A stretch of 64,000 nucleotides of DNA from the NCBI GenBank assembly GCA_018402085.1, contig JAGYJM010000002.1, positions 310,001 to 374,000 on the forward strand, in the 5' to 3' direction. Below the pieces are notes generated by a model, which was not told the origin of the DNA, ran no database searches, and was given only the letters and a program-made list of their open reading frames with translations. The DNA is from Flavobacteriales bacterium. GTDB lineage: Bacteria; Bacteroidota; Bacteroidia; Flavobacteriales_D; Sanyastnellaceae. The first letter of the stretch is position 1. Each line of letters begins with the position of its first letter. A program made the position numbers and the translations under genes. This document shows, piece by piece, positions 1 to 64,000 of this stretch.

Positions 1-84
1 GACGGAAGTTGTCCAAATCCCGCTTACTGACTTAAGAGAGAACTAAAACTTATTGACAAGGAATTATGAAGACCGCCAGAAGAG

Positions 85-747
85 TTAGTACTTTTTCTTT
101 TTCTTTTTCTTCGGTCCGCCTTTTTTAGGGACACTTGCTGCCTGGATTGAGCCGTGTACTTTGACCACTTCATTTGCCGAAATAATCTCGTAGTCATCGG
201 GCAGCACCAGTTTTCCTCCGGATAGTTCCTTGATCTGTGCACGAATGAGTTTGTCTTCTACGGTTTGTCTGTTGTAGAGCACGTATTGACGTTTCATTAA
301 GTCACCAATCGCTTTGGTAAATGCGGTTTTTTCATCGCCATCTTCCATGGCAGAAGCTTTATCGATCATGCGCTCGAGCACCTTACCGTAATGTCCGAAT
401 TTAGGAGGCTCTGCGGGGTATGGTACGCGCTCTGGCGGATTGGTGAAAGTTTCGGGAGCCGGCTTAGGGTAGGGGGCATCAACGTCAAGTTGAAAGCCCG
501 ACATAACGTAGAGGTGATCCCAGAGTTTGTGCTTGTAATCTTCAATATCGCGGAGGTACGGGAAAAGCTGCCCCATCACACTGATGATCGCCTTGGCAAC
601 TTCGTTGCGTTCTTCACGATCTTCAATGGTCAGTGCAAATTCAACCATTTGTTGAATATTTCGACCGTACTCCGGAATCACGAGATCCGGGCGTTCACTA
701 TTGTAAGGTAGAAAAGGACTTTCTTCAGTATGCTCCATATCGCGCAA
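85..747 (-). CDS. DUF4290 domain-containing protein with poly-Lys C-terminus
   Basis: 220-aa ORF; N-terminal YNSERPDLVIPEYGRNIQQMVEFA resembles Bacteroidota DUF4290; C-terminus KKGGPKKKKKKKY. Confidence 0.8.
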   Translation of the reverse strand: MRDMEHTEESPFLPYNSERPDLVIPEYGRNIQQMVEFALTIEDREERNEVAKAIISVMGQLFPYLRDIEDYKHKLWDHLYVMSGFQLDVDAPYPKPAPETFTNPPERVPYPAEPPKFGHYGKVLERMIDKASAMEDGDEKTAFTKAIGDLMKRQYVLYNRQTVEDKLIRAQIKELSGGKLVLPDDYEIISANEVVKVHGSIQAASVPKKGGPKKKKKKKY

Positions 748-778
748 ATTTAGTCATTTCAGGCTTGCTTGTGCTTTT

Positions 779-810
779 CCCCGCAAAAGCGGGGGATGCG
801 AACATGTTCG
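779..810 (+). repeat. Dispersed palindromic element copy A (CCCCGC-AAAA-GCGGGG-GATG) followed by 12-bp palindrome CGAACATGTTCG
   Basis: Direct reading; 6-bp stem, AAAA loop, GATG; CGAACATGTTCG at 799-810. Confidence 0.85.
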
Positions 811-866
811 GCACGCACAGAGAGCCTCTTTTCATAGATGAAAATGTTTGCCCCGCCAGAAGAATA

Positions 867-1016
867 CCGCCCCCGATCGCAGCGGCAGCCCCTGCTTGCG
901 CGGCACCGCAAGCCCCGGTGTGCGCTGGCTTGTCTGAGAAGACAAGACCCGCGCACACCGAAAAGGGCGGCGAGTGCCGTGCAAGCAGGGCTACAGCGGA
1001 GAGCGGGAAAAGGCGG
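867..1016. repeat. ~150-bp near-continuous inverted repeat (long rod/cruciform) in the uvrD-DUF4290 intergenic region
   Basis: Nested complementary arms: 887-906/974-992, 912-915/965-968, 916-925/951-960 (10 bp perfect), 929-935/940-946 with GAGA loop at 936-939; weaker outer pairs 867-871/1012-1016. Confidence 0.8.
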
Positions 1017-1031
1017 CCAGAATCGGTTGAA

Positions 1032-3308
1032 CTACAACACTTTCAATTTGGCAAACTTCAGTAGTAACTGTTTCTGTCCGGCCTTCGGAAAGAACACGGT
1101 CGCCTTGGCATTCGGTGACTCGCCTTCCACCTTAAGCACTTTCCCTTTCCCAAAACGCGCATGCTCTACCTCAACGCCTGCAACGATCTGTGAGATGTCA
1201 ACAGGAGCCGCAGAACTGCGCTCCGCCTCGCTCAAAGGCTTCTTATTCGAGCCGCCTGAACCTCCCGGCATCTGCCGGTAGAAGCGGTTTCGGGCGTCAT
1301 CGAACGATTTGCCGCCGGCGAAGGGATCCGGACGCGCCGATGAAACGGCAGGTACGTTCAGGTACTGTTCATCCACTTCTTCAATGAAGCGGGAGGGTTC
1401 ACACTGGATCAACTGCCCCCAGCGATAGCGCGTGATTGCATACGAGAGTACGGCGCGCTTGCGGGCGCGTGTCAGTGCCACATAGAAAAGACGGCGCTCT
1501 TCTTCGAGTTCATCACGTGAGTTTAACGCCATTTGACTCGGAAAAAGATCTTCTTCAAGACCGACAATATAGATGTAGTCAAACTCAAGCCCCTTTGAGC
1601 CGTGTACCGTCATCATATTGACCTTATTGTCGTCGTCATCATCTTTGTCAGCATCAGTCAGGAGGGCAACGTCAACGAGGAAGTCAGCCATGGTGCGTAT
1701 GGCTTCCGGCTGTTGCGGATCTGACTGGTCAGCGAATTCTTTGAGGCCATTCAGCAATTCTTGAATATTGTCGTATCGAGCGACACCCTCCGGCGTTTTA
1801 TCAACGTAAAGTGTTTTCAGCAAACCCGTGTGTTGTGCGATGTGCTGACCGAGTTCATAGGCATTGACCGTTTCAACCTGAGCAGAGAAGCTCTCTATCA
1901 TCGCTTGAAAGGCCTTGAGCTTGCTCAGGGTGCCGCCATTGAATTGAAGGCCGTGCGCATGCGGCGCGGTAAGTACCTCCCAGAATGTAACCCGCTGTGT
2001 GGCGCTTGCAGCGGTCATTTTATCGAGGGTGGTTTTTCCGATGGCTCGTGCCGGATAGTTAATGATGCGCTTCAGTGATTCGTCGTCGCTATGATTGGCG
2101 GCCAGTCGGAAATAGGCGAGCAGGTCTTTCACTTCTTTGCGCTGATAAAACGATAATCCGCCATAAATACGGTAAGGCAGGTTCATTTTACGCAAGGCCT
2201 CTTCAAACGAACGCGACTGGCTGTTGGTTCGATAAAGGATGGCAAACTCTCGGTTCGGTACCTGGTGCTGATTGATGGTCTCAAAGATGGATTCGGCCAC
2301 AAAACGGCCTTCGTCATTGTCAGACAGCGCCCGGTGCAGCAAGATCATGTCACCCTCACCGTTGTCAGTCCAGACCGTCTTTTTAATCTGGTTTTGGTTC
2401 TTGTCAATGATGGAGTTTGCCGCATTGACAATAACCTTGGTTGACCGGTAGTTCTGCTCAAGTTTGTACATCCCGAAATCAGGATAATCACGCTTGAAGT
2501 TGAGTATATTGCCGATATCAGCTCCGCGAAAGCTGTAGATTGACTGGGCGTCGTCGCCCACCACACACACATTGTGATGCACAGCGCCAAGCTGTTTAAT
2601 GATCAGGTATTGCGCAAAGTTGGTGTCTTGGTACTCGTCAACTAGAATAAACTGAAATTTATGCTGGTAGCGGTGCAAAACATCAGGATGGTCTCTGAGC
2701 AGCACATTGGTTTTGAAGAGGAGATCGTCAAAATCCATAGCTCCTGAACGCTGACATCGAATGGTGTATTCTTTGTATATATCAGCGAGTCTCGGACGAC
2801 CTGCGAGGTGGTCTTCATTGATAACTTCGGTATTACGGGCGTAGGCATCCGGACCAATCAGGTTATTCTTGGCTGAAGAAATACGCGATTGCACCGATGC
2901 CGGCTTGTAGGCCTTGTCATCGAGGTTCATTGACTTGACGACATCTTTGATTACCGAACGGCTGTCTTGTGTGTCGTAAATGGTAAAATTACGGGGGTAG
3001 TTGATTTTCTCTGACTCCATGCGCAGGATGCGCGCGAAAACGGAGTGAAAGGTTCCCATCCAGATATTGGCAGATTCTTTGTCACCGATAATCTGGGAGA
3101 TCCGTTCTTTCATCTCCCGTGCCGCTTTATTTGTAAAGGTGAGCGAGAGGATAGAAAACGGGTCAACACCTTGATTGATCAGGTGTGCAATACGATAGGT
3201 GAGCACACGGGTTTTTCCGGAGCCTGCTCCGGCGATGACCATCATAGGCCCCTCTATGTGTTCAACAGCCTTTCGCTGCGCCTCGTTGAGATGATTTAAG
3301 TACTCCAC
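1032..3308 (-). CDS. UvrD/PcrA-family ATP-dependent DNA helicase
   Basis: 758 aa; LNEAQRKAVEH, AGAGSGKTRVLTYR (Walker A), DEYQDTN, QNYRST, MTVHGSKGLEFDYIYIVGLEEDLFP, ALTRARK motifs. Confidence 0.95.
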   Translation of the reverse strand: MEYLNHLNEAQRKAVEHIEGPMMVIAGAGSGKTRVLTYRIAHLINQGVDPFSILSLTFTNKAAREMKERISQIIGDKESANIWMGTFHSVFARILRMESEKINYPRNFTIYDTQDSRSVIKDVVKSMNLDDKAYKPASVQSRISSAKNNLIGPDAYARNTEVINEDHLAGRPRLADIYKEYTIRCQRSGAMDFDDLLFKTNVLLRDHPDVLHRYQHKFQFILVDEYQDTNFAQYLIIKQLGAVHHNVCVVGDDAQSIYSFRGADIGNILNFKRDYPDFGMYKLEQNYRSTKVIVNAANSIIDKNQNQIKKTVWTDNGEGDMILLHRALSDNDEGRFVAESIFETINQHQVPNREFAILYRTNSQSRSFEEALRKMNLPYRIYGGLSFYQRKEVKDLLAYFRLAANHSDDESLKRIINYPARAIGKTTLDKMTAASATQRVTFWEVLTAPHAHGLQFNGGTLSKLKAFQAMIESFSAQVETVNAYELGQHIAQHTGLLKTLYVDKTPEGVARYDNIQELLNGLKEFADQSDPQQPEAIRTMADFLVDVALLTDADKDDDDDNKVNMMTVHGSKGLEFDYIYIVGLEEDLFPSQMALNSRDELEEERRLFYVALTRARKRAVLSYAITRYRWGQLIQCEPSRFIEEVDEQYLNVPAVSSARPDPFAGGKSFDDARNRFYRQMPGGSGGSNKKPLSEAERSSAAPVDISQIVAGVEVEHARFGKGKVLKVEGESPNAKATVFFPKAGQKQLLLKFAKLKVL

Positions 3309-3330
3309 TGCGCAAAAGTAACAAAGCGCA
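3309..3330 (-). promoter_or_regulatory. Candidate Bacteroidota promoter -7 element for the uvrD gene
   Basis: Reverse strand reads TTACTTTTGCGC (TAnnTTTG) just upstream of the start codon. Confidence 0.45.
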
Positions 3331-3367
3331 TCTGGATGTGAGTGGCTTTAAACGTGTAGTTCTGTTT

Positions 3368-3395
3368 CAGCGCAAAAGCGCTGGATGTACTCATC
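3368..3395 (+). repeat. Dispersed palindromic element copy B (CAGCGC-AAAA-GCGCTG-GATG TACT CATC)
   Basis: 6-bp stem, AAAA loop, GATG/CATC second palindrome. Confidence 0.85.
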
Positions 3396-3525
3396 AGTGC
3401 CAGGTAAGGCAAAAAAAGCACCGTAAAACGACGCTTCCGAAGCTCAGATTTGTGAGATTTGCCCCTCTTTCAGCAAGAGGGTGTTCGTTTTTAACACGCT
3501 GCACTGAAATTAAAATACCCAAAGC

Positions 3526-3560
3526 CATTGAAATTCGGGAATAACCCCTTACATTTGCAG
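3526..3560 (+). promoter_or_regulatory. Candidate promoter for the ribosomal superoperon
   Basis: TTG ... 19 nt ... TACATTTG matches the Bacteroidota -33/-7 (TTTG, TAnnTTTG) pattern upstream of rpsL. Confidence 0.6.
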
Positions 3561-3578
3561 CCCCAAAAAAAATTGGGG
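3561..3578 (+). promoter_or_regulatory. 5'UTR hairpin CCCCAA-AAAAAA-TTGGGG ahead of rpsL
   Basis: 6-bp perfect stem immediately downstream of the predicted -7 element. Confidence 0.55.
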
Positions 3579-3621
3579 AAGAGTATTTTGTCGAAAACTT
3601 TTTGATAGAGAAAACCGGAAT

Positions 3622-3999
3622 ATGCCGACGATACAACAGCTCATTCGCAAGGGTCGCATCTCAAAAGTGAAGCCCAATAAATCAGCGGCGCTTGACGCTT
3701 GTCCGCAGCGTCGCGGCGTTTGCGTACGTGTTTATACAACGACTCCGAAGAAGCCAAACTCAGCGATGCGAAAGGTGGCTCGTGTGCGCCTCACCAACGG
3801 CAACGAAGTGAACGCTTACATTGGAGGCGAAGGACATAACCTTCAGGAGCACAGTATCGTTTTGGTACGCGGTGGTCGTGTTAAAGATCTTCCGGGTGTT
3901 CGTTATCACATCGTGCGCGGGGCACTTGATACCGCGGGTGTTGAAGGACGTAACCAGCGTCGTTCGAAGTACGGCACAAAACGACCTAAGAAGAAATAA
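3622..3999 (+). CDS. rpsL: 30S ribosomal protein S12
   Basis: [12 protein letters not shown]...[41 protein letters not shown]. Confidence 0.98.
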
Positions 4000-4016
4000 T
4001 TCCTTGAGATAGCGCT

Positions 4017-4484
4017 ATGAGAAGGAAAACAGCCAAAAGGATCCCCACGTTACCAGATCCGCGTTTTAATGACGTTATGGTAACCAAGTTCGTGAACAAC
4101 CTCATGCTGGAGGGCAAGAAGAGTGTTGCACTCACCATTTTTTATGATGCCATTGATCGCGTGTCTGAGAAGACCGGAGAAGACGGGCTCGAGATCTTCA
4201 AGAAAGGGTTGAGCAATGTGACGCCCGGTGTAGAGGTTCGCAGCCGCCGTGTAGGAGGGGCGACGTTTCAGATCCCGCAGCCGATTCGCGATTCAAGGAA
4301 GCTTTCCCTGGGGATGAAATGGCTGATCCGTTTTTCTCGCAAGCGCAACGAGAAAACTATGGCAGAGCGTCTCGCAGCTGAAATTATGGCTGCTGCCAAA
4401 GAAGAGGGCGCAACCTTCAAGAAAAAAGAAGAAACGCATCGGATGGCCGAGGCAAATAAAGCATTCTCTCACTTCCGTTTTTAA
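4017..4484 (+). CDS. rpsG: 30S ribosomal protein S7
   Basis: 155 aa, S7 family sequence, gene order. Confidence 0.98.
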   Translation: MRRKTAKRIPTLPDPRFNDVMVTKFVNNLMLEGKKSVALTIFYDAIDRVSEKTGEDGLEIFKKGLSNVTPGVEVRSRRVGGATFQIPQPIRDSRKLSLGMKWLIRFSRKRNEKTMAERLAAEIMAAAKEEGATFKKKEETHRMAEANKAFSHFRF

Positions 4485-4504
4485 TCGATCACGACTAGAC
4501 AACC

Positions 4505-6619
4505 ATGGCAAAAAGAGATCTCAAATTCACCCGTAATATCGGTATCGCTGCTCACATTGATGCCGGTAAAACGACCACTACAGAGCGTATTCTGTACTAT
4601 GGCGGTGTGAACCATAAAATCGGGGAAGTGCACGATGGTGGCGCGACGATGGACTGGATGGAGCAGGAGCAGGAGCGAGGTATCACAATTACTTCGGCAG
4701 CGACGACCCTCAACTGGAACTACCGCGACCAGAAGTACCATGTGAACATTATTGATACTCCCGGACACGTTGACTTTACTGTAGAGGTGAACCGCTCACT
4801 TCGTGTGCTTGACGGGCTCGTATTCCTCTTTAGCGCGGTTGACGGTGTGGAGCCTCAGTCAGAGACTAACTGGCGACTGGCCGATAATTACAACGTGCCA
4901 CGTATCGGTTTCGTCAACAAGATGGACCGTCAGGGGGCTGACTTCCTCAACGTGTGCAAGCAGGTAAAGGAGATGCTCGGCAGCCACGCGCTACCATTGC
5001 AAATTCCGATTGGTGCTGAAGACGACTTTGAGGGGGTGGTTGATTTGATCAACTTCCGCGGCATCGTCTGGAACGAAGAGGATATGGGGATGACCTTCAA
5101 GGAGGTTGAAGTTCCTGCTGACATTCTTGACGAAGCTACAGAGTATCGTGAGAAGCTTCTCGAAGCTGTTGCGGAGTTTGATGAGACCGATACCTTGATG
5201 GAGAAATTCTTCGAAGATCCTGAGTCACTCACCGAGCGCGAAATCCTCGATTGTCTTCGCCAGGCAACCATCTCCGGAAAAGTTGTTCCGATGATGTGTG
5301 GATCAGCCTTTAAGAACAAAGGTGTTCAGGCTATGCTCGATATGGTGATGGAGATTCTTCCTTCACCGCTTGACGTTGAGGCAGTAACCGGAACCAATCC
5401 TGATTCGGAAGAAGAGGAGAAGCGTCGCCCTGATTACGATGAACCTTTTGCCGCACTCGCATTCAAGATCGCAACGGATCCTTTTGTAGGTCGTCTAGCA
5501 TTTACGCGGGCATACTCAGGAGTACTTTCTTCAGGGTCTTACGTGCTGAACACACGCACAGGCAAAAAGGAGCGTATTTCGCGCATCTTCCAGATGCACG
5601 CGAATAAGCAGAATCAAATTGATCAACTGGGTGCCGGAGACATTGGCGCACTGGTTGGCTTTAAAGATATTAAGACGGGAGACACGCTCTGTGACGAGAG
5701 CAAGCCCATCGTACTGGAGTCAATGACCTTCCCTGAACCGGTTATTGGTCTCGCGATCGAACCGAAGACCCAGGCAGATGTAGATAAACTGGGTGTTGCG
5801 TTGGCTAAACTCGCAGAAGAAGACCCCACCTTCCAGGTGCGTTCGGATGAAGATACCGGCCAAACTGTCATCAGTGGCATGGGAGAGCTTCACCTCGAGA
5901 TTATCATTGACCGTTTGAAGCGTGAGTTCAAAGTGGAATGTAACCAAGGACGCCCACAGGTGTCTTACAAGGAAGCAATCACAGGATGGACTGACCACCG
6001 TGAAGTTTACAAGAAGCAATCAGGTGGACGTGGTAAGTTTGCGGATATCGTAGTGAAAATCGGACCGAACGATGACCTCGAGAACCCAGGACTGAAGTTT
6101 GTGAACAACATCAAAGGCGGTAACGTGCCTCGTGAGTTTGTTCCTTCTGTTGAAAAGGGCTTCAAAGACGCCATGCAGAATGGTGTGCTCGCAGGTTTCC
6201 CGATTGACTCAATGACTGTTGAATTGAATGACGGGTCGTTCCACCCTGTGGATTCAGATGGTTTGTCATTTGAGCTTGCCGCAAAGATGGCTTACCGTCA
6301 TGCTGTGAAGGGCTGTAGTCCGGTGATTCTGGAGCCTATCATGCAGGTTGAAGTTGTGACGCCGGAAGAGAACATGGGTGACGTGATTGGTGACCTCAAT
6401 AAGCGTCGTGCGCTGATAGAGGGTACAGATGAGCGTAACGGTTCAACTGTGATCAAGGCGAAGGTGCCTTTGAGTGAGATGTTTGGTTACGTAACGGATC
6501 TTCGCACCATCACCAGTGGTCGTGCGACCTCTTCGATGGTATTCTCAAACTTCTCGGAGGCCCCTACGAACATACAACAGCAGGTTATTGAAGAAGTAAG
6601 CGGTAAGCAAACTGCATAA
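4505..6619 (+). CDS. fusA: Elongation factor G
   Basis: [38 protein letters not shown]. Confidence 0.98.
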
Positions 6620-6631
6620 TTGACTGAGACA

Positions 6632-6937
6632 ATGGCACAAAAGATCCGCATAAAACTAAAGTCATACGATCACAATCTCGTAGATAAGTCTGCTGAGAAA
6701 ATCGTAAAGACCGTTAAAAATACAGGTGCTGTCATCAGTGGTCCTATTCCGCTGCCGACACACCGCAGAATTTACACCGTACTGCGCTCGCCGCACGTGA
6801 ACAAGAAGTCGCGTGAGCAGTTCGAGCTTTCGAGCTATAAGAGGCTTCTCGATATCTACAGTTCTTCATCGAAGACTGTTGATGCACTGATGCGCCTCGA
6901 GTTACCGAGCGGTGTTGAGGTAGAGATTAAAGTTTAA
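6632..6937 (+). CDS. rpsJ: 30S ribosomal protein S10
   Basis: [28 protein letters not shown] at 6632 preferred over the TTG at 6620 in the ORF track. Confidence 0.97.
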
Positions 6938-6955
6938 TTAAGTAATACTAGAGCG

Positions 6956-7576
6956 ATGCCCGGACTCATAGGGAAGAAAATTGGTATGACCAGCATGTAT
7001 GATGCCGCTGGGAAAAATGTCCCATGCACGATTTTGGAAGCTGGTCCTTGTGTTGTTACGCAAGTCAAGACCCTGGAGAAGGATGGCTATGAAGCAATTC
7101 AACTCGGCTGGGGCGAGAAGACCGAAAAACGCACCAGTAAGCCGATGAAAGGCCATTTTGACAAAGCAGGAGTGAAGCCTCAAAAGCGACTGGCTGAATT
7201 CATTGGGTTCAATGAAGCGTTGAAAGCAGGTGACCAGATAGGCGTAAACGATGTGTTTAATGAAGGCGATTTCGTTTTCGTTATCGGTAAGAGCAAAGGA
7301 AAAGGCTTCCAGGGGGTGGTGAAGCGCCATGGTTTTGGAGGGGTTGGACAAGCAACCCACGGACAGCATAACCGCTTGCGTGCTCCTGGTTCTATCGGTG
7401 CCGCGTCTTATCCTGCGCGTGTTTTTAAGGGAATGCGCATGGCTGGCCAAACCGGCAACAAGCGTGTGACCACAGAAAACCTCGAGGTCATGAAAGTAAT
7501 GCCTGAAGAGGGGCTGCTCGTTGTGAAGGGAGCGGTTCCGGGGCACAAAGGTTCAACCGTTTTAATTCGGAAGTAA
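6956..7576 (+). CDS. rplC: 50S ribosomal protein L3
   Basis: [15 protein letters not shown]...GHGFGG-like core and gene order. Confidence 0.98.
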
Positions 7577-7577
7577 G

Positions 7578-8216
7578 ATGGAGTTGATAGTACATAACAC
7601 AGAAGGCCAGAGCACCTCGAAAAAGGTGAAGCTTGACGAGGGTGTTTTCGGGGTTGAACCGAATGACCATGCCATCTATCTGGATGTAAAGCGTTATCTC
7701 GCAAGCCAGCGTCAAGGTACGCACAAGTCGAAAGAGCGCTCAGACGTTGCCGGTAGCACCAAGAAGATCAAGCGTCAAAAAGGTACTGGAACCGCGCGCG
7801 CCGGGGATATCAAAAACCCTTTGTTTCGCGGCGGTGGTACTGTATTCGGTCCGCGTCCACGCAAATATGAAGTGCGTCTGAACCACAAAGTGAAGCAGTT
7901 GGCGCGTCGTTCAGCGCTGACCTACAAGGCTCGTGAAGAAGCAATTAAGCTTGTTGAAGATATCAAGATGGAAGTTGCTAAGACACAAGACTTCCTTAAG
8001 GTGATGAAGAATCTGAAAACAGATACGGAGAAGACGTTGGTCGTTCTCCCTGAGCACAACCAAAACGTGTACCTCTCATCGCGTAATTCGAAAAAGCATA
8101 TGGTGCGTGTAGCATCTGATCTCAATACCTACGACATTCTCAACTGCAAGCATCTTGTCTTTGTTGGCAACGCGCATGAAGTAGTTCAAGGAATGCTTAA
8201 AACGGAAGAGAAATGA
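7578..8216 (+). CDS. rplD: 50S ribosomal protein L4
   Basis: KKIKRQKGTGTARAGDIKNPLFRGGGTVFGPRPRKY. Confidence 0.98.
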   Translation: MELIVHNTEGQSTSKKVKLDEGVFGVEPNDHAIYLDVKRYLASQRQGTHKSKERSDVAGSTKKIKRQKGTGTARAGDIKNPLFRGGGTVFGPRPRKYEVRLNHKVKQLARRSALTYKAREEAIKLVEDIKMEVAKTQDFLKVMKNLKTDTEKTLVVLPEHNQNVYLSSRNSKKHMVRVASDLNTYDILNCKHLVFVGNAHEVVQGMLKTEEK

Positions 8217-8506
8217 AGGACGTACTGATCAAGCCACTCATTACTGAGAAGCTTACGGCAGATGCCGAGAAGTATAACCGCTACGGATTCGTGGTTGCGG
8301 CGGGCACAAATAAAATTGAGATCAAAAAAGCTGTAGAATCAGCTTACGGTGTCAAAGTGACCAAGGTGCGCACGGTGAATGTGGACGGAAAAAAGCGCTC
8401 ACGATATACCAAGACAGGTACGGTGAACGGAAGAACTGACGGATTTAAGAAAGCGATCGTTCAACTCGCCGAGGGCGATATGATCGACTTCTACGATAAC
8501 ATTTAA
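8213..8506 (+). CDS. rplW: 50S ribosomal protein L23
   Basis: [22 protein letters not shown]; overlaps rplD by 4 nt. Confidence 0.97.
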
Positions 8507-8520
8507 TCGGAGGAAAGAAG

Positions 8521-9345
8521 ATGGCACTGAAAAAGTTTAAACCCGTAACACCGGGACAGCGACACAGAGAGGCCAGCACGTTTGATGATGTCACAACGAG
8601 CAAGCCCTACAAGCCTCTCTTGGCTCCGATCAAGAAGTCAGGCGGACGTAACAATACTGGAAAAATGACTATGCGCTACCGTGGTGGTGGTCATAAACGT
8701 CGTTACCGCATCATCGACTTCAAGCGGAATAAGTTTGACATTCCTGCTGAGGTGTTGACCATTGAGTACGACCCGAACCGCTCTGCGCGCATTGCACTTG
8801 TGGAATACCAAGATGGTGAGAAGCGCTACATCATTGCTCCAGACGGACTGAAAGTTGGTCAGACGATTAAAAACGGAAAGGGTTCGGCTCCAGAAGTAGG
8901 AAATGCACTACCTCTCAGCGATATTCCGTTGGGAACAATTATCCACAACATTGAACTCGCACCTGGTCAAGGAGGAATTCTGGCGCGAAGCGCTGGAAGC
9001 TATGCGCAGTTGAATGCACGTGATAAGAAATACGCGATCGTTAAGTTGCCGAGTGGTGAAACCCGCATGATTCTGTCAACTTGTATGGCATCCATTGGGT
9101 CTGTGTCAAACTCTGAACACAACCTTCAGGTGCTCGGTAAAGCTGGTCGTAAACGTTGGAAAGGCCGCCGTCCGCGTGTACGCGGAGTGGTAATGAACCC
9201 TGTAGATCACCCAATGGGTGGTGGTGAGGGACGCCAGTCAGGTGGTCACCCACGAAGCCGCAATGGCATACCTGCAAAAGGCTACAAGACCCGTAAGCCG
9301 AAGAAGCAGTCGAATAAAATGATTATTGAACGTCGCAAGAAATAA
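8521..9345 (+). CDS. rplB: 50S ribosomal protein L2
   Basis: [28 protein letters not shown]. Confidence 0.98.
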
Positions 9346-9356
9346 GTAGTTTAACG

Positions 9357-9638
9357 ATGGCTCGTTCACTTAAAAAACCTCCGTTTGTACACTATAAGCT
9401 CGCTCAGCGCATTGAAAGCGCTCAGGCAGCGGGTAAGAAGAATGTGATCAAGACCTGGTCGCGTGCATCCACTATCACCCCAGACTTTGTGGGGTTGACA
9501 ATAGGTGTGCACAACGGACGCCAGTTTATCCCCGTATATGTGACCGAGAATATGGTCGGTCACAAGCTTGGGGAATTTTCACCAACGCGCACCTTCCGCG
9601 GACATGGAGGCAACAAGAAAGATAAAGGCAGACGTTAA
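9357..9638 (+). CDS. rpsS: 30S ribosomal protein S19
   Basis: [15 protein letters not shown]...[29 protein letters not shown]. Confidence 0.98.
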
Positions 9639-9659
9639 CGGAGCTAAAGAATTTACACC

Positions 9660-10055
9660 ATGGGTGCCAGGAAAAGAATAAAAGCGGAAGAGCGCAAAGA
9701 GGCCAGAAAGAGTCTAGCAATTGCCAAACTCAATAACTGTCCGACATCGCCACGCAAGATGCGCATCGTAGCTGATACGGTGCGCGGGAAAGATGTATTT
9801 GAAGCGTTGAACATCCTGAAGTTTAGCAAGCAGGAGGCTTCGGTTCGTCTGGAAAAACTTCTCCGAAGTGCAATCGCCAACTGGGAAGCAAAAAATGAAG
9901 GCGACAGACCTGAGGAATCTCAGCTTGTGGTCAGTGAAATTAAAGTGGATAGCGCACGTATGCTGAAGCGTCTGCGCCCGGCGCCTCAGGGCAGGGCTCA
10001 CCGCATTCGGAAGCGTTCAAACCACGTAACGATCATCGTAGATACTGCGAAATAA
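9660..10055 (+). CDS. rplV: 50S ribosomal protein L22
   Basis: L22 family sequence [20 protein letters not shown]. Confidence 0.97.
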
Positions 10056-10063
10056 GGATTAGA

Positions 10064-10798
10064 ATGGGACAAAAAACCAATCCAATAGGTAATCGACTCG
10101 GCTTCATCCGCGGATGGGATTCGAACTGGTACGGAGGTAATAATTACGCTGATAAGATCGAAGAAGACGATCGCATTCGTCGTTACCTGAATGCGCGTTT
10201 GCGCAAAGCGAGTGTAGCCCGAATCATCATCGAGCGCACATTGAAGCTCGTAACTGTTACCATTCAGACTGCACGCCCCGGCGTAATCATCGGTAAAGGT
10301 GGTTCTGAGGTCGATAAACTGAAAGAGGAGCTGAAGAAGCTCACGAAGAAAGAAGTTCAGATCAACATTTTTGAAATTAAACGTCCTGAGCTTGATGCAA
10401 AACTCGTTGCTGATAGCATTGCGCGTCAGCTTGAGGCTCGTATCTCTTTCCGCCGCGCCACCAAAATGTCGATAGCAGGAACGATGCGTATGGGTGCTGA
10501 GGGTATTAAAGTCACCATTGCCGGGCGTTTGAATGGTGCTGAAATGGCGCGTACGGAAACATACATGGATGGGCGCGTACCGCTGCATACTTTCCGCGCA
10601 GACATTGATTATGCACTCACCGAAGCGCATACGACATACGGGCGTATTGGTGTGAAAGTGTGGATCTGTCGTGGCGAGGTTTATGGCAAGCGTGACCTGA
10701 GCCCGACGGCAGGAATGAAGAATAAGCGTGGAGGACGACCAGCTGGTGATGCAGATGGTGGGGCCGGTGCAGGAGCACGCCGTCGTCGTCGCAAATAA
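10064..10798 (+). CDS. rpsC: 30S ribosomal protein S3
   Basis: [27 protein letters not shown] domain [11 protein letters not shown]. Confidence 0.98.
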
Positions 10799-10820
10799 CT
10801 AAGGAACAAGAAGGAATACG

Positions 10821-11246
10821 ATGTTACAGCCAAAAAGAACAAAGTTTCGCAGGTACCAGAAAGGTCGCATTAAAGGACTTGCGCACCGAGGTTCTCGTAT
10901 CGCGTTTGGATCTTTCGCCATTAAATCGATGGACGAAGGTTTCATTACCTCACGGCAGATTGAGTCAGCTCGTGTAGCCGTGACCCGTTATATGAAGCGT
11001 GAAGGTAAAGTGTGGATCCGCATTTTTCCTGACAAACCAATCACCTCGAAACCGGCTGAAGTACGGATGGGTAAGGGTAAAGGCGCGCCAAGCCATTGGG
11101 TGGCAGTGGTCAAGCCCGGCCGCATTATGTTTGAAGTTGACGGTGTGCCGAAGGCTATAGCCGAAGAAGCACTTCGCCTGGCTGCGCAGAAGTTGCCGGT
11201 GCGTACCAAGTTTGTTGTTCGTCCTGATTACACCGAAAAACTGTAG
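10821..11246 (+). CDS. rplP: 50S ribosomal protein L16
   Basis: [19 protein letters not shown]. Confidence 0.98.
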
Positions 11247-11251
11247 GAGAG

Positions 11252-11455
11252 ATGAAAATGCAAGAAATAAAGCAAATGACAGATGCAGATCTTAAAGAAC
11301 GCATCGAAATTGCACGTGAAGAGCTCAGCAAGATGCGCTTCAATCACTCCATTGCAGGATTGGAGAACCCGAACGAACTTCGCTTGAAACGCAAGGATGT
11401 TGCACGCCTGCTGACTGAAATGAACACGCGAGAATCGCAAGCTAAACAAGGATAA
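11252..11455 (+). CDS. rpmC: 50S ribosomal protein L29
   Basis: 67 aa, L29-like, position between rplP and rpsQ. Confidence 0.95.
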   Translation: MKMQEIKQMTDADLKERIEIAREELSKMRFNHSIAGLENPNELRLKRKDVARLLTEMNTRESQAKQG

Positions 11456-11458
11456 GCG

Positions 11459-11719
11459 ATGGAAAATATACGCAACCTCCGAAAAGAGCGTATCGGCATT
11501 GTTACCTCGAATAAGATGAATAAATCTATCGTGGTTTCTGTTGAGCGCCGAATGAAACACCCGAAGTACGGGAAGTTTGTGAAGCAGACGACCAAGTTCA
11601 CCGCTCACGACGAAAAAGATGATTGCAATATTGGTGATAAGGTGAAAATCATGGAAACCCGTCCGATCAGCAAGAATAAATGCTGGCGATTGGTGGAAAT
11701 CCTGGAACGTGCTAAGTAA
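11459..11719 (+). CDS. rpsQ: 30S ribosomal protein S17
   Basis: [35 protein letters not shown]. Confidence 0.97.
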
Positions 11720-11751
11720 GCACGAGTGCCTCACTCTAATTTAACGAATCG

Positions 11752-12120
11752 ATGATACAGCAAGAGAGCCGATTAAAGGTAGCTGACAACAGCGGCGCTA
11801 AAGAAGCGCTTTGCATCCGGGTCCTGGGTGGAACCCGCCGTCGCTACGCCAGCATAGGAGACAAAATTGTAGTCTCTGTGAAAGATGCGAGTCCTTCAGG
11901 TAATGTGAAAAAAGGACAAGTATCCAAGGCCGTTGTAGTGCGCACTCGCAAAGAGGTGCGTCGCCCGGACGGAAGTTACATCCGTTTTGATGACAACGCA
12001 GTGGTGTTGCTTAATAACACGGACGAAATGCGTGGAACCCGGATTTTCGGCCCGGTTGCACGGGAACTCCGCGAGAAAAGCTACATGAAAATTGTCTCAC
12101 TCGCACCAGAGGTGCTTTAA
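11752..12120 (+). CDS. rplN: 50S ribosomal protein L14
   Basis: [27 protein letters not shown]. Confidence 0.98.
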
Positions 12121-12124
12121 GTAC

Positions 12125-12451
12125 ATGAAAATGGAAAAGCGATTGAAAGTGAAAAAAGGAGATCAGGTAAAAGTGATCGCCGGAGAACATAAAGGGAAAG
12201 AAGGCGAGGTACTCGAAGTGAATCGTTCGAATGATCGCATCGTGGTTCAAGGAGTTAACCTTGTGACGAAACATATCAAACCAAATGCGACCAACCCGCA
12301 AGGCGGGGTCGAAGAAACTGAAGCCGGAGTGCACATTTCAAACGTGATGGTGATTGACAGCAAAGGGAATGCCACCCGGGTTGGTCGTCGTCGCGGAGAA
12401 AATGGAAAACTTGTTCGCTTTTCGAAGAAATCTAATGAAGACTTGAAGTGA
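12125..12451 (+). CDS. rplX: 50S ribosomal protein L24
   Basis: [26 protein letters not shown] 12125 preferred (12092 start overlaps rplN). Confidence 0.95.
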
Positions 12452-13002
12452 TGGAATATACACCAAGACTACAAAGCATGTACAGCGAAGAGATCGTGCA
12501 AAAATTGCAGGAACGCTTCGAGTACAAGTCATCTATGGAGGTGCCGCGAATCGTGAAAATATGCCTTAACCAAGGCATAGGCAAGGCCGTGGGAGACAAA
12601 AAGATGATTGATGTGGCGATGACTGAGATGTCTTCTATAGCAGGACAAAAAGCAATTGCTACCTATTCGACAAAAGACATCTCGAACTTCAAATTGCGGA
12701 AAGGTATGCCTATTGGCTGCCGAGTGACCTTGCGTCGTGATCGTATGTATGAATTTCTAGATCGTCTGATCTCTGTTTCACTTCCACGTACTCGTGATTT
12801 CCAAGGTGTGAAGTCGAAGGGCTTTGACGGAAGAGGAAATTTCACCTTCGGTGTGAAGGAGCAGATCATTTTTCCTGAGATCAATATTGATAAAGTAAAG
12901 TACAGTAACGGAATGGACATTACCGTGGTCACCACAGCTCGCACTGACGAAGAAGCGAAAGCACTGTTGGAATCATTCGGTTTCCCGTTCACGAAAAACT
13001 AA
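12451..13002 (+). CDS. rplE: 50S ribosomal protein L5
   Basis: L5 family: [21 protein letters not shown]. Confidence 0.97.
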
Positions 13003-13006
13003 TAAC

Positions 13007-13276
13007 ATGGCCAAGGAATCGATGAAAGCGCGTGAGCGCAAGCGTCAACGTCTCGTGGCACGGTACGCTGAGAAGCGCGCAGCGCTCAAAGAGGAAGGAG
13101 ACTGGGAGGCACTCCAGAAGTTACCTCGTAATTCTTCTTATGTGAGACTGCGTAACCGGTGCAGTTTGACAGGTCGTCCACGCGGTTACATGCGTCAATT
13201 TGGAATTTCTCGTGTAGTATTCCGTCGCATGGCGAATAGCGGAATGATTCCGGGAGTGAAAAAAGCTAGTTGGTAG
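13007..13276 (+). CDS. rpsN: 30S ribosomal protein S14
   Basis: [20 protein letters not shown]...[21 protein letters not shown]. Confidence 0.98.
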
Positions 13277-13295
13277 CGCTTAGAAGCTTACGATT

Positions 13296-13694
13296 ATGTA
13301 TACAGATCCAATAGCAGATTACCTGACGCGCATTAGAAATGCGCAAATGGCTCGCCATAAAGTGGTAGAGGTACCGGCGTCGAACGTCAAGAAGGCGATG
13401 ACGAAAATCCTTTTCGATAAAGGATATATTCTGAACTACAAGTTCATCGATGATGAAGTGCAGGGCAAGATAAAAATTGCACTGAAGTACCACCCGAAAA
13501 CTAAGCGCCCTGCGATCAGTGAGATCGCTCGTATCAGCAAGCCAGGTTTGAGGAAATACGCGGGGTCAGATAGCCTGCCACGTGTACTGAACGGGCTCGG
13601 GATTTCGATTATCTCCACCTCCAAAGGTCTGATGACCGACAAAGAGGCGCGTCAACAGAACATCGGCGGTGAACTGCTCTGCTACGTTTATTAA
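13296..13694 (+). CDS. rpsH: 30S ribosomal protein S8
   Basis: [21 protein letters not shown]. Confidence 0.98.
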
Positions 13695-13714
13695 CAGCAA
13701 AGAATTAAAGACTC

Positions 13715-14272
13715 ATGTCACGCGTAGGAAAAGCTCCAATTAAAATTAAAGACGGCGTACAGATTACTGTCAATGATGACAATGTCGTAACTGTAAAAGG
13801 ACCGAAAGGCGAACTCACACAAGCTGTTGAGAGCTTCCTGACCATCAAGCAGGAAGACGGCGAGCTGGTCGTGGAGCGTCACAGCGAAGAAAAAGATGTT
13901 CGTGCAAAGCACGGGCTCTATCGTGCACTGCTGAACAACATGGTTGAAGGTGTGACCGATGGTTATAAAATTGATCTGGAGCTCGTTGGTGTTGGTTATC
14001 GGGCGAAGACCAGCGGCCAACGTCTTGAGCTTTCACTCGGCTATAGCCATCCAATCGTTATGGAGCTTCCTCCAGAGGTTAAGGTGACTGCAGATACGAA
14101 AAAGGGTGAAAATCCAACCGTGAGCCTCGAGAGCTTTGATAAGCAGCTCATCGGGCAAATTGGATCTAAGATCAGATCATTGCGCAAGCCGGAACCCTAT
14201 AAAGGAAAAGGTGTACGCTACAAAGGAGAACAGATACGTCGTAAAGCTGGTAAATCGGCAGCTAAAAAATAA
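13715..14272 (+). CDS. rplF: 50S ribosomal protein L6
   Basis: MSRVGKAPIKIKDGVQI...PYKGKGVRYKGEQIRRKAGK. Confidence 0.98.
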   Translation: MSRVGKAPIKIKDGVQITVNDDNVVTVKGPKGELTQAVESFLTIKQEDGELVVERHSEEKDVRAKHGLYRALLNNMVEGVTDGYKIDLELVGVGYRAKTSGQRLELSLGYSHPIVMELPPEVKVTADTKKGENPTVSLESFDKQLIGQIGSKIRSLRKPEPYKGKGVRYKGEQIRRKAGKSAAKK

Positions 14273-14278
14273 GAGACA

Positions 14279-14632
14279 ATGGCACTGTCAAAACGAAATA
14301 GAAGGAGCCGCATCAGAATGCGGGTTCGTAGTAAGATTCGCGGTACAGCGGAACTTCCACGTCTGTCTGTGTATAGGAGCAATAAGCAAATTTATGCACA
14401 GATCATCGACGACAGAAGCGGTCGCACGCTTGCTTCAGCATCTTCATTGAAGGTTGAAGCAGCGCAGAGTGTACCGAAGATTGAACAAGCCGGAATAGTA
14501 GGAAAGGCCATTGCTGAACAAGCGAAGTCTGCTGGTATTGAGCAGGTCGTTTTTGATCGTAACGGGTATTACTACCACGGAAGAGTAAAACAACTTGCAG
14601 AAGCTGCCCGCGAAGGCGGTCTCAAATTCTAA
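14279..14632 (+). CDS. rplR: 50S ribosomal protein L18
   Basis: [33 protein letters not shown]. Confidence 0.97.
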
Positions 14633-14638
14633 GAAAAT

Positions 14639-15154
14639 ATGGCAACGCATTTACGTTCGGTACGAGCTACAGATATTGAGCTTCAAGATAGAGTCGTCGC
14701 AATCAATCGTGTGACAAAGGTGACAAAAGGTGGGCGTACGTTCAGCTTTAGTGCCATTGTGGTGGTTGGTGATGAGAACGGTGTCGTTGGGCACGGTCTC
14801 GGAAAAGCGAAAGAAGTGACGACAGCAATTACAAAAGGAATCGATGACGCGAAGAAAAATCTGATTCGTGTACCCATTATCAATGGCACGATTCCACACG
14901 AACAACGTGTTTCTCTTGGAGGCGCCCGCATTATGATCAAGCCAGCCGCGTCGGGTACCGGTGTTATTGCCGGAGGTGCGATGCGCGCTGTACTTGAGAG
15001 CGTCGGAATCACAGACGTTCTGGCAAAATCACTAGGATCGTCTAACCCACACAACGTTGTGAAGGCAACTTTCCAGGCGTTATTGGAACTGCGCGATGCA
15101 CGTGAAGTGGCAGAATTGCGCGGAATCACTGTGAGCAAAGTGTTTAACGGCTAA
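14639..15154 (+). CDS. rpsE: 30S ribosomal protein S5
   Basis: [41 protein letters not shown]. Confidence 0.98.
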
Positions 15155-15162
15155 CTCAAGGA

Positions 15163-15345
15163 ATGATGACAAAAGTTGTAATCACACAAGTACGCAGCAC
15201 AATCAATCGACCGAAGCGTCAGAAGGATACGATCCAGGCTCTCGGTATTAAAAAAATGAATGTGCCTGTAGAGAAAGAAGCGACTCCACAAATTCTTGGA
15301 ATGATCCGAAAGGTGAGTCACCTCCTGAAAGTAGAACAGAAATAA
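15163..15345 (+). CDS. rpmD: 50S ribosomal protein L30
   Basis: 60 aa L30-like, position between rpsE and rplO. Confidence 0.95.
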
Positions 15346-15353
15346 TTTTTAAG

Positions 15354-15800
15354 ATGAATTTGAATAACCTGAAACCAGCGAAAGGGTCTGTCAAACAGCG
15401 TAAGCGAGTTGGTCGGGGTGAAGGCTCTGGCCACGGCGGTACATCAACGCGCGGTCATAAAGGGGCTAAGTCACGTTCCGGCTACAAATCGAAAATCGGC
15501 TTCGAAGGAGGGCAAATGCCTCTCCAGCGCCGAGTTCCTAAATTCGGTTTCCGGAATGCGAATCGTGTAGCCTACAAAGGGATCAACCTGGATACCCTTC
15601 AAGAGCTCGTAGACCGGAAAAATCTTGAGAGTGTAACACCCCAAATCCTTGTAGACAATGGTCTCGCCGGAAAACACGATCTTGTCAAAATTTTAGGTCG
15701 TGGCGAACTTACATCGAAGATCGATGTGAGTGCACATAAGTTTTCTGCTTCGGCGAAAAGCGCTATTGAGGCAAATGGTGGCACAGCTACTGAACTTTAA
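15354..15800 (+). CDS. rplO: 50S ribosomal protein L15
   Basis: [37 protein letters not shown]. Confidence 0.98.
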
Positions 15801-15808
15801 TCCGGTTT

Positions 15809-17170
15809 GTGATGAAGAACTTTTTCAAGAAACTCAAAGAGATCTACAAGCACGAAGAGCTGAGGAAAAAAATCCTGATTACGCTCGGGTTTATTCTGAT
15901 CTACAGAATAGGTTCGTTCATTGTACTTCCGGGTGTTGACTCGGATGCGCTAGCTGAGCAAATGGGCAGTATGGAGGGAGGTCTCGGTGACCTACTTTCC
16001 CTGTTCACAGGTGGTGCTTTCTCCCGTGCGTCAATCTTCGCTCTGGGAATTATGCCCTACATATCTGCTTCGATCATTATTCAGCTGCTGTCGATCGCCG
16101 TACCCTCCGTGCAAAAAATGCAGAAGGAGGGGGAAAGTGGTCGCAAGAAAATCAATCAATGGACGCGTTTCCTCACGATTGCGATTACATTGGTACAGGC
16201 ACCAGGATACCTGGCTTCTTCGGTAGCAGGCGTACCCGGAGCCGTCCCGGACGATAGTTCGTTCTGGTGGTTTAGCTCTGTCACCATTCTCACCTGCAGC
16301 ACGCTTTTGATCATGTGGCTGGGTGAGAAAATTACTGATAAAGGAATCGGTAATGGTATCTCGCTTCTTATTATGATCGGAATTATTGCCACCTTCCCAC
16401 AGGCGATTATTCAGGAATTTTCTCTTCCACAAACGAAGGTGTTCTTCTTCCTTGTTGAGATTGCAGTGCTCCTGGTCGTCATCGGTGCTTCGGTTGCTCT
16501 GGTGCAAGCAGTAAGACGTGTGCCAGTGCAAATGGCAAAAACCATGCAGGCTGGGTCGTCTCACATGCCGATGGGCGAGGGGCAACGATCTTACATTCCG
16601 CTGAAAGTAAACTCTGCAGGAGTGATGCCAATCATTTTCGCTCAAGCGATCATGTTTGTGCCTCTCTATCTGACCCAAATGGAAACCTTTCAGGGGAATG
16701 ATGTGCTTCAGCAGCTAGGAGATTTTAACGGCTTGTATTACAACATCCTCTTTTTCCTAATGATTGTGGTGTTCACCTATTTCTACACTGCGATTACGGT
16801 GAATCCGAATCAGATGGCAGACGATTTGAAGCGGCAGGGAAGCTTTATTCCAGGTATTAAGCCGGGACGTCCTACAGCACAGTTCCTCGATAATGTTTTA
16901 TCAAGGATCACGCTGCCAGGATCCGTTTTCCTTGGGCTTGTGGCTATTTTACCTGCCATCGTATTCAATGTGGGTTTAACCAATTCGCAGTCGTTCGCCA
17001 TTTTCTTCGGTGGAACTTCACTGCTGATTATGGTTGGAGTGATCCTGGATACTTTGCAACAAATAGACGGACACTTGCTGAGCCGTCATTACGATGGTTT
17101 AATGAAAAGTGGAAAACTCAGAGGTCGTCAAAATTCACCGATAAGCGGTGTATCAGGTTTCGTCGGTTAA
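15809..17170 (+). CDS. secY: Preprotein translocase subunit SecY
   Basis: 453 aa polytopic; FALGIMPYISASIIIQLL; GNGISLLIMIGI. Confidence 0.98.
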   Translation: MMKNFFKKLKEIYKHEELRKKILITLGFILIYRIGSFIVLPGVDSDALAEQMGSMEGGLGDLLSLFTGGAFSRASIFALGIMPYISASIIIQLLSIAVPSVQKMQKEGESGRKKINQWTRFLTIAITLVQAPGYLASSVAGVPGAVPDDSSFWWFSSVTILTCSTLLIMWLGEKITDKGIGNGISLLIMIGIIATFPQAIIQEFSLPQTKVFFFLVEIAVLLVVIGASVALVQAVRRVPVQMAKTMQAGSSHMPMGEGQRSYIPLKVNSAGVMPIIFAQAIMFVPLYLTQMETFQGNDVLQQLGDFNGLYYNILFFLMIVVFTYFYTAITVNPNQMADDLKRQGSFIPGIKPGRPTAQFLDNVLSRITLPGSVFLGLVAILPAIVFNVGLTNSQSFAIFFGGTSLLIMVGVILDTLQQIDGHLLSRHYDGLMKSGKLRGRQNSPISGVSGFVG

Positions 17171-17171
17171 T

Positions 17172-17969
17172 ATGGGTGGAAGAACAATCTACTATAAGAC
17201 CGAAGAAGAAATTGATCTGCTGAGAGAAAGTTCTTTGCTTGTTGGAAAGACTTTGGCCGAAGTAGCCAAGGCACTTAAACCCGGCGTAACTACGCTGGAA
17301 CTTGACGCAATTGCAGAAGAAGTGATTCGCGACAATGGAGCAACCCCAGGATTTAAAGGCTTTGGGGGCTTTCCGAACACACTTTGTACATCAGTGAATG
17401 AACAGGTAGTGCACGGGATACCAAACAACGTTCCATTGAAAGACGGAGATATCGTCTCAATTGATTGCGGTGTAAAGAAGAATGGATTCTATGGTGATTC
17501 AGCCTATACTTTTGAAGTAGGTGAGGTCAGCGCAGAAATCAAAGAGTTGCTTCGAACCACACGCGAATGTTTGAAGCTTGGTATTGAACAGGCTATTGCA
17601 GGAAACCGGATAGGTGACATAGGCCACGCTGTGCAGCAGCACGCTGAAAATGCCGGGTTTGGAGTTGTACGAGAATTGGTAGGACACGGTCTTGGCAAGG
17701 GTCTGCATGAAGCTCCGGAAGTGCCCAACTACGGACGTAGAGGCAATGGTGTGAAACTCAGGGAAGGTTTGGTTCTTGCAATTGAGCCCATGATCAACCT
17801 GGGAAGCCGTCAGGTGAAGCAGTTGAGCGATGGCTGGACCATCGTCACTTCTGACGGGAAACCGAGTGCCCACTACGAACACGACGTCGTCGTGAGAAAA
17901 GGAAATGCTGAAGTCCTTTCAACCTTTGATTGGATAGAAGAAGTTTTGGAAACCAATACAGTGAAATAA
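17172..17969 (+). CDS. map: Methionine aminopeptidase type I
   Basis: ELVGHGLGKGLHEAPEVPNYG; IEPMINLGS; ATG 17172 preferred. Confidence 0.95.
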   Translation: MGGRTIYYKTEEEIDLLRESSLLVGKTLAEVAKALKPGVTTLELDAIAEEVIRDNGATPGFKGFGGFPNTLCTSVNEQVVHGIPNNVPLKDGDIVSIDCGVKKNGFYGDSAYTFEVGEVSAEIKELLRTTRECLKLGIEQAIAGNRIGDIGHAVQQHAENAGFGVVRELVGHGLGKGLHEAPEVPNYGRRGNGVKLREGLVLAIEPMINLGSRQVKQLSDGWTIVTSDGKPSAHYEHDVVVRKGNAEVLSTFDWIEEVLETNTVK

Positions 17970-17972
17970 ATA

Positions 17973-18194
17973 ATGGCGAAACAGTCGTCGATAACACAAG
18001 ACGGAACAATTATCGAGGCACTTTCGAACGCAATGTTCAGGGTGGAACTCGAAAATGGACACGAGATAACAGCACATATTTCCGGAAAGATGAGGATGCA
18101 CTACATCAAAATCCTTCCGGGTGATCGTGTGAAAGTCGAAATGTCGCCATATGACTTAACGAAAGGTAGAATTACATTCAGATACAAGAAATAA
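17973..18194 (+). CDS. infA: Translation initiation factor IF-1
   Basis: [67 protein letters not shown]. Confidence 0.98.
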
Positions 18195-18310
18195 TGAAGG
18201 TAAGAGCATCCCTCAAAAAGCGCTCAGCAGAGTGCAAGATCGTACGCCGCAAAGGACGGTTGTATGTGATCAACAAAAAGAACCCAAAATTCAAGCAACG
18301 TCAGGGCTAA
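18194..18310 (+). CDS. rpmJ: 50S ribosomal protein L36 (absent from supplied ORF track)
   Basis: Own translation: [41 protein letters not shown] overlaps infA stop. Confidence 0.97.
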
Positions 18311-18337
18311 TCCTGGGTTGCGTAAATGAATCAGAAT

Positions 18338-18715
18338 ATGGCTAGGATTGCTGGAGTTGATCTCCCTAAAAACAAACGTGGTGTTATAGGTTTGACCTAT
18401 ATCTACGGAATTGGCCGCAGCCGCTCCCAAAAGGTGCTGGAGCAAGCGAATGTTGATCCCAACAAGCGCGTACAGGATTGGAGTGACGAAGACCTCGCAG
18501 GTATTCGTGGAGCCATCTCCTCGGGCTTTAAAGTGGAAGGTGAACTGCGTTCTGAGACGCAAATGAACATCAAGCGCCTCATGGATATTGGTTGTTACCG
18601 TGGCATTCGCCACCGTACGGGTCTGCCATTGCGCGGTCAACGAACCAAAAACAACTCGCGCACCCGTAAGGGTAAGCGGAAGACGGTTGCAAACAAGAAA
18701 AAGGTAACCAAGTAA
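18338..18715 (+). CDS. rpsM: 30S ribosomal protein S13
   Basis: [31 protein letters not shown]. Confidence 0.97.
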
Positions 18716-18772
18716 TCTGAATGTTAAACTGAGTCCTCCATTTGCAGGACTGATGACCTCAATAAAAGAGTA

Positions 18773-19156
18773 ATGGCAAAAAATGTCAAAAAAAGAAAGA
18801 ACGTCAACGTGGATGCAAGCGGCGAAGCCCACATCCAGGCGTCCTTTAACAACATTATTATCTCATTGACCAACAATCAAGGACAGGTTATCTCCTGGTC
18901 GTCTGCTGGGAAAATGGGATTCCGTGGATCGAAAAAGAATACCCCGTACGCAGCTCAGGTGGCTGCTGAAGAGTGCGGGAAAGAAGCTTACGATCTCGGA
19001 CTGCGAAAAATTCGCGTATTCGTGAAAGGACCGGGGTCAGGACGTGAATCAGCAATCCGCACGCTTCACAACCTCGGAATCGAAGTCACCGAGATCATTG
19101 ACGTAACTCCACTTCCGCACAATGGTTGTCGCCCACCAAAGCGTCGCCGCGTTTAA
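18773..19156 (+). CDS. rpsK: 30S ribosomal protein S11
   Basis: [46 protein letters not shown]. Confidence 0.98.
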
Positions 19157-19186
19157 TTACCAACATTAAGAAATTACACTAAGGGT

Positions 19187-19792
19187 ATGGCACGATACAG
19201 AGGACCCAAATCGAAAATCGCTCGTCGATTCCGTGAACCAATTTTTGGCCCGGATAAAGCACTCGAAAAGCGCAATTATCCACCTGGGCAACACGGACCA
19301 AACAGACGCCGTTCAAAACAATCTGAATATTCCATTCAGCTCGTTGAGAAACAAAAGGCAAAACACACCTATGGCATCCTCGAGCGCCAATTCTCGAATC
19401 TCTTCAAGAAGGCGAACGCGAAATCGGGTATTACAGGTGAGATTCTTTTGCAACTTTGCGAATCTCGACTAGATAACACCGTGTTCCGCCTCGGAATTGC
19501 TCCTACAAGAAGAGGAGCACGCCAACTCGTCTCGCACCGCCATATTACGGTGAACGGACAGGTGGTGAATATTCCGAGCTACCACCTCCGCCCCGGAGAT
19601 GTGATTGGTGTTCGCGAAAAATCAAAGTCACTCGCTAATATTACCAGCTCGCTCGCAGCTAATAATAAACGCTTCGATTGGCTGGATTGGAATGCGTCTG
19701 ATATGACAGGTGCTTTCATCGCTGTTCCTACCCGCGAGCAAATTCCGGAAAACATCAAAGAACAGTTGATCGTCGAGTTGTACTCTAAATAA
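19187..19792 (+). CDS. rpsD: 30S ribosomal protein S4
   Basis: [37 protein letters not shown]. Confidence 0.98.
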
Positions 19793-19807
19793 TTTAACAC
19801 CCTTACA

Positions 19808-20800
19808 ATGGCCATTCTCGATTTTCAGAAACCAGATAAAGTAATTCTTCTTGAATCAACGGACTTCAAAGGTCAATTTGAATTTCGTCCGCTAGAGCCG
19901 GGCTTCGGTATTACCATCGGTAATGCGCTGCGCCGTATCATGCTCTCATCATTAGAAGGTTTTGCAATCACTGCCTTCAAAATGGACGGTGTTGAACACG
20001 AATATTCTACCGTGAAAGGCATCGTTGAGGACGTGACGGAAATGATTCTCAACATGAAGCAAGTGCGCTTCAAACAACAAATCGAAGATACTGACAACGA
20101 AAGAGTGCTGATCAATATCTCCGGACAGGAAACACTCACTGCAGGTGACCTCGGAAAATTCACCTCCGCATTCCAGGTGCTCAACCCTGACCACGTCATT
20201 TGCCACATGGATAAGAAAGTGAAGATCAACATGGAACTTCACGTTGGGAAAGGACGGGGTTACGTTCCTGCTGAAGAAAACAAAGAAGAAGGTGCGCCGA
20301 TTGGCACGATTGCTATCGATTCAATCTTTACGCCTATCCGAAACGTGAAATATCACGTGGAGAATTTCAGGGTAGAACAGAAAACTGACTATGAAAAACT
20401 GGTCATTGATATCGATTGCGATGGCTCTGTATCCCCGAAAAATGCGCTGCAAGAAGCAGCAAAGATTCTGATTCACCACTTTATGCTCTTCAGCGATGAG
20501 AAAATCACACTGGAAAGCGAAGAGAAGGCGGAAACGGAAGAATTTGATGAAACGTCACTCCACATGCGCCAACTTCTGAAAACGAAGCTGGTAGACATGG
20601 ATCTCTCTGTTCGAGCACTCAATTGCTTGAAAGCAGCCGATATTGAATCGCTCGGAGATCTCGTTTCGTACAACAAGAACGACCTGCTCAAATTCCGCAA
20701 CTTCGGTAAGAAGTCGCTCACTGAACTTGAAGACCTTGTTGACAGCAAAGGGCTGACTTTCGGAATGAATGTTTCCAAGTATAAACTGGACAAAGAATAA
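19808..20800 (+). CDS. rpoA: DNA-directed RNA polymerase subunit alpha
   Basis: [24 protein letters not shown]; alpha-CTD. Confidence 0.98.
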
Positions 20801-20836
20801 CGAACGGGCTTTTTGACCTGTTGAACACCTATTGAT

Positions 20837-21481
20837 ATGAGGCACGGAAAGAAATTCAATCACCTTGGAAGGAAGACAGCACACCGTAAGGCAATGCTGT
20901 CTAATATGGCTTGCTCGTTGATTGAACATAAGAGAATTACCACCACGGTAGCAAAGGCCAAAGCTCTGCGTAAGTACGTAGAGCCCTTGATTAACCGATC
21001 GAAAGATGACTCCACACACTCCCGTCGTATTTGTTTCCGATACCTCGGTAACAAGCACGCTGTGACAGAACTTTTTCGGGATGTCGCGCCGAAGGTGAGT
21101 GAACGAGATGGAGGGTATACACGCATCATTAAAACCGGATACCGTCTCGGCGATGCTGCTGAGATGTGTATTATTGAACTGGTTGACTTCAATGAACTCT
21201 ACAGCAACGACAACAAGAAAGGACGCACACGTCGTTCACGTCGCGGGGGGGCTAAGAAGAAAACCACTGAGACAAATGATGACGCAACTGTTCAGGCTGA
21301 AAAGACGGATGACGAAGTTGTAGAAAAGGCTTCCTCTGAAGATTCTTCGCAGGAAGAAGCTTCAGAGAAACCGACTGAAGAGCCGACGTCTCAAAACGAT
21401 GAGCCTAAGGCCGAAGATAGCTCTTCTGAAAAGGGCAGCGATGATGCTTCCGCCGAAGGCGACGACGATAAAGAGAAATAA
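20837..21481 (+). CDS. rplQ: 50S ribosomal protein L17 with long acidic C-terminal extension
   Basis: [26 protein letters not shown]-terminal ~75 aa rich in Asp/Glu/Ser. Confidence 0.97.
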
Positions 21482-21506
21482 GTGCTGAGTGCATTTGACA
21501 ATAAAG

Positions 21507-21533
21507 AAAGGGAGGCGGAGCTTCCCTTTTTTT
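21507..21533 (+). terminator. Rho-independent-like terminator after rplQ
   Basis: AAAGGGAGGCGGAGCTTCCCTTTTTTT. Confidence 0.75.
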
Positions 21534-21598
21534 ATACCCTTTACTTTTCTGTGAATATTTTAAGGCTCAATGCCAATAGACAGGCTCATACCTAAAAC

Positions 21599-21606
21599 TA
21601 TCTTTG
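21599..21606 (+). promoter_or_regulatory. Candidate -7 element for carA
   Basis: TATCTTTG, a few nt upstream of ATG 21611 (very short leader). Confidence 0.5.
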
Positions 21607-21610
21607 CACT

Positions 21611-22726
21611 ATGAGTGAGAACGCAAAACCCACTAAGGCACTATTGCTTTTGGCTGATGGTACGGTCTTCGAAGGTCGTGGCATCGGGGCAGAAGGTGTC
21701 ACCGCTGGCGAGATCGCCTTTAACACAGGAATGTACGGCTACCAGGAAATCTTCACTGACCCCAGCTATTTTGGCCAGCTTCTTGTAATGGCTACCAGCC
21801 ACATTGGAAATTACGGCGTGCACGACACCGAAATAGAGTCAGATAGTCTGAAAATCGCAGGTCTCATCACCAAGAAATTTTCTGATATTTTCAGCCGCGT
21901 CAGCGGAAAAGGCACCCTGCAGGAATACCTCCAACGCGACGGAGTCGTAGGTATCGCTGATGTAGATACCCGCGCTCTCGTTAGACATATCCGCGAGAAA
22001 GGAGCGATGAATGCCATCATTGCAACCGATGGCACCACTCTTGACACACTCAAGAGACAACTCAAAGAGGTACCTTCTATGGAAGGCCTTGAATTATCTT
22101 CAAAGGTCACGACTTCCGAAATCCACAAAGTAGAAGCCGAAAACGAAATTTGCAGTGTTGCCCTGCTTGACCTCGGAACAAAAAAAAATATTATCCGGTG
22201 TCTTACCGATAGAGGTGCCTCGGTTACTGTGTACCCCATGCATACTCCCGCTCATGAAATTATCGCTGCAAAGCACGATGGTATTCTCATTTCAAATGGC
22301 CCGGGTGATCCTGCAGCCATGAAGAATGTGATAAAAACCGCAGCGACACTGATCGAATCCGGTACACCCGTTTTTGGTATTTGCCTCGGTCATCAAATCA
22401 TTGCCCTCAGTCAGGGCCTGGCCACCGAAAAGATGTTCAACGGCCACCGTGGTGTCAATCATCCCGTAAAGAACCTCATCAACGGCAAATGCGAGATTAC
22501 CTCACAGAATCACGGCTTTGTAGTGAGCACTGAAAGCATTGCCGAAAGCGAACAGGTTGAACTCACACATACGCATCTCAATGATTTATCGGTAGCAGGG
22601 CTGAGGCTAAAGAATAAACCCGCCTTCTCTGTTCAATACCACCCCGAAGCATCCGCTGGTCCGCATGACGGACGCTATTTGTTTGACGAATTCATTACCT
22701 TGATTAAAGAGCACAAGTCAGCATAA
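21611..22726 (+). CDS. carA: Carbamoyl-phosphate synthase small subunit
   Basis: ALLLLADGTVFEGRGIG; GICLGHQIIALSQG glutaminase motif. Confidence 0.97.
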   Translation: MSENAKPTKALLLLADGTVFEGRGIGAEGVTAGEIAFNTGMYGYQEIFTDPSYFGQLLVMATSHIGNYGVHDTEIESDSLKIAGLITKKFSDIFSRVSGKGTLQEYLQRDGVVGIADVDTRALVRHIREKGAMNAIIATDGTTLDTLKRQLKEVPSMEGLELSSKVTTSEIHKVEAENEICSVALLDLGTKKNIIRCLTDRGASVTVYPMHTPAHEIIAAKHDGILISNGPGDPAAMKNVIKTAATLIESGTPVFGICLGHQIIALSQGLATEKMFNGHRGVNHPVKNLINGKCEITSQNHGFVVSTESIAESEQVELTHTHLNDLSVAGLRLKNKPAFSVQYHPEASAGPHDGRYLFDEFITLIKEHKSA

Positions 22727-24016
<1,290 letters not shown>

Positions 24017-24094
24017 CGATTTAGGTTAAATTCTTACGGTGCCAATAACCAATGTTTTGAATTCATTTCGTAGCTTGAGTTCAAACGCTTACTC

Positions 24095-26257
24095 ATGCTC
24101 CGATTTCTACTCATCATTACTTTCACGGTACAGGCAATCTTTGCATCAGGCCAATTGAGCAATCCGGGCTTCGAAAGCTGGACCTTACTGTCAGATTTTG
24201 ATCACCCCGTGGTAAATGGCAATTCGTTTATCTCTTCGAATCTTGAAACCTTCTACGATTTCGGTATTCTTTCTTGTACAGAGGTGGCCGGCGTGCAAGG
24301 TTCGGCGATGCGTATTGAAACAGTTGAAACCGCCTCTCAAGACACCATTATAGGTTACGGAATTTGGGGCGCACCTCCTGCGGGGGAAGAGCTCCTCTTC
24401 GAAGAGGGGTTCAGTGTGACCGATCAGGAAATTACAGGCATTTCATGCGACCTGCGCTATGAAATTGATCCGTCATCCTCAGGGTTTGTTATCGTGCAGT
24501 TTAAGTTTCAAGGGGCTCCGGCAGGTGCAGGAAACTTCGGTGAAGGCACTTACTTTTTTCCGGTCAGCGGATCACAAGAAACCTTCCAGAATCAAACTTT
24601 CACGCTGAATCCCGGTATTGGAGCCCTAATCGACGAGTGCATCATCGGGTTTGCTTGCAACAACTTACTCAATGAAAACACTGAACCGGTTCCGGGTAAC
24701 TTCCTCGAAGTCGATAATGTTACGTTCACAGGATCTGAAGACATTGTACCTGGTGGAAATCTCAATGAATGGACACCTTTCACTCCTCTGCTTGTTCCTG
24801 ACGGTTGGGTCACCTCCGCAAACCCAATGGTTCCTTTCGTAGAACAATCTGAAGATGCAGCCGAAGGAAGCTTTGCCATGCAGCTCCGAACGCTTGAATT
24901 CGATGGAGATGTGACCGCGGCTATAGCGACGCAAGGCATACAGCCAGGCTCTGAATTTACGCCCGCTCAGGAATTGCCTGAGGGCTTCTATGGTTGGTCT
25001 TTTCAGTACAAGTACCTGACCGAGAATACCGATACTGCTGCCGTGCTGATCGCGATGTCAGAAGACCCAAATCCCGACCCTGAGAATACCGTTTTTCACT
25101 TTGAACCACTGCTAGCAGATGCAGCGTTCTCTGAAGTCACCATTGATTTCACAGCCTTAACTGAGCAGTTGGACCTGAATTACTTTGCCATTGCTATTGT
25201 TTCAAGTTGGGAAGATAATGGCATTCCTGACGGTAATGTACCCCAGGTTAACAGCACACTACTGGTAGATGATTTCCAGGAGCTGATCCTCGGAGATGAC
25301 CCTTGCATTTTTGATGTGGCCATTGAGCAGGGCAACGAGGTCATCCTCTGTCCCGGTGAATCCTCTGCGTTGTCAGTACCTGATGATTATGATGCCTATC
25401 AGTGGTACCGTGAACCCACTTTTGGTGGTGGTGCAGAAGAGCTTTCCGGAGAAATCACTTCACTTCTTTCGATCGACGTAGAAAACTTTGCTTTGTATAA
25501 TGTATGGTGCGAAGTAACCCTCGATGAATGCACAGAAGCTTCTGCCCCCACTGTTATCGATAGTTATGTTTTCGTTCCGACGACCATCGCCAGCAATGTC
25601 ACCGAAGCTTGTGCGCCTGAAACCGTTACGCTCGAAGCGCTTGGTGCTGAAGGAGAGGTGACCTGGCTTCAGAATGGATTTGAAATCACTGGTGAAAACA
25701 GCAATCCCATCGAGATTGATGAAACGGGATCCTATGTAGCGGTTATTTATCCGGAACTGTGTCCGAATTATGGCATTAGTAGCGGACTCGGCGTGGGTGT
25801 CACCATCTTTCCGGAGCCTGAACCTGAGCTCATTTTCCAAAATGGTCAGATCAGCATTGAGAACGGTCCTTTTGATGAGATCTCATGGCTCTTGAACGGC
25901 ATATCATATTCTAATGGTGAATTTGACGGTCAGTCTGAAATAACTCCGAATACGGATGGTGCATTCACTGTTGAAGTGCTTGACCCAAATGGATGTGAGG
26001 CGGTTTCTGACCCTTTCATGTTTACCGGTGTGAGTGAACTTAGAACCACGGTGACGTTGGCACCGAACCCTACGATGCGTTTCCTCGAAGTGCAGTCGAA
26101 TGTGCCGGGTACCTGCGAGCTCCGTGATATCAGTGGTCGTTTGGTCAGCGCAAAAGCGCTGGATGCGATGTCGCACCACTTTGACCTCATAGATGTGGCT
26201 CGCGGTGTATATCTCCTGCAGATGCACGGACGCACCTACCGAGTCATCAAACAGTAA
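24095..26257 (+). CDS. Secreted T9SS type A sorting domain-containing protein
   Basis: Signal peptide; PGFESW motif; C-terminal LAPNPTMRFLEV...ARGVYLLQMHGRTYRVIKQ. Confidence 0.8.
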   Translation: MLRFLLIITFTVQAIFASGQLSNPGFESWTLLSDFDHPVVNGNSFISSNLETFYDFGILSCTEVAGVQGSAMRIETVETASQDTIIGYGIWGAPPAGEELLFEEGFSVTDQEITGISCDLRYEIDPSSSGFVIVQFKFQGAPAGAGNFGEGTYFFPVSGSQETFQNQTFTLNPGIGALIDECIIGFACNNLLNENTEPVPGNFLEVDNVTFTGSEDIVPGGNLNEWTPFTPLLVPDGWVTSANPMVPFVEQSEDAAEGSFAMQLRTLEFDGDVTAAIATQGIQPGSEFTPAQELPEGFYGWSFQYKYLTENTDTAAVLIAMSEDPNPDPENTVFHFEPLLADAAFSEVTIDFTALTEQLDLNYFAIAIVSSWEDNGIPDGNVPQVNSTLLVDDFQELILGDDPCIFDVAIEQGNEVILCPGESSALSVPDDYDAYQWYREPTFGGGAEELSGEITSLLSIDVENFALYNVWCEVTLDECTEASAPTVIDSYVFVPTTIASNVTEACAPETVTLEALGAEGEVTWLQNGFEITGENSNPIEIDETGSYVAVIYPELCPNYGISSGLGVGVTIFPEPEPELIFQNGQISIENGPFDEISWLLNGISYSNGEFDGQSEITPNTDGAFTVEVLDPNGCEAVSDPFMFTGVSELRTTVTLAPNPTMRFLEVQSNVPGTCELRDISGRLVSAKALDAMSHHFDLIDVARGVYLLQMHGRTYRVIKQ
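26146..26175 (+). repeat. Dispersed palindromic element copy C (CAGCGC-AAAA-GCGCTG-GATGCGATGTCGCA), inside CDS
   Basis: Encodes SAKALDA in the T9SS C-terminal domain. Confidence 0.85.
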
Positions 26258-26269
26258 GAAGCGATTACT

Positions 26270-28672
26270 CTATTCTTTAATGAACGAGATGTTAACATCC
26301 CGCGCTTTTGCGCGGAAAAAATAAACCCCGCGAGAAAGCAAACGAATGTCAATAGGATTGCCGGTGACTCCCTCTAAAACAGTGCGCCCGGATGCATCTG
26401 CAATCTGAAACGGAAGGTTTGCCTCAAGATGGGTTTGCAATAGGTCACGAGCGGGATTGGGATAAACCAGCGGAGGGTGAGCGACGTATTCAGCCAGTCT
26501 AGTGCCGTCAGAGGGATACGCCCAGGCATAGTCTCCAGACCCCTGAAATGGAACGTCAATGAGGCCCTGGTAGTCGTTCGTCAGACCGGTGTAATTGAAT
26601 TCACTGCCTTCGATCACCTGCCATGGGGCCGAAGGGGCAGGGCGCCACACCATCCGAAGACTGTCTTCAGGATATCCGACGAACTGCATTTCAGTGAAGA
26701 AGAGCGAATCGAGGTATACATTATTATTCTGATTTCCGCGGTAGGTAAGGCGTAGCTCAGCATCCCAGTTTTCACTGTCTCGGGTGATCACACGCCAGAA
26801 ACGGTCGGTTGAAAAACGCCATTCAGGCTGTCCGACAGCGTCATCCGCAGCCGTCAGGTGGTGCTCTACCCTGACCCAGACCGAATCTTCTCCAGGAAAA
26901 TCATTAGCGGTAATTCGGAGTTCTGCAAAGTTGAACATCTCTGTACCCGTATCAATGTAGCGTTCTTCTGCAAGCACCGCCTGGTGAAGCCATTGATCGC
27001 GGTTAATAATAATGTGCTGGGGCTCAAAAGCAAGACCATCAACCGTCAGGAAATGTTGATGCCCACTCACCAGCGTTTCAACCGTATGCGTAGCTTCACC
27101 CGGTGCTCCGCTCAGCAGGGTGAGGGTAAGGGGTACATTTGTATAGTACTCGGGGGCATAATGCAGAAACTGTCGAAGCTCGATGTCGGTAGACCAGCCG
27201 TTTGATTGAGCGCTATTGGTAAAGTTGTGCAATCGAATATCAGGATAGCCCGGATTGAAAACCCAATCATCGAAGAAACTCTGGAGATTGGCATCAGTCA
27301 GCGGGTCAAGGTAGTCGCGAAGCTCCTCACTGCTAATGTCTGAAAATGCCTGGTCTTCGAGAAAAGCAGCCATATGTTCAAAGAAATCATCGCCCATGTA
27401 AACCCTGAGGTTATGCGCCACATCGGCTCCCTTTTCGTAAACGTGAGCTCCGTAGGTGTCGTCATGCCCAATGCCGTGCACGGCATAGTGACCGCCGTCA
27501 TCAGACGCAGCGTTGTACAGCACATCTTTCAGGTTGTCGAGAACGTAGGTATTGTAAGCGTCAGGTCCTTCAAGCTGCTCGAAGAATAGCGCCTCGCAGA
27601 AGCTCGCCATCCCTTCATTCAGCCACATATCTTCTTCAGAACTGCACGTCACCAGGTCTCCCCACCACATGTGTGCAATCTCATGGGCCATGAGATAGTC
27701 TAAGCCGAGTCCACTTGCCGGAAAGGCAATGTTCGTGGCATGCTCCATCGCTCCTGCGTTAAAGGGTACAGCAACATAACCTACCCGCGGCCAGCGGTAC
27801 GGACCAAAGTCTGCTTCAAATCCTTCGAGGCATGTATTGAGGTTGTCAAATGCCTCTACCATTGCGACATTTTGCCCCGGAGAAGATGCCAGCCATACCG
27901 GAATCTCGTCACCGGTAGAACTGATAAACATGGATTCATGATGCGTTAGCTCACCCACCGCAACGCTGGCGAGGTAACTGGGAATGTGTTCACTGAGTTC
28001 CCAACGTGTGAGGAGGCTGTCGCTGCCGATCGGCTCAACAGCGGTTAACAGCCCACCGCAATAAGCATTATGCTCGTCGCTTGAGAGCACTTCAATGGTG
28101 TAGGGTGAGCGTTCAACGAAATTGTCAAAGCAGGGGTGCCAAACCCTTCCGTAACTGTGCGGGTCGGCATAAAAGCCCACACCTAGGTTGTAGGCGATAT
28201 CAGATTGCCAATAGAATCCGCCCCATCCGCTTTCATCCGTAATCGGACTACCGTGGTAATGGATTCTTACCCGGGGAGTATCTCCGCTGTTCAGGGCCGC
28301 CTCGGGAGAAATCGTCAGGGTTTGCCCCGAATGTGCGAAAACCGTTTCGGCATCGTCTATGAAAACACTATCCACCGTTAGTCCTTCGAGGTCTAACAGT
28401 ATCTCCTGCAGGTCATCGATCAGCACCTCCATATCGATGATGGCGCGTGCTGAGAGTTCCTGGGCACTCCACGCGGTGAAATCCAGAAAAAGCTCGGTGT
28501 GCAGTATATCGAGTGAATCACTTCGCGAAGCTTCTGCTACTGCGCGCTTACTGTTCGATCGCATCAGGTCTTGTACTGAAAAATGTGAACCATGCGCACG
28601 TGAACAACGGTGTTCCTGTGCGACGCTTGAAATCATAGAAAAAGCGAGAATGCAGGTGATCAATGCTTTCAT
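26270..28672 (-). CDS. M1 family metallopeptidase with T9SS C-terminal domain
   Basis: MAHEIAHMWWGDLVTCSSEEDMWLNEGMASF (HExxH...E); C-terminal YPNPARDLLQ...LLSRGVYFF. Confidence 0.9.
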   Translation of the reverse strand: MKALITCILAFSMISSVAQEHRCSRAHGSHFSVQDLMRSNSKRAVAEASRSDSLDILHTELFLDFTAWSAQELSARAIIDMEVLIDDLQEILLDLEGLTVDSVFIDDAETVFAHSGQTLTISPEAALNSGDTPRVRIHYHGSPITDESGWGGFYWQSDIAYNLGVGFYADPHSYGRVWHPCFDNFVERSPYTIEVLSSDEHNAYCGGLLTAVEPIGSDSLLTRWELSEHIPSYLASVAVGELTHHESMFISSTGDEIPVWLASSPGQNVAMVEAFDNLNTCLEGFEADFGPYRWPRVGYVAVPFNAGAMEHATNIAFPASGLGLDYLMAHEIAHMWWGDLVTCSSEEDMWLNEGMASFCEALFFEQLEGPDAYNTYVLDNLKDVLYNAASDDGGHYAVHGIGHDDTYGAHVYEKGADVAHNLRVYMGDDFFEHMAAFLEDQAFSDISSEELRDYLDPLTDANLQSFFDDWVFNPGYPDIRLHNFTNSAQSNGWSTDIELRQFLHYAPEYYTNVPLTLTLLSGAPGEATHTVETLVSGHQHFLTVDGLAFEPQHIIINRDQWLHQAVLAEERYIDTGTEMFNFAELRITANDFPGEDSVWVRVEHHLTAADDAVGQPEWRFSTDRFWRVITRDSENWDAELRLTYRGNQNNNVYLDSLFFTEMQFVGYPEDSLRMVWRPAPSAPWQVIEGSEFNYTGLTNDYQGLIDVPFQGSGDYAWAYPSDGTRLAEYVAHPPLVYPNPARDLLQTHLEANLPFQIADASGRTVLEGVTGNPIDIRLLSRGVYFFRAKARDVNISFIKE
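26288..26315 (-). repeat. Dispersed palindromic element copy D (CCGCGC-AAAA-GCGCGG-GATGTTAACATC), inside CDS
   Basis: 6-bp stem plus perfect 12-bp palindrome GATGTTAACATC; encodes RAKARDV. Confidence 0.85.
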
Positions 28673-28718
28673 AAAAGATCAATTTGAACGAGGCAGAAGA
28701 TACGAATGCTTCAGCTTA

Positions 28719-28744
28719 CGCCGCAAAAGCGGCGGATGCGTCAT
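28719..28744 (+). repeat. Dispersed palindromic element copy E (CGCCGC-AAAA-GCGGCG-GATGCGTCAT), intergenic
   Basis: 6-bp stem, AAAA loop, GATG. Confidence 0.85.
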
Positions 28745-28924
28745 TTCGCGCTGCTTATCAGGCCATTGGTACCCATTTTCAGTCAACCTGAACAGCACGG
28801 GGTAGGGCAAGTGAACACAGGCTTGTATTAAGCATGATTGGAAAGCCATCTGACAGTGTCATCCACAACAAATTTGTGTGGTGTTGGTCGTCAGATCGCA
28901 AGGAACCAATGAAATTGAATTCCT

Positions 28925-30448
28925 ATGAAACCATCTACCGAACTGTTTGAATTGATTCAGTCGCTCAGTAAAAGCGAGAAGCGGTTTTTTAAGCTCACAT
29001 CGTCATTGCAGACCGGTGAGAAAAATTACCTGAAGATTTTTGACGCGATCGATAAGCAGACCGAATACGATGAGGCAGCGATCAAGCATCAATTTAGGAA
29101 TGAGACCTTCATCAAGCATTTCCCCTCAGAGAAGAATCACCTCTACAAGTTGATTTTGAAGAGTTTGCGTGCTTACCATGCAGACAACTCTGTGAGTTCA
29201 ATTTTGAAGCAGGAGATCAAAAATATTGAGATTCTCTACACCAAAGCACTCTTTAAAGAGTGCAACAAATTTCTGATGCGTGCCAAGAAGATGGCTATTG
29301 AGCATGAGAAATTCTATTTCTTGTTCGAGTTAATCAGTTGGGAGAAGAGCCTACTAGAAGAGGCACTTGAAGACGGACAGTTTACGAAAGACCTTGATAT
29401 GCTTATCAAGGAAGAACAGGAAGTGATTGAGAAGCTCCGAAATCTCGCCGCCTATCACGTGCTCTACTCAAAGATCAATTATGTTTTCAGGAGTGGTGGC
29501 TTTGTGCGAAACAAAGAAGATCGCGAGTTGGTAGAGGAGATCAAAAATCACCCGCTTATTAAGGGTAAAAATACGGCACTCTCTAATCGTGCCGCTACCA
29601 TTTGCTACTACACCCAAGGGTTTTGTAACCTTGCAAACGGAGATCTCGAAAAGGCCTACGCGCGATTCAGAAGAGTTAAGGAAATTCTCGATGCAAATTC
29701 GAACATACGTCGCGATCTTGCGAAGCGCTATGCGCGTACCCTCAACAATATGCTTACATGTCAAATAGACCTGGGGCGGTACGACGAGGCACGGGCATTG
29801 GTGAATGAACTTCGTGATGTGACCACACAAAAAGGATTCAACAGCATCGATATACAGGTTGAGATCTTTAAAGACACCTACCTCGCAGATTTGAAAATCT
29901 GTCACTTTACCGGAGATTTTGAACGCGGCCTATCATTGATCGATGATATTGTTGAAGGCATGGAAGACCTTGGCGGTAAGCTTCATAAAGAACAGACCGT
30001 CTCGTTCTATTACCAGATTGCCTACATCTACTTTGGAGCAGGTCAATATAACAAGGCTTTGTTCTGGATCAATAAAGTACTCAACGATAACGAGAATACA
30101 TTGCGGCAGGATGTGTACAGCTATGCCAGGCTGTTTAACCTGGTGATTCATTATGAACTGGGCAATTACGATCTTCTGGAGTACATCAGTAAGTCAACTC
30201 AACGGTACCTTACGAAGCGACAACGAGATTATGAACTTGAGAAGCTTGTCATTGAATGCATTCGGAAACTTATCCGTGCAAATGATGAAGAGCGCGTGCA
30301 AATCTTTGCGCACTTCCGTGATGATCTGAATGATGCACTCAAAAATTCAGAAGAGCGCATTGTGTTGAAATACTTCAATTTCAAGAAATGGATCGACAGT
30401 AAAATTGCGAACGCATCATTTGCGGAAACAGTGCGAAAAGCAATCTGA
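28925..30448 (+). CDS. Conserved hypothetical, helical/TPR-like protein
   Basis: 507 aa alpha-helical; KPSTELFELIQSLSKSEKRFFK; repeat-like helices. Confidence 0.7.
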   Translation: MKPSTELFELIQSLSKSEKRFFKLTSSLQTGEKNYLKIFDAIDKQTEYDEAAIKHQFRNETFIKHFPSEKNHLYKLILKSLRAYHADNSVSSILKQEIKNIEILYTKALFKECNKFLMRAKKMAIEHEKFYFLFELISWEKSLLEEALEDGQFTKDLDMLIKEEQEVIEKLRNLAAYHVLYSKINYVFRSGGFVRNKEDRELVEEIKNHPLIKGKNTALSNRAATICYYTQGFCNLANGDLEKAYARFRRVKEILDANSNIRRDLAKRYARTLNNMLTCQIDLGRYDEARALVNELRDVTTQKGFNSIDIQVEIFKDTYLADLKICHFTGDFERGLSLIDDIVEGMEDLGGKLHKEQTVSFYYQIAYIYFGAGQYNKALFWINKVLNDNENTLRQDVYSYARLFNLVIHYELGNYDLLEYISKSTQRYLTKRQRDYELEKLVIECIRKLIRANDEERVQIFAHFRDDLNDALKNSEERIVLKYFNFKKWIDSKIANASFAETVRKAI

Positions 30449-30465
30449 GTAGGACAATTAGAGCA

Positions 30466-30496
30466 AAAGAAAACCCGGCCTTGAGCCGGGTTTTTC
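30466..30496. terminator. Bidirectional terminator between convergent genes
   Basis: AAAACCCGGCCTTGAGCCGGGTTTTT. Confidence 0.85.
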
Positions 30497-30521
30497 TTGT
30501 GTTTTTTTTTAGGCAAGAACC

Positions 30522-32462
30522 TTATTCAATGACCGTGAACTCAGTCCGGCGGTTTTCTTCGTGTTGCTCTTCTGAACATTCTGCACCATCAGAGCACCCA
30601 TTTACAAGGCGGCGTTCACCGTAACCACGACTGATCAGCATAGATCGTCGAACGCCCTTACTCACGAGGTATTCAGCAACGGCATTCGCCCGTTTTTCGG
30701 AGAGCTCATCGTTATAAGGAATACTTCCGCGACTATCAGCGTGTGAGCTGACTTCTACTTTTAAACCTTCATTGTCTTTGAGCAAATCAGCCACGTAATT
30801 GAGATACGGCTTCGATGCCTCTCGAATGTCCCATTTGTCATAGTCCCAGTAAATCTCAGGAATTTCATAGGGGTTATTCGGGTTGATACCTTTGGGGTAT
30901 CCTTCTCCGTTGGTGTCGACCTTAGGACCTTCAGGGTTGCTGAGATCCATCAAGGCGAGGTTGACATTGATGTCGCCTCCATTCGGGAGATTTTTTGTGC
31001 TCACTTCCTCATTGACAGCGAAGAATCCATCCTTCTCAGCACGAACCCGGTAATCTTTACCCGGAATGAGCTCCATTTCGAACATGCCGACGTCATCGCT
31101 TTGCAGTTCGGTTACCGAGCCATCGGTGATATTGGTGACGATTACTTTTGAAGATTCGATGGGGTCACCGTTGTTTTTATTGGTGACCAGTCCTTTGAGC
31201 ACAAAGTTGATTTCTGACTCCTTGAAGGTGTAGAGTTGGTCACGTCCATTAGACCTGTCGCTACTGAAAAAACCGGTACTCTTGTCACCGGTGAAGGTCA
31301 TTCCGAAATCATCGCCGACGGAATTCATCGGATAAGGTAGGTGGTAAGGACCATTCCAGGCATTTCCTGCCTTCACGGCGTAAACAAGATCGAGGCCTCC
31401 GATGGTCTGCACTGCATTTGACGAATAATACAGAGAATCGTCTGATCTCAGGGCGGGGAAAACCTCATTTCCCGGAGTATTGACATTATTTCCAAGATTT
31501 GCAGGTTTGCTCCAGACATCATTCTCAAGCTTGCTCATGTAGAGGTCCATGCCTCCGTAACCTTCTGCCAGGTTGGCGCTGAAATAGAGTGTTTTTCCAT
31601 CAGAGCTTAGCGCCGGATGTGCGTACATGTGCATTCCATCACAGAAGGGCATCAAGTCGGGGTCAGACCAGGTACCGTCTTCTTGTTTCTTGGTGATATA
31701 CAGTTGAGTAGTATTAATACCGTCATCATTTTTAGACAGTCGGTTTTTTCGCTCATAGTTGCTTCGGGTCAGGATCATGGTCTTACCGTCTTGAGAAACA
31801 GTGGCGATGCCGTCATGAAATTTACCGTTCACATTGGCAACTTTCTCGGGAGTGCCAATGGTTGTTCCATCGAGTGAGGCCTCATAAAGATCGGTAAACT
31901 TCAGTCCGGTGTATTGATCTACGTCACCCATGCCTGCTTTTTCAGCAGAGAAGTAAATACGGTTATTCATGGCGGTCGGGCTGTAAACAGCGTCAAGACC
32001 TCCTATTATTACTGGTTCTACAGCATATCGTGCGGAGTCAGCTTTCATACCTGCAATATTGTTGCAAGACGAACGCAGATTCTGGGCAATGACATTCGAA
32101 GGGTCACGCGAGAGTATTCCTTCGAATATCTCTTCGGCTTGGTCATACTCACCGTTTGCCATGAGCGCACGGCCATAATTAATGCGATCTTGATCTGAGT
32201 TGCCCGGGGCAGAGGCAAGAATGGCATACTCTTCTTTGGCTTGACTGTACTGGTTGGTTGCGAGGTAAGCGTCTGCCAGTGCCCGACGTGCATCAGGATC
32301 GTCTGTTTTTGACAATCCGTTTTCGAGGTGAGTGATGGCATCCTGGTAGCGCAGCTCTTCGTATGCTTTCATACCATCCTTGATGCTGACTTTCGCGCAC
32401 GAACTCAACACAACTAGAAAAGCTATGAGGAAGGCGTAGGGTGTGAATTGTTTCATCGACAT
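30522..32462 (-). CDS. PorE-like OmpA family lipoprotein (TPR + PD40 propeller + regulatory-like domain + OmpA C-terminal)
   Basis: Signal/lipobox VVLSSCAK; TPR N-terminus; SSDGKTLYFSAN PD40 repeats; VEVSSHADSRGSIPYNDELSEKRANAVAEYL OmpA domain. Confidence 0.85.
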   Translation of the reverse strand: MSMKQFTPYAFLIAFLVVLSSCAKVSIKDGMKAYEELRYQDAITHLENGLSKTDDPDARRALADAYLATNQYSQAKEEYAILASAPGNSDQDRINYGRALMANGEYDQAEEIFEGILSRDPSNVIAQNLRSSCNNIAGMKADSARYAVEPVIIGGLDAVYSPTAMNNRIYFSAEKAGMGDVDQYTGLKFTDLYEASLDGTTIGTPEKVANVNGKFHDGIATVSQDGKTMILTRSNYERKNRLSKNDDGINTTQLYITKKQEDGTWSDPDLMPFCDGMHMYAHPALSSDGKTLYFSANLAEGYGGMDLYMSKLENDVWSKPANLGNNVNTPGNEVFPALRSDDSLYYSSNAVQTIGGLDLVYAVKAGNAWNGPYHLPYPMNSVGDDFGMTFTGDKSTGFFSSDRSNGRDQLYTFKESEINFVLKGLVTNKNNGDPIESSKVIVTNITDGSVTELQSDDVGMFEMELIPGKDYRVRAEKDGFFAVNEEVSTKNLPNGGDINVNLALMDLSNPEGPKVDTNGEGYPKGINPNNPYEIPEIYWDYDKWDIREASKPYLNYVADLLKDNEGLKVEVSSHADSRGSIPYNDELSEKRANAVAEYLVSKGVRRSMLISRGYGERRLVNGCSDGAECSEEQHEENRRTEFTVIE

Positions 32463-32464
32463 GG

Positions 32465-33397
32465 TTAGAAGTATCGTGGTGAGCGCTTTTTAATGGTGAC
32501 GTCTTGACCAAAGTCAAAACCGAGCATCACTTCATGCGATCCGTTAGAGTAAGTGTTGATGTCTGTGAGTGTATGGTCGTATGCGTAGCCAAGGCGTAGC
32601 TGAGGTGTGATATTGTACTCAATCATTCCAATAAGCGCATCGCCGGTGCGATAGCCTGCACCGAGCCACAAACGACGGTAGAGTAGTACGTTGCAGTTGA
32701 GATCAAGTTGAACAGGTGCGGCCGGTTCAACTTTGACCAAAACAGATGGCTTAATAGCCACGTTGGTGCCGGCCTCTATAACTCCACCAGCATTGAAGTA
32801 GTAGTGCTGAGTGAAGTAGTTACTCGTGACTGAATTATCGATCACGATAGCGTCGTCAAGTGAATATAACATGGGAATTGAGAAACCAGCGAAGAAACGT
32901 TCAGAATGGTAGTACATGCCAAAGCCAAACTTCGGAATGAATTGCCCTTGAATGTCTCCTTGGTTATACACTTCATCGTCTTCGTCCCAAACAGTTACGT
33001 CGCTGAGTGTGGCGCTGTAGGATGAAGCACCTGCGCGGATTCCAAAGGACAAGTCTCCTTTACCTAAAGGCAGGTGGTATGCGATGTTTACTGAAGCTTC
33101 AAGCTGCTCCGTTACGCCGATGCGGTCATTGCTTATCAATAGACCCACGCCGAGACGGTTGTTCGCTAAAGGTCCGTCAATTCCTACAACCTGGCCTGTA
33201 GGCGCACCGTCAAAGTTGGTCCACTGACTGCGGTGCAGGGCGGTAGCTGACCAATAAGAGTGGGTTCCGGCATAGGCCGGGTTCAAAAGCAGGCCATTGA
33301 ACATGTACTGGCTCACCATCAACTCTTGCTGCGCAAAGAGTCCTGCAGAAGAACCAAGTAAAATAAGGGTGATTATTAAGTGCTTCATGATGGTCAT
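32465..33397 (-). CDS. PorP/SprF family type IX secretion membrane protein
   Basis: QQELMVSQYMFNGLLLNPAYAGTHSYWSATALHRSQWTNFDGAP. Confidence 0.93.
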   Translation of the reverse strand: MTIMKHLIITLILLGSSAGLFAQQELMVSQYMFNGLLLNPAYAGTHSYWSATALHRSQWTNFDGAPTGQVVGIDGPLANNRLGVGLLISNDRIGVTEQLEASVNIAYHLPLGKGDLSFGIRAGASSYSATLSDVTVWDEDDEVYNQGDIQGQFIPKFGFGMYYHSERFFAGFSIPMLYSLDDAIVIDNSVTSNYFTQHYYFNAGGVIEAGTNVAIKPSVLVKVEPAAPVQLDLNCNVLLYRRLWLGAGYRTGDALIGMIEYNITPQLRLGYAYDHTLTDINTYSNGSHEVMLGFDFGQDVTIKKRSPRYF

Positions 33398-33402
33398 TTC
33401 GT

Positions 33403-36400
33403 TTAGCGACGAAGGTCAACGTAAGTAGCAAACTGGCGGTCTCCCGCTTCAAATACTACGAAATAGGTGCCGTCAGCGAGATCTTCTCCGGCATCGTTAC
33501 GACCGTCCCATTCGTTATTGTAGTCTTCTTTTTCATACACCAGATTACCCCATCGGTTAAATACTTTGAAGAGATTATCCGGATACTGGTCAATTCCCAG
33601 AATGACATAGGTGTCATTGGCACCATCGTTGTTTGGTGACACACCGGTAGGAAGCGTAAGATCATCCGGTTGCGTCAGTATAATGGTCGTGTCTTTTACA
33701 CATCCGTTCGCATCCGTCACTGTGAGGGTGTAGCTTCCGGCGGTAAGTCCGTCTGGATCAACGGTATTGTCATCAATGCCTGACGGTCCTTCCCATACCA
33801 GGGTGTAATCAGGAGTTCCTCCTTGAACATCTGTTTCAATGGAGCCGTCAGAACCTTCAAATTCACTCACATTGTATACACCATCAGCCAATGGAGAAAA
33901 TCCGTTGATTGTGATGCTGTCTGGTTCAGCAATGGCATAGTTCGCCTCAGCAGTGCAGCCATCAGCATCCACCACACTCAGGGTGAAGCTGCCGCTACAA
34001 ATACCGTTGAGGTCTTCTTCGTTGGATACCGTATCACCATTGGCATCTATCCAAGTCGTAGTCAGTGGCGCTACTCCGTTGGTGATGGTCACGTCTACCC
34101 CTCCGTCGCAATCTCCAAAACAAAGCGGATTCGAAGCCACGCCGTCTATCTCAATGGCAGGTGGTCCTTCAATGGCGATGTCGAAGTCAAGTGTGCATAG
34201 GTTATCGTCGACAACGACGATGTTGTATGTTCCCGGACATAGATTTACTGCAGATTCGGTGTCGGCTGGAACACTCGTGGGTCCATCCCACGTGATGCTG
34301 ATATCACCTGTGCCGCCTTCAATCGTCAGTAAGATGCTTCCGTCACAGACACCACAATTTGCATTTACTGGTATCGCTTCAGCGCTCAGCTCTTCGGGCT
34401 CAATGATTTCGAAACAACCGTCTGTGGTGCACCCATTGGCGTCAGTAACGTTAACACAATAAGTGCCCGGACCGAGGTCCGTGAGGTTGTCTCCCGATCC
34501 TACGCCATCTTCCCACTCATAGGTGTAAGGCGCAGCACCACCGCTCAAATTCAATGAAATGGAACCATCGTCTTCCCCAAAACAGGATATCTGTGAAACG
34601 ACTTCGTTAATGGCAAGGGTATCGGGAACATTGAGCACAATAGGAATTTCAACGCTGCAATCAACGGCGTCCGTAATGGTGACCATAAGCTGATCATCTC
34701 CACAAAGATCGGTCAGCGCAGAACCACTTCCCGAAGCCTCACCGTTCAGTGTCCACTCCCATGTGTAATCTGGAATGCCTCCTGATGGCTCTATTTCAAC
34801 GCTGCCATCGCAGTTTTCTGCGCAACTTACGTTAAAGCCTCCGGCGTATTCTGAAAGGATCTCGTTAGCCTGCAGCTGCTCTGGTTGATCAATTTCAAAG
34901 ATCATTAGGGTGTCACATCCGTTTGCATCACTCACGAGTACCTCGTAAAGTCCACCACAAAGGTCTGCTACATCTTCTGTAAAAGCGAATTCATCTCCAT
35001 TATTGTCAAGCTCCCATAGGTAGGTGTAAGGCTCCACGCCGCCGGCCACTGTAAGGTCGATGAAACCATCGCAGGCTCCGAAACAGCTGATCTCAAATCC
35101 ACTTGGGTAGCTGCTTACTTCACTGGTAACGGTGAGCTGCTCTTCCGGAGCAGTGATCTCCGCCGTTTCTTCAGCTTCGCAGCCATCTGCATCTGTTACC
35201 GTAATAGTATAGGTTCCCGCAGGAAGTCCTTCCTGATTCAATGCATTGATGTCGGTGATCGCATCGCCCGTCCAGATAATGCTGAAGTCAGGCACACCTC
35301 CAATGATTTCAGCAAGAATACTACCGTCTTCGTCACCTGCACATTGGAGGTCGAAAGGTGAGTCTTCGAGGGTTGGAACCGTCAACTCAACAATGAAGGT
35401 GTCAGGTTGCTCAATGATCACTTCTTCGGTGAGTTGGCAACCGTTCAAGTCTGTAAGTGTCAGCTCGAGCGTGTCAGCCGGAATATTGGTCAGAACGTTT
35501 CCGAAGTACTGTCCGTCATTCCAGTCAAAGGTATATGTCGGAACACCACCGGTCGCCGTCACACTGACTGCCCCATCACTGTACCCAAAACAACTTACTG
35601 GTGTAACGTTGTCTACAGTAAGCTCAAGGGGATCGGGCTCGGTGATCTCAAAAGTGATAATGTCTTCGCAATCGTTCGTATCAACTATACGGAGCTCGTA
35701 TATACCCGGACAAAGATCGGTCAGTGTCTCTGCTTCCGGGTCGTTATCACCAATATCTCCCTGAATCCAGTCGTAGATGATGTAATTGCCATTACCACCG
35801 GTTACTTCAGGAGTGATGAAGCCATCACAGGCTCCTGCACAACTTACGCCGAAACCATTGTAATCAGAAACCTCTCCGGCAGATTCAATTTCAGGTGGAT
35901 CTGTCATATCGATTTCGGTAGTTGCAATACACCCGTTTGCATCGGTTACCACTACACAATAAGAACCTTCGGGGAGCTCATCCTGGAAGCTGCTCCCCGG
36001 AACATTCACAGGGTCACAACTGGTCCAGTCATAATTGTAACATTCTGGATCGAAGCCGGCACAATCAGGTGAGCCACCTTCAACGCTTACGCTGATCTGG
36101 CCGTCAGAGGCTCCCGGACAACTGATGTTAAATCCTCCCTCAAATTGGGAGAGTTCAACAAAGATGTCCATCACCTGAGGCGCCTCAAGGAATATGCTGT
36201 CGGTTGCGGTGCAACCGAGTTCATCAGTCACTGTCAAGACGTACGTGCACTCGAAGAGATTCGTGATTTCAGAGTTGCTTGATCCGGGGAAGAAACAATC
36301 AGCATTCGGCGCCCACTCGTAAGTGATGACACCTGTACCTCCCGTTACAGTAGCGGATAGCGAACCATTGTTTTGCCCAAAGCATACCGGAGGTACGATA

Positions 36401-39300
36401 TCGTCAAAATCAATCACTATTGGGTCAGGTTCAGTCACTACATAAGTGAAGGTCTCTTCGCAAGCTCCATCAATGATCGTTACTTCGTACACTCCCGCGC
36501 AGAGATTGAATATGTCTTCATCATTCGAGGTGTAGCCGTCAGGACCACTCCATGTGATGAGGTCAACATCAACCGGCAAAATATCCAATTCAATACTTCC
36601 CGAACACTCGGCACCGCACTCAGGGCTTGTGATGGTTGGTGTCACGGTGAACTGGTCGTTCGTGCCCACATTAAATGTCTGCTCAAAGGTGCATCCGAGT
36701 GCATCTGTAATAATCACCGTGTAGTCACCGCTGTTGAGGTTGCTCAGATCTTCAGTGGCACATGGGCAGCCGTCTCCTACCCATTCAAAGGTATACGGGC
36801 CTCCGTGGCTGCCGCTTACCGTAAGGTCAATGGAACCTATTCCGGCAGTGGGGTCACCACATGGGTTTGGGGTGATATCAGCAGCCACATTCCAGTCAGG
36901 AACACAGGTCAGGTCTACTTCCAGGAAGAACTCGCAATCATTGGAGTCAACGACTGTGAGCTCGTAAGGCCCGCAAGGGATGCCATTGAGATCTTCAGTA
37001 AAGTAGGTGTCGCCCGTTTGTGTGTTGATCCAGGTTGAAACGTACGGAGGGATGCCGCCGCTAATCGTCACATCAACGGAGCCGTCTGTCGCATCCGGAC
37101 ACGATACGTTGAAACCGCCGGGAAAGGTGCTGATAGCATCTACCGTAACATCAATGGGCTCACCCGGCTCATTGATCGTGATGGTCACGCTTTGTTGGCT
37201 GGTACATCCGTTCACGTCGGTCACGGTAACCGTAAATTCTCCAGCAGGAAGCTCTGTTGCAACAGGAGCGGTAAGGTCAGGATCATGACTCCAGCTGTAG
37301 AAGTAAGGAGGACAACCACCGGTTGCTGTTACGGTAGCTACACCAGTTTCTTCTCCTGTGCAAAGCACGTCAGTTGTGCCTGCCAACTCGATCTCGAGGA
37401 GGTCCGGCTCATTCAGGACGTATGTTTCACTCACCTCACATCCAAGTTCATCGGTAACCGTTACCGTGTAAGTGCCGGCCGACAGGTCGCTGACCGTCGC
37501 CGAATTACCACCAAAAACGTTGTCAGAGGAATCTGTCCAGACATAAGTCAAAGCGCCGGTGCCGCCTTCTACCTCAACGGTGATACTTCCGTCAGATGCA
37601 CCGTTGCAGCTGATCGGAAAGCAGCCGAAGTTTGAAAATTCTACGTTGAAGATGTTCAGCACTTCGTCTTCAATAACCTCCACACACTCCGTATTGGTGC
37701 ATCCTTCACTGTCGGTTACGGTCAGACAATAAGTACCCTCTTCGAGACCTGTAAGGTCTTCACTGTTCGAGAAGAAAATGTCATTCAGAGTCCATTCATA
37801 GGTAAGAGGTGGAGTTACTTCCGTCACCGTCACGTCGATTGCACCAGTGCTGCCGTTGTCACACGTAATGTTGGTGACGTCAAAGTTGATTTGCGGTGTG
37901 GTTACTGTCACGGTAGAAGTAGCTGAAACCTCGCAATTCGCAAGAGCAGAGGTAAGTGTGTAGGTAGTGGTTACGGTCGGACATACTTCAACCTCCAGAC
38001 TATTCGGGTCAGAGACATCTCCTGCAGGATCCCATTCAAAAGTAGCATCTCCATCAGTGAGGGCATCTCCGGTAAGAGTTACACACTGTCCTGTGCATAT
38101 AGTGGCCTCTGAAGGATCCAACGATACTTCCAGCTCGTCAATGATGGCAAAATCGACGGAACTCTGAAACTCAAAGCCATCACACTGCTGGTCAACAAGT
38201 GAGATGGTCACTATTTCCTGGCCTTCCGTTAAACCATCAGCGATGGGCAAGATTTCAAATGAAACAGTTGTTTGCCCTGCAGGTATGATTAAGGTGTAGA
38301 TCTCGGTCAATTCGTCGTAGAACAAATCAAGATCAGGGTCGGTGATGAAATCAACACCGAACTCTGCGTCTCCCTCTAACTGGAAATTTACTTCGAGGTC
38401 TTCGGTTGGGATGAATGTGCTCTCGAATTGCACTGTCCCGTCATTACAACCTTCCACCATGAACTCTGTTCCACCAACGGTGCTGGTGGTTATGGTAATC
38501 GGGTTGGATTCAATTTGATTCACGAAAACGGCAGAATCATACAAACGGTCTGAGCCATCGGCAATGATAAGTTTCAGCCGATAGATTTCACATGGAATGA
38601 GGTCACCTACTTCAGCACTGATCCCGACAGTGAAGCCATCATACTGAATACCCTGACCCAGTGGGTTCTGGTTGTCAAAAAAGAATTGACTGTTGTCAAT
38701 ATGGTTTACCGAGTTGATTGCTACCGCATCATTTGTACCTGGTATGAGTGCGATATTAACGTCTGTACCTACGTTTGGTCCCGTAATGAAAAAGCCGAAT
38801 ACATCATTAAAAGATGAACCGACCCACTCAAGGTACTCTTCGCTGGCAAAGGTGAAGTCAAACTTTAGGCTGTCACCTTGAGGAACAACGTCAAACTCAA
38901 ACGTACAGGCATCCCACGTATTCAAGCCCCCATTGGCAATTGTTAAGAGTTCACTTCCTGGAAAATCATTGTCGTACTCATCACAATTCAAGCAGTCAGT
39001 GCCGTCAATGATCGGTAGCCCCGTTTCATCATTCGGACCAATCGCGTTGATGGCATTACCGGTGGTAAGCAGGAGACCTTCGCTGGTGCCAAGCTCAGTG
39101 CCAGCAGATGTATAGTAGCCGAAGCTGCTGTCTGCCGCGGTTACGCTGACGTTGAAAATCTCAACACCCTGTCCGACGAGGTTTTGCGCCATTTCGTCGG
39201 GCGTTTGATCAAAATCTACAGTGAGCTGCGCAGATGCACTCAAAGAAAAGCAGACTGCTATGAGTGCTGCGTAAAGGCGGGAGAAGGTAAAATCCTTCAT
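33403..39300 (-). CDS. Giant adhesin: choice-of-anchor L domain, ~17 SprB-like repeats, gliding-motility-associated C-terminal (T9SS type B) domain
   Basis: 1965 aa; repeated [VI]SCxGxxDGSIxVxxxGGxxPYTYxW...GTYxVTVTDxNGC; C-terminus LPTGVSPNNDGANDTYVILGIDQYPDNLFKVFNRWGNLVYEKEDYNNEWDG. Confidence 0.92.
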   Translation of the reverse strand: MKDFTFSRLYAALIAVCFSLSASAQLTVDFDQTPDEMAQNLVGQGVEIFNVSVTAADSSFGYYTSAGTELGTSEGLLLTTGNAINAIGPNDETGLPIIDGTDCLNCDEYDNDFPGSELLTIANGGLNTWDACTFEFDVVPQGDSLKFDFTFASEEYLEWVGSSFNDVFGFFITGPNVGTDVNIALIPGTNDAVAINSVNHIDNSQFFFDNQNPLGQGIQYDGFTVGISAEVGDLIPCEIYRLKLIIADGSDRLYDSAVFVNQIESNPITITTSTVGGTEFMVEGCNDGTVQFESTFIPTEDLEVNFQLEGDAEFGVDFITDPDLDLFYDELTEIYTLIIPAGQTTVSFEILPIADGLTEGQEIVTISLVDQQCDGFEFQSSVDFAIIDELEVSLDPSEATICTGQCVTLTGDALTDGDATFEWDPAGDVSDPNSLEVEVCPTVTTTYTLTSALANCEVSATSTVTVTTPQINFDVTNITCDNGSTGAIDVTVTEVTPPLTYEWTLNDIFFSNSEDLTGLEEGTYCLTVTDSEGCTNTECVEVIEDEVLNIFNVEFSNFGCFPISCNGASDGSITVEVEGGTGALTYVWTDSSDNVFGGNSATVSDLSAGTYTVTVTDELGCEVSETYVLNEPDLLEIELAGTTDVLCTGEETGVATVTATGGCPPYFYSWSHDPDLTAPVATELPAGEFTVTVTDVNGCTSQQSVTITINEPGEPIDVTVDAISTFPGGFNVSCPDATDGSVDVTISGGIPPYVSTWINTQTGDTYFTEDLNGIPCGPYELTVVDSNDCEFFLEVDLTCVPDWNVAADITPNPCGDPTAGIGSIDLTVSGSHGGPYTFEWVGDGCPCATEDLSNLNSGDYTVIITDALGCTFEQTFNVGTNDQFTVTPTITSPECGAECSGSIELDILPVDVDLITWSGPDGYTSNDEDIFNLCAGVYEVTIIDGACEETFTYVVTEPDPIVIDFDDIVPPVCFGQNNGSLSATVTGGTGVITYEWAPNADCFFPGSSNSEITNLFECTYVLTVTDELGCTATDSIFLEAPQVMDIFVELSQFEGGFNISCPGASDGQISVSVEGGSPDCAGFDPECYNYDWTSCDPVNVPGSSFQDELPEGSYCVVVTDANGCIATTEIDMTDPPEIESAGEVSDYNGFGVSCAGACDGFITPEVTGGNGNYIIYDWIQGDIGDNDPEAETLTDLCPGIYELRIVDTNDCEDIITFEITEPDPLELTVDNVTPVSCFGYSDGAVSVTATGGVPTYTFDWNDGQYFGNVLTNIPADTLELTLTDLNGCQLTEEVIIEQPDTFIVELTVPTLEDSPFDLQCAGDEDGSILAEIIGGVPDFSIIWTGDAITDINALNQEGLPAGTYTITVTDADGCEAEETAEITAPEEQLTVTSEVSSYPSGFEISCFGACDGFIDLTVAGGVEPYTYLWELDNNGDEFAFTEDVADLCGGLYEVLVSDANGCDTLMIFEIDQPEQLQANEILSEYAGGFNVSCAENCDGSVEIEPSGGIPDYTWEWTLNGEASGSGSALTDLCGDDQLMVTITDAVDCSVEIPIVLNVPDTLAINEVVSQISCFGEDDGSISLNLSGGAAPYTYEWEDGVGSGDNLTDLGPGTYCVNVTDANGCTTDGCFEIIEPEELSAEAIPVNANCGVCDGSILLTIEGGTGDISITWDGPTSVPADTESAVNLCPGTYNIVVVDDNLCTLDFDIAIEGPPAIEIDGVASNPLCFGDCDGGVDVTITNGVAPLTTTWIDANGDTVSNEEDLNGICSGSFTLSVVDADGCTAEANYAIAEPDSITINGFSPLADGVYNVSEFEGSDGSIETDVQGGTPDYTLVWEGPSGIDDNTVDPDGLTAGSYTLTVTDANGCVKDTTIILTQPDDLTLPTGVSPNNDGANDTYVILGIDQYPDNLFKVFNRWGNLVYEKEDYNNEWDGRNDAGEDLADGTYFVVFEAGDRQFATYVDLRR

Positions 39301-39329
39301 AATATTATGATAATAAGGTGGAATTCAAA

Positions 39330-39716
39330 TTATTTATTGGCCGGGCGTAGCCGTGAAGCAGCGCACTGCTCGCGAAATTCTTCAAACGTAAGCCCCGATA
39401 ATTCAAAGTCTGATAGTTCTGTCAAATCGTGAAGATGAGCCAGCAACTGTGTGCCGAGATCACTATTCATTTGAGCTGATTCCTTAAGTTCAAACACGAT
39501 CAGCCCTGCTGGAACACAAGCCTCTTTGACCTTGAATTCTGTTTGTGTTTTCAAGGCCCGTGCAATTTGCTCATAAGCCTTTACATCAAGGGTTTCCGAT
39601 TGTACCGTCCAACTGTTTTCAGACGGCGATTGATTCTGAGCCTTTAGGGGCGAAGACAAGACGCAAGTCAGGAAAACCAACGCCAGAATCGGTTGATACA
39701 GAGTTTTTCTAAGCAT
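39330..39716 (-). CDS. Hypothetical small secreted protein
   Basis: 128 aa with signal peptide, directly upstream of and co-oriented with the adhesin. Confidence 0.6.
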   Translation of the reverse strand: MLRKTLYQPILALVFLTCVLSSPLKAQNQSPSENSWTVQSETLDVKAYEQIARALKTQTEFKVKEACVPAGLIVFELKESAQMNSDLGTQLLAHLHDLTELSDFELSGLTFEEFREQCAASRLRPANK

Positions 39717-39831
39717 TAGCAGTGAATTTGACAGGTTTCTGCATGCTCATAAGAGAATGCGGGGCAAAATAATGAAAAAAGTATCTATCCACCGCATTCT
39801 TTTGTGTTAATAGAGTATTGCTACTCAAGCT

Positions 39832-40569
39832 TCAAGCCATCCGGTCGCTGCTGACTTCGTAAAGGGCGATGGCTGCTGCTGCTGAAACGTTCAATGATGC
39901 AGTAGACCCCGCAAGCGGAATGCGTAAAAGCATGTCGCATATCCGGATGGACGCCTCAGACAAGCCTTTTTCCTCATTCCCCATCACAAGGCACACCGGA
40001 TTATTAAAGTTCGCAGTGTGCAATGGTTGTGTAGCCTTTTCTGATAATCCTGCAAGCGCTAGTCCGCTCATTTGCATCTCACGAAGACTTGCAGCAAAGT
40101 TCTGAGATCGCACCACCGGCATCCTTAACAAGGCACCCGATGACGACTTGATCGCATCGTCATTGATCAGAGCCATTCCTGTGGTAGGAATAATCACGCC
40201 ATGAAAGCCAAGGGCTTCGGCACTGCGGCAAATGGCGCCAAAGTTGCGTACATCTGTTACGCCATCCATCGCAAGAAGCGCAGGAACCTCCCCGCGTTCA
40301 AAGATATCCGATAACAAATGCCCAAGCTCATGGTAAGAGATGGGTGAAACGTGGGCTACGACCCCCTGATGATTCTTTCGGGTTAACCGGTCAAGTTTTT
40401 GCTGGGGAACATATTGTATAGGTATGCCTTGCACCTTGCAAAGGCTCAAACAGCGATCCGTACGTTCACCTCGCAGCCCGCGCAACAAAAATACCCGTTG
40501 AAGCTCTTTTCCACTTTCGAGTGCCTCGAAAATCGGATGCCATCCGAAAATAACCTGTTCCTTATTCAT
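39832..40569 (-). CDS. rlmB: 23S rRNA (guanosine-2'-O-)-methyltransferase RlmB-like (SpoU family)
   Basis: IFGWHPIFEALESGKELQRVFL; DGVTDVRNFGAICRSAEALG; LVMGNEEKGLS; RIPLAGSTASLNVSAAAAIALYE. Confidence 0.93.
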   Translation of the reverse strand: MNKEQVIFGWHPIFEALESGKELQRVFLLRGLRGERTDRCLSLCKVQGIPIQYVPQQKLDRLTRKNHQGVVAHVSPISYHELGHLLSDIFERGEVPALLAMDGVTDVRNFGAICRSAEALGFHGVIIPTTGMALINDDAIKSSSGALLRMPVVRSQNFAASLREMQMSGLALAGLSEKATQPLHTANFNNPVCLVMGNEEKGLSEASIRICDMLLRIPLAGSTASLNVSAAAAIALYEVSSDRMA

Positions 40570-41873
40570 TCCTGAAATACCCTTCCATTACGCCAGGCCG
40601 TAACCGCTCGATCCCAGTCTGTGCGATAAAGCGGATTGCGCTCCAGAACGTAGTGATTGTCTGAAAGTACATTCGCGCTGCGGTCAAAGCGAAAACTCAT
40701 CGAGTTGATGTTGTTTTCTTCTCCGTAAATCCATTGCTCGCCAAAAGGGTCACGCTTGATGCGATTAGGACTTCCAAAAATAATATGCATCAAGCCCCGA
40801 TCGGTCTTCCAGCCTTCGGTGTAGGAACTGAAATAGTAGTTGGCTTCCTGCACACGACGGTAATAAATTCTGATCAGATCCCTTGTGCGGTCTTTGCTAC
40901 CGCCGCAATCCAGCCAAAAGCTGTCGAGCTCCTTTTTCCTGTTATTTCCAGATTCCATTCGCTCAAACTCTCGGCGTCCGCTAATGTACCGCAGTGATTT
41001 GATCATCATGTCGAGGGTCTCTACATTCGGGAAGTTTGGGGCAGTAATTAAAACGTTGAAAAGCAACCTCCCGTCAAGATCAGCAACACTCATCAAGCCT
41101 TCGTTCGATGTTGCAAAGGCCTCCCCGGTATTCACCACTTGTCCGGTTTGAGCAGGAATTTCAGGTGCCGAAATCCGGGCTTCTGTGTAGGGTGGTGGGG
41201 GTAAGCTCACCTCCGGATCCCAAAGCAAAATCTGCAATTGCCCCGGAAAACGATCGCTTTCAACACGCACCTTGCTGCCTGAGTCAGCATGATTGCGCAT
41301 CAGGGGAAGCGGCCTGTCTTCTGTAAATATCAAAAAATCTTCTCTACTCCCTTTGAGTGTTTTTCGAACATCGAGATCTTCAGCGATGCCCACCCGCCTA
41401 TTTCGGTCTGATAGCCTCACTTCAAAGACGTACAGGCCGGTATCGAGAGAAAAATCAAACTCCTTTAAAATGATTCGGGCATCTTGCTCCGGATTGCTGT
41501 CGCGAATCGTAAATGTTAGGCTATCAGCAAAAACCAATGCTGAACCGTTGTTTCTGCGCACTGCTATTTCACAGTTCAGGCGCGCTTCAAAAGGCGCCTC
41601 AGGTGATTTGCGTGCATAAAGCAACTCCGATGAATGAATTTTAAGATAGAGCTTGCTACTGTCGCGCGAGGTATGGTATACGAAGTATTCAGGGTGCAAG
41701 GGGGTACTCTCCCAGTCGTAGGCCACATTGCGCGTAGTATTGATGGTGTTCGCTCCTGAACTACAATATAACAGCGAAAAAAGCACTCCTGCAGCCATCA
41801 GCCATGTCATCGCTTCTGCAACTCGCTTTCGCAATGCGCGACTCGGTTTTTGATATGTCATGTTAGCATTCAT
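40566..41873 (-). CDS. GWxTD domain-containing protein
   Basis: C-terminal region RDLIRIYYRRVQEANYYFSSYTEGWKTDRGLMHIIFGSPNRI. Confidence 0.88.
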   Translation of the reverse strand: MNANMTYQKPSRALRKRVAEAMTWLMAAGVLFSLLYCSSGANTINTTRNVAYDWESTPLHPEYFVYHTSRDSSKLYLKIHSSELLYARKSPEAPFEARLNCEIAVRRNNGSALVFADSLTFTIRDSNPEQDARIILKEFDFSLDTGLYVFEVRLSDRNRRVGIAEDLDVRKTLKGSREDFLIFTEDRPLPLMRNHADSGSKVRVESDRFPGQLQILLWDPEVSLPPPPYTEARISAPEIPAQTGQVVNTGEAFATSNEGLMSVADLDGRLLFNVLITAPNFPNVETLDMMIKSLRYISGRREFERMESGNNRKKELDSFWLDCGGSKDRTRDLIRIYYRRVQEANYYFSSYTEGWKTDRGLMHIIFGSPNRIKRDPFGEQWIYGEENNINSMSFRFDRSANVLSDNHYVLERNPLYRTDWDRAVTAWRNGRVFQE

Positions 41874-42218
41874 CTATTCTGCCTGAGCCTGAAAGGCTTT
41901 GCTTGTCATCCGAAAGCCCGCCGGTTTTTTTAGAGACTTTCGCGATCTCTTTCTTTGTTCTCTTTCTGAATAGCCGCAAGGTACGGTGTGAACGTTAAAC
42001 TGTAGCACGTGCTTGCCACGTACTGGCCGCTGCGCATCGCATCTGGTATAATGGATGCTGAAGGCTTCAAACAACGGTGCAGAGTGCTGCTGAATTTCAA
42101 GGTCATCTGAAAAGTAGGCATTCGGGTTATTAACCATCCAATAAAGTTAAAAGGATATACGCTCGGCGCTTCTGATAGCATTCTTTTGCACCATGCACAG
42201 CTACGGTATTCTATCAGT

Positions 42219-43895
42219 TCAGAAACGATTCACATAGCCAAAATGAATACGAGCATCTCTTAGCAGAACCGGATTACCCTGTTGCCTGCCAAGGGCATAG
42301 GCAATGCGAAAAGTTCCGCCGGATGTTCCGATCAATGCCCCCGCTCCGAAACCCAGCGGGGTGTCAGTTGTGAATGCATCTGCTGTGCGCTCATACCAAC
42401 CTTGATCGCCAAAAAGGAATACCGCTGATGTGGCGTCAAGACTGTATTTGATTTCGAGCGTTCCTATGGCGTATCGGCTTGCAAAAATGCCCTCCTCATC
42501 AAATCCGCGAAGGTTATTTAAACCGCCAATTCGGTAGTGCTCATTTAGTCGAAGGGTGCTGTCTATTCGCGCAGCAACTGAGGCACGAAGTGCTATGCTG
42601 AAACGCCTGAGAAAAGGCATGTGCACACCGGCTTCTGTGATTACCTCAAATTGTTCGGTTTCCGTGACCACCGGTTCCTCGTCATCGGTAGTGAGTATTT
42701 TGAATCCTGCGCTGGCTTCGCTGTTGATGTAGTAACCTCTCAGCGGATTCAAGACGTTGTCTAGCTCAAATTGCCTGTACTTCAAACCGTAGCGTGTGAT
42801 GCTGATGTCGTCAATATCACTCACTCCCTCACGCAGCGGGTTAGAAGTCCAGCGCTCTGCAAAACCCCTCAGATAGCGATCGGCACCGAACAAATAACCG
42901 GCGCTGGCCTCGAGTTGGGTAGTAGAAAACGTACTGTCACGCCTGTAAATATCGATCTCACCCCAAATTCCCCAACGTGTCTGCAAGAGGTAGGGCAAAT
43001 TGCCGGAAGCGTAAAGACGCTGGGTTGATTGCTGAAGCCTGCGCCAACGAACATCAATGCGCTCACCACGTCTCAAAGCATTGTGAAGTGAGAGGTTGAC
43101 ATCGCCGGTCAACACAATACGCCCTGTCTGAGGATCTGGCTGAAACCCGATGACACCGTCAAATTGATTGGCCGGTTTCTCTTCAAGGTAGAGGTAAAGA
43201 TCTGCTTCGCCTTCTCTGAAGAGTACCGATGCCGGTTGCATAGGGCGCGCAAATGCAAGTTCTCTAAGACGCTGTGGTACGCGTTCCATTGCCTCTTCGT
43301 CGTACGGCTCACCCTTCAGCACACGCAGGTATTGCCTGAAGAAGGTAGCGCTGAAAGGTTTTTCAGAGCGGATGATCAGGCTGTCGAATGCAATGTATGG
43401 ACCTGTTTCTATGGCTGTCTGAAAAGACAGGATGCTATCATTTTGAACCCTCGGAGAAAAGTGTGCCACGGCAAAAGGGTAGCCGCGGGTCTCAAGTTCG
43501 CGGATTTGGAACTCTGCCGCCTGCCGGATCGATGCAGTGTCTGCGAAAAGGTAGACCGCCTTGCGCGATTGACTGTTGGTCGTAAAGCGAAATAGCGGAC
43601 CGGGATCATGCTGAACAAAAACGGTGTCAGATCTTACCTCAATGACACGCGATACAGCCGAAAGATACCCGAGATGATGGTATTGGCTTTCGAAGGTACG
43701 CAACTGGCTGCGCCAATTCAGCGCACTGTCTGGGGCTAATACCAATGTGGTGTCGGCTGACACTATAAAGAGGTGCTGAGAACAGAGTGTTTCAGTGAAT
43801 ACACCTGTGGCTAAGAAAAAAAGCAACGGTACAATAATTGCCCTCTGAGCCGCGTCATTAAAATATGATCGTATGTGGATAACCCTGTGAAACAA
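42219..43895 (-). CDS. BamA/TamA-like outer membrane protein
   Basis: Signal region, POTRA-like middle, C-terminal NNLRGFDEEGIFASRYAIGTLEIKYSLDATSAVFLFGDQG beta-barrel. Confidence 0.75.
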   Translation of the reverse strand: MFHRVIHIRSYFNDAAQRAIIVPLLFFLATGVFTETLCSQHLFIVSADTTLVLAPDSALNWRSQLRTFESQYHHLGYLSAVSRVIEVRSDTVFVQHDPGPLFRFTTNSQSRKAVYLFADTASIRQAAEFQIRELETRGYPFAVAHFSPRVQNDSILSFQTAIETGPYIAFDSLIIRSEKPFSATFFRQYLRVLKGEPYDEEAMERVPQRLRELAFARPMQPASVLFREGEADLYLYLEEKPANQFDGVIGFQPDPQTGRIVLTGDVNLSLHNALRRGERIDVRWRRLQQSTQRLYASGNLPYLLQTRWGIWGEIDIYRRDSTFSTTQLEASAGYLFGADRYLRGFAERWTSNPLREGVSDIDDISITRYGLKYRQFELDNVLNPLRGYYINSEASAGFKILTTDDEEPVVTETEQFEVITEAGVHMPFLRRFSIALRASVAARIDSTLRLNEHYRIGGLNNLRGFDEEGIFASRYAIGTLEIKYSLDATSAVFLFGDQGWYERTADAFTTDTPLGFGAGALIGTSGGTFRIAYALGRQQGNPVLLRDARIHFGYVNRF

Positions 43896-43970
43896 TTCTG
43901 ATCATTCAGCGTAAAAGGAAACGATTAGTTGGTCACTTTTATGCGTGAAACCAACGCAAACTACCTCAAA

Positions 43971-44096
43971 ATGAAAAAAACATTTGCCATTCTGCTTGCA
44001 GCATTCGCGATGATGACGGTTCTGGCCTCATGCACTCCGCAAAAACAAGCCTGCGCAGCATACAGCGAAGTAGAACTCGAAGAGTCTGCGAAGTAA
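43971..44096 (+). CDS. 41-aa putative lipoprotein (absent from ORF track)
   Basis: Own translation MKKTFAILLAAFAMMTVLASCTPQKQACAAYSEVELEESAK*; lipobox LASC. Confidence 0.6.
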   Translation: MKKTFAILLAAFAMMTVLASCTPQKQACAAYSEVELEESAK

Positions 44097-44099
44097 GTA

Positions 44100-44513
44100 T
44101 TATTGCCACTCAAAGCTGACATCCTGCTTCAAATCAGGGTGTAAGCTTAAGGCAACCGGGCAGCTTTTTGCCGCAGCCTCGATCATGACCTGATCTTCCC
44201 TGGAAATACCAGGCATATCAAGAGTGAGTCGTATCCGAATCAGGCCTATTTTTCGTGGGTCACTTTTCATCTTTTTTTCGCAATCGGCTTTCAGCACAGC
44301 GATGCGCATCCCGCGCTTTTGCGCGGTAATTCCAATGATGGTCATCATACAACTGCATAAAGCAGCAGCCGTTAGGTCTGTGGGAGAGAAAAACCGCCCC
44401 TTCCCCCGGTTGTCAGCCGGCGCATCAGTGCTGATTTTCTCGCCGGAGCCGAGATGTGTCATCTCTGTTCGGAGATCTCCCAGGTAGTTTACTTCATACT
44501 TCATGTCGAACAT
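44100..44513 (-). CDS. OsmC family protein
   Basis: DNRGKGRFFSPTDLTAAALCSCMMTIIGITAQKRG; IEAAAKSCPVALSL. Confidence 0.88.
   Translation of the reverse strand: MFDMKYEVNYLGDLRTEMTHLGSGEKISTDAPADNRGKGRFFSPTDLTAAALCSCMMTIIGITAQKRGMRIAVLKADCEKKMKSDPRKIGLIRIRLTLDMPGISREDQVMIEAAAKSCPVALSLHPDLKQDVSFEWQ
44301..44326 (-). repeat. Dispersed palindromic element copy F (CCGCGC-AAAA-GCGCGG-GATGCGCATC), inside osmC-like CDS
   Basis: 6-bp stem plus perfect 10-bp palindrome GATGCGCATC. Confidence 0.85.
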
Positions 44514-44534
44514 CCATTCGGGTGACAGCGTTGT

Positions 44535-45320
44535 TTGTTTGTATCTTTGATACGAATGAAGCGAATGTACAAGCTTTTAGTCTTTATCGTCATGCTATTG
44601 ACGGCATCGGCAACGCACGCGCAAAACGAGTTGTACGATGAACCGCTGGTGGTGTACAGTCGGCAAATGTATGGGGGGGGACACCTCCACAGCAGCGGAC
44701 TGGGTGCCTTCTATAAGTATGGTGTCTACCGAAATGCGAAAAAAGTGATGATCTTCGGGGTAGATGCCCTTTTTATGAGGCATCCTAAAGAAGTGAGAAG
44801 CTTTAATCCGGTCTACGACGAGAGCCGAAGCTATGTTTACGGGAAAACCAATAATTTTTACATCGTAAGGCCTACTTTCGGATACAAGAAAATCATCACC
44901 GACAAACTGAGAAGAAGCGGCGTTCAGGTAGGTTACTCATTGCTCTTTGGCCCGTCAATTGGTCTGACAAAGCCTGTCTACCTTGAGATCGGCTATCCTT
45001 CCATACCTTATCAGTACTTGTCTGTTGAACGGTATGACCCGAACCGCCATTTCTTTGATGACATTTACGGAAGGGCGTCGGGGTTGAATGGATTGAATGA
45101 ACTTCGGTTTCATCCCGGAGGCTTTATTAAATTCGCTTTCAATTTTGAATACGCCAATGAGAAAGATCGACTTAAAGGCCTGGAAGCAGGGGTAGCATTG
45201 GATGCCTACACCTCGAACATACCTATTATGGCAGAGCAACAGGGTGCAGATAATAACCAGTTCTTCCTGACCTTTTTCCTGAACTTCTTCTTTGGCAAAA
45301 AGTACAATTTGAATCAATGA
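44535..45320 (+). CDS. Hypothetical secreted/outer membrane protein
   Basis: Signal peptide ...[10 protein letters not shown]; 261 aa; stop overlaps lipA ATG. Confidence 0.65.
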
Positions 45321-46198
45321 CCGACGCGAAAGCATTGAATGCATCCCCGGTGAGACAGCGGGTGCCCAAACCCAAATGGCTGAGGGTAAAGCTGCCTACT
45401 GGTGAGTCGTATAAGAAAGTACGTGAGATCGTAAGCGAGCATAAGCTGCATACGATCTGTGAAAGCGGCAACTGTCCGAATATGGGTGAATGTTGGGGTG
45501 AAGGAACCGCGACGTTTATGATTCTTGGTAATATCTGCACACGGAGCTGTGGCTTTTGTTCAGTGGCTACCGGACGACCGGATGACGCTGATCCTTTCGA
45601 GCCTGCGCGCGTAGCTAAATCGGTGAAGCTCATGGGGGTGAAGCATGCAGTGATCACCTCTGTAGACCGCGATGACCTCGCTGATGGAGGCTCAGAGATC
45701 TGGGCGATGACCGTTCGGGCTATCCGCAGGCAGTCTCCGGAAACCACACTTGAAACCCTGATCCCCGATTTTATGGGTAAGTGGGACAACTTGCAGCGCA
45801 TCATTGAGGTGGCTCCGGAAATTGTATCCCATAACCTGGAAACGGTGCGCAGGCTGACAAAGCAGGTGCGTATTCAGGCGAAATATGACCGAAGCCTTGA
45901 AGTCTTGCGCCGCCTGAAGCAGGCCGGAATGAAAACTAAATCGGGCGTGATGCTCGGTCTTGGCGAAACTGAAGAGGAAGTCATTGAAACGATGGACGAC
46001 CTTCGCAGTGTTGGTGTAGATGTGCTCACCCTGGGGCAGTACCTCCAGCCAACGCCAAAACACTTGCCGGTTGCAGACTTTGTGCATCCGGAGAAATTTG
46101 AAGAGTATAGGGTGCTTGGTCTTGAAAAAGGGTTCCGTTTTGTAGAGAGCGGTCCACTTGTCAGATCATCGTATCACGCGGAAAAGCACGTATTTTAG
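45317..46198 (+). CDS. lipA: Lipoyl synthase
   Basis: [34 protein letters not shown]; two Cys motifs. Confidence 0.97.
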
Positions 46199-46313
46199 TA
46201 GAAAAACGGGGCTGACTTGTAGATTTAAGTCCGCAGATTGCCGAACACCACACGCCACATACTTGTTTATATTGTAAATTGCCGATCGATTGTTTCGATA
46301 ATCCTATTTGATA

Positions 46314-49300
46314 TGAGAATGAGAACGCTACTGTATGTACTGGGAGCAGGGATTCTTGTCCTGTCCGCCTGGGGAGTTTTAACCAGCGGAGAACAGAATG
46401 CCGAATACGGGCCACGCTCGTCTGAAAAGGTGGAATCCGATTACCTCGGAGCCGCTGAAATTTACCGCATGCTTCGCGGAAATGTGGAAACCGGAGAGGT
46501 CAATCCACAAGATTATGTTGAAATGCGCAACGCTGTGCGCAAATACGCAGAAAAGAATGCGCAACAAAAAGACAGCGAGCCAATCGAATGGGTCGAAATG
46601 GGGCCGGATAACGTCGGTGGACGTACACGCGCAATTCTCATTCTGGATGAAGACAACCTGATGGCAGGTGGTGTGTCGGGTGGCCTATGGCGCACCAACA
46701 ACCAGGGAGACACCTGGACGCAGATCACCACTTTCCCGAACTGCAACGTAGGATCTATTTGCCAGGCCGGCAACGGTGACATTTATGTCGGTACGGGTTC
46801 TCAATTCGACTTCGCCGGCGGTGGCGGGGGCTCAGGCTTTATCGGACAGGGTGTTTACCGTTCAGTAGACGGCGGAAACACCTGGACGGTTGTTCCTGAT
46901 ACTGATCCCGGGGTGCTTGGTCTGGGAGACTGGACCGCCACTGACGCGCTCGAGACGGATCCGAACAACCCCAATCGCGTATGGGTTGGTGGAAATGCCG
47001 GATTCGGATATATTGAAGGTGACAATGTGGTGATGGGGGAAGCAAACGGTCTTCCTTCTCAGTCGTGCGGTGATATTCATATTGCTCACGACGGGAGCTA
47101 CATGCTGGTCTCTATGGCCGGTGGTCGTGTTTACCGAAGCACAGATAATACATACACGAATTTCGAGGCTGAATTTGGCAGCGGAGACGGAAACCTTCCT
47201 CAAAGCGGTCTCGGACGTGCACGAGTATATGTGGTTCCTCAGCACCCAAATCATGCGTATGTTCTTTACGCAACAGGTGCCGGTCTTTTTGGTGGGGTTT
47301 ACCATTCATTTGATTTCGGCCAAACCTGGGACAATATCTGGCCTTCAGGTAACCCTGAGGTAACGCCGCTTCCTCGTGGTCAGGGTATCTACGACCTTAC
47401 CATTGCTGCGTCACCGCTCGATCCTGAAATTGCCTATGTAGGTGGGATTGAATTTTGGCGTTCAGGTCCTAATTATCAGGCTGAGCTCGCTGCTTTGCCG
47501 TTTGACTCACCGGGGCTTGACATCGATATGCACGTTGATATTCACGAAATCGTTTACTCACCGGAAGGGGTAATGTGGGTCGGTACCGACGGCGGTCTGT
47601 ACAAATCGCTCAACAATGGCGAAACATATATTGAGACAAACAGAGGCTTCAATGTAACCCAGTACTACGGTATCGATTATGATCCCGCAGGTGGTGTAGC
47701 GGGCGGTACGCAGGATAACGGTACTCACTGGATTCCGAATGACGGTTCACTGCTAAGCGACCTCAGTGCCGTGGATCTCACAGGCGGTGATGGCTTTGAT
47801 TGCGCAATTCCTGATGTAACCGAAGCCAATGATCTGGTGGTGTTCACCACATCTCAGTATGGCGTGCTCTACCGGGTTTCAACCAATGGTGGCGTGGCAA
47901 ATATTTATGACGATGAGGTGAATGACCTTGTTGGAGACGACGGTGAAGTTGGTTCTTTCTACACCGTGAACAGACTTTATGAAGATACTGAAGACGACGA
48001 AAGTGAGCGGTACGTAATTCTCGTTAACCCTTACGAAGAGACGATTATTGACTCTACCTTTAGTTTGGAAACCAATAACCTCAACTTGCCATTCGAGTAT
48101 ACACTTCCCGAAGGTTTTGAATTGCGTTATTGGGAAGAATTGATTCGCCCTGATATCACCACCGATGAACCGCTTACGGAAGACCCGAACTACTTCTGGC
48201 TCGATCCTCAAGAGTTGACCTCAGAAATTGAAGATTGTGATACTACCTTCACGCAAATCGGTGAGCAAGAAGTGATTGATGAAATTACTCCGGTTGATAG
48301 CTGCTTCTACTTTGAGCCGCTTGACTCAACCATCTGTATCACGGTTGGATTTGACACCACATTTGTCATGGAGCCGGTTTTTGATATCGATATCGATTGT
48401 AGCATCCAGTATTTCTATGCGAGCGATACCCTTTTCGATATCGCTGAGCGCATCAAAGTGCAGGATCCGTACACCACCATGTTTACCATGGGCTTCATCG
48501 GTAGTGAAGGGGTTTGGATGACACGCGACGCCCTCGATTTCAACCAGCAGCCTAACTGGTGGCGTTTAGGAACAGCCCCTGGCGGTGGCGGTACAAAAGC
48601 TATTGAATACGTAGTAGGCGATCACCCTGAAGCAGGTGACGTGATGTTCATTTCAGGATGGAACGGTGAGGTGTGGCGAATCTCCGGCCTGACTAACCTC
48701 TGGACAGACGAAGATTACGTAGATACGCTCAACAATGCCACCGGTGAGCCAACGTTTGACGCTGACGGTGACGGTATTCCTGATGGAGACAACTATCTCG
48801 ACGTGCTTGACTGGGATCTCGTTTTCTCTACAGGAGCGCCGGTGACAGGTATCTCTGTAGATCCCAACGATCCTAACCACGTGGTCATATCGATCGGTGG
48901 TTATGGGGGGTCTAACAAGGTGCGTGAAACATTCAATGCGCTTGACGAAAATCTATCTTCCGGAGACTGGAACTCGATCTGGTTGAACGATCCTGTAATT
49001 GATGGTATGCCGGTTTACGACGTTGTGGTTGACATGACTGACGAAAGCGGTCAGACCATTGTAGCTGGTACAGAATTCGGTGCGTGGATCACGAACGATG
49101 GCGGAGATACATGGTCGATCTCTAACATGGGAATGGCTGCGGCTTTTGATATCTATGCCTGCCCGATCTTTGACCTCAAGCAACAATGGCGAGGTATGGA
49201 TCGTTGGATCAATCCACAAAATAGTGGTATCATCTATGCAGGTACCCACGGCCGGGGTATCTTCCGCAGCGAAGCATTCGGATTCGTCAATGTTGATGAA

Positions 49301-49585
49301 AACGACGATACGCCAGGCTTCGCTTCTGATAACCTCCTGGTTTATCCGAACCCTGTTTCGTCAGGTTTCGCTCGTTTTGATCTGGATCTTGTAGCAACCA
49401 CTGATGTACTGATCTCGGTTTTCAATATCAACGGTCAGCGAATAAAGCAAATCAATAAAGACAATCTTGCCAGCGGCAAGCAGGTGATTGAACTTGATCT
49501 CAACGATCTCAGTAACGGTACATACCTGCTCAATGTGCAGGCAGGTGCTTCTACCAAAACTGCACGGTTCGTGGTGATGAAATAA
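46314..49585 (+). CDS. T9SS-secreted beta-propeller (BNR/VPS10-like) protein
   Basis: GGVSGGLWRTNNQGDTWTQ, VYRSVDGGNTWTVV, AWITNDGGDTWS repeats; C-terminal YPNPVSSGFARFDLDL...LVASTKTARFVVMK-type sorting domain; ATG 46314 preceding signal peptide preferred. Confidence 0.88.
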
Positions 49586-49603
49586 GATATGTGACCATTC
49601 AAT

Positions 49604-49633
49604 AAAAAGCCGGCTATCACAGCCGGCTTTTTT
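49604..49633 (+). terminator. Rho-independent terminator
   Basis: AAAAAGCCGGCTATCACAGCCGGCTTTTTT. Confidence 0.9.
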
Positions 49634-49665
49634 ACTTTCGGAACGAATTAATTCAAAACGAAGTT

Positions 49666-50664
49666 ATGCGCATTGCCATTAATGGATTCGGACGTATTGG
49701 CCGCACGGTGGCTCGTCTATTGGCCACGAATGAACAATTTGATCTGGTCGCTATCAATGACCTTCAATCTCCCGAGGCACTTGCGCACTTGCTCAAGTAT
49801 GACTCGGTTCACCGAACTTCAAAACACAGTATTCGTCTTGAAGACGACATCCTTTCATACGGACGGCAACAATCGAAGATGTTGGCGGTGACGGATGCCC
49901 GGCAATTGCCCTGGGCTTCTTTAGAGGTTGATATCGTGCTGGAGTGCACAGGCACGATGAAACATGCCGGCCACATGCAGGCGCACCTCGATGCCGGAGC
50001 CCGAAAAGCTATCCTCTCGGCTCCCCCCGCAGATGACAGCATGAAAACGATCGTACTTGGCGTGAATGACGATCACCTCAATGGTGAAGAGGTGATTTTG
50101 TCAAATGCATCATGTACCACAAATTGCGCGGCGCCTATGATACAGCTGCTCCATGGACTTTGTACCATCGAAAGCTGTTACATCACCACGGTGCACTCGT
50201 ATACCGGTGATCAGCGCTTGCAGGATACCCCGCATCGAGACCTTCGTCGTGGGAGAGCCGCTGCCTTGTCGATTGTTCCTACAACAACAGGAGCAGCGAA
50301 AGCCCTGACGAGAATTTTTCCTGAACTATCTGAGGTGCTCGGCGGATGTGGTATCCGTGTGCCTGTGCCGGATGGCTCATTGACAGATATCACTTGTATC
50401 GTCAAAGATCCGCTTACCGTCAAGGAGTTGAATGAAGCCTTTCTGCAATCGTCAAAAGAACAGTATCAGGGAATACTCGATTATACCGAAGATCCCATTG
50501 TTTCAAGTGACATTTTAGGCAACCCACACAGCTGCATCGTCGACGGCCTACTGACATCTGTCATCGGTAAGATGGTGAAAATTGTAGGTTGGTACGATAA
50601 TGAGGTAGGCTACTCCAGCAGGCTTATTGATTTGATGCGTCTGCTGGGTGAGCGCCATACCTAA
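49666..50664 (+). CDS. gap: Type I glyceraldehyde-3-phosphate dehydrogenase
   Basis: INGFGRIGRTVARLL; SNASCTTNCAAP; WYDNEVGYSSRLIDL. Confidence 0.95.
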   Translation: MRIAINGFGRIGRTVARLLATNEQFDLVAINDLQSPEALAHLLKYDSVHRTSKHSIRLEDDILSYGRQQSKMLAVTDARQLPWASLEVDIVLECTGTMKHAGHMQAHLDAGARKAILSAPPADDSMKTIVLGVNDDHLNGEEVILSNASCTTNCAAPMIQLLHGLCTIESCYITTVHSYTGDQRLQDTPHRDLRRGRAAALSIVPTTTGAAKALTRIFPELSEVLGGCGIRVPVPDGSLTDITCIVKDPLTVKELNEAFLQSSKEQYQGILDYTEDPIVSSDILGNPHSCIVDGLLTSVIGKMVKIVGWYDNEVGYSSRLIDLMRLLGERHT

Positions 50665-51430
50665 GCAACTCGAGATCGTTGCCATCGAAACGGGCATATG
50701 TGTAATAGCGTATCCAGTCACCCAGGTTCAGGTAACGACTGTCAGGAGTCAAGCGAATATCTAAAGGCAGGTGGCGGTGACCAAAGATGAAATAGTCATA
50801 ATGCTCCCTTGTCAAAATTTCTTTGCAGTAATGCACCAGCCATTCTCCTTCTTCACCCAGAAAGGTAGCATCCTTTTCTTGACTGACTTTACGACTTGTT
50901 CTTGACCAAAAATCGGCTACGCCAATGCCAAAATTAGGGTGAAAACGCGCAAATATCCACTGGCAAAGGCGGCTGTTGAATACCTTTTTGATGACCTTGT
51001 AACCATAATCGCCGGGCCCCAATCCGTCACCATGACCGATATAAAAATCTTTTCCATTCCACGATCGCTGAATCGGTTCACGATGCACCTGCACACCTGT
51101 TTCTGAAGGCAGGTAGTCAAAGATCCACATATCGTGGTTGCCGGTGAAGACGTGAATAGGCAGACCACTGTCGCACAGCTCTGATAGTGTTCCAAGCAAA
51201 CGGGTAAATCCTCGAGGAACGGCTTTCCGGTATTCAAACCAGAAGTCAAAAATGTCACCAACCAGGTAGATTTCGGCAGCGTGAGGCGCGATCTCATGCA
51301 GCCACTTTACAATACGCCTCTCTCTCGCAAGGCTGCTTGCCCTATCAGGAGCACCCAAGTGAAAATCTGAAGCGAAGTAAACGTATTTACCCGCCGGAAG
51401 CGTGTTGGAGACCGAAGCTGATTGCTGCAT
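50624..51430 (-). CDS. lpxH: UDP-2,3-diacylglucosamine diphosphatase
   Basis: FASDFHLGAPD; YLVGDIFDFWFEY; FTGNHDMWIFDYL; FGHRHLPLDI. Confidence 0.92.
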   Translation of the reverse strand: MQQSASVSNTLPAGKYVYFASDFHLGAPDRASSLARERRIVKWLHEIAPHAAEIYLVGDIFDFWFEYRKAVPRGFTRLLGTLSELCDSGLPIHVFTGNHDMWIFDYLPSETGVQVHREPIQRSWNGKDFYIGHGDGLGPGDYGYKVIKKVFNSRLCQWIFARFHPNFGIGVADFWSRTSRKVSQEKDATFLGEEGEWLVHYCKEILTREHYDYFIFGHRHLPLDIRLTPDSRYLNLGDWIRYYTYARFDGNDLELLRYGAHPADASNQ

Positions 51431-51445
51431 TCAGGCGGTGTGTGC

Positions 51446-52597
51446 TTATGCCTGATCGAATAATTCTGCCAATTTCTGCTCAAGAGCCGCACCCCGCAGG
51501 TGCGTGGCTATGATGGTGCCGTCACGTCCGACCAGAATGGTGTGGGGAATACTAGATACCCCATAGGCCTGTGAGGCTTCATTTTGCCACCCCTTGAGGT
51601 CGCTTACGTGATTTGGCCAGATCAGTCCATCTTGTTGTATCGCCCGCAGCCACTTGTTCTTGTCGCTGTCGAGTGACACGCTGAAAATTTCAAAACCTTT
51701 GTCTTTATAACGATTGTAAGCCGCAACTACATTCGGATTTTCACGACGACAGGGGCCGCACCAGGAGGCCCAGAAATCGATCATTACCACCTTGCCCTTT
51801 AGGTCGCTCAGTGAACGTGTGGTGCCTTCAGGGTCAGTCATTTTGATATCCGGCGCCTCCATGCCTACTGTATATGCGCTATTCTTGCGCGTTGAAGGAT
51901 TCTGTTTCACCATTGTCGCCTGGTTGTACTGAGTGGTAACCATACGGTGGTAGTAAGAATGACCAAATGAGGGCTTGGTTGCGTCGAGTACCTTTTTGTA
52001 CACCTCCATATTTTGCTTGAGATTCAACTCCGAGAGTGCAGCAATGGCAGCCGGACTGTCGGTATGGGTGTCAATGAATTCTTTCGCTGCAGCCTCTTTC
52101 TTCTTATTCAATTCAACAATTTCACTGAAAGCCTGAGAGCGGTCGATGTCAGAAGAATTCTTGTCTTTTGTCACTTCTTTGAGCTCGATTAAACGCTTTT
52201 CAAGAGGTCTGATGGTGGATGTGAACCGGTCATAAAGTGAGCTGTTCATTGAACCTTTATAGGTTACGGTCTCGTTCAGTTCGGGCGAAGCTGCTTCAAG
52301 GTATAGCGCTTCTGTAGAATCTGTGATGAATACCAGGTCTCGCTTATTGTCGATTTTTATCTGGTAATAATCGAGCGGCATGGGTTGGTCAGGCATCAGT
52401 CTGAAGCTGCCGTCAGAGGCAATGATCGTGGTGTCCATCGTTACCGGGCGATTGTTTTCAAAGCGGATCAACGCAATGACTTCGCCTTCGGCACCGGTGA
52501 TGACTCCTGAAATAACACCCGTTTCTTCCGCCTGAGGAGGAGTACAGGCAAAAAGGAGGGCAATGGTAAAGATTCCTAAAAGGGTACGTAGCATCAT
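51446..52597 (-). CDS. TlpA-like thiol-disulfide oxidoreductase with N-terminal DUF4369-like region (lipoprotein)
   Basis: LLFACTPP lipobox; MIDFWASWCGPCRRENPNVV. Confidence 0.9.
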   Translation of the reverse strand: MMLRTLLGIFTIALLFACTPPQAEETGVISGVITGAEGEVIALIRFENNRPVTMDTTIIASDGSFRLMPDQPMPLDYYQIKIDNKRDLVFITDSTEALYLEAASPELNETVTYKGSMNSSLYDRFTSTIRPLEKRLIELKEVTKDKNSSDIDRSQAFSEIVELNKKKEAAAKEFIDTHTDSPAAIAALSELNLKQNMEVYKKVLDATKPSFGHSYYHRMVTTQYNQATMVKQNPSTRKNSAYTVGMEAPDIKMTDPEGTTRSLSDLKGKVVMIDFWASWCGPCRRENPNVVAAYNRYKDKGFEIFSVSLDSDKNKWLRAIQQDGLIWPNHVSDLKGWQNEASQAYGVSSIPHTILVGRDGTIIATHLRGAALEQKLAELFDQA

Positions 52598-52640
52598 GTC
52601 TTCTTTCTTGGGCTGTACAAATATCTTAAAAAGCAAGCGT

Positions 52641-53681
52641 TTAACGCTCTACAATTTCATTCGGACGTGTATTCTTCAGACTCCTGATGATCCATCGGAT
52701 CAATTCGTCTCCGTTTTCAGGTTGCACATCTATCGGCTGAGTGTACACCGGCAGCCTATCTATGCCCGGCAGGTGTTTCATCCGCATGAGGTCTTTCGTT
52801 GTGGTTACCAGAGCGTCTGCATGGTGCCGTTCAAGCGCACTTCGCCAGTCATTGAGCTTGCTGCTGTCGAAATGCTGGTGGTCACGATAGTTAAAGTGTT
52901 CTACCACTTCAAGTGTCTGACTCAGGTGCTGTTTAAGGGGTGCTGCATTCGCAATGGCGGTGACAAGCACGATGTTTTTTATTTCTTTTTCGGCCTTTCG
53001 GCCGGATGCGAACAGGGGAGCGTATACCAAACGACTCCTGAAGATACGGGTGTTCTCACCCACACAAAGCTTTTTTCGCAGATCCGAAAGCTCTGGCAAT
53101 AGCTGATCAAAATCATTGAGGCCGGTTAAGATCACTGCATTGGCATCTTGCATGCGCGACCGATGATCACGCAATCTTCCTGCAGGAAGGTAAGACTCAT
53201 CTGCCGGCAGGCTGTCGAACCGAACCAAAGCAATGTTCAAGTCACCGTGCAGTTTTCTGTGCTGAAACGCATCATCCAGGAGTACAAGTTTACAGCGATC
53301 TGACACGGCCATCTTCTCTATTCCGGTAATGCGATCTTCACATACAGCCACCGGGATGTCAGGAGAATTGAATTTGTACAACAATGGCTCATCCCCAACA
53401 TCCGATGCTTTTGCATCGTTATTTACCCAAAGAAAACCACGTGTCTTTCGCCCGTATCCGCGGCTTAAGATGCCGGGTTTATATGCAGCAAGTTCTCGGG
53501 CTAACCAAAGAGTATGCGGCGTTTTACCGGTACCTCCAAGGTGGACGTTTCCTATGACCACCGTAGGTAATTTTCCGCGCTGAGACCGCAACCAGCCCCG
53601 ATTGTAGGCATGATTGCGGAGCTTCACGATGGTGCCGTAAACCCATGACAGAGGAGTAAGAAGCTTTTGCATTCTGTACAT
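52641..53681 (-). CDS. lpxK: Tetraacyldisaccharide 4'-kinase
   Basis: VVIGNVHLGGTGKTPHTLWLA; SRGYGRKTRGFLWV; GDEPLLYK; LLDDAFQHRKL; internal ATG at 53681 avoids overlap with the divergent gene. Confidence 0.92.
   Translation of the reverse strand: MYRMQKLLTPLSWVYGTIVKLRNHAYNRGWLRSQRGKLPTVVIGNVHLGGTGKTPHTLWLARELAAYKPGILSRGYGRKTRGFLWVNNDAKASDVGDEPLLYKFNSPDIPVAVCEDRITGIEKMAVSDRCKLVLLDDAFQHRKLHGDLNIALVRFDSLPADESYLPAGRLRDHRSRMQDANAVILTGLNDFDQLLPELSDLRKKLCVGENTRIFRSRLVYAPLFASGRKAEKEIKNIVLVTAIANAAPLKQHLSQTLEVVEHFNYRDHQHFDSSKLNDWRSALERHHADALVTTTKDLMRMKHLPGIDRLPVYTQPIDVQPENGDELIRWIIRSLKNTRPNEIVER
52991..53010 (+). repeat. Variant palindromic element copy J (CGGCC-TTTC-GGCCG-GATGCG), inside lpxK
   Basis: 5-bp stem followed by GATGCGAAC as in copy A; core differs from GCAAAAGC. 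Confidence 0.5.
53399..53418 (-). repeat. Dispersed palindromic element copy G (CGATGC-AAAA-GCATCG-GATG), inside lpxK
   Basis: 6-bp stem, AAAA loop, GATG; encodes DAKASDV. Confidence 0.85.
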
Positions 53682-53701
53682 TAGCCGCAAAGTACTACGA
53701 A

Positions 53702-54796
53702 ATGAAGCTTCATCATATTGTTCAGGCGCTTGAAGAATGGGCTCCACCATCATTGCAGGAGGCCTATGACAACTCCGGACTGTTGGTGGGAGAGCCGGAA
53801 ATGGAAGTTCAGGCGGCATTGGTTTCGCTTGATTGCACCGAGGCAGTGATCGAGGAGGCCGCAGCCCGCGGAGCGAACCTTGTGATTGCGCACCATCCAG
53901 TTGTTTTTGGTGGATTGAAGCGTTTTACGGGCAGGTCTTATGTGGAGCGCACCGTCATGAGCGCGCTCCGAAAGGGGATTGCCGTTTATGCGATCCATAC
54001 CAACCTTGATAACGTGGCGCATGGTGTAAATGCCTATCTCTCATCAGTGATTGGTCTCCGGAACACCCGGATACTGAGTCCGAAAAGCGGCCTACTCGAA
54101 AAACTGGTTGTATTTGTACCATATGACCATGCGGACGCACTTCGAAATGCTATGTTCGAAGCGGGTGCAGGTAGCATCGGTAGTTACGATCAGTGCAGTT
54201 TCAACCTGAAAGGAGAAGGTACGTTCAGAGGGGGAGAGTCATCGAATCCTTTTGTGGGTGTGCAGGGCAAGCGCCATACAGAGGCCGAAACACGCATAGA
54301 GGTACTTGTAGAAAACTGGAGAATCGGAGACGTGCTGGCGGCCATGCAGCGCAACCATCCTTACGAAGAAGTGGCGTTTGACCGAATACCGCTCAGCAAC
54401 AATCACTTGCAGATAGGTTCAGGTATGATCGGTGAGCTTGATACCGCAATGAGGCTTGAAGATTTTTTTGATTTGCTCAAAACGGAGTTGAGCGTCAGCG
54501 TAGTGAAATACACCCAAAAGCTCAAAGATGAAATTCGAACAGTGGCAGTTTGTGGCGGTTCGGGATTCTTCTTGCTCCACGAGGCCATGCGATCCGGAGC
54601 TGACGTATTTGTTACCTCAGACGTCAAATACCATCAGTTTTTTGATACGGAAGACCGCATCGTTCTTGCAGATATCGGTCATTGGGAAAGTGAACATCGA
54701 ACAGTAGAGTGGGTGCGTGACTATCTCAATCAGAAAATTCCTACCTTTGCCGTTCACTTAAGTGAGATCAATACCAATCCGGTAAACTACTATTAA
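53702..54796 (+). CDS. Nif3-like dinuclear metal center protein
   Basis: EAYDNSGLLVGEPEMEVQAALVSLDCTEAVIEEA; IAHHPVVFGGLKRF; DIGHWESEH. Confidence 0.93.
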   Translation: MKLHHIVQALEEWAPPSLQEAYDNSGLLVGEPEMEVQAALVSLDCTEAVIEEAAARGANLVIAHHPVVFGGLKRFTGRSYVERTVMSALRKGIAVYAIHTNLDNVAHGVNAYLSSVIGLRNTRILSPKSGLLEKLVVFVPYDHADALRNAMFEAGAGSIGSYDQCSFNLKGEGTFRGGESSNPFVGVQGKRHTEAETRIEVLVENWRIGDVLAAMQRNHPYEEVAFDRIPLSNNHLQIGSGMIGELDTAMRLEDFFDLLKTELSVSVVKYTQKLKDEIRTVAVCGGSGFFLLHEAMRSGADVFVTSDVKYHQFFDTEDRIVLADIGHWESEHRTVEWVRDYLNQKIPTFAVHLSEINTNPVNYY

Positions 54797-54799
54797 ATT

Positions 54800-55594
54800 A
54801 TGGCGAAAAAGGTAACTACGGCAGAAGATAAACTTCGTGCCCTCTATTCTCTGCAAGTCATAGATTCTCAGATTGACAAAATCAGAATCGTTCGCGGAGA
54901 GTTGCCACTGGAAGTTGAAGATCTTGAAGATGAGATCGAGGGGTTAAGAACCCGTGTGAACAAGATCGAAGAAGACATCGCCGGGATCGACCAGGAAATG
55001 TCAAACAAGCGAAATCATATTGAAGACCTGCGTCAGATGATCAAGAAGTATGAGGAGCAGCAGCAAAATGTTCGCAATAACCGCGAGTATGATTCCCTCA
55101 GCAAAGAGATCGAATACCAGGGGCTTGAAATTGAACTGAACGAGAAGAAGATCAAGGAATTCAACGCCCAGAAGGTTCACAAGCAAGAAGCCCTCGAAGC
55201 GAGTAAGAAAAGACTGGAAGACCGCGAAGGAGATCTGGAGGCGAAGAAGTCTGAGTTGGATGAAATCATTGCAGAGACGCAGAACGAGGAGCAGATTCTT
55301 ATGAAGCAGTCTGAGAAGATGAAGAAAACCATTGAGCCACGATTGCTGAATGCTTATGAGCGTATCAGAGGGGCATCAAAGAATGGTTTGGCAGTAGTGC
55401 CCATCGAACGTGAAGCCTCTGCGGGTTCATTCATCAAGATTCCACCGCAAAAGCAACTCGACGTAGCCGCGCGCAAGAAGATTATTGTTGACGAGCACAG
55501 CGGGCGACTCCTGGTTGACAAAGAACTGGCAGAAGAAGAGCGAGACAGAGTAGAAAAGGCACTGGAGAAAGAGCTCAAGAAAGCCACCAAATAA
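54800..55594 (+). CDS. Coiled-coil protein of the C4 zinc-ribbon family, ligand cysteines absent
   Basis: 264 aa coiled coil; C-terminal EREASAGSFIKIPPQKQLDVAARKKIIVDEHSGRLLVD aligns to family pattern with Cys replaced. Confidence 0.85.
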   Translation: MAKKVTTAEDKLRALYSLQVIDSQIDKIRIVRGELPLEVEDLEDEIEGLRTRVNKIEEDIAGIDQEMSNKRNHIEDLRQMIKKYEEQQQNVRNNREYDSLSKEIEYQGLEIELNEKKIKEFNAQKVHKQEALEASKKRLEDREGDLEAKKSELDEIIAETQNEEQILMKQSEKMKKTIEPRLLNAYERIRGASKNGLAVVPIEREASAGSFIKIPPQKQLDVAARKKIIVDEHSGRLLVDKELAEEERDRVEKALEKELKKATK

Positions 55595-55616
55595 GACCGG
55601 TGTTCACATACACCAT

Positions 55617-55646
55617 CAAAGCCTCGCAATAGCGGGGCTTTTTTTA
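55617..55646 (+). terminator. Rho-independent terminator
   Basis: AAAGCCTCGCAATAGCGGGGCTTTTTTT. Confidence 0.8.
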
Positions 55647-57125
55647 GTACCTGAAGCCAACAGAGATCAAAAACTCACCTCGAAATGCATCCAGCGTGGC
55701 AGGGTCTACCAGATCGGGATCATACAGGAAGAATTGTGAGCGGCTGTTGCGATGGAGGTATGCCCCCTCAATGAAAAGATGCTGGCCGCGGTAACCGACT
55801 CCTCCGGTGTAGGTAATGACCGAAGACTGGAGCGGATCATTTACGTATGGCGTTTGCTGAAAAACAAAACCTCCACGAAGTCTCCAGAAGTTGGATACCC
55901 GCCATTCTGCGCCAATACGGGCGTTGTGAGTGCTCTGGAAAACTGTACTGATGGTCTGGTTTTCAGCACTGAAGTCGTAGCTGTTCGGAATGAGGTTAGA
56001 AGGACGTAACTCTGCGTTGCGGTAGTCAATAAACTCGTAGTCGGCACTGACCAGTCCGTTCTTGCCCAAAATGAAGGCTGCGCCAGCGATCCAACGAGAG
56101 GGGGTGCGAACATTGTAATCAAAAGCCCCCTGGGCGAAGCTGTCATAGCGTTCTCCATCACCGAAGTCAGAGATGATTTCTGTATCCCATGCGTCGTTCA
56201 TACTCAGTACACTGGGGCTGTGCCATGCGGCAGAGAGTCTCAGCCAGCGATTCGCCCGGTAAATTGTTCCTAGTTTAATGTTGATACCATTGCCCGTAGT
56301 GACCAATTGATCGCGGTAGGTGAAGCTTTGAAGATCTGCATTTTCGTCAAGTGTTTCTTCGGTATAAGAATAATCGCGGTTATACCTTATCACAGGAAAG
56401 CCAAGAGAAACGCCGAAGAACCATTCGTCGAGGTAATTTGCTCCGCCACTGACAACGGTTTCGCCCATATGACCGGTGATCTCATCGCGAAGGAGCTGTC
56501 TGCTAGCACCGTCTGGAAGTGCAGTGAAATATGCATCCGGTGTATTGCTGCTGATGGTGTCAAGCAAGAAGGTATTCCAGGCCAGTCCGGCGCCGAACGG
56601 AAAACTCTGGTTGAGTTGATCAAAAGGCACCCCATTTGCCTGATTCAGGAAAACGTCCAGGAGTGACGTGTTGGTAACGTCGCCAACAATGTTCGTGCTT
56701 TGATTGAAGTTGCGCAGTTTATTATACCCGATGGCCAGGTTGAAAAACTCCCAGGTGGGGGTATCGCTGGCATATGAGCTGACCAGTCCGATTTGGGGAA
56801 TATGAAATGCGAACTGGCTCTGTGATACGTTGTTATCTTCGTACAAGGCATCCACATTGGTTGCACTGATCGCAAGTGAGCCGCTGACTTCATTTCTGCG
56901 GTAGACTCCCGTGCTGGCGGGGTTCCAGGATATCGCTGACAAATCACCTCCGAGCGCTCCAAAGGCTCCGCCCATTGCTGAAAAGCGCGCATTTCCCAGG
57001 GGGTCGATCATGCTGTATCGCAATGCGTCAGACTCGTTTTGAGCACTGAGCCATCCTGCCGACAGGCAGCACGCAAGGAGCGAAATCCATACTTTCATTG
57101 GTGCACTACCCAATTCATTCACCAT
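55644..57125 (-). CDS. OmpP1/FadL-like outer membrane protein
   Basis: Signal peptide; DPLGNARFSAMGGAFGALGGDLSAISWNPASTGVYRRNEVSGSL. Confidence 0.8.
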   Translation of the reverse strand: MVNELGSAPMKVWISLLACCLSAGWLSAQNESDALRYSMIDPLGNARFSAMGGAFGALGGDLSAISWNPASTGVYRRNEVSGSLAISATNVDALYEDNNVSQSQFAFHIPQIGLVSSYASDTPTWEFFNLAIGYNKLRNFNQSTNIVGDVTNTSLLDVFLNQANGVPFDQLNQSFPFGAGLAWNTFLLDTISSNTPDAYFTALPDGASRQLLRDEITGHMGETVVSGGANYLDEWFFGVSLGFPVIRYNRDYSYTEETLDENADLQSFTYRDQLVTTGNGINIKLGTIYRANRWLRLSAAWHSPSVLSMNDAWDTEIISDFGDGERYDSFAQGAFDYNVRTPSRWIAGAAFILGKNGLVSADYEFIDYRNAELRPSNLIPNSYDFSAENQTISTVFQSTHNARIGAEWRVSNFWRLRGGFVFQQTPYVNDPLQSSVITYTGGVGYRGQHLFIEGAYLHRNSRSQFFLYDPDLVDPATLDAFRGEFLISVGFRY

Positions 57126-58258
57126 TAACGGCCGCCGCCACTTCTACCGGTGCTCCGACCGCCACCAGAGCGTCCGCCTGAATTACGGCTTGGAGCAGCA
57201 GGTGAGGTGCTTCCACCACGACTGCGATTCATCGAAGGGGAACTTCCGCGGTTGGGAGAGGAGTTCTGACGTTGTCGGGTATTGTTACCCCCATTGTCGA
57301 AGAAATTGTCCCAATTCCAACCATTGTTGCGCTGGCGTTGTGCTGGTTGCTGGCGGGTATTTCGCTCGGCATCGTTCCCACCCCTCGGACTGTAATACTC
57401 GTAGGTGCGGTTATTGCGCGTCCGGTTCGGGCGGTAATCTGCATCTGGTGTATCGTTATTGTACGGATTGCGTTCGATGTCACCTTGCGGGCGCTCGCCG
57501 ATCTGGATCGGGCGCACATTATCGCCGGTTGTGCGCGGTGAAGCCGGATTGTACATTTGTTCTGCGCCATAACTGCCCCCTGCAGGTGTGTCTTGGTAGA
57601 CCGGAACACGCGGGCCATAATTGAAATTCGCGTTGTTACCCCAAAGGTCATTGCCCCACATGCCGTTGTTCCAGGGATTGTTCCAGGGATTGTTCCATGG
57701 GTTGTTCCATGCGTTGTTCCATGCGTAAGGATTTCCCCATCCCCATTGGTTGCCAGCGAATGGAGAGTTCCAGCCCCATGGGCTGCTCCAGGGGTCACAC
57801 ATAGGGTTGTAGAATGGATCATTCCAGCCATTGCCCCACATAGGTGAACCAAAAGCACTGTGGCCCATGAAGTAATTTGAAGGCATCATCGGATTGTTAA
57901 AGCCAACCCCCATGTTCATTCCTGGGCGCCCCCACATTGACATTACACCGAGATTGAAACGCGGCTGATTGAAGCCGTTCATATTCCCATTCCAGCGTTG
58001 TCTGAAATTCGGAATGCCTCCGCCTGCGGCATCCGGATTGTAGTAATCGTACTCTTCTCCGGCGTAGTCACTGTTATCCGGCGCTTCTGCGCCGTACTCA
58101 TCATCAGCATACTGGGCAGGCTGATCGGAAATGTACCGGTCGCCCGGACTGTAATAGAGTTCATCTGTTTCTGCCATGCCACCCGTGTAGCGCTGAGGAC
58201 TGCAGGCTGCGAGCAACAGGGTGCTCATTATTGCGATATACCAAAGTGAATTTTTCAT
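57125..58258 (-). CDS. Low-complexity Asn/Trp/Gly/Arg-rich lipoprotein
   Basis: MKNSLWYIAIMSTLLLAACSPQRYTGG lipobox; NAWNNPWNNPWNNPWNNG; the longer ORF to 59056 is antisense to proS. Confidence 0.75.
   Translation of the reverse strand: MKNSLWYIAIMSTLLLAACSPQRYTGGMAETDELYYSPGDRYISDQPAQYADDEYGAEAPDNSDYAGEEYDYYNPDAAGGGIPNFRQRWNGNMNGFNQPRFNLGVMSMWGRPGMNMGVGFNNPMMPSNYFMGHSAFGSPMWGNGWNDPFYNPMCDPWSSPWGWNSPFAGNQWGWGNPYAWNNAWNNPWNNPWNNPWNNGMWGNDLWGNNANFNYGPRVPVYQDTPAGGSYGAEQMYNPASPRTTGDNVRPIQIGERPQGDIERNPYNNDTPDADYRPNRTRNNRTYEYYSPRGGNDAERNTRQQPAQRQRNNGWNWDNFFDNGGNNTRQRQNSSPNRGSSPSMNRSRGGSTSPAAPSRNSGGRSGGGRSTGRSGGGR
57661..57728 (-). repeat. Imperfect 12-bp tandem repeat (TTGTTCCAnGnn) coding for NNPW/NNAW
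   Basis: gttgttccagggattgttccagggattgttccatgggttgttccatgcgttgttccatgcg. Confidence 0.8.
58075..58094 (-). repeat. Variant palindromic element copy I (CGGCGC-AGAA-GCGCCG-GATA), inside CDS
   Basis: 6-bp stem, one loop mismatch and GATA instead of GATG; encodes GAEAPDN in the same frame as the AKA copies. Confidence 0.55.
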
Positions 58259-58366
58259 AGTCTGCTCCTCTTCTTTAAATACAATCTTACGCCGTGAATC
58301 CCTCTGATTAGCAAGGTAAGATTTTGTTACTTTGCACACCCTATAAGCTACAATAATTATACCAAA

Positions 58367-59839
58367 ATGGCAAAGCTGACATCGCGGGAGCAAGATTATT
58401 CGAAATGGTACAATGAATTGGTCGTTCAGGCTGATCTGGCGCAACATTCGGACGTGAAAGGATGCATGGTGATCAAACCGTACGGGTTTGCCATCTGGGA
58501 ACGAATGCGCGAAGTACTGGATGGTATGTTCAAGGCAACGGGGCACCAGAATGCCTATTTTCCGCTTTTTATTCCAAAATCGTACATGAGCCGTGAGGCT
58601 GCGCACGTAGAGGGTTTTGCCAAAGAGTGCGCTGTAGTCACGCATTACCGCCTGATGAACGATCCGGAAACCGGAGAAATCATTGTAGATCCGGAAGCAA
58701 AGCTCGAAGAAGAACTTATTGTACGTCCGACTTCTGAAACCATCATCTGGAATACTTACAAAGGCTGGATCCAGAGCTACCGGGATCTTCCCATTCTGGT
58801 CAATCAGTGGGCCAATGTGGTGCGCTGGGAGATGCGAACACGTCTTTTCTTGCGTACTGCAGAATTTCTTTGGCAAGAAGGACATACCGCCCATGCCACC
58901 AGAAACGAAGCCATCGAAGAAGCCACGCAAATGCTGGATGTGTATGCCGATTTCGCTGAAAAGTGGATGGCAATGCCGGTGGTCAAAGGCGTTAAAAGTG
59001 AAGCTGAGCGCTTCGCCGGTGCGGAAGATACCTATTGCATCGAGGCGCTGATGCAAGACGGGAAAGCACTTCAGGCAGGAACCTCACATTTTCTCGGACA
59101 GAATTTCGCGAGGGCATTTGATGTGCAGTTTCAGACCAAAGAGGGCGGATTGGAGTATGTTTGGGCTACGAGCTGGGGTGTTTCAACCCGGTTGATGGGA
59201 GCACTCATTATGACACATTCAGACGATAAAGGGCTGGTACTTCCACCAAAGTTAGCTCCTATTCACGTGGTGTTTGTTCCAATCTATAAAACAGATGATC
59301 AACGTGCCGCAGTATGCGAGAAGGGTGCAGAATTGTGTGATGCACTCATTGGGCAAGGCTATGAAGCGAAACTGGATGATGATGACACGAAGCGTTCAGG
59401 CTGGAAGTTTGCAGAGTATGAGTTGAAAGGGGTGCCGGTGCGTGTTGCCATGGGGCCGCGGGATCTCGAGAACGGCACTGTTGAGATCGCCCGCCGAGAC
59501 ACTGGAGAAAAAGAATTGGTTCCGCTTGAGGAGGCAAAAGATTACATCGTGAAAATGCTGGAGCTTATTCAGGAAGAACTCTACACGAAGGCACTTAATC
59601 ATCGCGTAGCGCACACCACACGGGTAGATACCTGGGAAGAATTCAAAGAAGTGCTCGAAGGCAAGGGCGGATTTATTGAAGCGCACTGGGACGGCACAAG
59701 CGAAACCGAAGAGAAAATCAAGGATGCCACGAAGGCAACCATTCGCTGCATTCCACTTGATCAGAAAGAAGAAGAGGGAAGATGTATTTTCTCAGGCAAT
59801 CCGTCAAGGGGTCGCGTATTATTTGCAAAAGCTTACTAG
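58367..59839 (+). CDS. proS: Prolyl-tRNA synthetase
   Basis: [61 protein letters not shown]-terminal RVLFAKAY. Confidence 0.98.
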
Positions 59840-59842
59840 ACT

Positions 59843-60529
59843 ATGGAGGAATCAAAAGACAGGATGCTGAAGCTGATCCGTGAGCGGGCAGTGGTGAAAC
59901 AGGATGTGTACGATGAAACGTTGCGGACTTTTACCGAGCTGAAAGAAGTACTTAAAGAATGCGTTGAGGAAATCAGTGATTCATTCGGACACGACGATGA
60001 CCGGGTAGAGTTTTACTACAAAGATAAGGGCACCTTTGAAGCAGAGGTGAAGATTGCCGGTGATGTACTGATTTTTCACATGCACACGAACGTCTTCCAG
60101 TTTGATCGTTCGCACAGTTTATGGAAGAGCAGCTACCTACAGGAAGATGAACTGAACGGTTATGTGGGTCTCGTCAACGTATACAATTTTCTGGCAGATT
60201 CGTTTAAGTACCAGCGCCTCCACGACCGTGGGTATATGATCGGACGAATGTTTGTCAACCGCGAGGGCCACTTCATGGTGCAGGGAAAACGACAGTTAGG
60301 CTATATGTTCAATGATTTCATCAATAGTAAGGTCTCACGTGAAGAGCTGCGCAAATTTGTACATGCCTCTATCGTATACACGCTTGGATTTGATCTTTAT
60401 GCCCCACCTTTTCAGCAGGTACAGGAAGTGACGATCCAACAGATTCAGGCCATGAGCAGCCACTTGCAGATCGTGACCGGCAAACGTCTGGGATTCAAGT
60501 TTAGTTTTGACGACGACGTTGAGGGCTAA
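59843..60529 (+). CDS. Conserved hypothetical protein
   Basis: 228 aa, 3 nt downstream of proS, good coding character. Confidence 0.7.
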   Translation: MEESKDRMLKLIRERAVVKQDVYDETLRTFTELKEVLKECVEEISDSFGHDDDRVEFYYKDKGTFEAEVKIAGDVLIFHMHTNVFQFDRSHSLWKSSYLQEDELNGYVGLVNVYNFLADSFKYQRLHDRGYMIGRMFVNREGHFMVQGKRQLGYMFNDFINSKVSREELRKFVHASIVYTLGFDLYAPPFQQVQEVTIQQIQAMSSHLQIVTGKRLGFKFSFDDDVEG

Positions 60530-60567
60530 AAAAAAATGCAACCTCCATTTGCGGAGACCGTAAGAGG

Positions 60568-60582
60568 TCTTATATTTGCACT
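60568..60582 (+). promoter_or_regulatory. Candidate -7 element for tRNA-Glu
   Basis: TATATTTGCAC (TAnnTTTG). Confidence 0.55.
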
Positions 60583-60596
60583 CCAATTCTAACAAT

Positions 60597-60668
60597 GGCC
60601 CGTTCGTCTAGGGGTTAGGACGCCAGGTTTTCATCCTGGTAGCAGGGGTTCGATTCCCCTACGGGCTA
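60597..60668 (+). tRNA. tRNA-Glu (anticodon TTC)
   Basis: Cloverleaf: GGCCCGT/ACGGGCT acceptor, CCAGG TTTTCAT CCTGG anticodon arm, AGGGG TTCGATT CCCCT T arm. Confidence 0.95.
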
Positions 60669-60764
60669 CGAATAGAAAGCAGAACTACGGTTCTGCTTTT
60701 TTGCTTTCTGACCGTTCATCCCATTTATCTGCTGTCTATTTCAAATCGATCACACCTTGCGGGC

Positions 60765-61145
60765 ATGAACGCCATTCACACCTCATCGATGCGCCTAAGT
60801 CTGCGCCTTGAAGCGGCTGCCCTTTGCGCTGCTGCGATCGCGCTGACCTTCATCTACTATCCACTTGTCTCGTGGTGGGTGTACCTGCTGCTGTTTTTTA
60901 CGCCTGATATCGGCATGCTTGGTTATCTGGTTTCACCGAAGGTTGGCGCATTTTCGTACAATTTGCTGCACCATCAAGGGGTTGCTCTGCTGACCTGTGT
61001 CGCTGGCGGACTGCTGGGTTCAGAAGTTGTGATCTTCATCGGAATGCTGCTCTTCGCGCACAGTGCCTTTGACCGGGTGTTTGGGTACGGACTGAAGTAT
61101 GCTACAGACTTTAAGGATACCCACCTGGGGCGGATAGGGAGGTAG
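60765..61145 (+). CDS. DUF4260 family membrane protein
   Basis: FFTPDIGMLGYLVSPKVGAFSYNLLHHQ...FAHSAFDRVFGYGLKY. Confidence 0.85.
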   Translation: MNAIHTSSMRLSLRLEAAALCAAAIALTFIYYPLVSWWVYLLLFFTPDIGMLGYLVSPKVGAFSYNLLHHQGVALLTCVAGGLLGSEVVIFIGMLLFAHSAFDRVFGYGLKYATDFKDTHLGRIGR

Positions 61146-61171
61146 GTCTATCGCATTTACGCTTCTTTTTT

Positions 61172-61191
61172 CAATGCAAAAGCATTGGATG
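61172..61191 (+). repeat. Dispersed palindromic element copy H (CAATGC-AAAA-GCATTG-GATG), intergenic
   Basis: 6-bp stem, AAAA loop, GATG. Confidence 0.85.
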
Positions 61192-61331
61192 TGGTGGTTG
61201 CCTTCATTTTGCGGCTCAAAAATTAACCGAAATTGAGCCGATTAAGAAGTCGAATCGGCTCAGAGGCATATGGAAGACTTGATTTCAGCCCACCAAATCT
61301 TCGAGCAGAGGCGGTGAGAAATGATGCCAGG

Positions 61332-62171
61332 TCACTCTCCCCTTATCTCCGCAACCTTCAGCGCTTCCTTCCTCAGCGAGTCACGCTGGACTTCAGTCAA
61401 AGACCAGTCGTAATTGTAAAGTGATGCGAGCCATGAGCCGTAGAGTGGTCCGGGAAGCATAAGAAATTTTGTTCCGAAGTCAGCGTGTGCATCGTCTGTC
61501 AGTGCTACACGCTCGGCGGTGGGGGATTTATCCCAGCGCGCATCGTAGTCGCCCAGATTGTCGCCGGCGAAGAGTACGATTTCGTACCCACGGTCGCGAA
61601 CAGCGTTGCGTCGCTCCGTTTTATCACTGGTGGTGGTTTTCAAATAGAAGTGATCGGGATCGATTTGCGGCAGATCGTATATCCCCATGTTCTTCCAGGT
61701 TGCATTCAATGCAGAGGTATCACGATTCGAAATGTAAAAGATTCCGAAGCCCAGCGAGTCAGCTACCTTCAGAAACCGTTTCACACCGGGTACGAGGTCT
61801 GCAGATGCCTGGTCTGTCCATTGAGCCCAGGTTTCTTTCGCGTAAGGCTGGTTTGCCTCCACCTGCCAGGCGGTGTAGGGACTATTATCAAGTACGGTTT
61901 CATCAAGGTCGAGCACTACCGCAAGCTTGTTGGTAGACACTGCGGTGTCAGCGATCGCACGCAGTTGGTGCTCGCCTGCATTGTATGCCTGAAAGCACAA
62001 GGCGCGGTATTCGGCGGCTGTTTGCACAAAGAGCACTGCAGCCTCGAGGTAATCCTGGCTGTTTGTTACTTCAGAAAATGAGTTTGGTTTTACGGCAGGT
62101 TTAGATTCCTCCCGGCATGAAATGAGTGCTGTGGCGAGGATGAGGGCTATAAGTAGGCTTGGGGCTTTCAT
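61332..62171 (-). CDS. 5'-nucleotidase, lipoprotein e(P4)-like acid phosphatase
   Basis: LLIALILATALISCREE lipobox; AVVLDLDETVLDNSPYTAW; FYISNRD; LFAGDNLGDYD. Confidence 0.9.
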   Translation of the reverse strand: MKAPSLLIALILATALISCREESKPAVKPNSFSEVTNSQDYLEAAVLFVQTAAEYRALCFQAYNAGEHQLRAIADTAVSTNKLAVVLDLDETVLDNSPYTAWQVEANQPYAKETWAQWTDQASADLVPGVKRFLKVADSLGFGIFYISNRDTSALNATWKNMGIYDLPQIDPDHFYLKTTTSDKTERRNAVRDRGYEIVLFAGDNLGDYDARWDKSPTAERVALTDDAHADFGTKFLMLPGPLYGSWLASLYNYDWSLTEVQRDSLRKEALKVAEIRGE

Positions 62172-62266
62172 GTGTTTAGTTGTAATAGGTAGCAAAGGTA
62201 AAGAATGGTACGTTTCACCAAATCGAACCGGAACGTTTTTCAATTGTCATACACTTAAAAGATTCT

Positions 62267-62944
62267 ATGCGCATGCACACACTTTTGATCATTTTCACGG
62301 CAGTCATGCTGAGCTGCTCGAACACTCCTGAGAAGAACGCACAAGGAGAGAGCAACGCCGGTGTATTGCCATTGGCCATGATGCAAGATGAGAACTTGCA
62401 GAAAGCCTATTTCGCAAGCGGCTGTTTTTGGTGCGTAGAGGCTGTTTTCGAGTCGGTTAAAGGTGTAGAAGAAGCGGTTTCCGGCTATGCCGGAGGCGAA
62501 GAGCCTAATCCTACTTACAGAGAAGTGAGTGCCGGGCGAACCGGTCATGCAGAGGCGGTAATGGTTCTTTACGATCCGGGAGTCATTGATTTTGCGACGC
62601 TTGTTACCGTGTATTATGGTTCGCATAACCCGACTACCGTGAATGGTCAGCACCCTGACTACGGCACCCAGTATCGGTCGGTCATCTTCTTCACCAATGA
62701 AGAAGAAAAAGCGATTGCACAGCAGGCGAAGGCGGATCTGGGTGCAAGTGGTTCGTATGATCAGCCGATTGCTACTGAGATTTTGCCACTGCAAAAGTTT
62801 TGGCCGGCTGAAGATTATCACCAAAACTTTGAGAGACGCAATCCGAATCAGCCTTATGTACGTTCGGTATCGATTCCAAGACTCAATAGGTTTAAAGCGC
62901 GTTTTCCTGAATTGCTGAAAGAGCAAAGGTCTTCGGCAGAGTGA
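62267..62944 (+). CDS. msrA: Peptide-methionine (S)-S-oxide reductase (lipoprotein)
   Basis: ASGCFWCVEAVFESVKGVEEAVSGYAGGEEPNPTYREVSAGRTGHAEAV. Confidence 0.95.
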   Translation: MRMHTLLIIFTAVMLSCSNTPEKNAQGESNAGVLPLAMMQDENLQKAYFASGCFWCVEAVFESVKGVEEAVSGYAGGEEPNPTYREVSAGRTGHAEAVMVLYDPGVIDFATLVTVYYGSHNPTTVNGQHPDYGTQYRSVIFFTNEEEKAIAQQAKADLGASGSYDQPIATEILPLQKFWPAEDYHQNFERRNPNQPYVRSVSIPRLNRFKARFPELLKEQRSSAE

Positions 62945-62962
62945 AACCCGGTGGCACCATTT

Positions 62963-63010
62963 GCGTAGAATTAGCAGGGATGCTTCGGCTTCCCCTTAAG
63001 ACGACTACGC
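62963..63010 (+). other. Nested hairpin with C(UUCG)G tetraloop between msrA and the SiaB-like gene
   Basis: GCGTAG ... GGGA-TGC-TTCG-GCT-TCCC ... CTACGC. Confidence 0.5.
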
Positions 63011-63013
63011 TAA

Positions 63014-64000
63014 ATGACAATGCCTGGTGATAACGTACCTTCGAATGTACCATCGATGATGGTGCCATTTTTTATAGCTCTTCGCGATGTGCGCCTCATG
63101 TTCGCCTACCGTGGTCCGCTCAGTGATCACCTCACCGATGGCATTATCAGCATCAGTGAACATACGGTCAGTGGACAAGAGGAGATGTCGCGGGTGAACC
63201 GTAAGGTGTCTTTCCTTCTGGTTGAGTGCTTTCAGAATATCTTAAAGCACGGCGAGAAATCGCCGGATGGTAACTTGCTCAGTGAAAATGCCGTTTTCAG
63301 CTTCAGAGCCTTTGATGACTCGTTCTACATCAACTCGATCAATCCGCTGAAGCCGGAAGATCGCGATCGCCTTGCTGAAATGGTAGAGCGTGTGAACCGG
63401 ATGGACCGGGCAGAACTGAAAACGTTTTATAAGCAGCAGCTCGAAGAGAACGCCATCAGTTCAAAGGGAGGGGCCGGACTCGGTCTTATTGAACTGGCGC
63501 GTAAATCGGGACAGCCTATCCGCTACGATTTTGAAGAAGAGCCTTCCGGAATGCTGTTGTTTCACAATCAGGTATACTTCAGAAAGAACAGCCAACGACC
63601 TGAATTTTCATTCACAGAAGCAACAAAGAAACTTCGCTTTGAATTGATCCGTCACCGTATACTTTTGATTTATAAAGGTGACTTTTCACAAGGGGCGATT
63701 CTCCCCCTTCTTGATATTATTGAATTGAATGTAGGGCGTAACAGCAGCAGTTCTGAAACACGCCGAGTCGGACATGTTCTGATTGAATTGCTTCAGAATA
63801 TAGGATCTCATGCAGCGATTTCGGCTGATGGCACACGTGAGGGTATGCTGGCCATTTCAAGAGAAGCCGGTGCCATGGTGATTCGCACAGTGAATGGCAT
63901 TTCTGAAGATGCCGATCCATCTGCGCTCAAGAAGCGGCTTGATGAATTGAAAAATAAAGACACTCAAACGCTTAAACGCCTCCACCGTGAGCGCTTTAAG
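63014..64000 (+). CDS. SiaB-like (DUF6272-type) protein kinase with two tandem domains, truncated by window end; absent from ORF track
   Basis: Own translation from ATG 63014, open to 64000: KVSFLLVECFQNILKHGEKSPDG ... SSKGGAGLGLIELARKSG ... then VGHVLIELLQNIGSHAAISADGTREGMLAISREAGAMVIRTVNGISEDADPSALKKRLDELK. Confidence 0.7.
   Translation, partial: MTMPGDNVPSNVPSMMVPFFIALRDVRLMFAYRGPLSDHLTDGIISISEHTVSGQEEMSRVNRKVSFLLVECFQNILKHGEKSPDGNLLSENAVFSFRAFDDSFYINSINPLKPEDRDRLAEMVERVNRMDRAELKTFYKQQLEENAISSKGGAGLGLIELARKSGQPIRYDFEEEPSGMLLFHNQVYFRKNSQRPEFSFTEATKKLRFELIRHRILLIYKGDFSQGAILPLLDIIELNVGRNSSSSETRRVGHVLIELLQNIGSHAAISADGTREGMLAISREAGAMVIRTVNGISEDADPSALKKRLDELKNKDTQTLKRLHRERFK

Follow-up and report, generated by a model that had tools for sequence, protein, structure and literature searches.

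The genome-wide signal motifs that we know of (uptake sequences, Chi, KOPS and HIP1) are all fixed words. Chi sites are short linear words with a leading-strand skew, and the Rickettsia palindromic elements are stretches of palindromic DNA that were inserted into genes, where they keep a fixed reading frame. Uptake sequences are found within ORFs, are believed to accumulate through point mutations, have no orientation bias and are non-palindromic (PMC1939737). The tetranucleotide tags of REP elements are GTAG/GTGG or CGTC (PMC3733652), while cyanobacterial HIP1, GCGATCGC, is one fixed perfect octamer (PMC4390886).

We analysed a family of short hairpins in the window, that is, the whole stretch of 64,000 nt presented above. 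The strict pattern CNNNGCAAAAGCNNNGGATG has 8 matches in the window, against 0.00 expected from dinucleotide shuffles (Table 1). All 8 strict copies with perfectly complementary arms that a preliminary description had reported are present, and six of the eight lie where it had placed them; the copy given as 26288(-) is at 26296-26315, and the one given as 44301(-) is at 44307-44326. The copies at 26146(+) and 26296..26315(-) form a tail-to-tail pair.

Table 1. Hairpin copies in the window, with two of the genes that carry them.
Feature	Position	Strand	Context
Hairpin CCCC GC-AAAA-GC GGGG + GATG	779..798	+	Intergenic
Hairpin, stem CAGCGC	3368..3387	+	Intergenic, divergent genes on either side
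CDS	24095-26257		Penicillin-binding-protein C-terminal match and weak Por secretion-tail match
Hairpin, stem CAGCGC	26146..26165	+	In CDS 24095-26257, phase 2, encodes VSAKALD
CDS	26270-28672		Peptidase M1 and weak Por secretion-tail match
Hairpin, stem CCGCGC	26296..26315	-	In CDS 26270-28672 near the 3′ end, phase 2, encodes FRAKARD
Hairpin, stem CGCCGC	28719..28738	+	Intergenic, divergent genes on either side
Wider-family copy CTGTCT-GAAA-AGACAG + GATG	43415..43434	+	
Hairpin, stem CCGCGC	44307..44326	-	In OsmC-like gene 44100-44513, phase 1, encodes AQKRGM
Hairpin, stem CGATGC	53399..53418	-	In lpxK gene 52641-53819, phase 2, encodes NDAKASD
Variant-tail copy CGGCGC-AGAA-GCGCCG + GATA	58075..58094	-	
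Hairpin, stem CAATGC	61172..61191	+	Intergenic, convergent genes on either side
Wider-family copy CGGCGA-GAAA-TCGCCG + GATG	63250..63269	+	

The host genome comprises 3.78 Mb in two contigs and contains 165 strict copies on one strand and 152 on the other, 317 in all, compared to 0 matches for the reversed control pattern, so the excess claimed from the window holds genome-wide. Allowing A or G as the first base of the loop brings the whole-genome count to 404. The detailed analysis covered 1.66 Mb of the genome (44%), taken as stretches, in which 385 copies were found; 378 of these were analysed, after we had set aside a tandem array and those copies whose sequence context was incomplete. For a wider form of the motif, in which any complementary arms form the 6-bp stem with C-G as its outer pair and the 4-nt loop is AAAA, GAAA or AGAA, GATG again following the stem, extrapolation from the 1.66 Mb gives ~860 copies per genome.

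This abundance was seen in one genome among those searched. The motif had 0 matches in two congeners and 0-2 matches in each of 111 other members of the taxonomic family, the listed ones having non-complementary arms, as chance predicts. Across the 395 genomes sampled from the class, all others had 0-3 matches, mostly with non-complementary arms. The search of relatives proposed in the preliminary description thus did not recover the hairpin family in the two congeners, the 111 family members or about 390 genomes of the class. A test for similar hairpin families in 20 relatives (samples of at most 20 kb) gave none of this type, and the same test was positive on 20-kb pieces of the host genome. 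Viral contigs searched for the three commonest stems gave no match, and a broad contig scan returned isolated, scattered matches among the matches listed.

We then examined the anatomy of the hairpin. A stem of 6 bp with a loop of 4 nt beside GATG occurs 214 times in 864 kb, compared to 2 in Markov sequence, and neighbouring stem and loop geometries are near background in the same 864 kb. Of the 378 copies, 376 have C-G as the outer pair, and each of the five inner pairs takes all four Watson-Crick types in the 1.66 Mb, which extends the arm covariation beyond the window. The inner stem had been described as a fixed GC...GC, but all five inner pairs are free, and GC...GC is merely the commonest. 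There are 85 distinct stems among the 378 copies, and 365 stems are perfect versus 7 with one mismatch. The main loops in a scan without loop restriction were AAAA, GAAA and AGAA, and the loop class is [AG][AG]AA, always of 4 nt; 71 perfect hairpins carry a one-letter change in the tail, mainly to GATA, GATT or GAAG. The base at -1 is C in only 13 of 378 copies, against 25% in the genome (p 4e-31). A C here would form a pair with the first base of GATG, so a seventh stem pair is disfavoured. Beyond the 20 bp of the element, the flanks are weakly T-rich on the 5′ side, and positions +20 to +23 and +30 show slight base preferences. The second palindrome thought to start from GATG is not general, since the downstream columns reach at most 0.23 bits.

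In summary, the element is a hairpin of 16 nt with an unpaired GATG immediately 3′ to it, in which pairing is kept while the pairing bases are free. With free bases but a constant pairing, length, loop and tail, the motif must be read as a folded strand. Like HIP1, whose function is unclear, it is a highly iterated palindromic motif, but HIP1 is a single word, whereas the hairpin has a loop, a tail and variable arms.

To place the copies relative to genes, we used codon-model gene calls, which are approximate: 257 of the 378 copies (68%) are in predicted CDS and 115 are between genes. Within CDS, 176 copies are on the same strand as the gene and 81 on the opposite strand, and 154 of the 257 are in same-strand phase 2. 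These phase-2 copies mostly encode x-x-A-[K/E]-A-x-D (xAKAxD or xAEAxD), and several are located at signal-peptide cleavage regions, e.g. FCAKAQD. Of the 65 copies with the AGAA loop, by which K becomes E (AEA), 54 are in the phase-2 frame and 3 are intergenic; the AAAA and GAAA loops are common between genes. This concentration of AGAA in one frame, together with its rarity between genes, indicates that the host protein selects the loop variant. More generally, arms and loops vary from copy to copy, fitting the encoded protein.

We also looked at how the coding copies arose. A parB-like gene and gcvT, as we name them from our own reading of the proteins, carry copies across which the DNA alignments to both congeners are ungapped. 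Among protein comparisons with congener orthologues, 20 of 26 are ungapped at the element and the others have mixed small gaps. In a stricter alignment set, gaps were found at 1 of 16 elements versus 21 of 321 random positions, and in a looser set at 12 of 48 elements versus 216 of 1471 random positions, where the gaps range from 1 to 9 residues without a shared length. The copy in LpxK (53399..53418) shows no insertion relative to LpxK of PDB 4ehw, and the copy in the OsmC-like protein (44307..44326) no gap relative to PDB 2pn2. Since no element-sized insertion was seen at the coding copies in the orthologue alignments, the coding copies arose by point substitution in existing sequence. The family shares with the Rickettsia palindromic elements a palindromic sequence within genes and a fixed reading frame, but the latter are much longer and inserted, whereas the hairpin spans 20 bp and leaves no element-sized gaps at its coding copies.

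Identity to the orthologues is mildly lower at the element (about 0.5 versus 0.6) and is equal in the two arms (0.50 and 0.48), which rules out a fold-back copying of one arm. This also bears on the idea that the hairpins are a functionless mutational by-product, for example of quasipalindrome correction. The near-absence of stem mismatches is what template switching would yield; however, such a process leaves unexplained the loop class, the GATG tail, the exact 6-bp stem and the disfavoured seventh pair, as well as the orientation-specific spacing described below, and both arms have changed relative to the orthologues. We regard this explanation as scarcely tenable.

We next examined spacing and orientation. 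When all copies are pooled, the spacing is Poisson-like, which rules out a regular spacing regardless of orientation. Same-orientation pairs, by contrast with opposite-orientation pairs, which show no depletion, reach 0.3-0.7 of the expected number at distances up to 2 kb and are back at the expected level by about 7 kb, and the per-strand coefficients of variation are 0.67-0.80, compared to 0.98-0.99 in simulations. With positions fixed and orientations permuted, 71±5.9 same-orientation pairs would be expected among the 143 pairs closer than 2 kb, and 38 were observed. The ratio of same- to opposite-orientation pairs below 2 kb is 8:31 for copies in different genes, 5:17 when both are intergenic and 7:29 for mixed pairs, and the same-orientation avoidance is gone beyond about 4-7 kb. 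Pairs 100-300 bp apart comprise 13 tail-to-tail, 1 head-to-head and 2 in the same orientation. A replication-strand bias was ruled out, as a 600-kb stretch of uniform GC skew holds 64 copies in one orientation and 69 in the other. In summary, the spacing is polar, each orientation being spaced separately over about 2 kb. Hence, with no replication-strand bias, the putative reader of the hairpin would be either strand-specific or directional and would reach over about 2 kb. The same-orientation repulsion could also come from a directional machine acting on double-stranded DNA.

These data allow an RNA element in the transcripts (a terminator, a processing site or a regulator) to be weighed. The excess of same-strand over opposite-strand copies within CDS would fit such a role, but 81 copies are antisense to their gene, the intergenic copies show no directional preference with respect to the flanking genes, the T-tract is on the wrong side for a terminator and the orientation-specific spacing holds irrespective of genes. 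That the motif occurs in both orientations relative to genes and is spaced by orientation everywhere points to DNA rather than RNA, and we find an RNA element very unlikely.

A polar, per-orientation spacing over about 2 kb could also be expected of a Chi-like or self-marking site, at which a helicase-nuclease of the AddAB type, or a species-specific nuclease, would stop degrading. The hairpin would then be recognised on the unwound strand, and each strand would need a site every few kb. The motif is, like Chi, polar and scattered through coding DNA; it is species-specific and arises in place, and AddB-type nuclease genes are present. However, AddAB-type nuclease genes are found in the host and in both congeners, which do not carry the motif. 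Furthermore, a structured hairpin with free arm bases and a balanced orientation (64/69) differs from the skewed linear word that is Chi, which makes this explanation rather unlikely.

The genome contains exactly one Y1_Tnp (HUH) gene, whose protein retains DHIH and a YLRKQEAFH motif. Such HUH proteins recognise a hairpin together with the tetranucleotide at its foot (PMC6006769). The hairpins might then be the sites of a single domesticated Y1 single-strand endonuclease, selected rather than transposed, which would nick or protect DNA and would read the hairpin with its adjacent tetranucleotide (a CATC-hairpin on the complementary strand). In line with this, neither congener has a close relative of the protein, one giving no match and the other only a 20% relative. 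However, the sole Y1 gene has no hairpin beside it, the nearest copy being 1.5 kb away, so that the flanked Y1 gene envisaged in the preliminary description was not found. Related Y1 genes occur in 115 of the 395 class genomes, while the hairpin motif occurs in one. From our own reading of its motifs, we place the protein in TnpA_Y1 subclass 1.2, a group reported to have no association with REPs (PMC6006769). Taken together, this makes the Y1 explanation unlikely.

The same observations bear on ordinary REP elements moved by a RAYT transposase, which the preliminary description had proposed. The likeness is sound as far as a dispersed family of short hairpins with an adjoining tetranucleotide is concerned, and it extends to species specificity, high copy number, complementary stem changes, the presence of one Y1 gene and the occurrence of some close copies as inverted pairs. 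It does not extend to the behaviour of mobile REPs, which are extragenic and inserted: here, the copies are mostly intragenic, and the orthologue alignments rule out REP insertion at the coding copies. In addition, there are 85 stems, whose flanks share nothing beyond a weak bias, the tag is GATG (complement CATC), and the Y1 gene is unflanked and fits a subclass that is not REP-linked. Ordinary REP elements are thus highly improbable.

We favour, with a probability of about 0.4, a self-DNA signal that is read as a single-stranded hairpin, in transformation (DNA import) or recombination. While the anatomy, the in-place origin of the coding copies and the polarity were computed from sequence, the functional step in this and every other reading is one that we infer. 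A putative reader would recognise the hairpin on single-stranded DNA, or act one way from the hairpin, over a few kb, so that sequences nearer the motif would gain an advantage. The likeliest setting would be natural transformation, in which conspecific DNA would enter as single strands and be integrated. A one-copy-per-strand rule over a few kb is expected if each imported or resected single strand is judged on its own: a single copy would suffice for each imported strand, and a second one on that strand would bring no further benefit. Biased allele replacement would then spread the motif wherever the proteins tolerate it.

Such a signal would resemble the uptake signals of Haemophilus and Neisseria, but would act through a strand-specific hairpin and not through the type IV pilus. 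As with Haemophilus USS and Neisseria DUS, there are about 10^3 copies, in coding and non-coding DNA and in both orientations, the coding copies originate by point substitution, the flank is T-rich (AT-rich flanks in USS) and some copies form inverted pairs. Unlike these fixed linear words, the family has free arms with a fixed pairing, loop and tail, and its spacing is orientation-specific. Moreover, USS and DUS rely on type IV pilus machinery, whereas no PilB/T2SSE-type ATPase (PF00437) was found in the host genome, both congeners having one; the host thus lacks uptake by the classical route through a type IV pilus. ComEC is present in the host and in both congeners, and its presence in congeners that do not carry the motif counts against the transformation reading.

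We put at roughly even odds the broader proposal that this is a self-DNA signal by shape and not by sequence, a strand-specific hairpin of single-stranded DNA spread by biased allele replacement, with which a candidate species-specific reader sorts, protects or recombines incoming or damaged DNA strand by strand. Point mutations have brought hundreds of loci to the same precisely defined hairpin, in which the bases themselves are free, and this convergence changes amino acids in ordinary enzymes. Hence, a strong genome-wide pressure on DNA structure within coding sequence is implied, and the orientation-specific spacing provides a testable statement about its source, namely that the reader would act strandwise or one way over about 2 kb.

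Among hairpin pairs lying 100-300 bp apart in the sampled 1.66 Mb (44%) of the genome under study, 13 were tail-to-tail versus one head-to-head and two in the same orientation, and this tail-to-tail predominance was seen in coding and intergenic settings alike. The only direct-repeat cluster seen was a tandem array on contig C1, in which every unit carries a copy of the hairpin, all in the same orientation, with the stem CAGCGT and the loop GAAA or AAAA; GC-rich inverted repeats adjoin it.

Positions of the features
Feature	Coordinates	Locus
Tandem array, 157-167-bp unit x7	G000:C1:127984-128980	L228, about 7984-8980
Unrelated recurrent hairpins	G000:C2:1.1-1.5 Mb	
Y1 transposase relative	G001:C22:32593-32988	L171

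The Y1 relative, only 20% identical, is borne by a congener (G001) from which the GATG-tailed hairpin family is absent. A T2SSE/PilB-family ATPase was not found in the whole genome under study (G000); each of both congeners (G001, G002) has one, of 484 aa. The further recurrent hairpins on contig C2, unrelated to the GATG-tailed family, include, at 13-15 copies each, a loop AGGA with the tail GCAA, a loop ATA with the tail CCCC, and TATAA-type loops.
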